Shown here: piece after piece, positions 1-64,000 of the stretch
Numbering within the stretch: position 1 is the stretch's first letter
Layout: each line of letters starts with the position of its first letter
DNA from: Deltaproteobacteria bacterium
Lineage (GTDB): Bacteria; Myxococcota; Myxococcia; SLRQ01
Direction: 5' to 3'
Length of the DNA: 64,000 bases
NCBI GenBank assembly: GCA_029210625.1
Contig: JARGFU010000026.1
Location: forward strand, 1 to 64,000
Position numbers and translations under genes: made by a program
The notes under the pieces: model-generated
What the model was told of the DNA's origin: nothing
Database searches by the model: none
Seen by the model: the letters and a program-made list of their open reading frames with translations, nothing else

Positions 1-43
1 AGGATACGCCGCCTTCTTCAACTCCTCGATCCACGACTTCTGC

Positions 44-649
44 TTATATCTCGCGCGAGGGCCTGATCGGGAAGGCCGTCGCCCGGTCGAGATCCTCCGG
101 CCAGCCGGCTCGGCCGAGGTGCACTTGTCGGACGAAGCGGTGCACGCCATTGGGGCCATCGAGGACGTCGAGGAAGTGCTCGCGGGTCAGCCACTCCGGA
201 ACCCGATCTTTCTCCAGGTAGGCCCGGTGGCTGGTCCAGGCAGGATCCTCGAGTCTTCGAACGAGATGCGCTCGAAGCGGATTGAGATGGATGTAGGCGA
301 GTAGGTAGCGAAGATGAGCAGGCTCGGTGATGAGCACGCTGGTGAATCGACCTCTGAAGACGGGCCCATCCCACTCGTATTTCTTGTTGAGCCACAGAGT
401 GTAACTGCTGCCCAACAGCTGCATCGCACGAGACAGAGTGCCTGCGGGGCTTCGGATGAGCAGGTGGAAGTGATTCGGCATCAAGGAATAGGCGTGAACC
501 TCTACCCCTGTCCGGGAAACGGACCGATGGGTGTGATCCAGGAACCGCTGACAGTCCTCTGGACGCCTGAAGATTGGGGCGCGTCGTGCACCACGGTGCA
601 TCACGTGGTGCCAGGCGCCCGGGAAATCGATCCGTGGGGGGCGGGCCAT
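44..649 (-). CDS. REP-associated tyrosine transposase (Y1/TnpA_REP family)
   Basis: A 201-residue single-domain HUH nuclease of the IS200/RAYT type, expected to nick single-stranded palindromic repeats. The N-terminus (MARPPRIDFPGAWHHVMHRG) is the usual RAYT opening and fixes the start at 649; an in-frame extension to 757 has no family resemblance. The metal-binding HUH pair is His60-Phe-His62 within MPNHFHLL. The likely catalytic tyrosine is Tyr83, in the segment before the conserved N-x-K/R-x-Y ... G-x-x-F-x-G-R-F stretch (about 88-102). No second IS gene or clear terminal repeats flank it, as expected for a domesticated RAYT rather than an autonomous IS. Short word repeats containing GGCACCTATC lie about 160 bp upstream and are candidate substrates. 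Confidence 0.9.
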   Translation of the reverse strand: MARPPRIDFPGAWHHVMHRGARRAPIFRRPEDCQRFLDHTHRSVSRTGVEVHAYSLMPNHFHLLIRSPAGTLSRAMQLLGSSYTLWLNKKYEWDGPVFRGRFTSVLITEPAHLRYLLAYIHLNPLRAHLVRRLEDPAWTSHRAYLEKDRVPEWLTREHFLDVLDGPNGVHRFVRQVHLGRAGWPEDLDRATAFPIRPSREI

Positions 650-857
650 CCGAGCCGCGCCTGCAAGCATCCCGCCAAGTGTCAATTGTCGGGGTCTGAC
701 CCCATCGGGGAGCAAGCGGGGGAGCCGCGAGCCGCTAGCCACGAGCCGGCCAGCCACCAGCCGCGAAGGATGGTGTCCGTTAGGCCCGGAGAACGCCCTG
801 TAACAGTGCGTGGCACCTATCCGCGCACCTATCCGCGCCTAACCCGGGAAAAGACGG
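650..857. repeat. Intergenic stretch with short word repeats, including GGCACCTATC
   Basis: No gene seen. At about 716-765 there is a run of diverged copies of a GAGCCGC/GAGCCG-like word. At 807-839 the word GCACCTATCCGC occurs twice in tandem, preceded by GTGCGTG. The second motif closely resembles one arm of the long hairpin at 28094-28240. Proximity to the transposase suggests a RAYT-linked repeat family; that is inference. Confidence 0.5.
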
Positions 858-944
858 GAACGGAGACGGTGACGGGAACGGGAACGGAGAGGTTCCCGGG
901 GCGGAGGTCCGTCGCCATCACCGTCCCCGTTACCGTCTCCGGTT
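858..944. terminator. Long inverted repeat, likely bidirectional terminator
   Basis: Two 24-base arms at 858-881 and 921-944 are near-perfect reverse complements (shared core CGGAGACGGT...ACGGG). T-runs flank both sides: TTTTT right of the right arm on the plus strand, and TTTT beyond the left arm when read on the minus strand. It begins 18 bases past the stop of the last beta-helix lipoprotein gene, so it could end the long minus-strand unit. It could equally be a REP-type element. Confidence 0.5.
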
Positions 945-962
945 TTTCCTCGGGCTCGACGC

Positions 963-3698
963 CTAGCTCGGATCGACGGGGATCTGACTGATCTGCGGCA
1001 CGGCCACCGCGCCGGTGCCGGTCCGCGTGGCGTTGTCGATGAAGGAGCAGCTGTCCGCCACGAAGGCGACGTTGGACTCGTAGTCCGCGGGGACGGTGGC
1101 GCCGGTCTCGATGGCGGTGCCGCCGGTGACGTGGATGCCCACGGTGTTCTCCCGCACCTCGACCCAGGAGAGGCGGGCGGCGGCGGTGAGGACCTTCACC
1201 CCGATGGCCTCGTTGTTCTGGATGACGCTGCGGCTGAGGGTGGCCCGGACGTTCGACCAGAGGACGACGCCGTCGGCGATGCCCTCGGAGGAGGGGTGGC
1301 TGTCGCGGACGAGGGTCTGGTCCACGAAGAGGAGGGTGCCGGGGAAGGCGGCGGCGACCCCGGCGACCTTGTTGCGGGCGACCTCCGAGCGCAGCAGGTC
1401 GAGGCTGGCGCCGTCCTGGGCCGCGACGCCGATCCCCTGGATCAGCCCCTCGGGGTAGCCGAAGAGCGAGTCGGAGAGGGAGAGGCGAGTGTCCACGCCC
1501 TGAGCCCAGGCGCCGAAGCCGTCGTTCTTCACCGAGGCCAGGGAGGAGACGGAGGCGGCGGCCTTCACCTGCACCGCCAGCCCATAGGCCTCGTACCCGC
1601 GACCGGGCCGGGTCTCCTTGATGGTCGAGTCGGCGAGGGAGAGCTGCGCGCCCTGGCTGGAGACGAGCACGCCGGTGGTGGAGTTGCGGGCGAAGGTGGT
1701 CCGGCTGACCGTGGCCGTGCCGTCGAGGTAGACCACCAGCCCCAGGCCGGCCTGGTCGCCCACCGGATCGTGGACGGTGTCGGCGACCACGCTGTCCTCG
1801 AGGACGAGGGAGGCCGGCTCGTCGCCGCCCTCGGCCCGGGTCACCCGCACGCCGATGTGCTCGTTGCCGCGGATCAGGCAGCGGCGGCAGGTGGCGTTGC
1901 CGCCGTCGTGGACGTCGAAGCCCATCGGGATGCCGCCCATGTCGGGGCGCGCCGTCGGACTCGAGGGGATCGTGCCCTCGACGATCAGCCCGTCGAAGGT
2001 GGCGGAGGCGCCGTTCTCCATCACGATCACGCCGCGGGTGCGGTTGTCGAGGATCGCGCCGTCCGAGACCGTGGCCTGCGCCGCGTCGACCACCCAGAGG
2101 CCCTGCCCGGACTCGCCCAGGGAGGAGGGCCGGGTGTCGCGGATCATCAGCCCGTCGATCGTCGCGTTGGCGCCGGCGCCGGCGACGACCACCGCGGCCT
2201 CGGCGGCTTCGAAGATGGCGAGGTCGGTCGCGGTGACGGTGGGGCCCTGCTGCACCATCAGCGCCCGGGTGCCCCCGGGCTGGGGCGTCGTGGGGTTGTG
2301 GCGCAGGGTCACCCGCTCGAGGTCGAGGGTGGTGCGGGTGTCCATGGCGAAGATCCCCATCACCGCCGAGCGCGCGATGGTGCTGTCGACGAGGGTGAGG
2401 CTCGCGCCGAAGTCGACCTGGGCGCCGATGCCGAAGGCGCCGGCGCCGTTGGGCAGGGTGTCGCGCACGACCGTGTTCTCGGCGCGCACCTCAGTGCCGG
2501 GGCTCGAGGCGTAGAGGCCCAGGGTGTGGCTCCCGGCCACCAGGCTGCCCCGCAGGAGCGCGGTCGCGCCGCTCTGCACGTGGACGCCGTGGCCGGTGCG
2601 GCCGCCGGTGTCGGTGGTGGTGTTCCAGATGATCGAGTCGACGATCTCCAGGGAGGCGCCGCCGGTGGCGAAGAGGCCGGTGCCCAGGTTGTCGACGAGC
2701 TCGCTCTCCTCCAGGACGATCCGCCCGCCGGGCTCGGCGCTGCCGCCCCAGCCGTGGGTCTTGCCGGCGCTCGGGCGGGTGCCGCGCACGACGCTGCGCC
2801 GCAGGACGATCTCGCTGCCGGCGTCGGCGGCGTAGAGGCCGAGGTCCTGGTTCGCCTCGATGAGCACCTCGGTCAGCACCATCTGCCCCTGCTGCAGCAC
2901 CGCCGCCCCGAGGAGGTGGCCGGTGAAGGTGATCCCCTCGATGTCGATCTTGCCGTCGAACATCAGGGCGCCGGGCTGGGTGCTGCCCGGGACCACGTCG
3001 AGGATCACCTCCTCGGCGCACTTCCCGACGATCTTCACCCCGGGGTAGGCGGAGATCTCGTCGACGTAGGTGCCCGGGTAGATCGCCACCAAGTCCCCGC
3101 CGCGCGCCTGGGCCAAGGCGTCGTTCAGCACCCGGTAGTGGGAGGCGTCGAGCTCGGGATCGGTGAAGGCGGCGTTCACGTGGAAGGTGGTGTCCGCCGG
3201 CGGGAAGGCCGCGCTGCAGTCGCCGATGGGGACGCAGCCCCGGCCGTCGAGGGTGGCCCGGGTGGCGCCGGTGCAGGGGGCCGCCGGGGCCAGGTCGACG
3301 CAGCCCCAGCCGCCGGGGTCGGCGCCGAGGGGCGGGGCGCAGGTGGTGTGGCCCACCGGCACGCAGGCGGTCTCGCCGAGGGCGGGGCGGGTGCCGGGGT
3401 CGCAGGGGCCGGCGGGCAGCACCGGCTCGCAGCCCCAGCCGTCGGCGACGGTCTGGAAGCCCGCGGCGCAGGCGACGTTGCCCACCGGCAGGCAGTCGGC
3501 CTGGCCCACCTGCGCCCGGGTGCCGGCCGGGCAGTCCTCGGCCGGCAGCACGGCCACGCAGACCTCGTACTGTGGGTCCTCGACGAAGCCGTCGACGCAG
3601 TCGAGGCCGCCGCCGCCGCCCCCCTTCGGGCAGGCGGCCACCAGGGGCAGCGCGGTGAAGAGGAAGACGGCGAGGGGGAGGCTCGCGTTCTTCGTCAC
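963..3698 (-). CDS. Beta-helix surface lipoprotein 5 (long type)
   Basis: About 911 residues, last of five paralogous lipoproteins. A signal peptide ends in the lipobox LVAAC (Cys23). Residues about 30-150 carry three or four cysteine-rich repeats of the form C-P-x-G-T/F ... GWGC ... C-x-P-V-G, shared with the other two long paralogues. After FPPADTTFHVNAAFTDP comes a parallel beta-helix opening (ALAQARGGDLVAIYPGTYVDEI) and many short turns of the type L-x-x-S-x-I/V-x-x-N/T. No catalytic residues are recognised; adhesion or surface display is inference. The start is uncertain: GTG at 3698 has GGAG seven bases upstream, while GTG at 3704 gives a GTGA overlap with the upstream stop. Upstream in-frame sequence has no coding character. 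Confidence 0.82.
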   Translation of the reverse strand: MTKNASLPLAVFLFTALPLVAACPKGGGGGGLDCVDGFVEDPQYEVCVAVLPAEDCPAGTRAQVGQADCLPVGNVACAAGFQTVADGWGCEPVLPAGPCDPGTRPALGETACVPVGHTTCAPPLGADPGGWGCVDLAPAAPCTGATRATLDGRGCVPIGDCSAAFPPADTTFHVNAAFTDPELDASHYRVLNDALAQARGGDLVAIYPGTYVDEISAYPGVKIVGKCAEEVILDVVPGSTQPGALMFDGKIDIEGITFTGHLLGAAVLQQGQMVLTEVLIEANQDLGLYAADAGSEIVLRRSVVRGTRPSAGKTHGWGGSAEPGGRIVLEESELVDNLGTGLFATGGASLEIVDSIIWNTTTDTGGRTGHGVHVQSGATALLRGSLVAGSHTLGLYASSPGTEVRAENTVVRDTLPNGAGAFGIGAQVDFGASLTLVDSTIARSAVMGIFAMDTRTTLDLERVTLRHNPTTPQPGGTRALMVQQGPTVTATDLAIFEAAEAAVVVAGAGANATIDGLMIRDTRPSSLGESGQGLWVVDAAQATVSDGAILDNRTRGVIVMENGASATFDGLIVEGTIPSSPTARPDMGGIPMGFDVHDGGNATCRRCLIRGNEHIGVRVTRAEGGDEPASLVLEDSVVADTVHDPVGDQAGLGLVVYLDGTATVSRTTFARNSTTGVLVSSQGAQLSLADSTIKETRPGRGYEAYGLAVQVKAAASVSSLASVKNDGFGAWAQGVDTRLSLSDSLFGYPEGLIQGIGVAAQDGASLDLLRSEVARNKVAGVAAAFPGTLLFVDQTLVRDSHPSSEGIADGVVLWSNVRATLSRSVIQNNEAIGVKVLTAAARLSWVEVRENTVGIHVTGGTAIETGATVPADYESNVAFVADSCSFIDNATRTGTGAVAVPQISQIPVDPS

Positions 3699-3700
3699 GA

Positions 3701-4900
3701 TCACACTCCGGGTACGTTCAGGGGAGACGCGGCGACGCCGAGGATCGCGCCGGGGTCGTCCTGGTTCAGGCTGGCGTCGAGATCCACGGCGTTGGTGGTG
3801 CGCTGGATGACCACCCCGAAGCCGCCGGTGCCGGGCTCGACGATGGCGGTGCCCACCACGATGCTGGTGCCGCCCTCGTCGACGAGGAGGCCCGCCCGGG
3901 CGTTGCCCGAGACCTCGAGGCCGTCGCGGAGGGAGACCTCGCCGCTGCCGCCGAAGAGGCCGACGCCGTCGCCGACGTTGGCGTAGCCCTGGTCGGTGAG
4001 CAGCTCGATGGGCGCGGTGTCGCGCACCCGGCAGGTGCCGACCACGATGCCCTGGGCGTCGATGCCGCCGAGGCCGACGATGGCGCTGCCGGTGATCTCG
4101 GAGGTGGCGCCGTCGATGGTGAGCGCCGGGGCGTCGATCGTCCCGCGGAGGAACTGGGCCCAGACGCCGCGGCCCCGGTTCTCGCTCACGATCAGGTCGG
4201 TGAAGGCGCTCTTCGTCTCGGCGCCGTCGACCAGCACCGCGACCTCGCCCGCGCCCCTGACCGACATCCGGTCGGACTGCAGGGTGGCGCCGCCGGTCAC
4301 CGAGAGGCCGATGCCCGCCTCGATGGAGACGCCGTCGAAGTCGTGCAGGTCGTTGTCCTCGAGGAAGGCGTTGACCCCCTCGATCACGATCCCGTTGAGG
4401 CTGTCGTGGATCTCGTTCTCGAGGATCTCCACGCGGGCCGTGTCGCAGCCCGACTCGAAGCAACGCAGGACGAGGCCCACCCCCTTGGGCGCCGAGAGGC
4501 GGCTGCGCATCACCCGGGCGGGGCCGCCGAGGACGAGCAGGCCGTGCCCCGCGTCCGAGGCGACGTCGAGGTGAGCGACCAGGCTGCCCGGGCCGCCCTC
4601 GAGGATCAGGGCGGGCTCGCCGGCCGCGCCGCCGAGGAAGACCGGCGGCTCCTTCTCGTTGCCCGCCAGGACGACCCCGGCGGGGACCAGGAAGCTGCCG
4701 CTGTACTCGCCCCGGGCGGGCTGCACGCAGTCGCCCTCCACCGCGCCGGAGAGGAGCTCGCGCAGCTCGTCCTCGCCCTTCGCCTCGAGGTTGCGCTCGC
4801 ACTGAACGCGGTCGAGGGGCCAGGCGCCACCTCCCCCGCAGCCGGCGGCGGCGGCGAGGAGGAGCGTGCCCGCGACGATCTGCATTCCCTTCGACGACAT
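3701..4900 (-). CDS. Beta-helix surface lipoprotein 4 (short type)
   Basis: About 399 residues. The lipobox AAAGC (Cys21) follows a short signal peptide. There is no cysteine-rich region; the mature protein goes almost directly into a beta-helix entry (GDCVQPARGEYSGSFLVPAG) and about ten turns. It is closely paralogous to the short protein at 9033-10259: both contain VVGT-C-VRDT and end with a GTAIV(E/D)PG...GVV(I/V)Q(R/N)TT segment. It sits immediately upstream of, and overlaps, lipoprotein 5. ATG 4900 has AAGG eight bases upstream; GTG 4909 is an alternative. The function is unknown and surface exposure is inferred. Confidence 0.83.
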   Translation of the reverse strand: MSSKGMQIVAGTLLLAAAAGCGGGGAWPLDRVQCERNLEAKGEDELRELLSGAVEGDCVQPARGEYSGSFLVPAGVVLAGNEKEPPVFLGGAAGEPALILEGGPGSLVAHLDVASDAGHGLLVLGGPARVMRSRLSAPKGVGLVLRCFESGCDTARVEILENEIHDSLNGIVIEGVNAFLEDNDLHDFDGVSIEAGIGLSVTGGATLQSDRMSVRGAGEVAVLVDGAETKSAFTDLIVSENRGRGVWAQFLRGTIDAPALTIDGATSEITGSAIVGLGGIDAQGIVVGTCRVRDTAPIELLTDQGYANVGDGVGLFGGSGEVSLRDGLEVSGNARAGLLVDEGGTSIVVGTAIVEPGTGGFGVVIQRTTNAVDLDASLNQDDPGAILGVAASPLNVPGV

Positions 4901-4996
4901 CGTACTCACCTTAGACCCTTCCCGGGATGCGCGGAAAGTGGCGCATGGGGTCCGGGCTGTCCGTGTCGGGGATCACGGGGCCGGGAGGGGCCCGGA

Positions 4997-7093
4997 TCAG
5001 GGGTGCAGGGGGGGATCTCCGCCGGTGGGCGTCTCGGGCAGGACCACGCTCTCGGTCGAGATCCGCACGCTGTTGCCCTCGAAGACCGTGGCCTCGTCGA
5101 TGACGAAGGTGCCCAGGCCGATGGTCGAGGGCAGGGTGCTGACCGTCTCGAGGACCATCTCCTCTCCGGCCCGCAGGCCCAGGGTGTTGTCCAGGACCCG
5201 GCTCTCGACCAGGCTGCCCCCGCAGTTCTCCAGCCAGAGGCCGACGTGGGCGCTCGAGCGGATCTCGCTCTTGCGGATGTGGACGGTGGAGTTGAAGAGG
5301 CAGGAGACGCCATCCCCGTAGAGGAGCTCCGGGCCGGCCTCCCGGGTGTTGCTGATCACGCTGTCCTCGATCCGCGTCGAGGCGTTCAGCCAGGTCATCA
5401 GGCCGAAGCCCGGCGCCTGGTCGAACCAGGACTCGCGCAGGACGCAGGCCGCCCCGGCGGCGCACTCGAGGGAGCCCCCGAGGAGCACCGAGGGGTTGCC
5501 CTCCGGGAAGGTCAGGAGGAGGCGGCTCATCTCGAGGGTCGTGCCCGGGTCGGTGGCCCGCAGGCCGAAGAGGTTGCGGGAGCGGATCTCCATGCCGGCG
5601 ACCTCGACCTGGCTTCCCTGCAGGGCGACCAGGTCCGTCGTCTCGGTGCCGTTCCCGGGATCGAGGGTGCGGTCCTCGAGGAAGACCCGGGAGAGCGAGG
5701 CCCGGCTCGAGTCGACGTGGAGGGTCTCGCCGTGACCCTCGAGCACCGCCACGTCGGTGAGCGAGGCGTCGGCGTCCAGCGCGATCCAGATCCCCACCCC
5801 GGGGTAGACCGCCTCGCCGCGCAGGGTGGTCCAGGGCTGGGTGCTGCGCAGCGTGTCCCGGCTGACCACCCGCTCCAGGGTCGCGGTCGAGCGCCGCACC
5901 AGGATGTTGGCGGTGTGGTTGCGGGTGCTGGTGAGGCCCTCGATCGTGGCGTCGGCGCCGCCGAGGACGGCGAGGCCGAAGCCGGAGAGGCCGGTGTCGT
6001 CGGAGACGGTGTCCGCGATGGTGCTGTCGAGGATCGTGAGCCGGGTGCGGGGATCGGAGGCGACCACCCCGATGCCCGAGCTCCCGAGGATCGCCGACCC
6101 GCCGATCCAGAGGGTGCCGCCGGCGTGGACCTTCACCCCGGCGTCGCTCTGCAGGCCGGTGTCCAGCGTGGTGCGCAGGACCACCGTGCGGTCGAGGTGC
6201 AGGCTGCCGGTGCCCGAGACGTAGGCGGCGACCCCCACGTTGTCGGAGAGGGTCGAGTCGACCACCTCCAGGCGGCCTCCGTCGTTCACCGCCACGGCGT
6301 TGCCGGTGACCTCGCCCGCGCCGGCGCGGGTGCCCCGGATCGCGGATTGGTTGATGGAGAGGCGGGTGCCCGTCTCGATGGCGATGGCGCCGTAGGCGAT
6401 GCTGTCCTCGATCACCGAGTGGACGACCAGGGCCTCGGCGCCGCCGACGGCGCCCAGCCCCGGGAGGAAGCCCCGGACGGTCAGGTGGCTGACGGTGGCG
6501 CCCCGGACGCCCTGGAAGAGGATCCCCATCCCCGGGTCGAGGGCCGGCGCCTGCAGGATGGTGTCGGTGGGGCAGCTTCCGATGAGGGTGATCGGCCGGG
6601 TGATGACCACGTTCTCGACGTAGGTGCCCGCGGCCACCGCGATCACCGCACCCTGGGGCGCCGCCGAGACGGCGGCCCGGATCGAGCGGAAGTGGGTGGC
6701 GTCGGTCGAGCCCGCGGGGTCGACGAAGTGGGTGGCGTCGGGGGAGGTGCCCATGCGGCAGTCGGCGACTGGCTGGCAGGCGGCGTCACCGAGCGCCTCC
6801 CGGGTGCCGTTGACGCAGGGCCCCGCGGCGACCACCGGGCGGCAGCCCCAGCCGTCGTCCTCGCTCTCGAAGCCCAGCGGGCAGTCCGGACCGATCGGGA
6901 CGCACTCCCGCTCACCGAGCAGGCGCATGCTCCCGCCCGGGCAGGGCTCGGCCGGCACGACGCCCACGCAGCGGCCCCCGGCGTCCGCCTCGAAGCCCAC
7001 GGGACAGATCACCTCGGGCGCAGGCTCCTTCGGGCAGCCCGGCGCGAGGAGGAGCAGGAGGAGGGGGAGGACGAGCGCGGTGCGGTGGTGCAT
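4997..7093 (-). CDS. Beta-helix surface lipoprotein 3 (long type)
   Basis: About 698 residues. A leucine-rich signal peptide ends in LLAPGC (Cys20). Cysteine-rich repeats (CP-x-GFE...GRCVGV, DGWGC) fill about 20-120, then THFRSIRAAVSAAPQGAV opens a right-handed beta-helix with DUF1565-like entry (AAGTYVENV). It shares architecture with lipoproteins 2 and 5 and ends like lipoprotein 2 in a V-R-I-x-x-E-x-VVLP segment. Start ATG 7093 with GAGAG upstream; a TTG at 7105 is possible. It lies 18 bases after the stop of lipoprotein 2. No enzymatic motif is visible. Confidence 0.83.
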   Translation of the reverse strand: MHHRTALVLPLLLLLLAPGCPKEPAPEVICPVGFEADAGGRCVGVVPAEPCPGGSMRLLGERECVPIGPDCPLGFESEDDGWGCRPVVAAGPCVNGTREALGDAACQPVADCRMGTSPDATHFVDPAGSTDATHFRSIRAAVSAAPQGAVIAVAAGTYVENVVITRPITLIGSCPTDTILQAPALDPGMGILFQGVRGATVSHLTVRGFLPGLGAVGGAEALVVHSVIEDSIAYGAIAIETGTRLSINQSAIRGTRAGAGEVTGNAVAVNDGGRLEVVDSTLSDNVGVAAYVSGTGSLHLDRTVVLRTTLDTGLQSDAGVKVHAGGTLWIGGSAILGSSGIGVVASDPRTRLTILDSTIADTVSDDTGLSGFGLAVLGGADATIEGLTSTRNHTANILVRRSTATLERVVSRDTLRSTQPWTTLRGEAVYPGVGIWIALDADASLTDVAVLEGHGETLHVDSSRASLSRVFLEDRTLDPGNGTETTDLVALQGSQVEVAGMEIRSRNLFGLRATDPGTTLEMSRLLLTFPEGNPSVLLGGSLECAAGAACVLRESWFDQAPGFGLMTWLNASTRIEDSVISNTREAGPELLYGDGVSCLFNSTVHIRKSEIRSSAHVGLWLENCGGSLVESRVLDNTLGLRAGEEMVLETVSTLPSTIGLGTFVIDEATVFEGNSVRISTESVVLPETPTGGDPPLHP

Positions 7094-7111
7094 GGCGACT
7101 CTCAACTTAGC

Positions 7112-9055
7112 TCAAGGCGAGAAGCTCGGGGGCGAGGGCAGGACCACCCGCTCGCTGGCGATGCGGACCAGGTTCTCCCGGAAGAGGGTGTCCTCGCTGA
7201 CCAGCAGGCGGTCCGGGGGCAGCTGCGCGGGCAGGCCCTCCACGACCTCCAGGGCCACGATCCCCTGGGTGTTCAGGCCGACGGTGTTGTCCTCGAGGAT
7301 GGAGTGCTCCACCCCGGCCGCGCCGCCGGTGGAGACGCCGCCGCTCTCGTGGCCCACCGTGAGGCCGAGTCCGTCGGTGCCCCGCACGCGGCTCTCCGAG
7401 AGGAGGAGGGTGCCGGCGTCGTGCACCAGCAGGCCCAGCCCGCGCTGGGTCTCGCTCACCGGCCGGGTGCCGATCACCCCCAGCCGCTCGGCCTCCAGGC
7501 GCGAGCCGGCCCCGGCGGTCTGCACCCCCACCCAGCCCGCCTCCCAGACGGTGTAGTCCTCGACCCGGCCGGTGGCGCCGTCCATCACCGCCAGGCCGAT
7601 CCCCCGGGCCTCGCCGGTGGCGATGTGGGTCCGGTGGGCGAGGATCTCCCGGGCCACCAGCACCGAGGGGCCGAGGGCCACCACGGCGTCGGCGGCCTGC
7701 TCGAGGAGGGCCACGTCGGTGAGGCCCAGCTCGCCGCCGGCGGTGACCGCCGCGCCCGCGTTGGTCTCTACGACCCCGCCGGCGGTGGTGGCGCCGCGGA
7801 TCACGCCGGTGTCGAGGAAGGCCCGGCCCTTGCTCACGAGCACGGCCACGTCCCCGCCGCTGCGGAAGGTGAAGCCCGAGATCTGCGCCTCGGCGCCGTC
7901 GTAGACCTCCAGCACCCGGCCGCGGGCCGTGCCGCTGGGCAGCTCGGCCAGGTCGTGGACGATCACCTCCTCGGCCAGCAGGAGGGTGCCCTCGCCGTCG
8001 AGGTGGAAGCCCGCCTGGCCGCTCTGCCGGAAGAGCGAGGTGCGCGCCTCGATCCGCCCGCCGGCGTCGGCGAGCATCGCCAGCGCCCGGGTGCCGGAGC
8101 CGCCGGGGAAGCCCCGCTCGGCGATCACCCGCTCGAAGGTCACCCGGCTGCCCGCCTCGAAGGCCACCCCCGCGCCCTGGTAGTAGCCGTGGATCCACCC
8201 CTCCGAGAGGGAGACCGTCCCGCCGCCCCGCGCCAGGACGGGGATGCCGTCGCTGCCGTCGCTCCCGGGCAGGGTGTCCTGGATGACCACCTCCCGGGCC
8301 CGCAGCACCGCCCCCGGACCGAAGGCGGCCAGCCCCAGGCTGCCGACCTGGCCGAGGTAGAGGTGAGAGGCGTCGAGGCTGCCGCCCTCCCGCACCTGGA
8401 TCCCGCCGGCGTAGTTCCCGAAGGAGACGTGCGAGAGGCCCGCGCTCACCCCCGCCTCGACCACCACCGACCAGCCGGCCATCAGGTCCCCCAGGAGGGT
8501 GCCCGCCGCGCAGCGGCCCTCGAGGGTCATCGGGCGCTCGAGGACGAGGACGCCCTCGTAGACCCCGCGCTCGATGGCGAGGTGGGCGCCGGCCGGGGCG
8601 GCGGCGACGGCGGCCTGGAGGGAGGCGAAGTGCGTCGCGTCCACCTCGGCCGCCGAGTAGTCGTCGTCCACGAAGATCGTCGCCGCGGCCGGAGGGAAGG
8701 CGCGCTGGCAGTCGTCGATCCGCACGCAGCCGGCCTCCCCGAGCACCGGCTTGAAGCCGGGCTGGCAGCCGGTGGCGTACACCGGCGCGCAGCCCCAGCC
8801 GTCCGCGGCGGCCTCGAAGCCGTGGGGGCAGGCCCGGGTGGCGCCGTGGCCCACCGGGACGCAGCCGCCCGCGCCGACCCGCGGGCTGGTCCCCGCCGGG
8901 CAGGCCCGCTCGCTGAGGCCCGGCCAGCAGGCATCCTCGATCCACTCGCCCCCCTCGTCCTCGCAGGCGCGGACGGGATCGTGGCAGCCCCCCAGCAGCG
9001 CCCCCACGAGGAGGAGCGCCGCCGGCAGCGGATCAGGGCGTCGCCTGGGTCCCAT
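7112..9055 (-). CDS. Beta-helix surface lipoprotein 2 (long type)
   Basis: 647 residues. Signal peptide with lipobox ALLGGC (Cys24). The cysteine-rich region (about 24-120) contains DGWGC and C-V-P-V-G repeats like those of lipoproteins 3 and 5. The beta-helix begins near FASLQAAVAAAPAGAHLAI, an entry typical of pectate-lyase-like DUF1565 proteins, and runs to the C-terminus, which ends RVVLPSPPSFSP. The ATG at 9055 overlaps the end of lipoprotein 1 by 23 bases, suggesting translational coupling. No catalytic site is recognised. Confidence 0.84.
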   Translation of the reverse strand: MGPRRRPDPLPAALLLVGALLGGCHDPVRACEDEGGEWIEDACWPGLSERACPAGTSPRVGAGGCVPVGHGATRACPHGFEAAADGWGCAPVYATGCQPGFKPVLGEAGCVRIDDCQRAFPPAAATIFVDDDYSAAEVDATHFASLQAAVAAAPAGAHLAIERGVYEGVLVLERPMTLEGRCAAGTLLGDLMAGWSVVVEAGVSAGLSHVSFGNYAGGIQVREGGSLDASHLYLGQVGSLGLAAFGPGAVLRAREVVIQDTLPGSDGSDGIPVLARGGGTVSLSEGWIHGYYQGAGVAFEAGSRVTFERVIAERGFPGGSGTRALAMLADAGGRIEARTSLFRQSGQAGFHLDGEGTLLLAEEVIVHDLAELPSGTARGRVLEVYDGAEAQISGFTFRSGGDVAVLVSKGRAFLDTGVIRGATTAGGVVETNAGAAVTAGGELGLTDVALLEQAADAVVALGPSVLVAREILAHRTHIATGEARGIGLAVMDGATGRVEDYTVWEAGWVGVQTAGAGSRLEAERLGVIGTRPVSETQRGLGLLVHDAGTLLLSESRVRGTDGLGLTVGHESGGVSTGGAAGVEHSILEDNTVGLNTQGIVALEVVEGLPAQLPPDRLLVSEDTLFRENLVRIASERVVLPSPPSFSP

Positions 9056-10259
9056 CGTCGACCCCCAGGGTCGGGGGGGTGTCGGTCTGCACGGTGGAGT
9101 TGATGTCCACCGCGCCGGTGGTGTTCTGCACCACCACGCCGTAGCGGCCCGCGCCGGGGTCGACGATGGCGGTGCCCACCACGATGCCGGCCCCGCCCTG
9201 GTCCACCAGGACCTGGGCGCGGTCGTTGCTCGAGAGCGCGGCCTCGGCGCCGAGGTTCACCTCGGCGGTGCCGCGCAGGAGCGCGATCCCGTCGCCCACC
9301 TGGGAGACGTTGCCGCCCCCCTCCGGCCAGGGCACCGGCCGGGTGTCCCGCACGATGCAGGTGCCCACCACGATGCCGACCGTGTCCACCGAGCCGATGC
9401 CCGCCTTCGCGTTGCTGGCGATGGTGGAGGTCGCGCCGTCGACGTAGAGGGAGGGGACGCCGATGCTCCCGCGCAGGCCCTGGACCCAGACGCCCGGGCC
9501 GTCGTTCTCGCTCACCTCGACGTCGAGGAGCTCGGCGGTGGTCTCGGCGCCGTCGGCCAGGAGGCCCATGCCGCCGTTGCCGATGATGCGATCGCCGTTG
9601 CCCTCGAGGCGGCCACCGCGGGTGACCAGGGCGCCGTAGCCCTCGATGGCGCTGCTGTCGACGTTGTCCTCGAGCAGGACCCCCGAGGTCGCGACGAGGA
9701 TGCCGTCGGCCCACAGGCCCACCTGGCTGCCGTGGAGGCGGCTGTCGACGACCTCCACCACGGCCTCCGGCGAGCAGCCCGCGGCGGGGCAGCCCAGGTA
9801 GACCGCGATGTCACCGGGGGCGGTGACCGAGAGGTTCTCCAGGCTCGCCGGGCCCTCGCGCACGTCGATGCCCTGCCCGCCGGTGGCGACGATCTCGAGG
9901 CCCACCACCCGGGAGAGGGCGCCGCCCTCGACCTGCAGCACGGGGTCGTCGGTGCCCTCGGCCTGCAGGAGGGGGAGCTTGTCCTCGCCGGCGATGAGGG
10001 TGACCCCGGCGGGCAGCTTGAAGTGGCCCTCGTAGGTGCCGTTGCCGAGGACCACGCAGTCGCCGGGCTTGGCGGCCTCGAGGGCGCGGGAGAGGGCGCT
10101 CGAGCCGCCGGCGGAGTGGACCTCGGCGCACTCGGTGCCCTCGGGCACCTCGGGGGAGCCGCAGCTCGCCCCCAGCGAGAGCAGGGGCAGGAGCAGGAGG
10201 GCGAGCTGGCCGGCGAGCGCGGAGGAGCGCGGGGATCGAAGGTCGTGGTGTGGGCGCAT
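9033..10259 (-). CDS. Beta-helix surface lipoprotein 1 (short type)
   Basis: 408 residues. Signal peptide with lipobox LGASC (Cys33). Like the other short member it lacks the cysteine-rich repeats and starts the helix at GDCVVLGNGTYEGHFKLPAG. Start ATG 10259 has AGGAG upstream. It is first of the five lipoprotein genes and follows the cyclase/AAA regulator by 40 bases. The short-long pairing (1+2 and 4+5) suggests an ancestral pair was duplicated. Role unknown; surface scaffold, adhesin or carbohydrate binding are the usual options for this fold. Confidence 0.83.
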   Translation of the reverse strand: MRPHHDLRSPRSSALAGQLALLLLPLLSLGASCGSPEVPEGTECAEVHSAGGSSALSRALEAAKPGDCVVLGNGTYEGHFKLPAGVTLIAGEDKLPLLQAEGTDDPVLQVEGGALSRVVGLEIVATGGQGIDVREGPASLENLSVTAPGDIAVYLGCPAAGCSPEAVVEVVDSRLHGSQVGLWADGILVATSGVLLEDNVDSSAIEGYGALVTRGGRLEGNGDRIIGNGGMGLLADGAETTAELLDVEVSENDGPGVWVQGLRGSIGVPSLYVDGATSTIASNAKAGIGSVDTVGIVVGTCIVRDTRPVPWPEGGGNVSQVGDGIALLRGTAEVNLGAEAALSSNDRAQVLVDQGGAGIVVGTAIVDPGAGRYGVVVQNTTGAVDINSTVQTDTPPTLGVDDGTQATP

Positions 10260-10299
10260 GGGGCAGGTCTCCTCTTTCTCGAGAGTCCTTGCCTCCCAC

Positions 10300-13200
10300 C
10301 TAGGCGGCGGGATGGTCTGTGCTGCCGATCACGTCGGCGGTGAGTAGCTCGGCGAAGCGGGTCTGGAGGAGCTCGGTCTCCTCCGGTGCGACGTTCTGGA
10401 GGCGCTCGGCGGCGGCGAGGGCCTCCTCGAGGGCCGCCCGGGCCTCCCTCAGGTCCTCGGTGCGGTCCCGCGCCCGGCGCTTGCAGTCCAGGGCGGCGAC
10501 CAGGGCCCGGCGGGCGGCGACCTCGTAGACGGGCTGGCCCATGGCCTCGGCCTCGGCGAGGGACTCGCGGGCCTGGGTCTCGGCCTCCGCCCACTCGCCC
10601 CGCTCGGAGAGGAGCTCGGCCATGCAGGAGCCGGCGTCGGCGATGACGTCCCGGCGCTGCCCGGCGCGCGCCAGCTTCAGGGCCGCGCGGATCTCCTCGA
10701 GGGCCTGGCTCTTGCGCCCGAGCTCCATCATGGCCTGGCCCCGGTTGCCCCGGGCCACCGACTCCAGCGCCGTGTCGCCAGCGCGCCGGGCGCTGTGCAT
10801 CGCGCCCTCGAAGTGCTCGAGGGCGCCCTCGAAGTCCTGGAAGAGGAAGGAGATCGCGCCGAGGTTGATCCGCGCCAGGAGGGTGACCCGGGAGAGGCCG
10901 AGCCCCTCGCTCTCCTCGATGGACTGCTCGAAGAGGGGGGTGGCCGCCTTCCACTCGCCCTTGCGCATGTGGAGGATGCCCCGGGCGTTGGCGAGGTGCG
11001 CGGCGGCCGCCCGCCAGGCCTCGGAGCCGCGCTGCGCGCGCGAGGGCACCAGGGAGGCCGCCTCGACCAGGCAGGCCTCGCTGGCCTCGTGATCGCCGGC
11101 GTTGCCGTGGAGGAAGCCCTTCTCGGCCAGCAGCCGCACCCGCAGGATCAGATCCTCGAAGCTCTCCAGGCGGGCGAGCGCGCTCTCGAGGGAGGTGAGG
11201 GCCTCGGCCGAGCGGCCGTCGTCCTTCTGGATCAGGCCTCGCTCGAACTCGATCCAGGCGAGCTGCTGCTCGCGCAGCTCGTCCGGCAGGACCCGGCAGT
11301 CCTCGGCGGCGGTCGCGAGGGTCGAGAGGGCGTCCTCGACCTCGCCGATGCGCGCGAGGCCCTGGGTCAGCTCGCGCTGCACGGCGACGCGCTCCTCGAT
11401 CTCGACCTCGGCGGGCCAGAGCTCGAGGCTGCGGCGGTAGAGCTCCACCGCCGAGTCGTTGGCGTAGATCGCGGCGGCGCGGCGGGCGGCGTAGGTCAGG
11501 GGCCAGCGCGCCTCCTGGGGGCGCCCGCCGGCGATGGCGTGGGAGGCCAGCAGGAGGTGGCCGTCCTCCCAGACCTCGCCCTGGGCGCGCATCCAGGTGG
11601 CGGTGCCCAGGTGCACCGAGCGGCGCACGCCGGCGGGGAGGCTGGAGAGCGCGGTGTCCCGCAGGGCGCTGCTCTTGAAGACGTACTCCTCGTCGCCGGG
11701 CACCTGCGAGCGGCTGCGGCGATCGATGATCCGCTGGTGGCAGAGGCTCTCGAGGCTCTGGGGCACCTGCTGCTGCACGGCGAGGGGCACCAGCGCCCGC
11801 ACGGCCCCCGCCCAGAAGGTCCGCCCGACCACCGCGGCCCGCTTGAGGACCTCCTTCTCCTCGGGCGGCAGGCTGTCGAGCCGCGCCTGGAGGACGCCCT
11901 GCACCGTCTCGGGGAGGGCGTCGGGGCGATAGAGCGAGGCGTCCCAGGTGCCGCGGCCCGTGGCGTCGCGCACGATCACCCGCTGATCGTGCAGCATCCG
12001 CACCAGCTCCCGGGCGTAGCCCGGGTTGCCCTCGGCCCGCTCGGCGAGGGAGATCGCCGCCTCCTCCGGCACGTTGTCCACGGTGGTGAGCAGCTCGTGC
12101 ACCAGCGCCACCATGCTCTCCTGGGGCAGCGGCCCCAGGAGGATGCGCTCGCAGCTCGCCCGGTTCTCCAGGTAGCCCGGCCGCTGCTCGTCGAGGCGCG
12201 GCTCGCTGGAGAGCACGCCGAGGAGCGAGCTGCGCTCGAGGCGATCGAAGAGGCGCGGCAGCGCGTCGAGGCTCGCCGGATCCGCCCGCTGCAGGTCGGA
12301 GAGGAGGAGCACCACCGGGCGCCGCCGCGTCAGCGAGCGCAGCCAGAGCGCGAAGGCGTCGACCACCTCGTCGAGGTTCGAGTAGCTGGCGTTGGACTCG
12401 AAGCGGGCGTCGACGTCGTGCAGGCCGGCCAGGTCGGCCAGCAGGTGGTAGACGCTGGCGCTGGCCTCGGCCCCGAGCTGATCCTCCAGCCGGCGGATCA
12501 GCTGCTGGCGGGCCTCCCCGGGGTTGGCCGTGGGGGGCACCAGGTGCCAGCTGCGCAGGAGCCCCGCGAGGATCACCAGGGGGCTGACCGTGTCGGGGAG
12601 CCAGCGCCGCCCGCTGGCCTCGAGGAGGAGGGGCTTGCGCAGGTCGCTCTTGAAGCTGCGCCAGAGGCGGCGCAGGACCAGCTCCTTGCCGAGGCCCGCC
12701 TCGCCCACCAGCCGGACGATCCGGGCCCTCCCCTGCTGGACCACCAGCTCGAAGGAGGTCTGGATGGTCTCGAGCTCCAGCTCCCGCATCATCGGCGCGT
12801 GGAGCATCCAGTTGGTGGCCTCGCGCTCCTCGTCCTCGGTGCGGCGCCGGGTGATGCGGGTCAGGGCGACCGGCTCGGGGATGCCCTTGAGGGGGATGGG
12901 CTCGCGGGTCTCTCCCAGGAAGCGGCCGGCCACCCGCCGCCAGGTCGCCGGGCCCACCAGCACCTCGCCCGGCGAGGCGGCGGTCTCGATCCGGCTGGCG
13001 AGGTTCACGGCCGTGCCCAGGACGTCGGGGCGGCGATCGGCGCCCTCGCCGACCGTGCCCACCATCACCAGGCCGGTGTTGATGCCGATGCGCAGGGAGA
13101 TGTCACCGCCGAAGCGATCGCGGATCTCGCCGCGCACCTCCTCGATCCGCCCGGCCATGGCCATGCCGGCCTCGACGGCCCGGCTCGCGTCGTCGCGGTG

Positions 13201-13620
13201 GCTCTGGGGGACGCCGAAGACGGCCATCAGGGCGTCGCCGATGTACTTCACCACCGTCCCGCCCCGCGCCTCGACCTCCCGGGCCAGGGGGCTCATGCAG
13301 GTGTTGGCCAGCTCCCAGACCAGGTCGGGCTCCAGGGTCGAGGAGAGCGCGGTGAAGCCCGCCAGATCGGCGAAGAGGATCGTGGCGATCTTCCGCTCGT
13401 CGCTCCAGCGGGCGCCCGGGGAGCCGGCCGCCGGCGAGACCTCGAAGTCGGTGGGCTTGCCGCAGCGGAAGCAGTAGTGGTCGGTGGACTTGAGGCCGGC
13501 GTGGCAGTGGTGGCAGGAGGGGAGACCGGTGCCCGCGCCGCAGGCCGAGCAGAAGCGGGCCTCGGGGTGGAGCTGTTCTCGACAGGCGCGGCAGAAGCGC
13601 TGTGGTTGCAGGGTCGTGAT
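10300..13620 (-). CDS. Zinc-ribbon / class III cyclase / AAA / TPR signalling protein
   Basis: About 1106 residues. Order: two zinc ribbons (Cys10/13/24/27 and Cys36/39/50/53), a class III nucleotide cyclase domain about 75-250 with both metal aspartates (FADLAGFT, Asp85; YIGDA, Asp129), an AAA/STAND-type ATPase from about 300, then TPR-like helices to the end. The P-loop reads GEAGLGKE: the usual final Ser/Thr is Glu. No ATG, GTG or TTG exists between the upstream in-frame region and the first zinc ribbon; a strong GGAGG stands four bases before an ATC (13620) and thirteen before a CTG (13611). The start is therefore non-canonical and uncertain. It follows cheB by 74 bases and precedes the lipoproteins, so it may link chemosensing to their output. 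Confidence 0.85.
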   Translation of the reverse strand: MTTLQPQRFCRACREQLHPEARFCSACGAGTGLPSCHHCHAGLKSTDHYCFRCGKPTDFEVSPAAGSPGARWSDERKIATILFADLAGFTALSSTLEPDLVWELANTCMSPLAREVEARGGTVVKYIGDALMAVFGVPQSHRDDASRAVEAGMAMAGRIEEVRGEIRDRFGGDISLRIGINTGLVMVGTVGEGADRRPDVLGTAVNLASRIETAASPGEVLVGPATWRRVAGRFLGETREPIPLKGIPEPVALTRITRRRTEDEEREATNWMLHAPMMRELELETIQTSFELVVQQGRARIVRLVGEAGLGKELVLRRLWRSFKSDLRKPLLLEASGRRWLPDTVSPLVILAGLLRSWHLVPPTANPGEARQQLIRRLEDQLGAEASASVYHLLADLAGLHDVDARFESNASYSNLDEVVDAFALWLRSLTRRRPVVLLLSDLQRADPASLDALPRLFDRLERSSLLGVLSSEPRLDEQRPGYLENRASCERILLGPLPQESMVALVHELLTTVDNVPEEAAISLAERAEGNPGYARELVRMLHDQRVIVRDATGRGTWDASLYRPDALPETVQGVLQARLDSLPPEEKEVLKRAAVVGRTFWAGAVRALVPLAVQQQVPQSLESLCHQRIIDRRSRSQVPGDEEYVFKSSALRDTALSSLPAGVRRSVHLGTATWMRAQGEVWEDGHLLLASHAIAGGRPQEARWPLTYAARRAAAIYANDSAVELYRRSLELWPAEVEIEERVAVQRELTQGLARIGEVEDALSTLATAAEDCRVLPDELREQQLAWIEFERGLIQKDDGRSAEALTSLESALARLESFEDLILRVRLLAEKGFLHGNAGDHEASEACLVEAASLVPSRAQRGSEAWRAAAAHLANARGILHMRKGEWKAATPLFEQSIEESEGLGLSRVTLLARINLGAISFLFQDFEGALEHFEGAMHSARRAGDTALESVARGNRGQAMMELGRKSQALEEIRAALKLARAGQRRDVIADAGSCMAELLSERGEWAEAETQARESLAEAEAMGQPVYEVAARRALVAALDCKRRARDRTEDLREARAALEEALAAAERLQNVAPEETELLQTRFAELLTADVIGSTDHPAA

Positions 13621-13694
13621 GTCCCCTCCGAAAGAGAGGATTCTACCCGATCCTCGCCGCCCGGGCCTCTTCTCGACCCGGGCGCGCTTTGAAC

Positions 13695-14759
13695 CTAGGT
13701 CTCGAAATTCAAGGGCGGCAGCAGCCACTCGGCCAGGGTGAGGCCGATTTCGGCGGGGGAGAGGAGGGCCTCGGCGGCGCCCAGCTCGGCGGCGGCCAGG
13801 GGCATCCCGAAGACCGCGCAGCTCTTCTCGTCCTGGGCCAGGGTGCGGGCGCCGGACTGGCGCAGGGCCAAAAGTCCGTCCGCGCCGTCGCGCCCCATGC
13901 CGGTGAGCAGCACCGCGAAGCGCTGCATCCCGGTGAGACCGGTCAGGCTGCGGAAGAGGCGGTCGATGGAGGGGGCCGCGCCCGTGCCCTGCGCCCGCTC
14001 GAGGCGGAAGATCCCCTCGGGCAGGAGGGTGGTGTGGTGGTTGGCCGGGGCGACGTGGATCATCCCGCGCTCGAGGGGGTGGCCGGCCTGGGCCAGCTTC
14101 ACCTGCCGGCCGGTGGTGTTGGCCAGCCAGTGGGCGAAGGCCTCCGAGTAGTCGTGGGGCATGTGCTGGGCGATGATCACCGGCGCGGGCACCGGGGAGG
14201 CCAGGGCTCCGAGGAGCTCGAGGAGGGCCACCGGGGCGCCGGTCGAGCCGCCGATGGCCACCACCCGGGGCAGGCTCTGCCCGGTGACCTCCGGGCGCAG
14301 CGGGCCGGAGGGCCGGGGGTAGTCCGGGCGCCGCCGCCCGGAGGTCGGCTCCTCCTCGGGGGGCGGGGCCGCGCGCTTGCGCGCGTGACGGATGGTGCGG
14401 ATGCTCGCCATCAGCCGGATCGACTCGAGGATCTTCTCCCGCCCGCGGTGCCCCTCGACCCACTCCAGGGCGCCGCAGGAGAGGGCCCTCATCCCCAGCC
14501 GCGAGTCGGTGCAGACGGCGACGATGGGGAGGGAGGCCTCCGCCCGGATCTCGGTGATCAGGCGGCAGGCCAGCTCGGTGTTCACCGCCACCACGATGAT
14601 CCGGGGGTCCCGCCGCTCGACCATCCGCAGGATGGAGGCGACGTCGTGGCCGGTGCCCACCACCGCCACCTCCGGGCACTGGCCCAGCTCGGTGGAGAGG
14701 GCCTCGACGGCCGCCGGATCCCTGCCGACGACCAGGAGGTCGAGGGCCGCTCCGATCAT
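13695..14759 (-). CDS. cheB: CheB-type methylesterase with degenerate receiver
   Basis: 354 residues. The C-terminal half (about 160-354) is a complete CheB methylesterase: catalytic Ser172 in GGSTG, His199 in AQHM, Asp291 in GMGRDGADG. It would demethylate or deamidate receptor glutamates or glutamines. The N-terminal receiver fold is retained but its phosphorylation chemistry is gone: the acidic pair is Gly12-Arg13, the acceptor aspartate position is Ala58 (IIVVAVN), and the conserved lysine is not apparent. Activity must therefore be controlled otherwise, or be constitutive. Its start overlaps the cheA stop by four bases (ATGA). Confidence 0.92.
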   Translation of the reverse strand: MIGAALDLLVVGRDPAAVEALSTELGQCPEVAVVGTGHDVASILRMVERRDPRIIVVAVNTELACRLITEIRAEASLPIVAVCTDSRLGMRALSCGALEWVEGHRGREKILESIRLMASIRTIRHARKRAAPPPEEEPTSGRRRPDYPRPSGPLRPEVTGQSLPRVVAIGGSTGAPVALLELLGALASPVPAPVIIAQHMPHDYSEAFAHWLANTTGRQVKLAQAGHPLERGMIHVAPANHHTTLLPEGIFRLERAQGTGAAPSIDRLFRSLTGLTGMQRFAVLLTGMGRDGADGLLALRQSGARTLAQDEKSCAVFGMPLAAAELGAAEALLSPAEIGLTLAEWLLPPLNFET

Positions 14760-16966
14760 TCAGCGTCTCCGAGCAGCTCGGCGATGGTCTGGAGCAGCTG
14801 GGTCTGATCGAAGCGGCTCTTGACGATGTAGGCGTCGGCGCCGGCCTTCCGGCCGCGCTCCTCGTCCTCCTCGGAGCCCAGGGAGGTCACCAGGATCAGG
14901 GGCTTCTTGCCCAGCTCCGGGTCCGCCCGGATCTTCCGCGCCAGGCCGATGCCGTCGAGGACCGGCATCTCGACGTCCGAGACCACCAGGTCGTAGTTGC
15001 CGGCCTTGAGGGCCTCGAAGGCCTGGGAGCCGTCGCTGGCGGTCTGCACCAGGTAGCCGTGGCTCTCCAGGACGTGCCGCTCGAGGGTGCGGGTGGTGAT
15101 CGAGTCGTCCACCACCAGGATCGCGCGCCGGACGCGGGCCGCCTTCGGCTTGGCCGCCCGGATCCCGGCCTGGTCGATGTCGAAGATCTCCACCGGGTTG
15201 AGCACCGGCACCACCTGCCCCTCCTCGCCGATGGTCGCGCCGAGGACGCCCCGGACCTTCCGGTAGGGCGGCCCGAGGGCGCGCACGACCATCTCGTCGT
15301 CGCCGAGGATGCGATCCACGAGGACGGCGACGCGGCCGCGGGGCGTGACGATCACCACCGCGTGGCTGCGCTCGTCGCCGCCCTCGCCCTGGCTCTCCAC
15401 GCCCTGGAGGCGGTGGACCAGCGCCGAGCGGCCGCCGATCTCCACGCAGGGGCGGCCGTCGAGGGTGAAGATGCTCTCGGGGTCGACCCGGGAGGTGGAC
15501 TCGACGCCGGCGACCGGCAGGGCGTAGACCCTGCCCCCGGCCGTCACCCGCAGGACGTTGGTCGTCAGCAGGCTCGCCGGGAGCGAGAGGAGGAAGCGGG
15601 TGCCCTTGGGCTCCCGGGCCTCGATGGAGAGGCTGCCGCCCTCCCTCTCCATCGCGGTGCGCACCACGTCGAGGCCGACCCCGCGACCGGAGACCTGGGT
15701 GACCTTCCGGGCGGTGGAGAAGCCGGGGCTGCAGGCCAGCTCGAAGATCTGGCCCTGCGAGAGCCCGGCGAGCTCCTCCTCGGTGACCAGCCCCCGCTCG
15801 AGGGCCTTCCGGGAGATGGCCTCGACGTCCATGCCCGCGCCGTCGTCCTCGACCACCACGGTGATGCGGTCGGCGCCGGTCTCGAGGCGCAGGAGGACGG
15901 TCCCGGTGGGATCCTCGCCCTGGGCGGTGCGCGCCTCCGGCAGCTCGATGCCGTGATCCACCGAGTTGCGCAGCATGTGCATCAGGGGCGGCTTGAGCAG
16001 CTCGAGGTGCCGGCGATCCAGGCCGGCCTCGGCGCCCTCGACCTCGAGGCGGACCTGCTTGCCCGTGGCCTCGCAGGCCTCCCGCAGGGTCAGGCGCAGG
16101 GAGGTCTCGAGGGACTGGAAGGGCACCAGCCGCATCCGCCGGAACTGATCCTCCAGGTCGGTGAGGGCCAGGTCCGTCCGGCGGCTGGACTCGCGGCCGT
16201 GCCGGTACTGCAGCTCCAGCTCCTCCCCGAGCTCCCGCAGGGCGTCGATCTCCTCGGGGCCGAGCCGGCCCTCGCTGGCGCGATCCGCCAGGCGCTGGGA
16301 GAGGAGCGCCAGCTCCTCCAGGCGGTCGATGTCCCGCCGGCCCTGCACCCGCAGCATCGCGAGGGCGGCGACCGGAGAGAGCACCTGCTCGAGGGCCGTG
16401 CTCTTGACCCGGATGAAGCCGCCGGAGGCGCCGCCGCTCGCCGCCGCCGGACCCGCCTCCTCTCCCGGGGCGTCGTCGGCGGAGGAGGCCGGGGTCTTCT
16501 TCGTGCCGCGCAGGACCCGCTTGCGCTTCTTGCCCGCGGGCTCCGGCGCGGGCTCCGGCTCCGGCTCGGGTTCGGGTTCGGGGGCGGCCTCCACCTCCAG
16601 CCCGAGGCGGCGCTGGAGCTCGGCGGGCGGGTCGCCCGGCTCCTCGAGGGACTCGAGCAGCCAGTGCACGGCGGCGAAGAGGTCGTCGACGATCTGCCGG
16701 GGCACCGGATCGCCGTCGGCGACGGTGGCCAGGCGATCCTCGGCGGCGTGGGCGATCTTCCCCAGCGACGCGAAGCCGACGCTGTTGGCGGCGCCCTTCA
16801 CGTTGTGGAGCTTGCGCTTGAGGTTCACCCGGTGCTCGGTCTCCGAGACCGGATCACCCGAGGCGCCGAGCTGCTCGAGGCCGGCCGCGACGTCCTCGAG
16901 GTGCTCCTTCGCCTCGTCCCGGAAGATCGCGAGGATCTCCGGGGGCAGCTGCATGCGACGCGCCAT
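14756..16966 (-). CDS. cheA: CheA histidine kinase fused to a C-terminal receiver
   Basis: 736 residues. An Hpt domain comes first, with phospho-accepting His54 in LHNVKGAANSVGF. A flexible Glu-Pro-rich linker follows (about 128-145), then the dimerisation domain (about 185-285), the HATPase (N-box around Asn334, DDGAG near 374-378, GRGVGLDVV at 428-436), a CheW-like regulatory domain (about 468-600), and a receiver (about 614-736) with acceptor Asp664 in SDVEMP. No separate CheY-binding P2 is obvious. The attached receiver may be the main output or a phosphate sink. It starts three bases after the CheW-MCP gene stop and overlaps cheB. Confidence 0.95.
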   Translation of the reverse strand: MARRMQLPPEILAIFRDEAKEHLEDVAAGLEQLGASGDPVSETEHRVNLKRKLHNVKGAANSVGFASLGKIAHAAEDRLATVADGDPVPRQIVDDLFAAVHWLLESLEEPGDPPAELQRRLGLEVEAAPEPEPEPEPEPAPEPAGKKRKRVLRGTKKTPASSADDAPGEEAGPAAASGGASGGFIRVKSTALEQVLSPVAALAMLRVQGRRDIDRLEELALLSQRLADRASEGRLGPEEIDALRELGEELELQYRHGRESSRRTDLALTDLEDQFRRMRLVPFQSLETSLRLTLREACEATGKQVRLEVEGAEAGLDRRHLELLKPPLMHMLRNSVDHGIELPEARTAQGEDPTGTVLLRLETGADRITVVVEDDGAGMDVEAISRKALERGLVTEEELAGLSQGQIFELACSPGFSTARKVTQVSGRGVGLDVVRTAMEREGGSLSIEAREPKGTRFLLSLPASLLTTNVLRVTAGGRVYALPVAGVESTSRVDPESIFTLDGRPCVEIGGRSALVHRLQGVESQGEGGDERSHAVVIVTPRGRVAVLVDRILGDDEMVVRALGPPYRKVRGVLGATIGEEGQVVPVLNPVEIFDIDQAGIRAAKPKAARVRRAILVVDDSITTRTLERHVLESHGYLVQTASDGSQAFEALKAGNYDLVVSDVEMPVLDGIGLARKIRADPELGKKPLILVTSLGSEEDEERGRKAGADAYIVKSRFDQTQLLQTIAELLGDAE

Positions 16967-16969
16967 TCG

Positions 16970-18214
16970 CTAGACCGTGTGGCGGGCGACGAGCTTCGAG
17001 AGCGTCCCGGCGAGGTTGTCGAGCTCCCGGGCGGCGCCCTCGGTGCTCCGGGTGGCCTCCTCGGTGTCGCGGGTGGCCTGGCGGATGCTGCGCATGGCCT
17101 CGGAGACCTGATCGATGCCGAGGGCCTGCTGGCGGGAGAGGGCGGCGATCTGCCGCGCCGACTGGATCGACTCCTCGATGATGTTGGCGAGCTGCTGCAG
17201 GGTGTCGCCGGTGCGGTGGGCGAGCTTCACGCCGGCGTCGGCCTTCTTGGCGCCCTCCTCGGTGACCATCACCGCGTTGTTGGTGGCGGCCTGCACGTCG
17301 CCGACGATGGCGCGCACCTGCCGCGTGGCCTGCTTGGACTGCTCGGCCAGGTTGCGCACCTCGGAGGCGACCACCGCGAAGCCGCGGCCCCGCTCGCCGG
17401 CCTTGGCCGCCTCGATCGAGGCGTTGATGGCCAGCAGGTTCGACTGCTCGGCCAGCTCGCTGACCGACGCGACGATCTCGCCGATCTTCTGGTTCTTCTC
17501 GGAGAGGGAGAGGATGTTCCGGGCGATGGACTGCACCTGATCGCGCAGCTCGCGCATCCCCTCCAGGGTGGACTCGACGGCGCCCATGCCCTCGTCGAAG
17601 GAGCCCTGGGCGGCCTCGGTGGTGCCGATGACCGACTGGGCCCGCTCGGCGGCCTGCTCGGCGGTCTGCCGGACCTCCTCGACGGTGGTGGTGATCTCGG
17701 CCACCGCGGCGGCCTGCTCCGAGGCGCCGGTGGCCTGCTGGGTGGCGGTGGTCAGGAGGTTGCCGCCGGCGGTGCCCAGGTCCTTGGTGGCCTGCTGGAT
17801 CTCCCGCGAGAGGCGGTGGAGGCTCTCGGCGGTGATGTCGAGCTGGCGGCCCAGGGCGATCACGGCGTCGCCCTCTCCGGCGAGGATGACGGCGGTGATC
17901 TCCTTCGAGCGCCCGCCGAGGGCCCGCGCCAGATCGATCACCGTGAGGATCTGCCCCTCGACGTAGGTCAGGCCCGCGGCCAGGGGCGGCGCGTTCGGCA
18001 GGGGGGTCAGGTCGGAGACCGCCACCACCCGGTCGATCTCGGTGAGGCCCACCGCGCAGCGCAGCTCGCCCACCCGCACCACCAGCACCTCGTCCTCCTC
18101 GACCAGGGCGGCCTCGGGATCGCTGCGGCGGGCGAGCACCTCGGCGCGATCGCGCAGCAGGGCCTCGAGCTCCTCGGGGCCGAGGCGCTCCTCGGGGCCG
18201 GGTCGATGGTTCAT
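16970..18214 (-). CDS. Soluble CheW-MCP fusion chemoreceptor
   Basis: 414 residues with no transmembrane segment. Residues about 42-135 match a CheW-like domain ([38 protein letters not shown]). Residues about 140-410 are a methyl-accepting signalling coiled coil with the canonical tip ([35 protein letters not shown]). There is no PAS, HAMP or other sensory domain. A CheW domain in place of a sensor would tether this cytoplasmic receptor into the array through coupling rings. It lies between cheR and cheA at one- to three-base spacing. Confidence 0.9.
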
Positions 18215-19669
18215 CTAGGGGTGCCCTCCGCTGCGCATCCCCTCCCCCCCGCAGGAGCCGAGGAGGGAGAGGAGGGTCTGGTGGAGCTCGGCCCGGGAGA
18301 GCCCGCCGCCGCCCTCCACCGGGGTGTCGTCGGCGCCGGCGCCGGCCTCGACCAGCTTCAGGGCCTGCTGGTACCAGTCGCAGGCGGCCTCCCGCCGGCC
18401 GAGGGTCGAGAGGAGGTTGCCCATGAGGTAGCGCCCCATCAGGCTGTCTGGCTCACGGGCGAGGAGCCGATCGAGGGACTCGGCGGCCTCGTCGAGGTGG
18501 CCGCTGTCCAGCTCGACCAGGGTGAGGATGACCAGCGCCTCGCTCTCCTCGCCGGGCAGGCCCGTGGCGCTCTGGAGGAGGTGCCGGGCGTCGTCGTGGC
18601 GGCCCTGGTCCGCGGCGAGGCGGGCCATGGTCACCGGGGAGATCGGCGAGAGCTCGACCGCCGGGCCGCCCCCGTCCGCGCTCGTCTGCCGCGCCCGGGC
18701 GGCCCGCCGCGCGGCGCTGCGGGCCATCGCGCCGCCGTCGCCCAGGCTGCCGCGGCGCCGGGCCGGGGTATGGAGGCGGCCGGGCCGCGGGGCGACCTCG
18801 CTCGCGGTGGAGGGCAGGGCGGGGGCGCGCCGCGCGGCGCCGTCCTCCCGCTGGTAGACGATGACCCCGTCGACGTCGATGGAGGTGAAGCCCGGCGGGA
18901 TCCGGGCGGCGCCCTCGGCCGGCCCGAGGACCAGGATGCCCCCCGGCCGCACCGCCGACTGGAAGGTGGCGAAGGCCGCCTCGAGGGCCGGGCGATCGAA
19001 GTAGATGAGCACGTTGCGGCAGACGACCAGGTCGAAGGTCGCGCCGCCCGGCGAGCCCTTCAGCAGGTTGTGCTGCTCGTAGGCGATGGGCGCCCTCACC
19101 GCCGCGTGGGGCTCGTAGTGCTTGTCGATCTGGCGGAAGTAGCGCTCCCGGATGGAGTCGGGCACGCCGCGGAAGGACCACTCGCCGTAGTGGGCCCGGC
19201 GGGCGCGGGTCAGCGCGGCGCTGGAGAGGTCGGTCGCCAGGATCTTGATCTCCTGGGGGCCGCCCTCCTCCCGGGCCTCGAGGAGGGTGATGGAGAGGGA
19301 GAGGGGCTCCTCACCGGTGGAGCAGCCGGCGGACCAGGCCTGGAGGGCGCCGCCGCCGATCCGGCCGCGCCCCCGGGCCTCGGCGGCCTGCTCGAGCACC
19401 AGGGTGCGCACCGCCTCGAGCTGCATGGGGTGCCGCAGGAAGTAGGTCTCGTGGTTGGCCAGCTGCTCGATGAAGCGGGCGAGGCGCGCCGGCTCCTCGG
19501 AGAGCAGGCCCTCGGCGGTGTGCTCGGGGTCCCGCCCGTGGGTCGAGAGGCCCTCGAGGAGGAGCGGGAAGCGCTGGCCGCCGAAGTCGAGGCCGAAGCG
19601 CCGCCGGATCACCTTCACCAGCCGGCTGATCGCGGGAGGCCGGCGGGCTCCCACCACCGTGGGGCTCAT
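18215..19669 (-). CDS. cheR: CheR methyltransferase with C-terminal TPR
   Basis: About 484 residues. CheR transfers methyl groups from SAM to receptor glutamates. The SAM-binding motif WSAGCSTGEEPLSLS is at about 112-126, and VCRNVLIYFD and LVLGPAEG follow. Residues about 280-350 are a low-complexity basic linker, then TPR-like helices to the end. The start at 19669 overlaps the cheW stop as ATGA, with AGGAGG upstream. Confidence 0.94.
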   Translation of the reverse strand: MSPTVVGARRPPAISRLVKVIRRRFGLDFGGQRFPLLLEGLSTHGRDPEHTAEGLLSEEPARLARFIEQLANHETYFLRHPMQLEAVRTLVLEQAAEARGRGRIGGGALQAWSAGCSTGEEPLSLSITLLEAREEGGPQEIKILATDLSSAALTRARRAHYGEWSFRGVPDSIRERYFRQIDKHYEPHAAVRAPIAYEQHNLLKGSPGGATFDLVVCRNVLIYFDRPALEAAFATFQSAVRPGGILVLGPAEGAARIPPGFTSIDVDGVIVYQREDGAARRAPALPSTASEVAPRPGRLHTPARRRGSLGDGGAMARSAARRAARARQTSADGGGPAVELSPISPVTMARLAADQGRHDDARHLLQSATGLPGEESEALVILTLVELDSGHLDEAAESLDRLLAREPDSLMGRYLMGNLLSTLGRREAACDWYQQALKLVEAGAGADDTPVEGGGGLSRAELHQTLLSLLGSCGGEGMRSGGHP

Positions 19670-20133
19670 GCCTCCTCCTTCGGCTCTTCGGGCGGGTCGG
19701 GCTGCTTCACCTCCTGCACCAGGGCCGCGGTCCTCGGATCGAGGAGCCCGTCCACGTCGAGCACCGCCACCGGCGAGCCCTCCCGCAGGAGGTAGCCCAC
19801 GACGAAGGCCGGCGCCGAGGCCGAGCGGGGGGTGCTCGTGGGAGAGCCCTCGATCAGGCCCTCGATCGAGTCGATCTTGAGGGCGACCTGGTCCTCTTCC
19901 CGGGAGAGCACCAGGAGGAAGTCGGCCTGGCAGGGGGGCTGGATCTTCAGCCCCAGCCGGTGGGCCGGATCGACCACGACCAGCAGCTCCCCCCCGAGGT
20001 TCAGCACGCCCAGCACGTCGGGGGGGGCCTCGGCGACCGGGGTGGGCCAGGCCAGCCGGAGGGCCTCCTCGACCCGCTCCACCGGGACGGCATAGCACTC
20101 GCTGGAGACGGAGAAGGAGAGGAACGAGGTCAT
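19666..20133 (-). CDS. cheW: CheW coupling protein
   Basis: 155 residues, first gene of the long minus-strand run. It couples receptors to CheA. The CheW fold is clear: FLSFSVSSECYAVPVERVEEAL, PPDVLGVLNLGGELLVVVDPAHRLGL, VALKIDSIEGL. Met at 20133 is taken because homology starts there; no good ribosome-binding site is visible. An upstream in-frame extension to 20229 lacks family resemblance and would cross a TATACT promoter-like element. Confidence 0.9.
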   Translation of the reverse strand: MTSFLSFSVSSECYAVPVERVEEALRLAWPTPVAEAPPDVLGVLNLGGELLVVVDPAHRLGLKIQPPCQADFLLVLSREEDQVALKIDSIEGLIEGSPTSTPRSASAPAFVVGYLLREGSPVAVLDVDGLLDPRTAALVQEVKQPDPPEEPKEEA

Positions 20134-20168
20134 CAGGGGGGGTTGGCCAGGCAAGTGGGCCGCCGCGT

Positions 20169-20174
20169 AGTATA
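20169..20174 (-). promoter_or_regulatory. Candidate -10 element for the cheW-led operon
   Basis: TATACT on the minus strand, about 36 bases upstream of the cheW start, in the divergent gap to the CheY-like gene. No convincing -35 is seen. Confidence 0.35.
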
Positions 20175-20255
20175 GCCCGGAGTCCCGAAGGAGGATCGAG
20201 CCCTTCCCTTCCTCCGGATCCGCTATCATCGAGGCGCCTCTTTCCCCCCGGGCCG

Positions 20256-20651
20256 ATGACCTCCAAGCCAGAGCACCCCAAGAAGATCCTCGTCGTCGAT
20301 GACATGCGCACCATCCAGGTGCTGCTGCCGGTCTACCTCGTCGGGCGCTTCTACGAGTTCCAGTCCGTGAGCTCGGCGAAGGAGGCCCTCGAGGTGATCG
20401 AGGACTTCGGTCCGGACCTGATCATCAGCGACGTGAACATGCCGGACATGGGGGGCTCCCAGCTCTGCGAGGCGATCCGCCAGCACGAGCGCTTCGGGCA
20501 GACGCCGGTGGTGCTGATGTCCGGCAGCGTGAACCGCAGCGAGCTCGACGCCATCGGCGCGGTCAGCAAGGCGAGCGCGGTGGTCTCCAAGCCCATCGAT
20601 CCGGAGAAGCTCGCCACCATCGTCCACGACCTGCTCGAAGACGACGATTGA
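20256..20651 (+). CDS. CheY-like single-domain response regulator
   Basis: 131 residues, a stand-alone receiver with all key positions: acidic pair in ILVVDDM, acceptor Asp59 in IISDVNMPDMGG, Ser in LMSGS, and Lys in VVSKPI. It is divergent from the cheW-led operon and is the natural diffusible output for the CheA there; that pairing is inferred from position. A weak TATCAT (20224-20229) could be its -10. Confidence 0.92.
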   Translation: MTSKPEHPKKILVVDDMRTIQVLLPVYLVGRFYEFQSVSSAKEALEVIEDFGPDLIISDVNMPDMGGSQLCEAIRQHERFGQTPVVLMSGSVNRSELDAIGAVSKASAVVSKPIDPEKLATIVHDLLEDDD

Positions 20652-20656
20652 AGAGC

Positions 20657-20677
20657 GGGGGGAGCTCTGCTCCCCCC
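20657..20677. terminator. Hairpin between convergent genes
   Basis: A perfect 9-base stem, GGGGGGAGC (20657-20665) with GCTCCCCCC (20669-20677), just after the receiver stop and before the convergent hydrolase end. There is no T-run, so it may be a weak terminator or a dispersed repeat. Confidence 0.4.
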
Positions 20678-20762
20678 ACACCCCCCAGCTCGAGAAGGGG
20701 GTCCACAGGACCGCTGCGCTGCGCCGGCTGGGCGCCGCCTCCGCGCGCTTCTGCCCGAGGGA

Positions 20763-22796
20763 CTACTTCACGTCCGGGTTCGGGACTCTCTCGATGACGG
20801 GGGAGGCGTTGAAGGCCGCGGAGCGCAGGAACTCCATCGAGGCGTGGATGGCCTCGGGGCGGTTGAAGATCACGAAGTGGTCCTCGTTCTTCCACTGGAG
20901 GAAGGCGCCGGTGGCGTCGCCCGCGAGGTTCTGGCGGGCGGGGGAGTCGACCGGCGCGAGGCCCGCCAGATCGAAGCTCTGGGAGGGCACCTCGATCGGG
21001 CGCATCACCGGCAGGCCGGCGGCCACCGCCATGGCCGTGGCCGTGCGCCAGGGCGTGGCGGCGTCGGTGGAGCCCGAGGTGACCAGCATGTTCGGGGTCG
21101 GCGCGCCGTCGCGGCGCTCGAGCCAGTAGGGGGAGTAGGCCAGCGGATCGGTGACCTCGGTGAGGAGCTGCACCAGCCCGACCAGGGGGTGCAGCTCGGT
21201 CAGCGGCTCGGTGGCGGTGTCCAGCTCGACCAGCTCGACCACCAGCGCGGCGATGTCGAAGGGGTCCTTGCGCTCCATCGCGGTGATCGAGAGGCCGCCC
21301 CCGGCGCCCGAGAGCACCCAGGTGCCGATGTCCTTCTCCACCGCCGCGGCCAGCGAGCCCGAGAGCCCGCCGTGGGAGTGACCGAAGAAGGAGACCCGGT
21401 CGGGGTCGAAGCAGAGCCGGCTGCCCCCCCGCGCGACGGTGGCGGGGACCTCGAGGGACTCGCGCACGAAGCGGGTCAGGGAGAAGGTGTCGGCGGCCGA
21501 CTGGCGGAAGCCCGAGCGGGCCGAGTCGGGGTTGAGGAAGTTGAAGGACATCATGTCCACGTCGAAGACCTTCCCCTCGCCCCGGGGGCCGTGGAGGGGC
21601 TGGTCCAGGCCGATCCCCGCCAGCCCCCGCCCGGCCAGCCGCCCGGCGGTGTCGTAGGAGAAGCCGTAGGCGCTGCCGCCGGTGCCGTGGGCGTACTCGA
21701 CGATGGGGTAGCAGGCGCCGCCGTCACCCGGGGGACCCTGGGGCACCGTCAGCACGAAGCGCAGGCTCTCGGTGCGGAAGGGGAGGGGCTCGCCGGTGAC
21801 GGGGTCGCGGTGGAGGTTGCCGCCCTCGGCGCCGTAGGGGACCGTGCCCTCCTGGTAGTTGGGCGAGTCGAAGCGCCCCTCGTAGACGTCGTAGCGCACG
21901 TTGCGCCCGGCGGCCCACTCGAAGCGCCGGGTGAGCCAGCTCTCGCCGTTCTGGCCGATCGGCTGCCAGTCGGCCGTGAGGGCCGGCGCCGGCAGGTCCT
22001 CGTGGATGTTCCGGTAGATCGCCTCGAGGTCGTCGACGGTGCTCTGGGTGGTGAAGACCGTGGCCGCGGCGAGGGTGGAGAGATCGACCCCCTCCTCGCC
22101 GAGCAGGTCGGTGAGGGGGCCGTGGATCAGGGCCAGCGCCGAGGCGAGGCCGGCGTCGACGCTGGCGCCCTCGCAGGCCAGGGGCGCGCCGATCGACTCG
22201 GCGAAGAGCGCCGGCGGGGTGAGGGGCTGATCGTCGGCGCCCAGCACCTCGGTGGTCAGCCAGAGGGCGTAGGTGGTCTTCGGCCGCAGGGGGAAGCCCC
22301 AGGCGGTCGCCACCGAGAGGGAGTCGGCGGTGAGGAAGGAGCTGCCCGAGGTGTCGTAGCGCCAGCGCAGGGGGAAGCGGCGGCCCCGCTCCGGGGAGGC
22401 GGGGTCCACGTCCACCAGCTGGATCGGCGCGTCGGCCTCGAGGAAGGCGGCCGGATCCGTGGGGATGCTGGCCGGCGAGACCGGGCCGTTGAAGGAGAGG
22501 TGCACCGGCGCGTTCAGGCCGAAGCCGTCGAGGGTGCCGGCGGTCAGCAGGTACTCCTCGATGAGGTCGGTGCCCGAGGGGTTGGGGAAGTCGCGCACGT
22601 CGGGGGAGCCGGAGGCGAGGGTTCGAAGGTTCGAGGGCCAGGGGAAGGCGAGCCAGCGCGCGGCCTCCGAGTCGCCGCCCCCGCCCGGCGCGTAGCGGAC
22701 CTGGAGGGCGTCGGGAGAGCAGGGATCCACCTTCCCGCCGTTGGGTCCGCAGGCGGTGACCAAAAGAAGCAGAAGGGCGGCGGTGATGCGGGGCAT
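20763..22796 (-). CDS. Alpha/beta-hydrolase lipoprotein
   Basis: About 677 residues. Signal peptide with lipobox LVTAC. The C-terminal half is an alpha/beta-hydrolase with nucleophile Ser474 in FFGHSHGGLSG; a HGTGGS oxyanion-like segment precedes it, and a late DHF histidine (NEDHFVIF) is a candidate catalytic His. The N-terminal 300 residues (FNGPVSPASIP, LTADSLSVATAWGF) resemble the beta-rich domain found in large secreted Myxococcota hydrolases. Start 22796 has GGAGGAG upstream. Esterase or lipase activity on an external substrate is likely; the substrate is unknown. A tandem GTCCACGTACAC element lies about 80 bases upstream. Confidence 0.85.
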   Translation of the reverse strand: MPRITAALLLLLVTACGPNGGKVDPCSPDALQVRYAPGGGGDSEAARWLAFPWPSNLRTLASGSPDVRDFPNPSGTDLIEEYLLTAGTLDGFGLNAPVHLSFNGPVSPASIPTDPAAFLEADAPIQLVDVDPASPERGRRFPLRWRYDTSGSSFLTADSLSVATAWGFPLRPKTTYALWLTTEVLGADDQPLTPPALFAESIGAPLACEGASVDAGLASALALIHGPLTDLLGEEGVDLSTLAAATVFTTQSTVDDLEAIYRNIHEDLPAPALTADWQPIGQNGESWLTRRFEWAAGRNVRYDVYEGRFDSPNYQEGTVPYGAEGGNLHRDPVTGEPLPFRTESLRFVLTVPQGPPGDGGACYPIVEYAHGTGGSAYGFSYDTAGRLAGRGLAGIGLDQPLHGPRGEGKVFDVDMMSFNFLNPDSARSGFRQSAADTFSLTRFVRESLEVPATVARGGSRLCFDPDRVSFFGHSHGGLSGSLAAAVEKDIGTWVLSGAGGGLSITAMERKDPFDIAALVVELVELDTATEPLTELHPLVGLVQLLTEVTDPLAYSPYWLERRDGAPTPNMLVTSGSTDAATPWRTATAMAVAAGLPVMRPIEVPSQSFDLAGLAPVDSPARQNLAGDATGAFLQWKNEDHFVIFNRPEAIHASMEFLRSAAFNASPVIERVPNPDVK

Positions 22797-22876
22797 GGAA
22801 GCTCCTCCGGGAGGGAGGCTGGAAGCTATCGAGCGGGTATCGAGGCGGCAAGGAGAAGGGACCTTACAGCCCTTCC

Positions 22877-23053
22877 GTCCACGTACACGTCCACGTACAC
22901 GTCCACGTACACGTCCACGTACACGTCCACGGCTTCTCCCGGTCACCCGGCCCACTCTCGAGGAGCCCGGGTCACCGGCACGGCTCACGGCTCACGGCTC
23001 ACGCGGGTGTCCAGCGAGCCGTGAGGTGAAGCGAGCTATACGTGTACGTCGAC
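22877..23053. repeat. Palindromic element, GTCCACGTACAC tandem with inverted end (copy A)
   Basis: Part of a 317-base intergenic region with no gene. 22877-22931 holds four and a half head-to-tail copies of GTCCACGTACAC, followed by GGCTTCTCCCG. Three copies of GGCTCAC occur near 22982-23003, then CCAGCGAGCC, and finally GTGTACGTCGAC (23042-23053), the inverse of the repeat with one mismatch. The same layout recurs at 52643-52729. Confidence 0.75.
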
Positions 23054-23113
23054 GTGCACGACCGATCGTCGTTGGTGGACCGGCGCTGCCCGGGGGGATA
23101 TTTCGTCCCCTCG

Positions 23114-24361
23114 ATGATCAACCGGATCACCCTCCTCGTCGCCCTCGTGCTCCCCGCGGCCGCGCTGGCCCAACGCCAGGCGCCCTGGGGAACAGGCGAA
23201 TCCCGCGGCGAGGATTTGAAGATCTCCCTGGTCACCTTCGGCGACGGGGACACGATCCCCGAGTGGTTCGGCCACACGGGCCTGCTGGTGCAGGACACCC
23301 GCCTGGGTCAGGAGCTGATCTACAACTTCGGCTACTTCGACTTCGGGCCGGACATGCTGCCGAAGTTCCTGATGGGCCGGCTGGAGTTCTGGGTGGGAGA
23401 CGAGCTCCCCGCGCGCTCCTTCAGCTTCTACCAGAAGCGCCTCAATCGCTCGGTGCGCCTCCAGGAGCTGAACCTCTCTCCCTCGCGCCGCCTCGAGATG
23501 GCCCGCAAGCTCGCCATCGCCGTCCGTCCCGAGAACCGCACCTACCTCTACCACCACTACGACGACAACTGCGCCACCCGCATCCGCGACCTCATCGACG
23601 AGGCGACCGGCGGGCAGTTCGAGGAGCAGAACAGCGGCCCGGCCACGATGCCCCTGCGGGATCACACCCGCCGGCACTTCGAGCGGAGCTTCTACGTCAA
23701 CCAGGTCCTCATCTACTGGATGAACGACGAGATCGACCGCGAGATCCGGGTCTGGGACGAGATGTTCCTGCCCTCGGTGATGGAGGCGCGGGTGGACGCG
23801 GCCACCTACGTGGACGAGAGCGGCCAGACGGTGCCGCTGGTGAAGTCTCGCAAGACCCTCTTCGAGGCGAAGCGCCCGGCGGTCCCCGAAGAGGCGAGCA
23901 CCACCTGGCCCTTCGCCCTGCTCTGGGGCCTCCTCTTCGGAGGCGGCGCTTTGCTGCTGGTGCGCTGGCACCAGAAGAGCGGCAAGAAGCTGCCCCGCAC
24001 CCTGCTTGCGCTCGAGCATCTGCTGATCGGCCTGCTCGCCGGCTTCCCGGCGCTGGTGCTCTGCTTCTTCTGGTTCACCGAGCACACGGTGACCCACTTC
24101 AACGAGACCAACCTCCTGGCGAACCCCCTGACGGCCCTGGCCTTCCCCCTGGGGATCGGCCTCTTCTGGGGCTCGAGGCGCGCCATCCGCTGGCTCTCCT
24201 TTTCCTGGACGGCGCTGGCGATCACCTCGGCCCTGCTCGTCGTGCTGAAGCTCCTGCCCGCCTTCGATCAGCACGTGATCGATCCGGTCGCCTTCTTCCT
24301 CCCGCTCAACGTCGGGATGGCCCAGGCCCTGTGGCGCCTGCACCGGGGCGCCGCCGCCTGA
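23114..24361 (+). CDS. DUF4105-domain membrane protein
   Basis: 415 residues. A signal peptide (MINRITLLVALVLPAAALA) precedes a DUF4105 (Lnb N-terminal periplasmic) domain: EWFGHTGLLVQD, YNFGYFDFG, YHHYDDNCATRIRDLID. The Asn-Cys pair in DDNCA is the typical conserved site. Five hydrophobic segments fill the C-terminal 150 residues. The family is found in Bacteroidota and deltaproteobacteria; a lipid or peptidase-like role has been suggested but not settled. Start 23114 begins the signal peptide; in-frame sequence upstream belongs to the repeat element. Confidence 0.85.
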   Translation: MINRITLLVALVLPAAALAQRQAPWGTGESRGEDLKISLVTFGDGDTIPEWFGHTGLLVQDTRLGQELIYNFGYFDFGPDMLPKFLMGRLEFWVGDELPARSFSFYQKRLNRSVRLQELNLSPSRRLEMARKLAIAVRPENRTYLYHHYDDNCATRIRDLIDEATGGQFEEQNSGPATMPLRDHTRRHFERSFYVNQVLIYWMNDEIDREIRVWDEMFLPSVMEARVDAATYVDESGQTVPLVKSRKTLFEAKRPAVPEEASTTWPFALLWGLLFGGGALLLVRWHQKSGKKLPRTLLALEHLLIGLLAGFPALVLCFFWFTEHTVTHFNETNLLANPLTALAFPLGIGLFWGSRRAIRWLSFSWTALAITSALLVVLKLLPAFDQHVIDPVAFFLPLNVGMAQALWRLHRGAAA

Positions 24362-24364
24362 TCC

Positions 24365-27300
24365 TCAGGAGACGCCGGGCAGGCCCTCGGGCAGCTCGCA
24401 GAGCTGCGCGCCGAAGGTCCAGCGGGGGGTGTCCCAGGCATCGAGGCGATCGGTGAAGGCGAGCCAGCGCCGCTCGGCCTCGAGCTCCAGGCCGGAGGAC
24501 TGGGCCCGGCGCCAGGCCAGGAGGCGCACGAAGCGCTCGCCGACCCGATCCTCTCGCTTCTGGCACTCCTCGCAGATCACGGCGAGGGCCTCCCCCTGGG
24601 CGTCGAGGTCCTCCTCGAGGAGCGCCGCGAGGGTCTCGACGGTGAGGATCAGATCCCAGCGCCGGGAGCGCTCGGCGTAGCGGCGGTTGCGATAGACCAG
24701 ATCGGGCAGATCGCCGCGGACCTCCCCCGCGAGCAGCTCGGCGATGGCGCCGAGGAGCTGGCAGCGGGCGGACTGATCCCCGGCCTCGATGTGCTCGGCG
24801 AGCTCCTCGAGGACCTGACTGCGCGCGCGCACGCCCGCCAGATCGCCGGAGAAGAGGGCCTCGGTGAGGTTGACGATGAAGAGCTCGAGGGCCTCCCAGG
24901 GGATCTCGATCTCGAGGTTGGTGGCGGCGGCAAAGGCGCGCGCCTTGCCGGCCTCCTCCCAGCGGCCCTCCATCTCCCGCAGGTTGGCCCGGGGGATCTC
25001 CGCCTCGTGGATCAGCCGGCTCCCCACCGGCTCGTGGCGTTGCAGCTCCTCGGTCTCCTCCACCAGCACCCGCAGGGTCTGGTGGTCGGCCCGGCGGCCG
25101 CAGAGCTCCATGTGGTCGTAGTGGTAGTGGAAGAAGTAGGTGGGGATGTGAGCGCGGGCGCTGCGGGGCGGCAGGAGGCCCCGGGCCACCCCGAACTCGC
25201 CGAGGTTGATCAGCACCGAGATCAGCGCCGAGGTGATGGAGTGCCGCAGCGGGCTCTCGGGGCCGGCCAGCGCCCGGACCTCCTCCAGCGCCTCGCGCGC
25301 CTCCAGGAAGAGCCCCCGCCCCCAGGCGTTCCAGCCCCGGACCATCCCGACGTGGGGAACGAGCTCCGGGGCCAGCGGCTCGAGCGCCTCGGCTCGCCGC
25401 AGGGCCTCCTCGGCGGGCTCGTACTCGGCGAGGAAGCTGTAGCAGCCGGCCTGGATCACCGCCATCCGGGCCTGCTCCGTGGGGAGGCCGAGGCGCTCGG
25501 CGTCGCCCTCGACCCGCGCGGCCAGGTCGATCGAGGCCCGCCAGTCCGCCATGAACTGCAGGCCCCGGGCGATGAGCCCCTCGGCCACGCAGAGCTCGGC
25601 GGGGTCCTCGAGGCGCTCCACGGCGATGCGCGCCAGCCGGAGGGCCTCCTGATCGGCGCGGGCGAAGGTGGCCCGCCGGGCGCCGACCAGGGCCGCCCGC
25701 CCGGCGGCCTCGCGCTCGCCGAGGGCCTCGAGGTGCTCGAAGGCCTCGGCGGAGGAGGCCCCGCCCCGCTGCTCGAGCGCCGCCAGCGCCTGCCGGTGGA
25801 GGGTCCGGCGCTCGGCGAAGGAGAGGGTGTCGTGCACCACGGTGCGCTCGAGGTCGTGGGCGAAGCGGTAGGTGCGACCTGGCCCGGCCCGCAGGACGCC
25901 CAGCTGGAGGAGGCGGAACAGCGCCTCGCGCACGGCCTTCGAGCCCTCCTCGGCGACGAGCAGATCGAGGGCCGAGAAGTCGAAGATCGGCGGCGCGATG
26001 GCCGCCGTGTCGAGGACCCGCCGGGCGAGGGGCTCGAGGCGCTCGAGGCGCTCGCGGATCGCGTCCTCCACCGTCGCCGGGATCGCCTCTCCGCCGGCCG
26101 CGGCGGCCAGGGCGAGCTGCTCCAGGAAGAGGGGGTTGCCCCCGGCCCGGTGGGTGATGGCCTCGGCCTCCCCCAGGGAGAGCGAGGGGGCGTGGTGCTT
26201 CACCAGCGCCAGGGCGCCGGTGCGCTCCAGCTCCTCGAGCACCAGGCGCTCGCCGAGGTTGGGCAGGGAGACCCCCGGCCGGGTCGTGGCCAGCAGGGCC
26301 CCGCCGCGGGAGAGCAGGGGCGGGAGGAGCTGCCGCCAGGCGGCCAGGTCGTCCTCCCGGGCCAGGTGCAGGTCCTCGAGGATCAAGACCACCTTGTCCC
26401 CCCCGACCGAGAAGCTCTCGGCCAGGGCGTCCACCAGATCCGCGCGGCTCTCGCTCACCGGCACCTGCAGGCTCCCGGCGACCTCCCCCAGGGTACGGAA
26501 CGCCTGGTAGCCCCCGAAGTGACCGAAGGCGATGCGCCGCCCCTCCTCGCGCAGCCGCCGGGAGGCCTCGCGCACCAGGCGGCTCTTGCCGATGCCCAGC
26601 TCTCCCTCGAGGATCAGCGCGCCGGGCCCGCGCCGGCGCTCCGGGTCCTCGAGGGCGCAGTGGGCGAGGATCTGCGTGAGCTCCCGGTCGCGGCCGATGA
26701 GGGGCGCGCGCTCCTCCACGTAGGCCTGGAACTCTCCGCTGTAGCCTCCGCCGAGCCGACAGAGGGCGATGGGCCGGGCGAAGCCCTTGGCCTCGAGGGG
26801 AGGGAGGGCGACCGAGGTCACGGTGGTGAGCTGCTCGGCGGTCGGTCCGTCGCAGTAGACCTCCCCCGGCGGCGTCGCCTGGAGGATCCGCGCGGCCCGG
26901 TTCACCGGCTCGCCGACCGCCGACACCTCGTGCCGCAGGGGGGCGCCGAGGACCCCGGCGAAGACCCGGCCCGAGGTGATGGCCACGCCCAGCCCCAGCT
27001 CGTCGGCCAGCCCCCTGCCCGCCTCGGCGGCGCGGGCCAGGGCGTTGGGCGAGGCCGAGGGGATGCCGAAGAAGGCCAGGATCACCAGACCCTTGTCGCC
27101 GGCGTCGATCTTCTGCACGTGGCCGCCGACCCGGGCGATCAGCTTCGCGGCCCGCGAGAGGGTGTTCTCGACCTCGGCGAAGCTCGCCGGCTCGGCGCGG
27201 GCCAGGCCCACCCGGGCGAAGAGGATCACCCCGGGGCGGTGCTGCCCCGCGCGGCGGGGCTGGAGCAGGCCCTCCCAGACCGGGGCGGAGAGGAAGGGGC

Positions 27301-27985
27301 GCAGGCGCTCGACGATCTCCTTCGGGGTGCCCGACAGCGCGGCGGTCGAGTTGACCGTCGAGCCGTCGGAGTCGGCGATCGGCGGGATCGGGGGAGACGG
27401 GAGCGGGGTGTGGGCGCGCTCCTCGGGCGGCGGCCGGGCGGTGATCTCCCGGAGCTCGCCCTCCTCGTGGAGGTAGAGGCTGTCGACCCGGGCCTCCTGC
27501 ATCGCGCGGGCGGCGGCCCGGGGCGCCGGGCCCAGGACCACCGGGTGCCGCGCGGAGGACGAGCCCACGACGCCGAGGGTGAGCTCACCGTCGGCGAGCC
27601 CGAGCCGCGCCCCGGCGGTGTCGGTGGCGAGGATGCCGTGCGCGGCCTGGTGGGCCCGGGCGCGGCGCCGCGCGGGATCCGGATCCTCGAAGAGGGCGGT
27701 GAAGCTGTCGCCGGCGAAGGAGACGATGTCCCCCCGGGCGGCGAGCACGGGCGCGAGCACCGCCTCGTACCAGCGGTTGAGGAGCTCGAGGGTCTCCTCG
27801 GGGCCGGCCGCCCCCTTGCGGGTGAGGCGGTTGGTGGTGTCGGCGAAGCCGGCGAGGTCGCAGACCAGCACCGAGGCCTCGAGCTGGCGCGGGGCGTCGA
27901 AGCCCGCGTCCGATCGCGACCGCTCCACCACCCAGCGGGGGAGGTGGGGCGTGGCGGCGATCAGGAGCTCGAGGGGATTCGACAC
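24365..27985 (-). CDS. Tandem cyclase / AAA / TPR regulator (soluble adenylate cyclase-like)
   Basis: 1206 residues. Two class III cyclase domains in tandem (about 35-190 and 250-415), then an AAA ATPase with a normal P-loop (GELGIGKSR) and TPR repeats to the end, the layout of soluble adenylate cyclase and related STAND regulators. The first domain keeps both metal aspartates (VCDLAGF, Asp43; AGDSF, Asp93). In the second the first aspartate position reads LFARVGL (Arg), so only a hybrid or degenerate site is possible. GTG start. The gene converges with the DUF4105 gene, with three bases between stops. It is related in layout to the 10300-13620 protein. Confidence 0.88.
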   Translation of the reverse strand: MSNPLELLIAATPHLPRWVVERSRSDAGFDAPRQLEASVLVCDLAGFADTTNRLTRKGAAGPEETLELLNRWYEAVLAPVLAARGDIVSFAGDSFTALFEDPDPARRRARAHQAAHGILATDTAGARLGLADGELTLGVVGSSSARHPVVLGPAPRAAARAMQEARVDSLYLHEEGELREITARPPPEERAHTPLPSPPIPPIADSDGSTVNSTAALSGTPKEIVERLRPFLSAPVWEGLLQPRRAGQHRPGVILFARVGLARAEPASFAEVENTLSRAAKLIARVGGHVQKIDAGDKGLVILAFFGIPSASPNALARAAEAGRGLADELGLGVAITSGRVFAGVLGAPLRHEVSAVGEPVNRAARILQATPPGEVYCDGPTAEQLTTVTSVALPPLEAKGFARPIALCRLGGGYSGEFQAYVEERAPLIGRDRELTQILAHCALEDPERRRGPGALILEGELGIGKSRLVREASRRLREEGRRIAFGHFGGYQAFRTLGEVAGSLQVPVSESRADLVDALAESFSVGGDKVVLILEDLHLAREDDLAAWRQLLPPLLSRGGALLATTRPGVSLPNLGERLVLEELERTGALALVKHHAPSLSLGEAEAITHRAGGNPLFLEQLALAAAAGGEAIPATVEDAIRERLERLEPLARRVLDTAAIAPPIFDFSALDLLVAEEGSKAVREALFRLLQLGVLRAGPGRTYRFAHDLERTVVHDTLSFAERRTLHRQALAALEQRGGASSAEAFEHLEALGEREAAGRAALVGARRATFARADQEALRLARIAVERLEDPAELCVAEGLIARGLQFMADWRASIDLAARVEGDAERLGLPTEQARMAVIQAGCYSFLAEYEPAEEALRRAEALEPLAPELVPHVGMVRGWNAWGRGLFLEAREALEEVRALAGPESPLRHSITSALISVLINLGEFGVARGLLPPRSARAHIPTYFFHYHYDHMELCGRRADHQTLRVLVEETEELQRHEPVGSRLIHEAEIPRANLREMEGRWEEAGKARAFAAATNLEIEIPWEALELFIVNLTEALFSGDLAGVRARSQVLEELAEHIEAGDQSARCQLLGAIAELLAGEVRGDLPDLVYRNRRYAERSRRWDLILTVETLAALLEEDLDAQGEALAVICEECQKREDRVGERFVRLLAWRRAQSSGLELEAERRWLAFTDRLDAWDTPRWTFGAQLCELPEGLPGVS

Positions 27986-28093
27986 GGTGACGCGATCGGG
28001 GCGGAGGGCTTCCGGCGAAGAGTGTACTTCAGGGCTCCCCGGCGAGGCCCGCCAGGCCGTGCACGACGAGGGGCTCGACGAGGCTCGATGAGT

Positions 28094-28240
28094 GCTCGAT
28101 AGGTGCTGCTCGATAGGTGCCAGCCCCTTAGCAGAGAGGCCTCGTCGGGTCCTCGGATCTCGTGATTACAGGGGGTTGGGTGAGTGGGGCGGGGGATCTG
28201 CTAAGTGCCTGGCACCTATCAGGGCAGCACCTATCGGGGC
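28094..28240. repeat. Long imperfect hairpin element built from GGCACCTATC
   Basis: Within a 306-base gene-free gap. The left arm 28094-28135 and right arm 28197-28240 are reverse complements over about 42 bases with few mismatches. Each contains two CACCTATC words and an outer or inner TCTGCTAAG. About 60 bases separate them. The same words occur near the transposase at 807-839. Confidence 0.75.
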
Positions 28241-28253
28241 ACCCATCAAGAGG

Positions 28254-28283
28254 TTGCTTCGGGGAGGGCGGTGGACCTACCTT
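28254..28283 (+). promoter_or_regulatory. Candidate promoter of gltB
   Basis: TTGCTT (28254-28259), 18-base spacer, TACCTT (28278-28283). The ATG at 28292 lies eight bases downstream, which would give an almost leaderless message. Confidence 0.3.
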
Positions 28284-28291
28284 GACGCAGC

Positions 28292-31200
28292 ATGTCAATG
28301 CCTGGCCAGCGATCGGGGATCGAGCGGGCCCGGACCCGGCGGCTCGCAGCGATGCGCGCCGATCCGGGCCGCGGGGGCTGCGGCATCGTGGCGCTCGGAG
28401 AGCTGACGGCGCCCGCCTCGCACGAGCTCGTGAAGCTCGCCCTGCGGGCCATCGCCCGGATGGAGCACCGCGGCGGCACCCTCGAGGGGACCGGTGACGG
28501 CGCGGGCCTGCTCCTCAAGCCCGAGCGCAGCTTCTTCGAGGCCTTCCTCGCGCCCGGCAAGCACCTCCCCGATCCCCGCGAGCCGCTCATCGTCGGGGTG
28601 GCCTACTTCCTCCCCGGCGAGCGAAACATCCGCCAGCACCAGCGCGCGGTGGACGCGACCCTGCGCCGCCTGGGCCTCGCCCCCCTGGGCTGGCGCGAGG
28701 TGCCCACCGACCCCTCGGTCCTCGGCAGTCGGGCCCGGGAGGACGTCCCGGCGATCCACCAGGTGCTGGTGGGCAAGGGCCACCTGCGCGAGTCGCAGCT
28801 CCCGCTCGTCCTCCACGAGGCGAAGAACTCGATCGAGGAGCAGCACGGCGGCGCCATCGCCCTGCCCTCCTTGCAGCCCTACACCACCGTCTACAAGGTG
28901 CTGGGCACCGCCCGCCAGCTCGAGGCCTTCTACCCCGACCTGCACGACCCCCGCCTCGCGACCCGCGTGATCCTGGGCCACCGCCGCTTCGCCACCAACA
29001 CCTTCTCGAACTGGCACCTGGTCCAGCCCTTCCGGCTGCTGGCCCACAACGGCGAGATCAACACCATCACCGCCAACGTGCGGGCCGCCCAGGACATCGA
29101 CAGCGCGCTCCACTTCCAGTGCCGCCTGATGCCCAGCGGCAGCGACTCGGCCCAGCTCGATCGGGTCGCCGAGATGATGGCGGTCCACGGCATGCGCGAC
29201 GTGGCGGAGGCGCTGCGCCGCCTGATGCCGCCGCCCTGGCAGGAGGAGGAGCGCCCGGAGCGCGAGCGCCGCTTCTTCGAGGCCAACGGCCGGGCGATGG
29301 GAACCCTCGCGGCCTGGGAGGGCCCCGCGGCGATCACCGCCACCGACGGCCACCTCCTGGTCGGGCTCATCGACCGGATGGGCCTGCGGCCCCTGCGCTG
29401 GGCCCGCACCCACGCGGGGAGGGTGGTGATCTCCAGCGAGATGGGGGCCGTGCCCCTGCCCTTCGAGGAGATCGCCGCCGACGGTCAGCTCGAGCCCGGC
29501 GAGATGATCATCGCCGACCTGACGACCGGCGAGCTCCACGCCCCCGAGCAGACCACCGCCTTCATCCTCGAGCGCTCGAAGCTCGACTTCCAGGGCCTCT
29601 CCACCGAGGGGCTCTCCTCGGTGGCCACCGTCCACCCGGACAAGGAGGCCCTCACGACCCGGGCCCTCAACATCTTCGGCTGGACCCGGGAGCGGGTGCG
29701 CGACCTGCAGGCCACGGTGAAGGAGAGCAGCCCGCCGGTGCGCTCGATGGGCAACGATCTACCGCTGGCCATCTTCAGCGGGAACCCCTCGCGCCTCTAC
29801 TCCTTCCTCGCGCAGATCGTGGCGGTGGTCACCAACCCGCCCATCGATCCCTTGCGGGAGGGCGGGGCGATGGACACCCGGGTCTACCTCGGGCGCTCAC
29901 CGAAGATGAGCAAGCTCTCGCAGTTCCGGACCTGGCCCCAGGTCGAGCACCCCCACCCGGTGCTCACCAACGAGGACATCGCCGGCCTGCTCGAGGGCGG
30001 CGAGCCGGATCTGGCGGCCCGCCGCTTCGACGCCACCTTCGAGGACAGCTACCGGGGCGCCCGGGGCATGGTGCGCCGGATCCACGAGGTCGCCGAGGAG
30101 GTCGTGGAGGCGGTGAAGAGCGGGGTGTCGATCATCGTGCTCTCCGATCTCGAGGCGACCCGGGGCGCGCGCCTGCCGGTGCCGATGGTGCTGCTGGTGG
30201 GCGTGGTCCACCGGGCGCTGGCCAGCCGCGGCCTGCGGCGGAACGCCAGCCTCGTCGTCGAGACCGGCGAGGTGCACGAGGGCCACGACCTCGCCGCGCT
30301 CCTGGCCTACGGCGCGACCGCCGTGAACCCCTACGCGATGTTCCACATCGCCCGCGAGACCCGGGGCCTGACGCCCGAGGCGGCCTGCCAGAGCCTGGTG
30401 GGGGCGCTGGTCGCCTCCCTGCGGCGCATCATGAGCAAGATGGGCATCACGACCCTGGCGGGCTACCGGGGCTCGTCCCTCTTCGAGGCCATCGGCCTCT
30501 CCGAGGAGCTGGTCGACTACTTCCTGCCCGACACCGCCTCCTTCGTGGGGGGCCTGACCCTCGACGAGGTGTACGGCGACATCCGGGCGCGCGCCGGGAT
30601 GGACGACGCGTCGATCCAGCGCAACGCCAACAAGCCCCTCTACCGCAAGGAGGTCACCGACACCCTGCAGCTGGTGGCCCGGCAGGGCAACGCCGAGGGC
30701 GACTACGATCGCTTCGCGAAGCTCGTCGCCGAGTCGCCGCCGGTCTACCTGCGCGATCTGCTCGAGCTGGACATCGCCGGGGACCCCACCGCCCGGCCCC
30801 TGCCCCTCTCGGACGTCGCCTCCGCCGCCGAGCTCATCCGCTCGACCGTGCGCGGCGCGGGCATGAGCCACGGCGCCCTCCACTCCACCGCGCAGCGGGC
30901 CATCGCCGCGGCCTTCAACCACTTCGGCTCCTTCTCCAACTCGGGCGAGGGCGGTGAGGACGAGCGCCGCAACCCGGGCGGGCCCTGGGAGGGCGACCGC
31001 AGCCGCGCGCGGCAGGTGGCCTCCGGGCGCTTCGGCGTCGACGCCACCTACCTGATGGGCGCCGACGAGCTGGAGATCAAGATCGGGCAGGGCGCCAAAC
31101 CCGGGGAGGGCGGGCACCTGCCCGGCCACAAGGTCACCGCCGAGATCGCCAAGATCCGCAAGGTGCGCCAGGGGGTGCCCCTGATCTCACCGCCCCCCCA

Positions 31201-32704
31201 CCACGACATCTACAGCATCGAGGACCTCTCCCAGCTCATCACCCACCTGCGGCAGGTGAACCCCCGGGCCCGGATCGCGGTGAAGGTCCCGGCGGTCACC
31301 AACCTCGGCACCATCGTGGTGGGGGTGGCGAAGGCCGGCGCCGAGGTGATCACCATCAGCGGCGCCGAGGGCGGCACCGGCGCGGCCTACGTGGGCAGCA
31401 TCAAGCACGCGGGCCTGCCCCTCGAGCGAGGCCTGGCCGAGGCCCACCAGCACCTGGTCCAGAGCGGGATCCGGCACCGCACCCGCCTGCGCGCCGACGG
31501 CGGGCTGAAGTGCGGCGCCGATCTCGCCAAGGTCCTGGCCCTCGGCGCCGACGAGGTCTCGCTGGGCACGGTCCTGATGGTCGCCGAGAACTGCGTCTTC
31601 TGCCGCGGCTGCAACAAGGGCACCTGCCCGGTGGGCATCGCCACCCAGGACGACGAGATGCACCAGCGCTTCATGCGCCGGGGACGCGAGGACGAGATCA
31701 CCGAGTCGACCCCCCTCGACGCCCGCCACCACGAGGCCAAGCAGGGGGTGATCCGCTACCTCGAGTGCCTCGGGGAGGATCTGCGCGCGCGCCTCGCGGC
31801 CCTCGGCCTGCGCCACGCCAGCGAGCTGACCGGCCGGGTGGACCTCCTGCGCCAGCGCCGCACCGGCCAGCCCCGCTGGGATCACGTCGATCTCTCGGAC
31901 CTGCTGGTCGACCTGCGCTCGGGCGGCCCCGCGCCCCGCCAGGCCCTGCCCGCGCTCCACGCCGCCTCCACGGCCAAGAACCGGGAGATCCTCGAGGCGG
32001 CCGCCGCCGGCGACCGGATCGAGCTTTGGACCGACAGCGCCGAGCACGGGCTCGGGGCGACCCTCGCCGGCGAGCTGGCGGGCACCCCAGCGCCGGGGCG
32101 CGTGGTCCGCCTCGAGACCACCGGCTACGCCGGGCAGGGGCTGGGCTTCGCCGCCACCCGGGGCATGGAGCTGCGCCACGTGGGCTACGCCAACGACGCG
32201 GTGGGCGAGGTGATGGGCGCCGGCGCGCGGATCGTGGTGCTGCCCGCCCCCAGCCTCGGCCTGGAGGAGGGCGCGCAGCCCAGCCTGGTGGGGAACGCCG
32301 CGGCCTACGGCGCCACCGGCGGCACCCTGCTCATCGCCGGGCGGGCGGGCCAGCGCTTCGGCGTGCGCAACTCGGGCGCGACCCTGATCTGCGAGGGCGC
32401 GGGCAAGTACGCCTTCGAGTACATGACCGGCGGGGTCGGCGTGCTGCTCGGCAGCTGCGGGCCCTGCATCGGCTCGGGGATGACCGGCGGCCTGCTCTAC
32501 TTCCACGACCCCGAGGGCGGGACGCGCGCGCACCTCCACCGGGACGTCGCCGCGCACGCGGGCGAGCTCGAGGCCGAGGACCTCGCCCGCCTCGGGGCGC
32601 TCCTCGAGGAGCACCTCGAGCAGACCGGCAGCGCCCGCGCCCGCAGCCTGCTCGCCGGGCGGGAGGGGCTCGCCGCGAGCTTCTTCCGGGTGCGGGTCGC
32701 CTAG
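28292..32704 (+). CDS. gltB: Glutamate synthase large subunit
   Basis: 1470 residues, full length. It makes glutamate from glutamine and 2-oxoglutarate. A 29-residue propeptide precedes the class II amidotransferase nucleophile Cys30 in GGCGIVALGE. The central domain, the FMN-binding synthase barrel (HDIYSIEDLSQLI, ISGAEGGTGA) and the 3Fe-4S cysteines (CVFCRGCNKGTCPVG, about 1101-1114) are all present, followed by the C-terminal GXGXG beta-helix. No gltD is adjacent, so the electron-donating partner is encoded elsewhere or is ferredoxin. Two ATGs, 28292 and 28298, are close; the propeptide makes the choice immaterial to the mature enzyme. Confidence 0.95.
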   Translation: MSMPGQRSGIERARTRRLAAMRADPGRGGCGIVALGELTAPASHELVKLALRAIARMEHRGGTLEGTGDGAGLLLKPERSFFEAFLAPGKHLPDPREPLIVGVAYFLPGERNIRQHQRAVDATLRRLGLAPLGWREVPTDPSVLGSRAREDVPAIHQVLVGKGHLRESQLPLVLHEAKNSIEEQHGGAIALPSLQPYTTVYKVLGTARQLEAFYPDLHDPRLATRVILGHRRFATNTFSNWHLVQPFRLLAHNGEINTITANVRAAQDIDSALHFQCRLMPSGSDSAQLDRVAEMMAVHGMRDVAEALRRLMPPPWQEEERPERERRFFEANGRAMGTLAAWEGPAAITATDGHLLVGLIDRMGLRPLRWARTHAGRVVISSEMGAVPLPFEEIAADGQLEPGEMIIADLTTGELHAPEQTTAFILERSKLDFQGLSTEGLSSVATVHPDKEALTTRALNIFGWTRERVRDLQATVKESSPPVRSMGNDLPLAIFSGNPSRLYSFLAQIVAVVTNPPIDPLREGGAMDTRVYLGRSPKMSKLSQFRTWPQVEHPHPVLTNEDIAGLLEGGEPDLAARRFDATFEDSYRGARGMVRRIHEVAEEVVEAVKSGVSIIVLSDLEATRGARLPVPMVLLVGVVHRALASRGLRRNASLVVETGEVHEGHDLAALLAYGATAVNPYAMFHIARETRGLTPEAACQSLVGALVASLRRIMSKMGITTLAGYRGSSLFEAIGLSEELVDYFLPDTASFVGGLTLDEVYGDIRARAGMDDASIQRNANKPLYRKEVTDTLQLVARQGNAEGDYDRFAKLVAESPPVYLRDLLELDIAGDPTARPLPLSDVASAAELIRSTVRGAGMSHGALHSTAQRAIAAAFNHFGSFSNSGEGGEDERRNPGGPWEGDRSRARQVASGRFGVDATYLMGADELEIKIGQGAKPGEGGHLPGHKVTAEIAKIRKVRQGVPLISPPPHHDIYSIEDLSQLITHLRQVNPRARIAVKVPAVTNLGTIVVGVAKAGAEVITISGAEGGTGAAYVGSIKHAGLPLERGLAEAHQHLVQSGIRHRTRLRADGGLKCGADLAKVLALGADEVSLGTVLMVAENCVFCRGCNKGTCPVGIATQDDEMHQRFMRRGREDEITESTPLDARHHEAKQGVIRYLECLGEDLRARLAALGLRHASELTGRVDLLRQRRTGQPRWDHVDLSDLLVDLRSGGPAPRQALPALHAASTAKNREILEAAAAGDRIELWTDSAEHGLGATLAGELAGTPAPGRVVRLETTGYAGQGLGFAATRGMELRHVGYANDAVGEVMGAGARIVVLPAPSLGLEEGAQPSLVGNAAAYGATGGTLLIAGRAGQRFGVRNSGATLICEGAGKYAFEYMTGGVGVLLGSCGPCIGSGMTGGLLYFHDPEGGTRAHLHRDVAAHAGELEAEDLARLGALLEEHLEQTGSARARSLLAGREGLAASFFRVRVA

Positions 32705-33090
32705 GCCGAGTGCAGCCGCGGCGCGTCGAGGTGGTAGCGGATCGCCGCTAGGAGCTCGTCGCGATCGAGGGGCCCGGCCAGGAAGTCGTCGCAGCCGGCG
32801 TCGTAGCCCTCCTTCTTCCGCGCGAGCTGGGCGGCGCTGCCGAAGAGCACCACCGGGATGGTCCGGGTCTCGCGCCCGAGGCGCAGCCGGCGGCAGGTCT
32901 CGATGCCGTCCAGGCCGGGCATCGCCGCGTCCATCAGGATCAGGTCGGGCTGCTCGCCCGGGGCCAGCCGCAGCGCCTCCAGCCCGCCGCGGGCATAGGT
33001 CAGCTCGCAGCCGGCCGGCTTGAGGAGCTTGCGGACCCGGACGAGCGCGAGGCTGGAGGCATCGACGAGGAGGATCTTGGGGGCGCGCAT
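32701..33090 (-). CDS. Atypical single-domain receiver protein
   Basis: 129 residues. The acceptor Asp54 (ILMDAAMPGLDG) is present, but the acidic pair is Asp10-Ala11, the Thr/Ser switch position is in LFGSA, and the conserved Lys is replaced (FLAGPL). Phosphorylation may be weak or absent. Its stop overlaps that of gltB (CTAG). Start 33090 is where homology begins; an extension to 33138 is less likely. Confidence 0.85.
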   Translation of the reverse strand: MRAPKILLVDASSLALVRVRKLLKPAGCELTYARGGLEALRLAPGEQPDLILMDAAMPGLDGIETCRRLRLGRETRTIPVVLFGSAAQLARKKEGYDAGCDDFLAGPLDRDELLAAIRYHLDAPRLHSA

Positions 33091-33217
33091 CGTCCCGGTG
33101 GAAAAGCAAGCCGCGTGCCCGAGCGCCTCGCCCTCCAACCCCCCGGAAAGAGGGGATCTCGAGGGGGCGACCCTCCCCGCCCGGCGCCCCTCCAGTCTCG
33201 AATTCAGGAATCCGCGA

Positions 33218-33247
33218 TTGACCCCTGTGGAGGGCGGTTGCTACTTA
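33218..33247 (+). promoter_or_regulatory. Possible promoter of the NtrC-type regulator
   Basis: TTGACC (33218-33223) and a weak TACTTA (33242-33247), 18 bases apart, about 40 bases before the start codon. The -10 match is poor. Confidence 0.2.
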
Positions 33248-33290
33248 CCCGGGGACGCCTGGGACGACCCCGGGGGACCGGGGTGAAACG

Positions 33291-34661
33291 ATGGCGAGCA
33301 AGATTCTCCTGCTGGAAGACGAGCGAGTCGTCCGGCTGGCGCTGCGCAAGGGGCTGGAGGCCGGGGGGCACGAGGTCCACGAGGAGGAGAGCGTCGCCGG
33401 CGCCATCGCGGCCCTCCAGGATCGCAGCGTCGACCTGGCCGTCATCGACTACCGCCTGCCCGACGGCACCGCCATCGACGTGCTCGAGCGGATCGAGAAG
33501 GAGGGGCTCTCCCTGCCGGTGGTGGTGCTCACCGCCCACGGCTCGATCGAGCTCGCGGTCGAGACCATCCAGAAGGGGGCGAGCCAGTTCCTCACCAAGC
33601 CGGTGGAGCTCTCCGCGCTGCGGGTGCTCGTGGACCGCCTCCTCGAGAGCGCGCAGCGGCAGCGCCGGGACGAGGCCAGCTCCCGCACCAGCCGCACGAC
33701 CCTGGACCCCTTCGTCGGCACCAGCGACGCGATCCGGCGGGTCGAGGAGCAGGCGCGGCGGGTGGTCGAGGTCGGGCGCCCGATCCTGATCCTGGGGGAG
33801 ACCGGCACCGGCAAGGGCGTGCTCGCCCGCTGGTTCCACGAGGGGGGGCCGCGCAGAGGCGAGTCCTTCGTCGACCTCAACTGCGCGGGCTTCGCCGCCG
33901 AGCTGCTCGAGAGCGAGCTCTTCGGTCACGAGAAGGGCTCCTTCACCGGCGCGACCGTCGCCAAGAAGGGGCTCTTCGAGGTGGGGAACCGCGGCACGGT
34001 CTTCCTCGACGAGCTGGGGGACATGGACCTGCGCCTCCAGCCGCGCATGCTGAAGGTCCTCGAGGAGAAAAAGCAGCGGCGGGTCGGCGGCGTGCGGGAC
34101 ATCCCCATCGACGTGCAGATCATCGCCGCGACGAACCAGGACCTGAACGAGCTGGTCGAGGAGAAGAAGTTCCGCTCCGACCTCTACTTCCGGATCAACA
34201 CCCTGCCGATCGAGCTGCCGGCCCTGCGCGAGCGCGCCGAGGATCTGCCGCTGCTCGCCGAGGTCTTCCTCCAGCGCTTCTCCCAGGAGTTCCGCAGCAC
34301 GGCGCGGACCCTCTCGCCGGCGGCCCTCCGGGCGCTGCAGGCCCACCACTGGCCGGGCAACATCCGCGAGCTACGCAACGTCCTCGACCGCGCCCTGGTC
34401 CTCTCCACCGGGGAGGTCATCGAGCCGGACGTCCTCTTCCTGCCCGGCGGCGCCGGTCCCGGCCCGAGGGTGGGCGGGGGCCCGGGCGAGGGCGCCGACC
34501 TCTCGAAGATGAGCCTGCGCGAGGTCGAGCGCTGGCACATCGAGCAGGTGCTGGCCGGCGTGGACGGCCTGGTCGAGGACGCCGCCGAGATCCTGGGCCT
34601 CTCGCGCAGCGCGCTCTACCAGAAGATCAAGAAGCACGAGATCGTCATCCCCCGGAGCTGA
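33291..34661 (+). CDS. NtrC-family sigma-54-dependent response regulator
   Basis: 456 residues: a receiver (acceptor Asp in AVIDYRLPDG, Lys in FLTKP), a sigma-54 AAA+ domain with Walker A GETGTGKG, GSFTGA in the place of the GAFTGA loop, Walker B VFLDELGD, and R-finger and sensor segments, then a Fis-type helix-turn-helix (DAAEILGLSRSALYQKIKKH). It should activate sigma-54 promoters when phosphorylated. The cognate kinase is unassigned; the hybrid kinase at 35167 and the DHp-like protein that overlaps its 3' end are candidates by position. Confidence 0.95.
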   Translation: MASKILLLEDERVVRLALRKGLEAGGHEVHEEESVAGAIAALQDRSVDLAVIDYRLPDGTAIDVLERIEKEGLSLPVVVLTAHGSIELAVETIQKGASQFLTKPVELSALRVLVDRLLESAQRQRRDEASSRTSRTTLDPFVGTSDAIRRVEEQARRVVEVGRPILILGETGTGKGVLARWFHEGGPRRGESFVDLNCAGFAAELLESELFGHEKGSFTGATVAKKGLFEVGNRGTVFLDELGDMDLRLQPRMLKVLEEKKQRRVGGVRDIPIDVQIIAATNQDLNELVEEKKFRSDLYFRINTLPIELPALRERAEDLPLLAEVFLQRFSQEFRSTARTLSPAALRALQAHHWPGNIRELRNVLDRALVLSTGEVIEPDVLFLPGGAGPGPRVGGGPGEGADLSKMSLREVERWHIEQVLAGVDGLVEDAAEILGLSRSALYQKIKKHEIVIPRS

Positions 34662-34965
34662 TCCGGGGGGGATCGTCCTTCTCCTTCTCGCGGCTCTCGT
34701 CGAAGATGGCGCCGAGGCGGCCGCGCAGTCCGTCCCGGGCCTCGGCCAGGCCCTCGACCAGCTCTCGCTGATCCTCGTCGAGCTTCGTGTCCTGGAGGAG
34801 CTCGATCATCCCGTCGATGCCGGCGAGCTGGTTGATGATCCCGTGGCGGCGCTCGGGATCCAGGTAGCTCTCGCGAGCGCGGGGGCGCCGGCCGAGGAGG
34901 AGCGCGGCGAGGGCCGCCCCCGAGAGGAAGGCCAGCACGAGGAGCGCGGTGTGCAGCGGGGTCAT
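34645..34965 (-). CDS. Small membrane protein with a HisKA-like segment and no ATPase
   Basis: 106 residues: one N-terminal transmembrane helix (about 6-25), then a segment HGIINQLAGIDGMIELL (41-57) continuing with QDTKLDEDQRELVEGL, which resembles the H-box helix pair of histidine kinases (H-E-x-R-T-P-L...G-M-x-E-L-L...L-x-x-x-Q-R-E). His41 sits at the phosphorylated position, though the Pro of the H-box is missing. There is no catalytic domain. It overlaps the NtrC-type gene tail-to-tail by 17 bases and diverges from the hybrid kinase. Phosphotransfer or kinase-dimer interference are possible; neither is shown. Confidence 0.65.
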   Translation of the reverse strand: MTPLHTALLVLAFLSGAALAALLLGRRPRARESYLDPERRHGIINQLAGIDGMIELLQDTKLDEDQRELVEGLAEARDGLRGRLGAIFDESREKEKDDPPRISSGG

Positions 34966-35112
34966 CGTCACCCGCAGGCTACCACCGGCGCCCGCTCCGC
35001 TGGTGGGTCCGGCTGCGCCGAACCAGTTCGGGGGCATCCTGGATCCTGGACCGCGTATGGTGATCGGGATGCGAGCCGGGGTTTTCTGGTCTAATCGGAG
35101 CCGATGGAGGCC

Positions 35113-35143
35113 CCTCTCCTCTGAGGAGAGGCTCTTGCAAGAG
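35113..35143 (+). promoter_or_regulatory. Two adjacent hairpins in the hybrid-kinase leader
   Basis: CCTCTCCT/AGGAGAGG (35113-35131) and the palindrome CTCTTGCAAGAG (35132-35143) lie just before the start. An extended -10 (TGGTCTAAT, hexamer 35090-35095) stands upstream. They could shape the 5' leader. Confidence 0.35.
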
Positions 35144-35166
35144 GGCCGAGCGATGAGGATCCCGCA

Positions 35167-37206
35167 GTGAGCACCGTCCTGGCGGTCTACCTGACGCTGG
35201 GCGTCACCTTCGCCGTGCTGGTCGGGGTCGAGCGCAAGCGCTACCTGAGCCTCTGGGCCCTGGCCTTCCTCGCGCTGGTCTGCTGGGAGACCTACCTCGA
35301 CCTGTGGCGGCTGGGGATCCTCGAGTCCCTCGAGTCCATGGTGGGCGACGTGCTCAAGGGGATCTCCGGGCTGCTCCTGGTGATCGGCGTCTACCAGCTG
35401 CTGGGGGCGCGCCCCCCCCGCTACTGGCCCGTCGTCGCGGCGGTGACCCCGGCCCTCGAGTTCGGCCTGGCCGGGCTCTGGCGTGCCCACCCGCTCTTCC
35501 CGCCGCCCCTCACCCTCTTCCTCGTCCTCGCGTTGGGCTACACGGCGTACCGGATCTGGCGGGTGCCGGAGGGAGGCTGGGGGAGGATCTTCGCCTCGCT
35601 CTTCCTGGCCTTCGAGGGGATCTACAACGCCCTCCTGCCCTACCTCGTCCTCCAGCCCTGGTTCTCCCGGTGGAACGCCTTCCTCGACGTCGCCCTCATC
35701 CTCGGGGTCTCCCTGGGGGTCATCGTGATGCACTTCGAGCGGGTCCGCGCCGAGGCCGATGTCCGGCTCGCCGACTACCAGCGCCTCTTCGAGGGGGCCC
35801 GGGAGGGCCTCTTCCGGGGCGACCTGCAGGGCCGGCTGCTCTCCGCCAACGCGGCGTTGATGCAGCTGCTCAAGCTCGAGGAGCTCGAGCCCCCCCACAC
35901 CCTCGACCCCGGCCTCGTGCCGCCGGGCTTCGTGGAGCGCATCCTCGTCGAGGGCGAGGTGGAGGGCGTGCCCCTGCGCCTCGAGCGGGCGGACGGGACG
36001 ATCGCCGAGGTGGAGATCACGGCGAGCCTGGTCCGGGCCGAGGACGGCAGCCCGCAGCGCATCGATGGCCGGGTGGTGGAGGTCACCGAGCGCCACCGCA
36101 TCCGGGCCCGCATCGAGTCGGGGCAGCGGATGGAGGCCCTCGGGCGCCTCGCCGGAGGCGTGGCCCATGGCTACAACAACCTCCTCACGGCGATCCTGGC
36201 CGGCGTCGAGCAGGCCAGCGAGTTCCTCCCGGCCGGCACCGAGGGCCACCAGGGGCTGCTCCAGGTCCGGGAGAGCGTGGAGCAGGGCGCCCGGCTCACC
36301 CGCCAGCTCCTCTCCTTCGCGCGGCGCGACGTCGTCCACGGCGAGCGCCTCGACCTCGGCGAGGTCCTCGAGCAGACCCAGCTGCTCCTCGGGCAGCTCC
36401 TCACCGAGCGCATCCGGCTCTCGCTCGAGCTCGCCGCGGGGGAGCTGCCGGTCCGCTGCGCCCTCTCCCAGCTCGACCGCCTGATCATGAACCTCGCCCT
36501 GAACGCCCGCGACGCGATGCCGGGCGGCGGAGAGTTCACCCTGCGCTGTCACGAGGGAGACAACCTCGCGGGCGTGCCCGGGGTGGTGCTGGAGTTCGAG
36601 GACAACGGCGAGGGCATGACGGAGGAGGTGAAGGAGCGCGCCTTCGAGCCCTTCTTCACCACCAAGGACGAGGCCAGCGGCAGCGGGCTGGGGCTCTCGG
36701 CGGTCTACGGGATCGTCAAGCAGCTCTCGGGGGAGATCCTCCTGGAGAGCAGCGAGGGCGTGGGGACCCTGGTGCGGATCTGGCTGCCTAAGGCCGAGCT
36801 CACCCGCCAGGAGCGGGCCCGGGCGATCGCCGACCGCAAGGCGGAGCTCGGGAGGGTGCTGGTGGTCGAGGACATGCCGGTGATCCGGACCTTCATCGAG
36901 CGGGTGCTCACCCGCGCCGGCGCCGAGGTCCGGGTGGCCGCCAGCGGCCCCGAGGCGCTCGAGGCGGCGGCCGGCACGCGCTTCGACCTGCTGATCACCG
37001 ACGTGGTCATGCCCGAGATGACCGGGCCCGAGCTCGTGGAGCAGCTGCGCGCCCGGGAGCTGCAACCACCGGTCCTCTTCATCTCGGGGCACGCCAGCGA
37101 CGAGAAGGCGCTCGAGGGAGACGAGCGGGCGGCCTTCCTGGCCAAGCCCTTCGCCTCGGCCCAGCTCCTCGAGGCGGTCTATCGCCTCGTGGATCGGGGA
37201 GCCTGA
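35167..37206 (+). CDS. Hybrid sensor histidine kinase (multi-TM, PAS, HisKA, HATPase, receiver)
   Basis: 679 residues. About six or seven transmembrane helices in the first 190 residues, a PAS-like domain (about 200-310), HisKA with His334 in GGVAHGYNNLLTAI, HATPase (NLALNARDAMPGG, FEDNGEGM, GSGLGLSAVYGIVKQ), and a C-terminal receiver with acceptor Asp612 (LITDVVMPEM) and Lys in FLAKPF. GTG start with GAGG eight bases upstream. The receiver may relay to a separate Hpt or regulator; the nearby NtrC-type protein is a candidate. Confidence 0.93.
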   Translation: MSTVLAVYLTLGVTFAVLVGVERKRYLSLWALAFLALVCWETYLDLWRLGILESLESMVGDVLKGISGLLLVIGVYQLLGARPPRYWPVVAAVTPALEFGLAGLWRAHPLFPPPLTLFLVLALGYTAYRIWRVPEGGWGRIFASLFLAFEGIYNALLPYLVLQPWFSRWNAFLDVALILGVSLGVIVMHFERVRAEADVRLADYQRLFEGAREGLFRGDLQGRLLSANAALMQLLKLEELEPPHTLDPGLVPPGFVERILVEGEVEGVPLRLERADGTIAEVEITASLVRAEDGSPQRIDGRVVEVTERHRIRARIESGQRMEALGRLAGGVAHGYNNLLTAILAGVEQASEFLPAGTEGHQGLLQVRESVEQGARLTRQLLSFARRDVVHGERLDLGEVLEQTQLLLGQLLTERIRLSLELAAGELPVRCALSQLDRLIMNLALNARDAMPGGGEFTLRCHEGDNLAGVPGVVLEFEDNGEGMTEEVKERAFEPFFTTKDEASGSGLGLSAVYGIVKQLSGEILLESSEGVGTLVRIWLPKAELTRQERARAIADRKAELGRVLVVEDMPVIRTFIERVLTRAGAEVRVAASGPEALEAAAGTRFDLLITDVVMPEMTGPELVEQLRARELQPPVLFISGHASDEKALEGDERAAFLAKPFASAQLLEAVYRLVDRGA

Positions 37207-37211
37207 TCCTT

Positions 37212-38081
37212 CAGGCGTCGGCCGGCAGGAAGATCGTGAAGGCGGTCCCCTCGCCGGGGGCGGTCTCGAGGTGGATCCGGCCGCGCCTCCAGCACCCCCG
37301 GGGCGAGCATGATGATGTTGAGCACGTTGTTGAGGTCGTGGGCGATGGCCGCGCTGATCTGCGCCAGGTCGACGTACTGCTCGACCTGCTCCAGCTTCGA
37401 GCGCATCTTTGCGCGCTCCTCGTTCAGGCACCGGACCGCGAGGTAGTCCAGCCGGCGGTTGCGGTGGAAGTAGAGGATGAACCCCGCTGCCACCAGCAGG
37501 GCGAGGGTGAGGATGGCGAGGGCCATGCCGTGCCCGACCCGGAGCGGGGTGAGCCCCAGGAGGGTGGCCGCCACCCCGATGGCCCAGAGGCTGCTCGAGG
37601 CGAGGAGGGCCGGGCCGAGTCGGGAGGGCATCGTGCAGCCGACGATGACGATCAGCCCCCCGAGGAAGACGACCATCCGGTTGTCGCCGGTGTACCGGCC
37701 GTAGATCGTCGCGAGGCCGGTGAAGCAGAGGGTGAAGAGGAGGAAGGCGACGAGGCCCACGCGCTCGAGGGCGGCGGGGGTCCGGGCGCGCTGCAGGACG
37801 AGGATCGCTCCAACACCGATCAGGATGGAGAGCAAACGCAGGCCGAGGGCGAGCCGGAAGAAGGTCTCCTGGTGGACCTCCACCCGGGCCGCGAAGTCCA
37901 GGTAGAAGCCGGAGGCGGTGGTCAGGAGGAGCAGCGCGAGGGAGGTGACGAGGAGCCGCCGATCGGTGACGAAGCGCGCCTCCCGGAAGTCGGCCTCGAG
38001 GGAGGCGTCGAGGAAGCGGCCTCGCCTCCAGTCGATCTCCATCGGAGCGGGAGCTTTGTCCGGCTGCGACCTCACTGTCAT
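37212..38081 (-). pseudogene. Membrane histidine kinase with its ATPase domain deleted
   Basis: The intact 5' part encodes about 265 residues: a soluble N-terminus, six transmembrane helices and a HisKA box (ISAAIAHDLNNVLNIIML). At about 37285-37300 this runs directly, in another frame, into the last residues of a HATPase domain (GRIHLETAPGEGTAFTIFL), ending at a stop at 37212. The N, G1 and most of the G2 boxes are missing. An internal deletion that also shifted the frame explains this. Read in the 5' frame it continues as a nonsense tail past 37212. It is last in the second chemosensory cluster. A truncated, non-kinase sensor could still be made. Confidence 0.8.
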
Positions 38082-38114
38082 CTGGATCCCTCGGCCCCGC
38101 TCTCCGGGATGACC

Positions 38115-39254
38115 CTAGGCGACCCGCCCCGGCGACCGGAGGTGGCATCTGGAGAGCAGGGTCGTGATGTGGTCGAGGGCGAGGATCCGCTCGGCGGCGC
38201 CGAGCTTCGCGGCGGCGGCGGGCATCCCGTAGACCAGCGAGGTCTCCTGGTTCTGGGCGACGGTCAGGGCGCCGGCGGACCGCATCTCGAGCAGCCCCCG
38301 GGCGCCGTCCTCTCCCATCCCGGTGAGGAGGACGCCCACCGCGCCGTCGCCCAGGTGACGCGCCACCGAGGAGAAGAGGAGATCCGCCGCGGGCCGGTGG
38401 TGCCGCAGGGGGAGGGCGTCGTGGAGGCGCACCTTCCGCTCGGCGCTGACCTCCAGGTGCTGGTCGTTCGGGGCGATGTAGACCCGGCCGGGCAGGAGCG
38501 GCTCGCCGTGGACGGCCAGCCCGATCTGGAGGGGCAGCAGCCCGTCGAGCCACTCGGCGAAGCTCGAGCAGAAGCCCGAGGAGATGTGCTGGACGATGAG
38601 GACGGGCGGCGCCGTCTCGGGCTGGAGCCTCGAGAGCACCTTGGCGATGGCCGGCGGACCTCCGGTGGAAGCCCCGATGGCGATCAGGCTCACCCGGTCG
38701 CCGGGTGGGGTGAGCAGCGAGGGGCTGGCCGGCGCCGCCGGGATCTCTCGCGCCGCCGGGATCTCTCGCGGCGCCGGGAGCCCCGGCCCGGCCGGAGGGG
38801 TCTCCGCCCGCCGGGGGGCGGGCTCGTCCAGGCACCGCCCCCGGCGCCCCACCACCTTCACCCCGGCCATCAGGTGGAGCCGGTGGCGCAGGGCCTCCCG
38901 GTCCCGCGCCAGCCCGAAGCCCACGTCGGCCTTGCGGATGACGTCCACCGCCCCCGCCTGCATCGCCTCGAAGGCGAGCTGGCTCTCCCGGCCCTTGCCC
39001 GCCTCGGTGATCACCACGATGGGGGTGGGGAGCGAGCGCATGATCTCCCGGGTGGCCGAGAGGCCGTCACCGCGGCTCATCTGGACGTCCATGGTGACCA
39101 GGTCCGGCTTCAGCCGGCCGCACTGCTCCACCGCGGTGGGGCCGTCGCTGCACTCCCCGACGACCACGAACTCCCCGGACTCCTCGAGGAGCTCGCGCAG
39201 GGAGACCCTGACGGTCGGAGAGTCGTCCACGATCAACGTCCGGATCAGGTTCAT
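38115..39254 (-). CDS. cheB: CheB methylesterase/response regulator
   Basis: 379 residues. Canonical receiver (LIVDDS, acceptor Asp56 in VTMDVQMS, Lys in IRKAD), a linker with a duplicated AREIPA motif, then the methylesterase with Ser in GASTGG, His in VQHI and Asp in GMGEDGARG. Unlike the first CheB in this window, phospho-regulation looks intact. The gene follows the CheW at 39523 after 268 bases. Confidence 0.94.
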   Translation of the reverse strand: MNLIRTLIVDDSPTVRVSLRELLEESGEFVVVGECSDGPTAVEQCGRLKPDLVTMDVQMSRGDGLSATREIMRSLPTPIVVITEAGKGRESQLAFEAMQAGAVDVIRKADVGFGLARDREALRHRLHLMAGVKVVGRRGRCLDEPAPRRAETPPAGPGLPAPREIPAAREIPAAPASPSLLTPPGDRVSLIAIGASTGGPPAIAKVLSRLQPETAPPVLIVQHISSGFCSSFAEWLDGLLPLQIGLAVHGEPLLPGRVYIAPNDQHLEVSAERKVRLHDALPLRHHRPAADLLFSSVARHLGDGAVGVLLTGMGEDGARGLLEMRSAGALTVAQNQETSLVYGMPAAAAKLGAAERILALDHITTLLSRCHLRSPGRVA

Positions 39255-39522
39255 GGGATCGTTCGAGAGAGGCGCGAGCTCTGATCAGGGCTCACCCCGG
39301 GAGAAGAAGACTGAGACGCCGGCCAGGCCCCGCTGCCGGACGTAGATGGCAGAGCTTACCAGGACCGTCGGCGGCCTGAGCAGGGGGCGGGTGCCGGGAC
39401 GATCGGCGAAGAGGCGTGGTGGTCCGGAGCTCCTCGACGATGCTGCCCGGCGCCTCGATCAGCGCGACGCCCCGCTCGAGGCGCAGGCGGTCCTCCTCAC
39501 CGCCTCTCGCTCGTGGCCGTCG

Positions 39523-40116
39523 TCACATGAGAGGGCCGGCGGTCAGCGAAGAGAGGAGCGCCTCACCGTCCAGCACGAGGGTCAGGTCGGGGGCGAGGCC
39601 CCGGATGAAGCCCGACGCATCGCGCCCGGGGGAGGAGAGGCGGTCCGGATCCAGCCGGATGATCTCCTCGGCGCGATGGGTCAGGAGGGCAAGATGGCGG
39701 CTGCCAAGGCTGAGCAGGACGGCCCGCTTGGTCGAGGTCTGGTCGTGCGGCTTCACGCCCAGCACCTCGATGAGATCAGCCACCGGTACGATCGTTCCCT
39801 GGACCTGGATCACCCGGGAGAGGCGCCGGGGCGCCGTCGGCAGGGGGGTGACCCAGCGGGGCGTGACGACCCCGCCGACCAGCGCGAGGTCCACGGCGCA
39901 GCGGGCCTGCCCGATCCAGAAGGCGAGGTGCTGACGGTCCAGCCCCTCGGTGGAGGCGCGCTCGGTCCGGGCCAGGGTGGTCGCGCGCGCCTTCAGCTCG
40001 TGCTCGAGCTCGGCGGCGCTCCGGGCGACCTCGAGGCCCGCCTGCTCCCGCAGGAGGCGCTCCCGGATCTCGGCCCAGTCGAGGCCGCGGCGCGAGGGGG
40101 TCTCGCCCTGCTTCAC
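39523..40116 (-). CDS. CheW-like coupling protein with N-terminal helix
   Basis: 197 residues. About 65 helical, charged N-terminal residues precede a CheW domain (HLAFWIGQARCAVDLALVGGVV, RRLSRVIQVQGTIVPVADLIEVLG). It starts with GTG overlapping the cheR stop (GTGA). It is the second CheW of this cluster. Confidence 0.88.
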   Translation of the reverse strand: MKQGETPSRRGLDWAEIRERLLREQAGLEVARSAAELEHELKARATTLARTERASTEGLDRQHLAFWIGQARCAVDLALVGGVVTPRWVTPLPTAPRRLSRVIQVQGTIVPVADLIEVLGVKPHDQTSTKRAVLLSLGSRHLALLTHRAEEIIRLDPDRLSSPGRDASGFIRGLAPDLTLVLDGEALLSSLTAGPLM

Positions 40117-41630
40117 GTCGGCCGGCCCCGCTCGGCGAAGCGGCTCAGCTGGGAGCCGGCGATCCGGGCCACCTCGGCCAGGGTGAGCTCGGGCGAGCAG
40201 CGCGGGGAGCCCTCGCTCGCGGCGAGCACCAGCGCGTTGCCCAGGGACTGCCGGGCGCCGGCGAGGTCGCCCTGCTGCTCGAGCACCATCCCCAGGTGCA
40301 GGTGGGCCGACGCGCAGCTCTCCTCCAGGTAGATGGCCTTGCGCAGGTAGGCCTCGGCGCCAGCGAGGTCGCAGCGCTCGAAGTGGAGGATCCCGCCGAG
40401 GAGGTGCGCCGCCGCATCGAGGGGGAAGGCGCGCAGGTGATCGGTGAGGCCGCGCAGGGCGTCCTCGTTCTCACCCCGGTCGGCCAGCCGGCGCACCTCG
40501 TCGAGGGAGCGGCGGTCGTCGGAGAGGCCCGTCGGGGAGGGAGGAGAGGGATCCGCAGGCCGACGTCGGTAGAGGTCGGGGGGGAGGGGGGGTTCAGCCG
40601 ACGCCGGCCGCGGATCCGCAAGGGAGGAAGGAGAAGAGGGATCCGCGGGCCGACGCCGGTGGAGGTCGGGGGGGAGGGATTCGGCCGGCGCCGGCCGCGG
40701 ATCCGAAAGGAAGGAGAAGATGTCGGGGGCCCTGCGAGGCAGGGGGATCACGCTCGCCAGGCCCTGCTCCGGCCCCGCGGGCTGCTCGGGGCGCTCGTGG
40801 CCCTCGGGGCGGCGGGAGAGGAGGGTCCCCGGCGCGATCTCGGTGGGCCAGGGGAAGGGGGGGGGCGGGTCCGAGGGACCCAGCACGAGGAAGGCGCCGG
40901 GCGCCATCGCGGCCCGCAGCCGCTCGAAGGCCTCTCGCGTCCGGGCCGCCGAGAGGTAGATCGAGACGTTGCGGAAGAAGAGGAGATCGAACTCGTGGGG
41001 GGCGGGCGCGGCGTCGGTGGTGACGCTCTGCTGGACGAAGGTGACGCCCCGCCGGTAGCGGGTCTGCAGGCGCCACTTCCTGCCCTCGCGCTGGAAGTGG
41101 CGCTCCTTCTCCACCGGGGTGAGGGTGCGCAGGGACCAGTCCGCGAAGAGGCCGCTGCGGGCCACGTCCAGGGCGTTCTGGTCGACGTCGCTGCCGACCA
41201 GGTTGATCGTCCAGGAGGCAGGATCGGGGAGGTGCTTCTCCAGGAGGATCGCCAGGGAGTAGAGCTCCTCGCCCCGGGAGCAGCCGGCGCTCCACACCCG
41301 CAGGAGCCGCGTGGAGGAGCGGCTCTCGATGAGGCGGGGCAGCACCCGGCGGCGCAGGGTCGCCATGGTCGCCTCGTCCCGGAAGAAGTAGGACTCGTTG
41401 ACGGTGACCCGGGAGAGGAGGTCCCGCATGGCGGGGTCGTCGAGGGAGGCGCCGCGTAGATGGGCCAGGAGCTGCTCGGGGTGCTCGTGGCCCCGGGCGG
41501 CCGCGATCTGACGGAGGGTGCGGGCCAGCTCCGGGCGGTGCCGGTCGAGGACCCGGTGGCCGATCCGCGCGTCGAGCAGGGCGGCGGCCTCGTCGAGCCA
41601 GTGGCCCTCGGTCTGCGTCACCGGGATCAC
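40113..41630 (-). CDS. cheR: CheR methyltransferase with repeat linker and TPR
   Basis: 505 residues. The CheR core is in the first 270 residues (VNESYFFRDEATM, VWSAGCSRGEELYSLAI, FDLLFFRNVSIYL). A Pro-rich linker contains a 30-residue unit (DPRPAxAE...PPDLxRRRPADPS) present twice, from a 90-base tandem duplication at about 40541-40720. TPR repeats follow (AFPLDAAAHLLGGILHFERCD). GTG start overlapping the CheW stop as GTGA, suggesting coupled translation. Confidence 0.92.
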   Translation of the reverse strand: MIPVTQTEGHWLDEAAALLDARIGHRVLDRHRPELARTLRQIAAARGHEHPEQLLAHLRGASLDDPAMRDLLSRVTVNESYFFRDEATMATLRRRVLPRLIESRSSTRLLRVWSAGCSRGEELYSLAILLEKHLPDPASWTINLVGSDVDQNALDVARSGLFADWSLRTLTPVEKERHFQREGRKWRLQTRYRRGVTFVQQSVTTDAAPAPHEFDLLFFRNVSIYLSAARTREAFERLRAAMAPGAFLVLGPSDPPPPFPWPTEIAPGTLLSRRPEGHERPEQPAGPEQGLASVIPLPRRAPDIFSFLSDPRPAPAESLPPDLHRRRPADPSSPSSLADPRPASAEPPLPPDLYRRRPADPSPPSPTGLSDDRRSLDEVRRLADRGENEDALRGLTDHLRAFPLDAAAHLLGGILHFERCDLAGAEAYLRKAIYLEESCASAHLHLGMVLEQQGDLAGARQSLGNALVLAASEGSPRCSPELTLAEVARIAGSQLSRFAERGRPT

Positions 41631-42232
41631 GCGTCGACCTCCCGGGCCTCGAGGGGGCGGGTGGGGAGGGTCTCGGGGAGCTCGACCCCGTAGGCGGGCT
41701 CGAGGAGGCGGTGGACGTCGAGGAGCTGGATGATCTCGTCGTCCGGCCCCGGCACCATCCCCGCCACGCACTGGGCGTCGGCCAGGGGGCCGGTGGCGAT
41801 CTCGAGGCGGGCGCCGTCGAGGGAGATGAGGTCGAGCACCCGATCGACCACCACCCCGACCGCCCCGGAGGGGGGGGCGAGGATGGCGATGGGCGTGTCC
41901 AGCTCGACCGCCGAGGCCGGGAGCCCGACGCGCCGCCGGGCATCGATCACCGGCACGATCTTCCCGCGCAGGTTGATGGCGCCGAGGAGGGCCTCGGGGA
42001 CCTCGGGCACGGGCGTGATCCAGACCGCCCGGATGACCTCCCGCACGATCTCGAGGGGGACGGCGTAGAGCTCCTCGCCGATGTTGAGGGTGAGCGCCGG
42101 GAAGCGGCCCGCCGGCAGCGAGGCCCGGGTCCGCTCGGGCTGGACCTGGCGGCGCAGCTTCGCGAGCTCCCGCTGGAGCTCGGAGAGGCGGCGGAGGAGA
42201 TCGCCGTCCTGGGCCTGGGTCGAGGTCGTCAT
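41627..42232 (-). CDS. cheW: CheW-like coupling protein with coiled-coil N-terminus
   Basis: 201 residues. Residues 10-35 form a charged helix (LLRRLSELQRELAKLRRQV), followed by a full CheW domain (ALTLNIGEELYAVPLEIVREVI, PEALLGAINLRGKIVPVIDARR, VGVVVDRVLDL). It lies 12 bases after the receiver gene. Confidence 0.9.
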   Translation of the reverse strand: MTTSTQAQDGDLLRRLSELQRELAKLRRQVQPERTRASLPAGRFPALTLNIGEELYAVPLEIVREVIRAVWITPVPEVPEALLGAINLRGKIVPVIDARRRVGLPASAVELDTPIAILAPPSGAVGVVVDRVLDLISLDGARLEIATGPLADAQCVAGMVPGPDDEIIQLLDVHRLLEPAYGVELPETLPTRPLEAREVDA

Positions 42233-42244
42233 CCGGGCTCGCCT

Positions 42245-42661
42245 CTAGAGGTACTTGCGGACGGCCTGCACGAGGTTCGAGGGGTCGGCGGTCTTGCGGA
42301 CGTGGCCGTTCGCGCCGCACTCCTTCGCCAGCTTGGCGAGGTCGTCCTGCTCGATGGAGGAGTAGAGGAGGATCGTGATGTTCTCGGTGTTCTCCTTGCG
42401 CAGCATGGTGGCCACCCGGTCCCCGGTCATGGCCGGCATGTTCACGTCGAGGATCAGCAGCTGGGGCGACTCCTTCCAGAGGAGGTAGGGGATGCCGATC
42501 GGGTTGTCGGACTCGATCACCTCGAGCCCGATCTCCTCGAGGGCCTCCACGGCCGCGCAGCGCACGGTGGGGCTGTCGTCCACCAGGAGGACCTTGCGGA
42601 TCTTTCCGGTGGCGCCGGGGGAGGGGCGCGAATCGGTTCCGGACTCGTCGGGGTGCTTCAT
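42245..42661 (-). CDS. CheY-like receiver protein
   Basis: 138 residues with a 20-residue N-terminal tail, then a receiver with VLLVDDS, acceptor Asp72 (LLILDVNMPAM) and Lys in GHVRKTADP. First gene of the second chemosensory cluster. An ATG at 42694 is an alternative start; neither has a strong ribosome-binding site. Confidence 0.9.
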   Translation of the reverse strand: MKHPDESGTDSRPSPGATGKIRKVLLVDDSPTVRCAAVEALEEIGLEVIESDNPIGIPYLLWKESPQLLILDVNMPAMTGDRVATMLRKENTENITILLYSSIEQDDLAKLAKECGANGHVRKTADPSNLVQAVRKYL

Positions 42662-42870
42662 GGTGGCTACTTCGTCGAAGGGGGCGGGCAGCATCGCGAG
42701 GGAGCATGAGCAAGGCGGGTGCCAAGGCTCGATCTGTTCGTATCGGGCCAGGAGGCGCCGATCGTGGGATCTGGGGGGTCCGGGTTCCCGTTTTCGGGAT
42801 CCGGGTCTCGCTACCGAAAGGGCGGGGCGCGCTCGCCACGCGTCAGGGGGATCGGCTAGACCTTCGGGCC

Positions 42871-45054
42871 ATGGACGTGCGCGCCAAGCTCCGGGAGACC
42901 TTCGGCTTCGAGGCCTTCCGGCCGGGCCAGGAGGCCATCGTCGAGGCCGTCCTCGAGGGCCGCGACCTGCTGGCGGTGATGCCCACCGGCGCGGGCAAGA
43001 GCCTCTGCTACCAGCTCCCCGCCACCCTCCTGCCGGGCCTCACCCTGGTGGTCAGCCCGCTCATCGCCCTCATGAAGGATCAGGTCGACGCCCTGCGCGA
43101 GCACGGCATCGCGGCGGCCCTGATCAACTCCAGCCAGAGCGCCGGCGAGCAGCGCGAGACCCTCGAGCGGGTCCGGGCCGGGGAGGTGAAGCTCCTCTAC
43201 GTCGCGCCCGAGCGCTTCGGGGCGGCGGGCTTCCTCGAGAGGATCCAGGGGGTGCCCCTCTCCCTGATGGCCATCGACGAGGCCCACTGCATCTCCCAGT
43301 GGGGGCACCAGTTCCGGCCCGACTACACCCGCCTCGGTGAGGTGCGCGAGCTCCTCGCGCCCGAGCGCCTGGCCGGCTTCACCGCCACCGCCACCCAGGA
43401 GGTGCGCGACGACATCGCCCGGGAGCTGCGCCTGCGCGATCCGATGATCGAGGTCCACGGCTTCGATCGCCCCGAGCTCTTCTTCGGAGCCGAGCAGCTC
43501 GCCGGCAAGAAGCTGAAGGCCGCCCGCGTGCTGCACCACCTCGGGGCCCTGCGCGAGCAGCACGGGGAGGACGCCAGCGCCATCGTCTACTGCGGCACCC
43601 GCAAGGACACCGAGGCCCTCACCGAGCTCCTGCGGGGCAAGGGCGTCCCGGCGATCGCCTACCACGCCGGCCTCGGCGACGAGGAGCGCGCGCAGGCTCA
43701 GGACGCCTTCATGTCGGGGGAGACGCCGGTGGTGGTCGCCACCAACGCCTTCGGGATGGGCGTCGACAAGGCCGACATCCGCCTGGTGCTCCACCACGAC
43801 CTGCCCGGCAGCGTCGAGGCCTACTATCAGGAGGCCGGCCGCGCCGGCCGCGACGGCGAGCCCGCGAAGGCGATCCTCCTCTGGGGGCTGGGCGACCTGC
43901 GCCTGCGCCGCTTCTTCATCGAGAAGGGGACGCCGAGCCCCGCCGATCTCGACCGGGTCTGGGAGCGCCTCTCCACCGGGGGGCGGCCGGGGCAGGTCCG
44001 CGCCGGCACCACCCGGGAGCTCGCCGAGCGCGCGGGGGTCGAGGCCGGGGTCGTCCCGGTGATCCTGCGCCTCCTCGAGAAGGCCGGGCACCTGCGCCCC
44101 GAGGAGGCCGAGGAGGACGAGGAGGGCCGCCTGCGCCTGCGCCTCCTCGACACCGCCCCCCGCTCGGGGCTGCGGGTCGATCGCGAGGGGCTCCTGCTCT
44201 TCCGCCAGCTGGAGGAGGCCCGCCTCGAGCGGATGGTCACCTACGCCGGCCGGGCCCTCTGCCGGCGCCGCGCCCTCCTCGACTACTTCGGGGATCGCGA
44301 CGGCCCGGCCCCGGGCGAGCTCTGCGGGAGCTGCGATGCCTGCGAGGCGGCCCTCGCCCGGGGAGGGGCGACGCTCGAGCTCTCCGAGGCCTCCTACGAG
44401 AGGGTCCGGGCGGCCCTCGCGCTCGTCGACTCCACCGACTTCCCCTTCGGCCGCCGCAAGCTCGCCGCCGCCCTGGCGGGCGAGGATGCCCCGGGCCTCG
44501 AGCGCACCTCGCTGGTCCGTCACCCCGCCGCCGGCAGCTTCGCCTGCCTGGGAGGCGGCGCCCTCGCCGCCGCCGAGCAGGTCCTCGACCGCTGCGTGGG
44601 GGCGGCGCTCCTCTCGGTGCACCACGATCCCTACCCGGTGATCACGATCACCGCCCGGGGCCGGGCCGTCCTCGCCGGCGCCGCCGAGGTCCCCGGCGAG
44701 ATCGCCGCGCTGGCCGACGAGGATCAGGTCACCGCCGCCCTCGACGAGGCGCGGGCCCGCGAGCGGGCCGCGAGGGCCGCGGCGCCCCGGCGGCGCAAGA
44801 AGAAGGGGGCGCCGTCCCCCGAGAGCTTCGGCCCGGTGGACGAGGCCCTCTTCGAGCGCCTGCGCGAGCTGCGCAGCCGGCTGGCGAGCGAGCAGGGCGT
44901 GCCGCCCTACGTGATCTTCCACGACAAGCACCTCGCCGCGATCGCCGCCCTGCAGCCGAGGAGCGAGGAGGCCCTGCTCGGCGTGCCCGGCATGGGCCCG
45001 AAGAAGCTCGAGAAGTACGGCGCCGCCCTCCTCGAGCTCCTCCGGGACGGCTAG
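42871..45054 (+). CDS. recQ: ATP-dependent DNA helicase RecQ
   Basis: 727 residues. A 3'-5' helicase in recombination and repair. Walker A MPTGAGKS (about 37-44), DEAH (136-139), helicase C domain (ATNAFGMGVDKADIR, YYQEAGRAGRDG), zinc-binding cysteines (CRRRALLDYF...CGSCDAC), winged helix and C-terminal HRDC (LFERLRELRSRLASEQGVPPY). The start at 42871 matches the family; in-frame sequence upstream does not. Confidence 0.96.
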   Translation: MDVRAKLRETFGFEAFRPGQEAIVEAVLEGRDLLAVMPTGAGKSLCYQLPATLLPGLTLVVSPLIALMKDQVDALREHGIAAALINSSQSAGEQRETLERVRAGEVKLLYVAPERFGAAGFLERIQGVPLSLMAIDEAHCISQWGHQFRPDYTRLGEVRELLAPERLAGFTATATQEVRDDIARELRLRDPMIEVHGFDRPELFFGAEQLAGKKLKAARVLHHLGALREQHGEDASAIVYCGTRKDTEALTELLRGKGVPAIAYHAGLGDEERAQAQDAFMSGETPVVVATNAFGMGVDKADIRLVLHHDLPGSVEAYYQEAGRAGRDGEPAKAILLWGLGDLRLRRFFIEKGTPSPADLDRVWERLSTGGRPGQVRAGTTRELAERAGVEAGVVPVILRLLEKAGHLRPEEAEEDEEGRLRLRLLDTAPRSGLRVDREGLLLFRQLEEARLERMVTYAGRALCRRRALLDYFGDRDGPAPGELCGSCDACEAALARGGATLELSEASYERVRAALALVDSTDFPFGRRKLAAALAGEDAPGLERTSLVRHPAAGSFACLGGGALAAAEQVLDRCVGAALLSVHHDPYPVITITARGRAVLAGAAEVPGEIAALADEDQVTAALDEARARERAARAAAPRRRKKKGAPSPESFGPVDEALFERLRELRSRLASEQGVPPYVIFHDKHLAAIAALQPRSEEALLGVPGMGPKKLEKYGAALLELLRDG

Positions 45055-45206
45055 TCGCCGGGGTGGTAGGGCACGCCGAGCGGCGCGCGGGCGTGGCGGA
45101 CCATCGGGTGCACCTCTGCGGGCGCGTCGGCCCGCGCGGGCAGCGCGCCGAGCAAGAGGACGCCGAGGGCGAGGGGCAGAGCCCGGCCGCGAGGGGTCTC
45201 CTCCAC
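45051..45206 (-). CDS. Small predicted secreted protein, 51 residues
   Basis: GTG start at 45206 with GAGG a few bases upstream. The product begins with charged residues, then PLALGVLLLGALPARA as a signal peptide, leaving about 25 mature residues (ADAPAEVHPMVRHARAPLGV...). Its stop overlaps that of recQ (CTAG). It has no recognised relatives. The signal-peptide pattern and clean boundaries are the only evidence. Confidence 0.45.
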   Translation of the reverse strand: MEETPRGRALPLALGVLLLGALPARADAPAEVHPMVRHARAPLGVPYHPGD

Positions 45207-45371
45207 GCTGCCTCAACCGCAGGGGCGCGAGCGGGATTCCCAACCTAACTTGAAGAGGCGCCCCGGGAGCCGTGAATCCTCTGGTGAGGTCGGTGGCTCC
45301 CATGGGGTGAATGCGCAGCCGGGGAGCTCGGCAGCGCGGGTCGAAACCAATCTTTGTTGAGGAGAAGTTCC

Positions 45372-45746
45372 ATGACCGTCATCAACCTGACCAAGGAAAA
45401 CTTCGAAGAGACCATCCAGAACAACGACATCGTCTTCGTCGACTTCTGGGCCCCCTGGTGTGGTCCCTGCCGCGCCTTCGCGCCGACCTACGAGGCCGAG
45501 GCGGCCAAGCACCCCGGCGCGGTCTTCGCCAAGGTGAACACCGACGAGGAGCAGGAGCTCGCCGCCGCCTTCCAGATCCGCTCGATCCCGACCCTCATGG
45601 CCTTCCGCGAGCAGATCGGCGTCTTCGCCCAGCCGGGCGCCCTGCCGGCCTCGGCCCTCTCCGACGTCGTCGGCCAGGTCGAGTCCCTCGACATGGAGGA
45701 CGTCCGCAAGAAGGTCGCCGAGCACCAGGCGAAGCACGCCAACTAG
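45372..45746 (+). CDS. trxA: Thioredoxin
   Basis: 124 residues with the active site WCGPC (Cys30, Cys33), the cis-Pro loop SIPTLMAF, and a typical thioredoxin fold. GAGGAGAAGTTCC precedes the ATG. Cytosolic disulfide reductase. Slightly longer at the C-terminus than E. coli thioredoxin. Confidence 0.94.
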   Translation: MTVINLTKENFEETIQNNDIVFVDFWAPWCGPCRAFAPTYEAEAAKHPGAVFAKVNTDEEQELAAAFQIRSIPTLMAFREQIGVFAQPGALPASALSDVVGQVESLDMEDVRKKVAEHQAKHAN

Positions 45747-45847
45747 TCACAGCGCAGTACGACCGATTCGACCCGGCCGCGCCCGGGCTGTCGTCCCAGG
45801 ATCTTTTCTCCCCCGCCTTTGGGACGGCGGCTTCGGGCGCTGCCTTT

Positions 45848-46330
45848 TTAAGGCGCCGGGAGCGTCCGGGCGAAGGCCAGGACGTGGCCGTCGGGATCGA
45901 GGCTGTAGGCCGCCTCGTCCCCCCAGGGCCGGGGCGCGAGCGCCGAGAGCTCCCGCGCGCCCGCCGCGAGGGCCCGGGCGTGGAAGGCCGCCGGCTCCTC
46001 CACCCGCAGGTAGAGCTCGGCCCGCGGCACCCCCGAGCCCGCGGCGGGGTCCGGGAGGGCCTCGCCGAGCAGGCGCTTGATCCCGGCCTCCGGCATCAGC
46101 CCGAGGAGGGCGCCGCCCGGCAGGGTGAGCTCGGTCATCCCCGGGACGTCGAGGTTCGGCGCGACGCCCAGGACCTCGACGTAGAAGTCCCGCGCGCTCG
46201 CCTGGTCGGCCACGTAGAGGACGACGAGGGTGGGGGAGGCGCTCATGGTGGGGCGGGCGCCCCCGCTCGTCGCGCAGGCCGCGAGCAGGGGCAGGAGGAG
46301 GCCGGTCAGCCGGCGCAGGGTCCGCCTCAA
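45848..46330 (-). CDS. VOC-family (glyoxalase-like) lipoprotein
   Basis: 160 residues. A TTG start overlaps the cyclophilin stop as TTGA. A short signal peptide ends in LLAAC (Cys19), followed by one VOC domain (LVVLYVADQASARDFYVEVLG, AAYSLDPDGHVLAFA). VOC proteins bind metals or small molecules; the substrate is unknown. If Met at 46246 were the start it would be a cytoplasmic VOC protein; the clear lipobox favours the longer form. Confidence 0.8.
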   Translation of the reverse strand: MRRTLRRLTGLLLPLLAACATSGGARPTMSASPTLVVLYVADQASARDFYVEVLGVAPNLDVPGMTELTLPGGALLGLMPEAGIKRLLGEALPDPAAGSGVPRAELYLRVEEPAAFHARALAAGARELSALAPRPWGDEAAYSLDPDGHVLAFARTLPAP

Positions 46331-46902
46331 CCGCGGACGATCTCGACCCGCTCGAGCACCACCGGGGTGTTCGGGCAGTCGCGGGAGTTCCGGGGCACCC
46401 GGGCGATCTGCTTGACGATCTCGAGGCCCGCCACGATCTCACCGAAGACCGCGTGCTTGTTGTCGAGGAAGGGGGTCGGGACCTCGGTCACGAAGAACTG
46501 CGAGCCGTTGGTGCCCGGGCCGGCGTTGGCCATCGAGAGCATGCCCGGCCTGCTGTGGTTCAGCCCCGGCGCGAACTCGTCGTCGAAGCGGTAGCCCGGA
46601 CCGCCGGTGCCCCAGTCGGAGCGATCGGCGCGGGTCTTGGGGTCGCCGCACTGGATCATGAAGTCGGGGATCACCCGATGGAACTTGATCCCGTCGTAGA
46701 AGGGCACGCCCCGCTTCTCCTGGTTGGAGATGGGGTCGACCCAGGGGATGGTGCCCTCGGCCAGACCCACGAAGTTGCCCACCGTGACGGGCGCCTCGTC
46801 GGCGAAGAGCTTGACCTTGATCTGTCCCTGGGTCGTGTGCAGCACCGCGTGCATCGGGCCGGCGACCGAGGGGAGCTCCGGGGGAAGGTTCTTCAGTGTC
46901 AT
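46327..46902 (-). CDS. Cyclophilin-type peptidyl-prolyl isomerase
   Basis: 191 residues, no signal peptide. Cyclophilin signatures FHRVIPDFMIQCGD, GSQFFVTEVPTPFLDNKHAVFGEIV are intact. The start at 46902 places the domain at the N-terminus. Confidence 0.93.
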   Translation of the reverse strand: MTLKNLPPELPSVAGPMHAVLHTTQGQIKVKLFADEAPVTVGNFVGLAEGTIPWVDPISNQEKRGVPFYDGIKFHRVIPDFMIQCGDPKTRADRSDWGTGGPGYRFDDEFAPGLNHSRPGMLSMANAGPGTNGSQFFVTEVPTPFLDNKHAVFGEIVAGLEIVKQIARVPRNSRDCPNTPVVLERVEIVRG

Positions 46903-46983
46903 GCGCAAGGGTGGTAGCGCGACCGCGATCGGATGGGAAGGCGCGCCGCACCCGCTTGTCCGCCCTGCCGCACCTGCCGCAGG

Positions 46984-47766
46984 ATGGCGTCCGTGAGCGC
47001 GGAGACGATCCTGCAGGCGGGGGCCCTCTCGATCCTGGCCCTGGGGCTGGCGGCGGTGATCGCCCTGACCTTCCTCTCGGCGCCCTACGGCCGCCACGCC
47101 CGGGCGGGGTGGGGGCCCTCGATCGGCGCCCGGCGCGGCTGGCACCTGATGGAGGCCCCGGCCTTCTTCGGCTTCGTCGGGGTGGCCCTCTACCACCTGG
47201 TCGGTCCGGGCCTGCGCGCCCCGGTCGATCCGGCGAGCTGGATCCTCTTCGCCCTCTGGATCCTCCACTACGGCGACCGGGATCTCCTCTATCCCCGCCG
47301 GCTGCGGGACCCCTACCGGCCGATGCCGCTGGCGGTCGTCGGGATGGGCTTCTCCTTCAACCTCCTCAACGGCCCCCCCAACGGGCTGGCCGTCGGCCTG
47401 GAGCGACACCCGGTCGCGTGGCTGCTCGACCCTCGCTTCCTCGGGGGCGTCCTCCTCTTCCTCGCCGGCTTCGGGCTCAACCGCGCCTCCGATGCCCGGC
47501 TCCTGCGCCTGCGCGAGGCGAACCCCGGCGGCTACGCCATCCCCCGGGGCGGCCTCTTCACCTGGGTCTCCTGCCCCAACTACCTCGCCGAGATCGTGCA
47601 GTGGATCGGCTGGGCGCTCGCCACCGGCTCCCTGATCGGGGCGGCCTTCGCGATCTTCACCGCCTGCAACCTCGCCCCCCGCGCCCTGCAGCACCACCGC
47701 TGGTACCGGGAGAACTTCCCCGACTACCCGCCCGGGCGAAGAGCCCTCCTCCCCTTCGTCCTCTGA
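46984..47766 (+). CDS. Steroid 5-alpha-reductase / DUF1295-like membrane enzyme
   Basis: 260 residues with five or six transmembrane helices. The C-terminus (GYAIPRGGLFTWVSCPNYLAEIVQWIGWAL, HHRWYRENFPDYP) is the NADPH-binding signature of 3-oxo-5-alpha-steroid 4-dehydrogenase-like proteins. It probably reduces a lipid enone; the substrate cannot be told. Start 46984 taken; 46933 would add 17 residues. Confidence 0.83.
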   Translation: MASVSAETILQAGALSILALGLAAVIALTFLSAPYGRHARAGWGPSIGARRGWHLMEAPAFFGFVGVALYHLVGPGLRAPVDPASWILFALWILHYGDRDLLYPRRLRDPYRPMPLAVVGMGFSFNLLNGPPNGLAVGLERHPVAWLLDPRFLGGVLLFLAGFGLNRASDARLLRLREANPGGYAIPRGGLFTWVSCPNYLAEIVQWIGWALATGSLIGAAFAIFTACNLAPRALQHHRWYRENFPDYPPGRRALLPFVL

Positions 47767-47826
47767 AGCCCCGCCGCCGTGGCCTCCCGGGCGGTCACGA
47801 CCGCCCCGGGGGGTGCTGCCGGGCTC

Positions 47827-47850
47827 TTGTCAGCTGACCTCGTCTCGCCC
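47827..47850 (+). promoter_or_regulatory. Candidate promoter of the porin-like gene
   Basis: TTGTCA (47827-47832) with CATGAA/ATGAAT 17-18 bases downstream. The Fur-type palindrome lies just after it, as an operator would. Confidence 0.35.
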
Positions 47851-47860
47851 ATGAATGGTC

Positions 47861-47877
47861 TTGCGAATCATTCGCAA
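47861..47877. promoter_or_regulatory. Fur/Zur-type palindromic operator
   Basis: TTGCGAATCATTCGCAA is a perfect 17-base palindrome around a central C. It matches the 7-1-7 Fur-family layout (TGATAATnATTATCA) at the core AATnATT. It lies 18 bases before the porin-like gene. Confidence 0.5.
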
Positions 47878-47895
47878 CTTAGCACGAGGTCCACC

Positions 47896-48636
47896 ATGAA
47901 GGCACGGCTCCCCCGTCTTCCCGGCCCCTCAGGCCGCATCCTCCTCACCCTCCTCGCCCTCGCTCCCGCGGCCGCGTCGGCGGTCCACCCCCTGGCCACC
48001 GACGATGCGGGCACCGTGGGCGCCGGCGCCGCCGAGGTCGAGCTCTCCTTCGCCGGAGAGCAGGCGGCGGTCGAGGGGCTGGGGCTCTCCACCGGCCTGG
48101 CCCTCCACGCCGGCATCCTGGAGACCCTCGATCTGGGGATCGGCCTGGGCTACGCCTGGAGCGGCGCCATGGACGATCCGGTGCTGGACCTCAAGTGGCG
48201 GGCCCTGGAGGGGGAGGGGCTGCTGCCGGCCCTCGCGCTGCGCCTGGATCTCCGGGTGGGCCAGGGGGGCACCGCCGGCGAGGGGCACGGCCTGGGAGCC
48301 CACGCCGTCCTGACCTGGGAGCGCGCCCGCTGGCTGGTCAGCCTCTGCGCCGGCACGGCCCTGGATGGGCTGGGCCAGCAGAGCGCCGCGACCCCCTCCC
48401 TCGAGGGCGGGGGGATGCTCCTCCTGCCGGCCGGAGAGGGCCTCCAGCTGGGCGCCGAGACCGTGGTCGCCCTGCCCGGCGCCGGGGAGCCGGTGGGCCT
48501 GGACCTCATGGCGGCCGGCCTCCTCGAGCTGGGCGAGCGCCACCTCCTGAGCCTGGGGGTGGGCGTGCACCTCGAGCAGGCCGCCTCCCCGGGCTGGGTG
48601 GGGACCCTCGGCTTCACCACCGCCTTCGGGGGCTGA
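47896..48636 (+). CDS. Outer-membrane porin/transporter-like protein
   Basis: 246 residues. The signal peptide ends near ASA, then HPLATDDAGTVGAGAAEVELS, the typical opening of the MetA-pathway phenol-degradation/transporter family (PF13557-like). Alternating beta-strands follow to a terminal FTTAFGG. An outer-membrane beta-barrel is likely. The operator upstream suggests metal-responsive expression. Confidence 0.7.
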   Translation: MKARLPRLPGPSGRILLTLLALAPAAASAVHPLATDDAGTVGAGAAEVELSFAGEQAAVEGLGLSTGLALHAGILETLDLGIGLGYAWSGAMDDPVLDLKWRALEGEGLLPALALRLDLRVGQGGTAGEGHGLGAHAVLTWERARWLVSLCAGTALDGLGQQSAATPSLEGGGMLLLPAGEGLQLGAETVVALPGAGEPVGLDLMAAGLLELGERHLLSLGVGVHLEQAASPGWVGTLGFTTAFGG

Positions 48637-48669
48637 TCGAGGAAAAAGTGAAGAATCGAACTTTTCCGT

Positions 48670-48697
48670 TTGACGGCCCCGATGGCCGGATCATACT
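48670..48697 (+). promoter_or_regulatory. Promoter of the structured RNA upstream of metH
   Basis: TTGACG (48670-48675), 16-base spacer, CATACT (48692-48697). It would start transcription at about 48703-48706, close to or within the first stem of the RNA. Confidence 0.5.
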
Positions 48698-48700
48698 GCC

Positions 48701-48854
48701 CCATAACTACGAATAACCGCGCCGAGTTATGGCCAATTGCAGGGGCGTGGTGGCAGTAAGGGAGCGACTGCCGATCCAAATTCCTGCTAATGAGCCGAGC
48801 GCCTAGGCGCAAAAGCCCCCGCCGGTTCATCGAACCAGCGGGGGTTTTTCTTTT
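48701..48854 (+). ncRNA. Structured RNA or leader ending in a strong terminator, upstream of metH
   Basis: Successive pairings are visible: CCATAACT (48701-48708) with AGTTATGG (48725-48732); GCAGG (48739-48743) with CCTGC (48783-48787), enclosing GGCAGT (48752-48757) with ACTGCC (48767-48772); palindrome GCGCCTAGGCGC (48799-48810); then an intrinsic terminator. A promoter precedes it. It does not show the conserved boxes of SAM-I, SAH or cobalamin riboswitches. It is either an independent small RNA or an attenuator for metH, which starts 60 bases after the terminator. Confidence 0.55.
48811..48854 (+). terminator. Intrinsic terminator before metH
   Basis: CCCCCGC (48816-48822) pairs with GCGGGGG (48838-48844), extended by GGTTC/GAACC around loop ATC, followed by TTTTTCTTTT. 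Confidence 0.9.
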
Positions 48855-48914
48855 AAGCCGTTCTTCGGTGATAAAGGCCCACTCCCCCATCCCCGGCCCT
48901 CGGAAAAGAGCACG

Positions 48915-52628
<3,714 letters not shown>

Positions 52629-52642
52629 GGCGTCTCGTTCAC

Positions 52643-52729
52643 GTCCACGTACACGTCCACGTACACGGGTTCTCCCGTGGGCCTTGGGTGAGGGTGCAGC
52701 GAGCCCTCGGAAAGGCCGTGTACGTGGAC
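52643..52729. repeat. Palindromic element, GTCCACGTACAC tandem with inverted end (copy B)
   Basis: Two tandem GTCCACGTACAC units (52643-52666) followed by GGGTTCTCCCG, GCAGCGAGCC and the exact inverse GTGTACGTGGAC (52718-52729). It has the same order as copy A at 22877-23053, with fewer tandem units and a shorter middle. Confidence 0.78.
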
Positions 52730-52784
52730 GTGTGCCGACGGACCCGGGAATGTGAGGGGCCCAGAGCGGTTCGATCCCATGTGG

Positions 52785-52790
52785 TAGAAT
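52785..52790 (+). promoter_or_regulatory. Extended -10 of the zinc-ribbon protein gene
   Basis: TGGTAGAAT, hexamer TAGAAT, seven bases before the ATG at 52798. If used, the message would be leaderless. Confidence 0.4.
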
Positions 52791-52797
52791 CGAAGCC

Positions 52798-53133
52798 ATG
52801 AGAAGAATCCCTCTCCTCCCCGGCCTCCTCGCCCTCGGCGGGGCGATCGTCGGCGGCGCGATCCTCGGCAGCCGCCTGGCGAGGAAGCTCCGTCGCCAGA
52901 CCTGGGAGGCGCGGCCGGGACGTAGCCCGGAGCGGCCCTGGCGGGTCACCGACTTCGACGAGGTCGAGGAGGTGATCGGCGGGACCCGCTGCCACTGCGG
53001 CGGCGTCCTCGAGTCGCCGCAGGGGGCCTCCGAGCTGGAGCCGGAGGGCACCATGCGGGTCGCGCGCTCTCGCTGCCAGCAGTGCGGATCGGAGCACGAG
53101 CTCTACTTCGATCTGCGCGAGGTGCGGCACTGA
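52798..53133 (+). CDS. Small membrane-anchored zinc-ribbon protein
   Basis: 111 residues. One N-terminal transmembrane helix (PLLPGLLALGGAIVGGAILG), a basic linker, then CHCGG...CQQCG (four cysteines as CxC and CxxC) in a short zinc-ribbon-like domain, ending LYFDLREVRH. Not recognised as a named family. The function is unknown. Confidence 0.7.
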   Translation: MRRIPLLPGLLALGGAIVGGAILGSRLARKLRRQTWEARPGRSPERPWRVTDFDEVEEVIGGTRCHCGGVLESPQGASELEPEGTMRVARSRCQQCGSEHELYFDLREVRH

Positions 53134-53139
53134 AAACCG

Positions 53140-53194
53140 GCTACGAGCTGTGAGCTGCGGGCTGCGAGCTCGCAACCAGTTCGAAGCTCGTAGC
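53140..53194. repeat. Inverted repeat of AGCT-rich words
   Basis: GCTACGAGCT (53140-53149) and AGCTCGTAGC (53185-53194) are perfect complements. Between them lie diverged repeats of GAGCTGCGGGCTGCGAGCT. Confidence 0.6.
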
Positions 53195-53200
53195 TCGCGG

Positions 53201-53219
53201 CCGACGCCCCGGGCGTCGG
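53201..53219. terminator. Hairpin between convergent genes
   Basis: CCGACGCCC/GGGCGTCGG with a one-base nominal loop, between the ends of the zinc-ribbon and amidotransferase genes. No T-run. Confidence 0.35.
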
Positions 53220-53221
53220 GA

Positions 53222-54103
53222 TCAGCCCGCAGCCACGAGCGCGGCGTCCCCGTCCGCCGAAGTGGTGGCGGTGCCGTACTCTCTGCGCGGCGGCGGCAGG
53301 CTGTTCGCCAGCACCCGGCCGTTCGCGATGGCCACGATCTCGCCCTCCATCAACGGCTGCCAGGGCTCGTCCGAGAGCGGGCGGCTGGCGATCAGCACCA
53401 CCTCCTGGCGGGCGGTGTCGGTGCGGATCTTCGCGCCCTCGAGCTCGTGCACGGTGGGCTCGGTGCAGGTGCGCCGCAGCAGGTGCAGCCCCGGGGCCAC
53501 GATCGAGCCGTCCTCCTGGGTGCGCCGGTGGCCGTGGGCGAAGAGCACGTCGCCGTCGCTGTAGAGGAAGTTCGCCGGACCCAGCCGGCTGATGCGGTGC
53601 GCGAAGGTGCTCACCACCTCCAGGCGATCGGCCAGGGGTGGCAGGCCCTGCACCCGCCGCCAGAGCCCGCGCATCTCACCCATCAGGGTGCAGAAGGCCT
53701 GCTCCGAGTCCGTGTCGCCCAGGGGGAGGTAGGCGTCGAGGCGCCGCCACGGCTGCCGGCGCAGGTTCTCGAGGTTGCCGTTGTGGGCGAAGACGTGGAG
53801 GCGGCCGCCGAGCTCCCGGGCGAAGGGCTGAGTGTTGCGCAGGGTGCGCGCGCCCATGGTCGCCTTGCGGATGTGGGAGATCACCAGGTTCGAGCGCAGG
53901 TCGTGGTGCTCGACGAAGCGGGCACACTCGCTGTGCGCGGCGGCCTCGCTCTCCCGCAGGATCTGGGCGTCGGGCCCCTCGAAGAAGGCGATCCCCCAGC
54001 CGTCGGCGTGCGGTCCGGTCGCGCCCCCGCGCCTCGAGAAGGTCTCGAAGGAGAGGTTCACGTTGACCGGGCGCCGGGCGCTCGCTGCGAAGAGCTCACA
54101 CAT
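53222..54103 (-). CDS. Class II glutamine amidotransferase
   Basis: 293 residues starting Met-Cys; Cys2 is the N-terminal nucleophile after Met removal. HADGWGIAFFEG, ISHIRKAT, FAHNGNLEN and the TDSE motif match the YafJ/EgtC-like GATase II family. It would release ammonia from glutamine; the acceptor is unknown. No partner synthetase is adjacent. Confidence 0.88.
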   Translation of the reverse strand: MCELFAASARRPVNVNLSFETFSRRGGATGPHADGWGIAFFEGPDAQILRESEAAAHSECARFVEHHDLRSNLVISHIRKATMGARTLRNTQPFARELGGRLHVFAHNGNLENLRRQPWRRLDAYLPLGDTDSEQAFCTLMGEMRGLWRRVQGLPPLADRLEVVSTFAHRISRLGPANFLYSDGDVLFAHGHRRTQEDGSIVAPGLHLLRRTCTEPTVHELEGAKIRTDTARQEVVLIASRPLSDEPWQPLMEGEIVAIANGRVLANSLPPPRREYGTATTSADGDAALVAAG

Positions 54104-54388
54104 GGGAATCGAGGGGGGATCTCCTGGGGCAGAGGACACGAGCAGGCGCAGGAGCGGGGGTAAACCCGTAGGTCCCCGGCGACCCTCGGATCGAACTCCC
54201 GGTCCACCGTGCAAGCACGGGGCCGCTTCCTCAAAAGGGGCCCTCGCTACCCGGTCAGAGCCACCACCCCGCAGGATCGATGCATCTTCTGCGAGATCCC
54301 CGGGGGTCCCCGCGTAAAAAACGCAGCGAAACCCCTCTATCCCGGTGCAAATACTGAAGGATCTCGCGCCCGGGTCCGTCGCAGTGCG

Positions 54389-55576
54389 TCAAGGAATCGC
54401 CGGGTGGGAGGCGCTCTCCTCGAGCGCGCGGCGGCGGCGGCGCACCGCCTTGCGCAGGGTCTCGAGCGCCTCGCCTCGCTGGTCGTAGAGGCGTCGCGGC
54501 TTGCGCCGGCCCTGCTTGCTGGAGAAGAGCGCGCTGACCAGGAAGGGGACCACCGCCGTCATGTCGCAGTGGACGTACTGGCTGCCCCGGGCCACGGCGT
54601 CGGCGCTGACCTTGCCCCAGGTGTGTCCCTCGCCGGCGGGGCAGGAGGAGAGGGCGCCGTTGTCGACCGGATCGACGCAGAACTGCAGGTCGATGTCGAA
54701 GCCCCGCGCCGGGACCTGGAGGATCTGGTCGAGGGTGGGCTCGCCCTGGAGGGTGTAGTTCTTGGGCACGCCGCCGCCGAAGATCCAGACCGCCGCCTTG
54801 CCCGAGGCGGTCTGCCGGACGTGGTGCTGCAGCGCCGCCATCTCGAAGACGTCCTCGGCCAGATCGATCTCCAGCTTGAAGTCGTCCGGGTAGAGCTGCC
54901 GCAGCTTCACCACGTTGAGGAAGATCGAGCCGTCCTGCACCGCGCCGACGAAGATGGGCACCCGCTTCGCGTAGCAGGTGGAGAGGAGCGAGGGGCGCTC
55001 GACCCCCAGGACCTTCTCGACCTCGTGGAGGGCCTTGCCGAGGAGGAAGTGCAGCTCGGGGGTGGTCATCTTCCGCTGGAACTCGGGGCGCATGAGGATC
55101 GCCGAGAAGAGGCGATCGGTGTCGAGGAGGGTCTCCTCGACGAAGCCCAGGTCGTAGATGCGGATCACCCGGGCCAGGCGGTAGGCGAGATCGCCGCCCT
55201 CGGGATCGACCTCGCGGATGCGGTGCCCGATGACCCGGTGGGCGTCGTGGTAGAGGTTCGCGCCGGTGGTGGTCAGGCAGGAGACGACGCCGCGCTCGAT
55301 CAGCGGGATGATCACGCTCTGGTGGAAGCCCGCCGGCGTCATGGCCCCGGAGAGGGTGAGGAAGATCGCGTGGTCCTCGGCCATGCTGCGCTCCATCAGC
55401 CGGTAGGCGTCGCGCACCTGACGGCCGACGAAGGCCGGGAAGGCGTGCTCGAGGAGGTCGAGGGGACGCTCCTTGCCGGTGATCGGCCGGGGGTCGACCT
55501 CGGGGGCGCGGGCGAAGTGGCGCTCGAGGGTGCGGGTGCTGTGCTTGGGCTTGGTGGGGTCCTTGCGCGTGGCCAT
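54389..55576 (-). CDS. Deoxyhypusine synthase-like protein
   Basis: 395 residues. It matches the deoxyhypusine synthase fold: LSGAMTPAG, TTTGANLYHD, and the active-site lysine Lys272 in FGGGVPKNY. Bacteria lack eIF5A; characterised bacterial relatives make homospermidine or similar polyamines, so a spermidine-using role is the best guess. AGGAG precedes the ATG. The C-terminus is strongly basic. Confidence 0.87.
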   Translation of the reverse strand: MATRKDPTKPKHSTRTLERHFARAPEVDPRPITGKERPLDLLEHAFPAFVGRQVRDAYRLMERSMAEDHAIFLTLSGAMTPAGFHQSVIIPLIERGVVSCLTTTGANLYHDAHRVIGHRIREVDPEGGDLAYRLARVIRIYDLGFVEETLLDTDRLFSAILMRPEFQRKMTTPELHFLLGKALHEVEKVLGVERPSLLSTCYAKRVPIFVGAVQDGSIFLNVVKLRQLYPDDFKLEIDLAEDVFEMAALQHHVRQTASGKAAVWIFGGGVPKNYTLQGEPTLDQILQVPARGFDIDLQFCVDPVDNGALSSCPAGEGHTWGKVSADAVARGSQYVHCDMTAVVPFLVSALFSSKQGRRKPRRLYDQRGEALETLRKAVRRRRRALEESASHPAIP

Positions 55577-55674
55577 GGCGTTCTCCTTCTTCCCCGGGGC
55601 TCATAGCACGAGAGGCCTCGTCCCACCCACGAAAGGAAAGTTGACCGGGGCCGATACCGCGCTAGCGTCGAGGC

Positions 55675-55860
55675 GTGCCCCCGACCAAACCAGAGCGCCC
55701 CGTGGAGAGGAGCTGGCTGGACCAGATCACTCGGAGCCCCGGCCTCGACGAGGCCATCGCGTCCTTCGTGGGATCGATGGCCTTCCTGCGCCGGATGGGG
55801 CTCGCCGACGAGGAGATCCGGCGCCTCTGCCAGCAGGATCCCGGGAAGTCGCCCCGCTAG
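55675..55860 (+). CDS. Small hypothetical protein, 61 residues
   Basis: GTG start. Helical and charged (WLDQITRSPGLDEAIASFVG, LADEEIRRLCQQ). A TTGACC (55641) and weak TAGCGT precede it. No recognised family. Low-complexity shadowing is not evident. Confidence 0.5.
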   Translation: MPPTKPERPVERSWLDQITRSPGLDEAIASFVGSMAFLRRMGLADEEIRRLCQQDPGKSPR

Positions 55861-55909
55861 TCCACAAACCGGCGAAGCCTGTCCGACCGGGATAGACTCG
55901 CGGATCGAA

Positions 55910-56725
55910 GTGGTTCTCTGGCGACATCCGCCCACCCGGTCGAGGTGGGCGCTCCTCTTCCTCGCCGCCCTGCTCGCCGGGGCGCCGCAGGCGCGCGCCC
56001 TGGCCGAGGTGGCCGAGGCCCTCTCGCCGGCCGAGGCGGCCGAGGGGTGGCAGCCCTGGACGGAGGAGGAGCAGCACGAGGAGGAGGACGAGGCGCCGAG
56101 CGATCCCGGCGGCCTGAAGGTGGCCTCGGCCGCCCCGGGCGAGCGGCCCCTCCACCTGAGCGCGCCGCCCCTCCTGCGGGTCGCGCAGGGCGAGGTCGTG
56201 GACCTCGGCGCCCTCTACCACTCGCGCTACCGCTTCCGGATGAACATGGCCTACGGCGCCGCGGGGGTGACCGCCGCCGGCATCCTCCCCTTCTCGGCGG
56301 CGGTGGCCCTCCACGAGATCTGGCCCTGCGGGGGGCGCGACTGCATCAGCGTGACCACCGCGATGGGGCTCTTCGGCCTGGGGGGCCTCTCCCTCTTCCT
56401 GATCGGCGCTGGCGCGATGGCCCACTGGTCCACCGTGGCGGCCCACGCCCTCTACGATCCGAAGGCGCCCGCCGGCGCGATCTGGATGGGGCGGACCGCC
56501 TTCGTCCTCTGGGCGATCTCCGAGGTCCTGCTCACCCTCGCCATCGTCGGGCCGGGCGCCGGGCTCTTCTGGGCCGGCACCCTCTTCGGCTTCTTCTCGA
56601 TCCCCTTCGCCATCGGACAGATGGTCTCGACAACCCTGCGCCGCCGGGATCGTGATCCCGGCACCCGGATCGCGGGCTGGCCGGTCGCGCCGGTCCCCCT
56701 CGCTCAGTGGAGACTCGCACCATGA
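55910..56725 (+). CDS. Hypothetical multi-pass membrane protein
   Basis: 271 residues. Signal peptide, then an acidic stretch (EEEQHEEEDEAPSD), then about four transmembrane helices and a basic C-terminus. GTG start 11 bases after a TAGACT. Its stop overlaps the next gene (ATGA), so it is probably cotranscribed with the 5'-nucleotidase. Family not recognised. Confidence 0.75.
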   Translation: MVLWRHPPTRSRWALLFLAALLAGAPQARALAEVAEALSPAEAAEGWQPWTEEEQHEEEDEAPSDPGGLKVASAAPGERPLHLSAPPLLRVAQGEVVDLGALYHSRYRFRMNMAYGAAGVTAAGILPFSAAVALHEIWPCGGRDCISVTTAMGLFGLGGLSLFLIGAGAMAHWSTVAAHALYDPKAPAGAIWMGRTAFVLWAISEVLLTLAIVGPGAGLFWAGTLFGFFSIPFAIGQMVSTTLRRRDRDPGTRIAGWPVAPVPLAQWRLAP

Positions 56726-58263
56726 GGCGCCGCTTCCCTCTCCCCCTCTTCCTCCTTCCCCTGCTGCTGATCGCCTGCTCGGCGGCCCAGACGCCGCAGC
56801 AGCCGGAGGGCGGGCTCGCCCCCGGGGAGCTCACCCTCTTCTTCACCACCGACGAGCACGGGCACATCGCCGCCCGCGAGAAGGACGGGCGGGTGCTCTC
56901 GGGCGCCGCGAACCTCGCCGGGCACCTGAAGGAGGAGGGCTTCTCTCCCGACGCGCCCGGGATGCTGCTGCTCTCGGGGGGCGACAGCTGGACCGGCCCG
57001 GCGGTCTCGGCCTTCTTCCAGGGGGAGTCCACCGTCGAGATCTTCGACGCCCTGGGCTACGACGCCGCCGCGCTGGGCAACCACGACTTCGACTTCGGGC
57101 AGGCCGTCCTCGCGAAGCGCCTGGCGCAGGCCCACCACCCGATCGTCTCGGCCAACGTGCTCACCGCCGAGGGGGAGCCCCTCCCCGGGATCGCGCCCTA
57201 CCAGCTCCTCGAGACCGGCCCCACGAAGGTGGGCATCCTCGGCATCTCCTATCCCGGCACCCCGCGGATCTCGGTGCCCGAGAACGTCGCGGGCCTGACC
57301 TTCGGCCCGGCGCTCGCCGCCCTCGAGGCCAACGTCCCGAAGATGCGCGAGGAGGGCGCCCAGGTGGTGGTGGTGCTCACCCACATGTGCGGGCCCGCCC
57401 TCCTCGAGCTGGCCCCCCGGGCCGCCGAGCTGGGGGTGGCGGTGATGTTCGGCGGCCACTGCCACGAGCGGGTGGTCGCCCGGAAGGACGGGGTGCTGGT
57501 GGTCGAGGGAGGCCACTACCTCGAGCAGCTCCACCGGGTGGACCTGAAGGCGAACCCGGAGACCGGCGCCTTGGTGGACGCCGAGGTCGAGGAGATCGCG
57601 CTCTCCTATCCCGCCGGCGGGAAGAACCCGGTCACCCCCGATCCGGCGATCCAGGCCACCGTCGATCGCTGGACGAAGAAGATCGACGAGCACCTCGGCA
57701 AGGTCATCGGCCACACCGAGAGCGGCATCGAGGTCGGCGCCGGGATGTACGCGATGGTCACCGACGCCTGGCTCGGGGCCTACCCGCGGGCCGACATCGC
57801 CCTCTCGAACACCGGCGCCTTCCGGCAGAACATCCCGCCGGGGCCCATCACCCTGGCGGACGTGGTGGCGGTGCTGCCCTTCGAGAACTCGCTGGTGGTC
57901 ACCGAGATCAGCGGCGCCGAGCTCCTCGAGAACCTCGCCTGCTGCGGCGGCGCCGTGGCGGGGCTGACCTACGAGCTGCAGGAGGGGGAGATCCGGGCCC
58001 GCCTCTCCGACGGCTCGCCGCTGGACCCCGGGGCGCGCTACCGCGTGTTGATCAACTCCTTCATGTACGGCGGCGGCGACGGCTACCTCTTCGGCAAGCA
58101 GGATCCGGACGCCGAGGACACCTCGATCCACTGGCGCGATCCGGTCATCGGCTGGATCCAGCGGGCCCAGACCTCGAAGGAGAAGCCGCTGGAGCAGCTC
58201 CTCGAGGATCGCACCCGCTTCCGGCCGCTGCCGCGGCCGACGGAAGGCGCGCCGGCGGAGTAG
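56722..58263 (+). CDS. 5'-nucleotidase/2',3'-cyclic phosphodiesterase lipoprotein
   Basis: 513 residues. Lipobox LLIAC (Cys19). Metallophosphatase residues include Asp44 and His46 (TTDEHGH), GGDSW, GNHDFDFG, and GGHCHE; the C-terminal nucleotidase domain has LSNTGAFRQNIPPG, LPFENSLVV and YGGGDGY. It would act outside the cytoplasm on nucleotides. ATG at 56722 overlaps the upstream stop. Confidence 0.93.
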   Translation: MRRRFPLPLFLLPLLLIACSAAQTPQQPEGGLAPGELTLFFTTDEHGHIAAREKDGRVLSGAANLAGHLKEEGFSPDAPGMLLLSGGDSWTGPAVSAFFQGESTVEIFDALGYDAAALGNHDFDFGQAVLAKRLAQAHHPIVSANVLTAEGEPLPGIAPYQLLETGPTKVGILGISYPGTPRISVPENVAGLTFGPALAALEANVPKMREEGAQVVVVLTHMCGPALLELAPRAAELGVAVMFGGHCHERVVARKDGVLVVEGGHYLEQLHRVDLKANPETGALVDAEVEEIALSYPAGGKNPVTPDPAIQATVDRWTKKIDEHLGKVIGHTESGIEVGAGMYAMVTDAWLGAYPRADIALSNTGAFRQNIPPGPITLADVVAVLPFENSLVVTEISGAELLENLACCGGAVAGLTYELQEGEIRARLSDGSPLDPGARYRVLINSFMYGGGDGYLFGKQDPDAEDTSIHWRDPVIGWIQRAQTSKEKPLEQLLEDRTRFRPLPRPTEGAPAE

Positions 58264-58275
58264 GGCCAAAGAAGA

Positions 58276-58306
58276 ACGCCCCCTCCCCGGCGCGGGGAGA
58301 GGGCGT
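58276..58306 (-). terminator. Terminator for the VWA gene
   Basis: ACGCCCCCTCCCC (58276-58288) pairs with GGGGAGAGGGCGT (58294-58306), one mismatch. On the minus strand it is followed by a T-rich stretch; no T-run on the plus side. Confidence 0.55.
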
Positions 58307-58353
58307 GGTGGGCGCGGGTTCAACCGTGACGCGCGCCCCCCAAGGAACTCCTT

Positions 58354-59559
58354 CTAGTAGGCGATCGCCGCGGCCTCCGCGGCCTGGGTCTTCACCAGGC
58401 TGCCGACCTTCTCGTCGAAGCTGTCGGCGCTCTTCTCGGCGTTCTCGGCCAGCCACTTCTCGCGCTTGGAGGCCAGGTCCTTCATCTCGGACTGGATGCG
58501 CTTGCGGTCCTCGGACTTCTTCTTGAGGTGCTCCTTGCGCTCCTTCACCGACAGCTCCTTGAGCTCCTCGGGCAGCTCGGCGGTCTTGGCGAGCTCGCCG
58601 TCGACGGCGTCGTCGCCGAAGTCGAAGGCGGTGACCAGGTCGGCCTTCGCGGCGGGCGCCGGGGCGGCCGGGGCCTTGGCGCGAGCCCGGAAGATGGCGC
58701 GCTCGGCGGAGGCGAAGCCGCCGCCGCTGCCGGCGGTGGTGGCGGCGGAGTCGAGGGCCGCGACGGCCTCCTCGCGCTTCGCCTTGCTGCCCTTCATCAC
58801 GTAGGTCTTGTCCATCTCACCCGAGAGGCGGGCCAGGTCGGCGTCGAAGGGGGTGGCCACGGCCAGCATCCCGCCGGTCTGGCTGATGGTCAGGAACTCA
58901 CCGCCGCCCAGGGAGGCGATCTGGGTGAAGTGGGTGCCGGTCTCGTCCCAGGTGCCGCAGCGGATGGTGTTGACGATGATGCCCTTGTTGGAGGCCCGGG
59001 TGACGGTCTTCTGGTAGGAGGGCACGTCCTGGTAGTCGTTGTGGGGCGGGGCGTCGCCGACCAGGAAGACCACCCGCAGGGCCCGGGTCTCCTTGTTGCT
59101 CCACTCGATCTTCTCGACCGCGTCGTGCAGCGCCTGGTTGACGTTCTCGGGGCCGTCGCCGCCGCCGTCGGCGTTCAGCGCGAAGAGGTCCTTGTAGACC
59201 GCGTCGAGGTCGCCGGTGAGCTGGCTGACCTTGGTCACGTAGGCGTCGCCCTTGTCGCGGTAGGCCACCAGGCCGACCCGGATCTCGGGGGTGGGCTTGC
59301 CCTTGGCCACCTCGTTGACGATGGACCAGATCTTCTGCTTCGCGCCGGCGATCAGGCCGCCCATCGAGCCGGTGGTGTCGAGGGCGAAGACCATCTCGAC
59401 CCGGGGGCGCTGGGTCTTCTCACGGGCCTGGGCGACCACCTTGGCGCCGCTCTCGTCGCGGTCGGCGCGGGCCGGGGTCTCCGGGGTGGCGGTGGTCACG
59501 AAGCCGCCGGAGATCAGGACGACGGCGAAAGCGGTCAGGGTTCGGCGCAGGATGGACAT
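58354..59559 (-). CDS. Secreted von Willebrand A-domain protein
   Basis: 401 residues. Signal peptide to about residue 32, then a VWA domain with MIDAS DTTGSM (61-66) and VVFLVGDAPPH. The C-terminal third is a charged helix (VKERKEHLKKKSEDRKRI). AAGGAG precedes the ATG. Extracytoplasmic binding role; ligand unknown. Confidence 0.88.
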   Translation of the reverse strand: MSILRRTLTAFAVVLISGGFVTTATPETPARADRDESGAKVVAQAREKTQRPRVEMVFALDTTGSMGGLIAGAKQKIWSIVNEVAKGKPTPEIRVGLVAYRDKGDAYVTKVSQLTGDLDAVYKDLFALNADGGGDGPENVNQALHDAVEKIEWSNKETRALRVVFLVGDAPPHNDYQDVPSYQKTVTRASNKGIIVNTIRCGTWDETGTHFTQIASLGGGEFLTISQTGGMLAVATPFDADLARLSGEMDKTYVMKGSKAKREEAVAALDSAATTAGSGGGFASAERAIFRARAKAPAAPAPAAKADLVTAFDFGDDAVDGELAKTAELPEELKELSVKERKEHLKKKSEDRKRIQSEMKDLASKREKWLAENAEKSADSFDEKVGSLVKTQAAEAAAIAY

Positions 59560-59657
59560 CTTCGGGCTCCTTCGAGAGGGGGGTTCGTTGGATTCCCCTC
59601 TCGATACGGATCTGCGCGGAATTGGATCTAACGCATTGTCGAAGAGGCGCCGCCGCG

Positions 59658-59663
59658 TATCAT
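59658..59663 (+). promoter_or_regulatory. -10 element of the YqeB-like gene
   Basis: TATCAT, six bases before the GTG start, again suggesting a leaderless message. Confidence 0.35.
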
Positions 59664-59669
59664 GCGCCG

Positions 59670-60503
59670 GTGGCAAGCGCGCAAACCCTCGTGATCATTC
59701 ATGGTGGCGGCGAGATGGGCTCGGCGGTGGGCCACGCCCTCCACCGGGAGGGTTATCGCCTGCTCGTCCTCGACCGGCCCCTGCCCGGCGCCCTGCGCCT
59801 GGGGGTGGCCTTCTGCGCGGCGGCGGTGGCGCCCGGGGGGGTGCTGGAGGTGCAGGGGGTCGAGGTGGTCCACGCGGCCGATCCGGACGCCATCGAGGCG
59901 GCCTGGGCGGCGGGGCGGGTGGCCCTCTTCACCGGGGATCCCGCGGCGCTCTCCTACCGCCCGGCGGTGCTGATCGACGCCCGGATGCGCCAGCTCACCG
60001 AGCCCCTGCAGCACCTCGCGCCGGGCGGCCCCCACGTCCTGGGCATCGGCCCGGGCTTCACGGTGGGGGAGGACTGCCACCAGATCCTGGAGTCGAACCG
60101 GGGCCCCGCCCTGGGCCGGGTGATCCAGGAGGGCAGCGCGGAGGCCCACACCGGGGTGCCGGGCGAGGTCCAGGGCCTGCGCCAGGAGCGCATCCTGCGC
60201 TCCCCGGTGGCCGGGGTCCTCGAGCGCCGGGTCGAGCTCGGGGCCTTCGTCGAGGCCGGCGAGGTGGTGGCCCGGGTGGGCGGCCAGGACGTCACGAGCG
60301 GCGTCGCCGGCATGGTGCGGGGGCTCAAGCTCGATGGCGTGAGGGTGGGCGCGGGCCACAAGATAGGGGACGTGGATCCCCGGCGGGACCGGTCCCTGCT
60401 GCAGACCCTCACCGACAAGGCCGAGGCGCTGGGCCGGGCAGCCTGCACGGCCCTGGAACTTGCCGGGATATCGCCCCAGAATCAGCCGACCGCTTCGGAG
60501 TGA
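59670..60503 (+). CDS. yqeB: YqeB-like protein of the selenium-dependent molybdenum hydroxylase system
   Basis: 277 residues. N-terminal Rossmann-like LVIIHGGGEMGSAVGHAL, central RPAVLIDARMR and GIGPGFTVGEDCHQILESNRG, then a lipoyl/biotinyl-like barrel (RSPVAGVLERRVELGAFVEAGEVVARVGG). This matches the EF2563/YqeB family linked by context to selenium-dependent molybdenum hydroxylases. The three hydroxylase subunits follow downstream on the same strand. GTG start. Confidence 0.82.
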   Translation: MASAQTLVIIHGGGEMGSAVGHALHREGYRLLVLDRPLPGALRLGVAFCAAAVAPGGVLEVQGVEVVHAADPDAIEAAWAAGRVALFTGDPAALSYRPAVLIDARMRQLTEPLQHLAPGGPHVLGIGPGFTVGEDCHQILESNRGPALGRVIQEGSAEAHTGVPGEVQGLRQERILRSPVAGVLERRVELGAFVEAGEVVARVGGQDVTSGVAGMVRGLKLDGVRVGAGHKIGDVDPRRDRSLLQTLTDKAEALGRAACTALELAGISPQNQPTASE

Positions 60504-60559
60504 TCGCCTCTCTCGGCGGACCTCCCCATTCTCGAAGGACAACCCCAAGGAGTCGAAGG

Positions 60560-61414
60560 ATGTACCTGCGCCTGGAGAAGTACCATCGACCCGAGACCGT
60601 CGAGGCCGCCCTGCGCCTCCTCGAGGACGGCGGCGGGAAGGCCGCCCTCCTCGGCGGCGGGACCGACCTCAACGTCCATGGCCACGAGCACCTGGTCGAG
60701 GTCATCGACCTGCAGGCGCTGGGGCTCGGCGGGATCAGCCGGGAGGGCGACGTCCTGCGCCTCGGCGCCAGCCTCACCCTCGGCCAGCTGCGCCGGGCGG
60801 CCGAGCTCGAGGGCGAGCACTTCACCGCCCTGCGCCAGGCGGCGGCCGCCTTCGCGGTGAAGGGCATCCAGAACCGGGCGACCCTCGGCGGCCGGATCAT
60901 GGTCGACCGCGCCGATCAGGACCTCCCGCCGGCCCTCGCGGCCCTCGGCGCGCGGCTCGTGCTGCGGCGCCTCTCCGGGGGCGCGGTCGTCGAGGAGACC
61001 CTCGACTATCCCCTGGGCGACGCGCGGGCGGCGCTGGAGGGCGCCCTCCTCGTCGCCGTGCTCCTGCCGGTGGCCCCGGGGGCGAGCGCCCTGCGCCGCT
61101 TCGGCCGCAGCGCGGTGGATCGTCCCCTGATGAGCGTCGCCGCGGCGGTCTCCGGCGAGACCGTGCGGATCGCCGCCAACCTCCAGGGGCCCGGCGCGGC
61201 GGATCTGAAGCGCTTCGAGCTGACCGAGCAGCTGGCCGCGGCCTGGCTCGCGGCCCGGCCGGCGGACTGGCGGGACCAGGCCCGGGGGAGCCTGCTCATC
61301 GAGGCCGCGGCCTTCGAGGATCCCTGGGCCAGCGGTGAGTACCGGAAGGATCTCTGCGCCACGCTGGCCCTGCGGGCCCTGGCCGCCGTGCTCGGCGAGG
61401 AGGAGGTGGCATGA
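60560..61414 (+). CDS. Molybdenum hydroxylase FAD subunit
   Basis: 284 residues, FAD_binding_5 type: LLGGGTDLNVHGH and GIQNRATLGGRIMV are the two FAD motifs. AAGGAG precedes the ATG. Middle electron-transfer subunit of a xanthine dehydrogenase-type enzyme. Its stop overlaps the next start (ATGA). Confidence 0.92.
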   Translation: MYLRLEKYHRPETVEAALRLLEDGGGKAALLGGGTDLNVHGHEHLVEVIDLQALGLGGISREGDVLRLGASLTLGQLRRAAELEGEHFTALRQAAAAFAVKGIQNRATLGGRIMVDRADQDLPPALAALGARLVLRRLSGGAVVEETLDYPLGDARAALEGALLVAVLLPVAPGASALRRFGRSAVDRPLMSVAAAVSGETVRIAANLQGPGAADLKRFELTEQLAAAWLAARPADWRDQARGSLLIEAAAFEDPWASGEYRKDLCATLALRALAAVLGEEEVA

Positions 61415-61875
61415 AGATCTCCCTGACGGTGAACGGCCTCCCGGTCTCCTGGGAGTGTGAGCCCCACGAGTTCCTCACCGAGGTGTTGCGGCGCGAGGGC
61501 CTCATCGGCACCAAGCGCGGCTGCGAGCAGGGCGACTGCGGCGCCTGCGCCGTGCTCCTCGACGGCGTCGAGGTGCCCAGCTGCATCGTGCTGGCCGCCC
61601 AGGCCGACGGTCACGAGGTGCTCACCATCGAGGGCCTGGGGAGCTTCGACGCGCCCCACCCGATCCAGCGGGCCTTCGTCGACGAGACCGCCATCCAGTG
61701 CGGCTACTGCACGCCGGGGATGGTCATCGCCACCAAGGCGCTGCTCGACGAGAACCCCACGCCCGAGGTCGGCGACGTGCGGGAGACCCTGGCCGGGCAC
61801 GTCTGCCGCTGCACCGGCTACGTGAAGCCCATCAAGGCGGTGCTCACCGCCGCCGAGAAGATGAGGGCAGAGTGA
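61411..61875 (+). CDS. Molybdenum hydroxylase 2Fe-2S subunit
   Basis: 154 residues. Plant-type cluster Cys38, Cys43, Cys46, Cys58; second cluster Cys97, Cys100, Cys132, Cys134 (QCGYCTPGM, CRCTGY). Overlaps the FAD subunit by four bases and the next start by one. Confidence 0.95.
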   Translation: MKISLTVNGLPVSWECEPHEFLTEVLRREGLIGTKRGCEQGDCGACAVLLDGVEVPSCIVLAAQADGHEVLTIEGLGSFDAPHPIQRAFVDETAIQCGYCTPGMVIATKALLDENPTPEVGDVRETLAGHVCRCTGYVKPIKAVLTAAEKMRAE

Positions 61876-64000
61876 TGAACGATCGCAGGAAGATCCCCGA
61901 GGGCTGGGACACCGGCGCCGAGAGCATCGACTCGCAGGACGACTTCAAGGTCGTGGGCCACAGCCCCGAGCGGGTCGACGCCCTCAAGCTCGCCCTGGGC
62001 AAGGGCACCTACGCCGACGACGTCGACCTGGACGGGATGCTCTACCTCAAGGTGCTCTGGAGCCCCCACGCCCATGCCATCATCAAGTCCATCGACACCA
62101 GCAAGGCGGAGGCGGTGCCGGGGGTCGAGCTGATCCTCCACCACGGCAATGTCTCGCGGATCCCCTACACCACCGCGGGCCAGGGGCACCCCGAGCCCTC
62201 GCCCTACGACATCTTCATCTTCGACAGGAAGGTGCGCTGGGTGGGCGACCGGGTCGCCTGCGTGGCGGCGACCTCCGAGCGGGCCGCCGCCCGGGCCGTC
62301 GAGCTGATCGAGGTCGAATACGAGCTGCTCGAGCCCATCTTCGACTCGCGCCGCTCCGCGGACGAGGGCGCGCCGGTGCTGCACGACCAGCCCGAGGCGA
62401 CGGGTCTGCCCGACTACGAGAAGGACCGGAACATCGCCGCCCAGATGCTCGTCGAGCACGGCGACATGGAGAAGGCCTTCGCCTCGGCCGACCTCGTGCT
62501 CGAGCGCGAGTACTCGGTGCCCTACCAGGCCCACTGCTGCCTCGAGCCTCACGTCGCCCTGACCTGGCTCGACGAGGACAACCGGCTGGTGGTGCGGGTC
62601 GCCACCCAGGTGCCCTTCCACAGCCGGCGCATCCTGGCCCGGATCCTCGAGATCCCCCTGAACCGGATCCGGGTCATCAAGCCCCGGATCGGCGGCGGCT
62701 TCGGCGGCAAGCAGGAGATCCTCCTCGAGGATCTGCCGGCGCTGGTCACCCTGCGCACCGGCAAGCCCGCGCGGCTGATGCACACCCGCTCCGAGGAGTT
62801 CTGCTCCTCGCGCACCCGGCACCCGCAGCGGCTGCGCTGGAAGACCGGGGTGATGAAGGACGGCACGATCGTCGCCCAGGAGCTCGAGGTGCTGGCGAAC
62901 ACCGGCGCCAACGGCGCCCACGCCCTGACCGTGCAGAGCTGCACGGCGGGCAAGACTCTGCCCCTCTACGACGCCGAGGCCTACCGCTTCATCATGAAGA
63001 CGGTCTACACGAACCTCCCCCCCGGCGGCGCCTTCCGCGGCTACGGCGGTCCCCAGGGCTTCATGGCCATGGAGACCCACATGGACGAGGTCGCCGACAA
63101 GCTCGGCATGGACCCCATCGCCTTCCGGCGGATGAACGTCATCGCCCCGGGGCACGACAACGTGCTGGCCAAGAGCCTGGGCGAGGGCAAGGAGGGGCCG
63201 CCCCAGCGCATCCGTTCCAACGCCATCCAGGAGTGCATCGACCGCGGCGCAGCGGCCATCGGCTGGGAGCGCCGCGACTCGCTGGATCGCGACGGCCCGA
63301 TCAAGCGGGGCATGGGCATGACCTGCCTGATGCACGGCTCGGGCATCCCCGGCGTCGACATGGCCTCGGCCCGGATCAAGCTCAACGAGGACGGCTCCTT
63401 CAACCTCCACGTCGGCGCCACCGACATCGGCACCGGCAGCGACACCATCCTCTCGCAGATCGCCGCCGAGGCGCTCTCGGTGCCGCTGGACAAGATCGTC
63501 ATCTACTCGAGCGACACCGACCACACCCCCTTCGACACCGGGGCCTACGCCTCCTCGACGACCTTCATCTCGGGTCAGTCGGTGAAGAAGGCCGCCGAGG
63601 GCGCGGGCCGTCAGCTTCGCGAGGCGGCCCTCGAGATGTGGCGGGTCCACGGCAAGGAGAAGAAGCTGGACGACCTGCGCCTGGAGGACGGGCACGTGCG
63701 CGCGGCCGACGGCGACTCGATCAGCTACGCCGACATCTGCCTCTCGACCTTCTACGAGCACGATCAGCACCAGATCCAGGACCACGGCTCGCACATGACC
63801 TTCGAGTGTCCGCCGCCCTTCTCGGCGCACTTCTGCGAGGTCGAGGTCGACACCGAGACCGGCGGCGTGAAGCTGCTCAAGTACGTCGCCGCGGTCGACT
63901 GCGGGGTGGCCATCCACCCGGCCAGCGCGGAGGGGCAGACCGAGGGCGGCGCGGTGACCTCCATGGGCTACGCCCTCTCCGAGGACTACATCTTCGACGA
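61875..64000 (+). CDS. Molybdenum hydroxylase catalytic subunit (truncated at window end)
   Basis: At least 708 residues before the window ends. Xanthine dehydrogenase family: GTYADDVDLDGMLYLKVLWSPHAHA, GGGFGGKQE, AFRGYGGPQG, and GGVKLLKYVAAVDCG. It binds the molybdopterin cofactor. Substrate cannot be inferred; the YqeB neighbour suggests a selenium-dependent form. Start ATG 61875 overlaps the previous stop. Confidence 0.92.
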   Translation, partial: MNDRRKIPEGWDTGAESIDSQDDFKVVGHSPERVDALKLALGKGTYADDVDLDGMLYLKVLWSPHAHAIIKSIDTSKAEAVPGVELILHHGNVSRIPYTTAGQGHPEPSPYDIFIFDRKVRWVGDRVACVAATSERAAARAVELIEVEYELLEPIFDSRRSADEGAPVLHDQPEATGLPDYEKDRNIAAQMLVEHGDMEKAFASADLVLEREYSVPYQAHCCLEPHVALTWLDEDNRLVVRVATQVPFHSRRILARILEIPLNRIRVIKPRIGGGFGGKQEILLEDLPALVTLRTGKPARLMHTRSEEFCSSRTRHPQRLRWKTGVMKDGTIVAQELEVLANTGANGAHALTVQSCTAGKTLPLYDAEAYRFIMKTVYTNLPPGGAFRGYGGPQGFMAMETHMDEVADKLGMDPIAFRRMNVIAPGHDNVLAKSLGEGKEGPPQRIRSNAIQECIDRGAAAIGWERRDSLDRDGPIKRGMGMTCLMHGSGIPGVDMASARIKLNEDGSFNLHVGATDIGTGSDTILSQIAAEALSVPLDKIVIYSSDTDHTPFDTGAYASSTTFISGQSVKKAAEGAGRQLREAALEMWRVHGKEKKLDDLRLEDGHVRAADGDSISYADICLSTFYEHDQHQIQDHGSHMTFECPPPFSAHFCEVEVDTETGGVKLLKYVAAVDCGVAIHPASAEGQTEGGAVTSMGYALSEDYIFD

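Follow-up and report, generated by a model that had tools for sequence, protein, structure and literature searches.

An ACF-like chemosensory gene cluster beside a putative cyclase and beta-helix lipoprotein module in a Myxococcota genome

Introduction

The Frz system of Myxococcus xanthus combines a cytoplasmic receptor, a fusion of CheA to a receiver domain and a CheR protein with TPR. Fusion of CheR to TPR is typical of chemosensory clusters of the ACF class, and the regulators of CheR-TPR clusters include mononucleotidyl cyclase outputs (PMC3447774). In Pseudomonas aeruginosa, a chemosensory system, Pil-Chp, is known to work through the adenylate cyclase CyaB (PMC3019171). For lipoproteins with a beta-helix fold, a search of a literature collection returned no paper combining beta-helix, lipoprotein and myxobacteria.

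Here we analyse a locus in which genes of these kinds lie in a row. The window, that is, the whole stretch of DNA analysed, comprises bases 1-64,000 of a contig of 67,246 bases (C26) and contains zero N; it belongs to a deltaproteobacterial genome of 6.1 Mb (64 contigs, 98% complete, ~73% GC). Related Che loci are present in genomes of the same class named Myxococcaceae, Archangium and Myxococcales, while the sole same-family genome sampled (G001, 85% complete) has none of the features discussed here at the thresholds used.

Results

The initial annotation described eleven consecutive minus-strand genes running from cheW (20133) to a fifth beta-helix lipoprotein (963), and this layout is borne out by the reading frames, the codon-position signal and Pfam; third-position GC is 0.92-0.99 across the genes, a strong coding signal. 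From cheW onwards the intergenic distances are, in order, -4, 0, 3 and -4 bp between the five tightly packed Che genes, 74 bp from cheB to the cyclase gene, 40 bp from there to the first lipoprotein gene, and -23, 18, 111 and -4 bp between the five lipoprotein genes (LP1 to LP5). Two of these gaps, those of 74 and 111 bp, are of the non-overlapping kind. The lipoprotein array is followed at its 3' end by a gene resembling REP-associated tyrosine transposases (44-757, minus strand; 63.8 bits against a cut-off of 80), because of which a mobile-element origin of the run was considered. Third-position GC is even throughout the run, and repeats at its boundaries were not established.

The Che block holds, by Pfam, a complete set of CheA, CheW, receptor, CheR and CheB, all on the minus strand. 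It consists of cheW (19666-20133, 155 aa; PF01584, E 7e-22), a cheR-TPR methyltransferase gene (18215-19669, 484 aa; PF01739, E 2.5e-43, plus TPR) of the kind carried by ACF clusters, a receptor gene (16970-18214, 414 aa; PF01584 and PF00015), cheA (14756-16966, 736 aa) with one Hpt, HATPase, CheW and receiver domains, and cheB (13695-14759, 354 aa). The sole Pfam match of CheB is PF01339, and in alignment its N-terminus resembles a degenerate receiver without the phospho-acceptor Asp, as it does in three relatives. Divergently encoded, a single-domain CheY-like receiver (20256-20651, plus strand; PF00072, E 1.3e-20) is the probable response regulator of the block. Pfam finds no multidomain response regulator in the cluster, only this protein and the receiver of CheA; such a regulator is frequent, not universal, in ACF clusters. 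No pilus gene occurs among the annotated proteins around the run.

The receptor joins an N-terminal CheW-like part to an MCP signalling part. In two relatives (G110 and G126) the CheW-like gene and the MCP are separate and the MCP carries hydrophobic membrane-type segments, whose place is occupied by the CheW-like part in the window's receptor (segments identified by eye). On this comparison of sequences, the receptor of the window's lineage is a soluble CheW-MCP fusion that replaces a two-gene membrane-receptor arrangement. Orthologous Che genes form equally tight clusters in three Myxococcaceae-type genomes (G107, G110 and G126), with MCPs 68-70% identical, and there the clusters run on, as far as the contigs reach, into DUF4395, STK-receiver and CheY-like genes. 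In the window's genome no match spans both the kinase and the receiver of this STK-receiver protein; therefore, the Che output partner of the relatives appears to be absent here. The window also contains a second chemosensory set (38115-42694, minus strand) made of cheB, cheW, cheR-TPR, cheW and a receiver, without cheA, and a 90-bp unit occurs in two copies within its cheR gene (40536-40715).

The gene that follows cheB (10300-13620, minus strand) encodes a protein of about 1106 aa, its start tentative, with a zinc ribbon, a class III guanylate-adenylate cyclase domain (PF00211, 97.6 bits), AAA_16 and TPR, and without a receiver domain (Pfam). The closest solved structure to the cyclase domain is that of P. 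aeruginosa CyaB (3r5g, 98.6 bits), relative to which the catalytic residues are kept by eye, namely the two metal-binding Asp, the Lys for adenine, the Asn and the Arg. The product is probably cAMP. A GTG start at 13728, which would overlap cheB, is unlikely because third-position GC of the in-frame stretch 13621-13728 is 0.58, against 0.97-0.99 in genes; the first codons after a GGAGGGG site are non-canonical starts. Elsewhere in the window (24365-27985, minus strand), a second cyclase/AAA protein has two cyclase-like stretches by eye (PF00211, E 0.005) followed by an AAA domain, an arrangement reminiscent of soluble adenylyl cyclase.

The five lipoproteins, all encoded on the minus strand, fall into two subfamilies. 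The short one comprises LP1 (9033-10259) and LP4 (3701-4885), which are 41% identical; the long one comprises LP2 (7112-9055), LP3 (4997-7093) and LP5 (963-3704), is characterized by Cys-rich N-terminal repeats, and has one extra lone paralogue on contig C4. Pfam Beta_helix is found in four of the five (PF13229, E 9e-23 in LP5), the match of LP1 being under the curated cut-off; LP2 has no Pfam match and is homologous to LP3 and LP5. AlphaFold2 predicts a confident parallel beta-helix for LP1 (pLDDT 88.9; homologues support the assignment) and LP3 (pLDDT 87.5), and the Foldseek matches of the models are glycan-active beta-helix proteins, at the level of the fold and with about 10% identity. By inspection, the hydrophobic N-termini end in GAS-C, LGG-C, APG-C, AAG-C and VAA-C, the boxes of LP1 and LP3 being weak. 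Upstream of the run, the window contains a lipoprotein-like gene (20763-22796, minus strand) with a partial match to the VolA/Pla-1 phospholipase family (53.9 bits against a cut-off of 383.9), and tandem arrays of the 12-bp unit CGTCCACGTACA at 22876-22931 and 52636-52667.

A Che-cyclase-lipoprotein order conserved in relatives had been suggested as a check, and no relative has it. Among 68 che or MCP loci, most with 1.5 kb flanks, none except the window includes a cyclase domain or a lipoprotein; conversely, the 74 loci around lipoprotein matches, some genomes counted more than once, contain no che gene, and a search based on the MCP uncovered no sister species arranged like the window. The Che cluster and a short-long lipoprotein pair sit on different contigs in G110 and G126. 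This pair is kept in many genomes of family f2, in varied surroundings.

The cyclase and the lipoproteins are neighbours more widely. In two further families of the phylum, related cyclase/TPR proteins lie beside a homologous short beta-helix lipoprotein. In the first (G061), two long lipoproteins, a zinc-ribbon/cyclase/AAA/TPR gene and a convergent short lipoprotein are all adjacent, and along 1078 alignment columns the enzyme runs collinear with that of the window at 27% identity; in the second (G187), 67 bp separate a short lipoprotein from the cyclase/TPR gene after it, in which the AAA match is weak. In a third family (G074), the neighbour of the short lipoprotein is an AAA-TPR protein truncated N-terminally where the contig ends, so that no cyclase domain is visible. 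Moreover, an orthologous kinase-TPR gene (STK-TPR) adjoins the short lipoprotein in four Myxococcia genomes (G111, G151, G040 and G159; loci L149, L155, L151 and L147), with 42-57% identity among these four, and lies one gene away from it in G149. The short lipoprotein of G165 has no enzyme neighbour of such a kind, and most short-lipoprotein loci of family f2 have no enzyme adjacent. A rough Poisson estimate of chance, with the window excluded and based on 9 to 40 cyclases in each genome and on gene totals approximated from genome size, gives P of about 0.006 for the whole set of short-lipoprotein loci and 3e-4 for those outside families f2 and f10, values that are indicative only because the pattern was noticed before testing. 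Enzyme and lipoprotein occur on the same strand, with the enzyme upstream or downstream, or convergently, and since their orientation differs between genomes a shared operon is not a conserved feature. A further cyclase-lipoprotein neighbourhood is seen in G125 (L209, 7429-12369), where a CHASE2-cyclase gene and the gene for a long beta-helix lipoprotein diverge.

We looked for signals that divide the run. A consensus sigma-70 scan has no match anywhere in it, and an enrichment test of TANNNT hexamers was used in its place. Across about 460 kb of this genome, window included, TANNNT occurs 69 times within 120 nt upstream of leader genes (6.5 expected) and 12 times before operon-internal genes (6.0 expected); when the window is omitted, 43 of 90 divergent leader genes carry such a hexamer within 100 nt, compared with 9 of 91 internal genes. 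Two of the six TANNNT sites on the minus strand of the run stand out. TATACT (20169-20174), a likely -10 element, lies 35 nt before the cheW ATG and is present in a single copy in the window, and TAGAAT (13640-13645), a likely -10 element for the cyclase-lipoprotein block, lies between cheB and the cyclase gene, in a gap with low third-position GC. TAGAAT has ten copies in about 464 kb, of which nine fall outside genes; the tenth is the copy at 13640-13645, which is labelled as inside a gene solely because of the GTG start rejected above. Of the other nine, six lie within 100 nt before a same-strand gene. TANNNT sites at 7109, 4913 and 4904, before LP3 and LP4, were not accepted, as the first includes a stop codon and TACGAT is at least as common upstream of operon-internal genes. 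In contigs C2 and C4 of G000 (L053, L063-L082), TANNNT peaks 11-15 nt before predicted starts (18 of 48 divergent leader genes), which suggests many leaderless or short-leader transcripts.

A strong internal promoter together with a terminator around 13620-13695 had been named as the sign that the run is not one unit, and it is seen only in part. The promoter-like TAGAAT fits the genome's signature, with no -35 box at this site, and a separate promoter between cheB and the cyclase is likely. No terminator-like site occurs in the 74-bp gap; an inverted repeat, GCCCGGG...CCCGGGC (13659-13683, by reading), has no T run after it and was not scored as a terminator. Thus, Che transcripts may read through into the cyclase-lipoprotein genes.

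Discussion

We favour, with moderate confidence, an explanation in which two neighbouring modules meet at the cheB-cyclase boundary: an ACF-like Che cluster and, beside it, an independent and recurrent module of a TPR enzyme with beta-helix lipoproteins, any functional coupling between the two being positional. The first module, cheW-cheR(TPR)-cheW/MCP fusion-cheA(REC)-cheB plus the divergent cheY, would be read from the putative promoter upstream of cheW; it would have a soluble receptor, a CheA with its own receiver and a CheB probably free of phosphorylation control. The second, comprising the cyclase/AAA/TPR enzyme and then the beta-helix lipoproteins, would have its own probable promoter. 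Its cyclase would probably produce cAMP once the AAA/TPR part senses an internal ligand, while the lipoproteins would stand at the envelope, probably in the outer membrane, as glycan-contacting beta-helices. Because relatives keep the two side by side, a common process is probable for the enzyme and at least the short type of lipoprotein.

The main rival explanation has all genes in a single operon and the lipoproteins under control of the Che pathway, either by way of the cyclase as a relay (from CheA through a receiver to the cyclase, cAMP and the lipoprotein genes) or through plain co-transcription. One long transcript is possible, since all genes are on one strand with gaps of at most 111 bp and no terminator; chemosensory control via an adenylate cyclase has a precedent in Pil-Chp and CyaB, the latter being the closest solved structure to the window's cyclase domain, and cyclase outputs are known for CheR-TPR clusters (PMC3447774). 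However, no relative keeps the order, a promoter is likely at the boundary and the cyclase has no receiver domain, so we regard this explanation as unlikely. That the lipoproteins are partners of the CheA pathway, as was originally proposed, is unsupported because, among the loci compared, only the window pairs Che genes with a cyclase or lipoproteins; a Che signal reaching them is possible from their position. Similarly, the cyclase was placed as a link between both sides, and since in distant genomes homologous lipoproteins have related enzymes next to them, we group it with the lipoproteins and drop its role as a bridge to Che. A more far-reaching reading combines two ideas. Large cytoplasmic TPR enzymes (zinc-ribbon cyclase/AAA/TPR or zf-HC2 kinase/TPR) would make up, together with the short beta-helix lipoproteins, a recurrent Myxococcota envelope-signalling module not described so far; and in the window's lineage this module would have come to lie behind a Che cluster whose receptor gave up its membrane part on fusion to CheW, such that a cytoplasmic Che array steers surface lipoproteins via the cyclase. 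Taken together, this is improbable.

The opposite extreme would be that Che genes, cyclase and lipoproteins are three unrelated sets that follow one another by chance. Gene order is fluid in these large genomes and most lipoprotein loci have unrelated neighbours; yet the short lipoprotein has a cyclase/TPR or AAA-TPR protein as its neighbour in three further families, and an orthologous STK-TPR in four genomes, which makes a chance neighbourhood quite improbable. We give very little credence to a Pycsar-like anti-phage cyclic-nucleotide system with the lipoproteins as effectors. PADLOC PycC profiles do match the cyclase domain, but the matches are confined to the general class III domain (best 76 bits), none of the lipoproteins tested has a PADLOC match, and the neighbours are Che genes and lipoproteins, with no adjacent gene for a cyclic-nucleotide-binding effector. 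A Pycsar identity was rejected on this basis.

The pairing of enzyme and lipoprotein, which is seen again in distant relatives, may be a signalling unit not yet described. If the association is real, these anonymous beta-helix lipoproteins gain a first functional lead, to cyclase or kinase TPR proteins. The CheW-MCP fusion, set against the two-gene state kept in relatives, offers a clear case of a chemoreceptor without a membrane part. More broadly, a long same-strand run mixes modules here and is not readable as a single pathway.

How does the locus compare with described systems? The overall right-handed beta-helix fold of the lipoproteins is common to AlgE4/AlgG epimerases, PL6 lyases, tailspikes and the adhesin PfbA; in contrast to these carbohydrate-active proteins, the lipoproteins would be lipid-anchored, with about 10% identity, mostly low TM-scores and no catalytic motif identified. 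The enzyme aligns over its cyclase and AAA domains and a portion of its TPR region with the TOMM_kin_cyc family (TIGR03903, 166.9 bits), far under the curated cut-off of 705.75; the window's protein has no kinase domain and no TOMM genes nearby. Like Pil-Chp and CyaB, the window pairs chemosensory genes with a CyaB-like class III adenylate cyclase domain, but its cyclase is soluble, with zinc ribbon, AAA and TPR, and instead of the multiple Hpt and nearby pilus genes of the Pil-Chp (Tfp) class it has one Hpt in CheA and no pilus genes. Frz of M. xanthus and the Che block are alike on paper, compared by design and not by orthology, with CheW fused to the receptor in the window. Closest are the ACF-class clusters with CheR-TPR, such as Wsp and the M. 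xanthus che clusters (PMC3447774). Unlike these, the window's cluster lacks a multidomain response regulator and has a soluble CheW-MCP receptor and a degenerate CheB receiver; it shares with them CheR-TPR, CheA with a receiver, CheB, CheW and MCP, tight packing and the absence of motility genes alongside. By its gene and domain content, the Che block is most likely an ACF-type chemosensory cluster.
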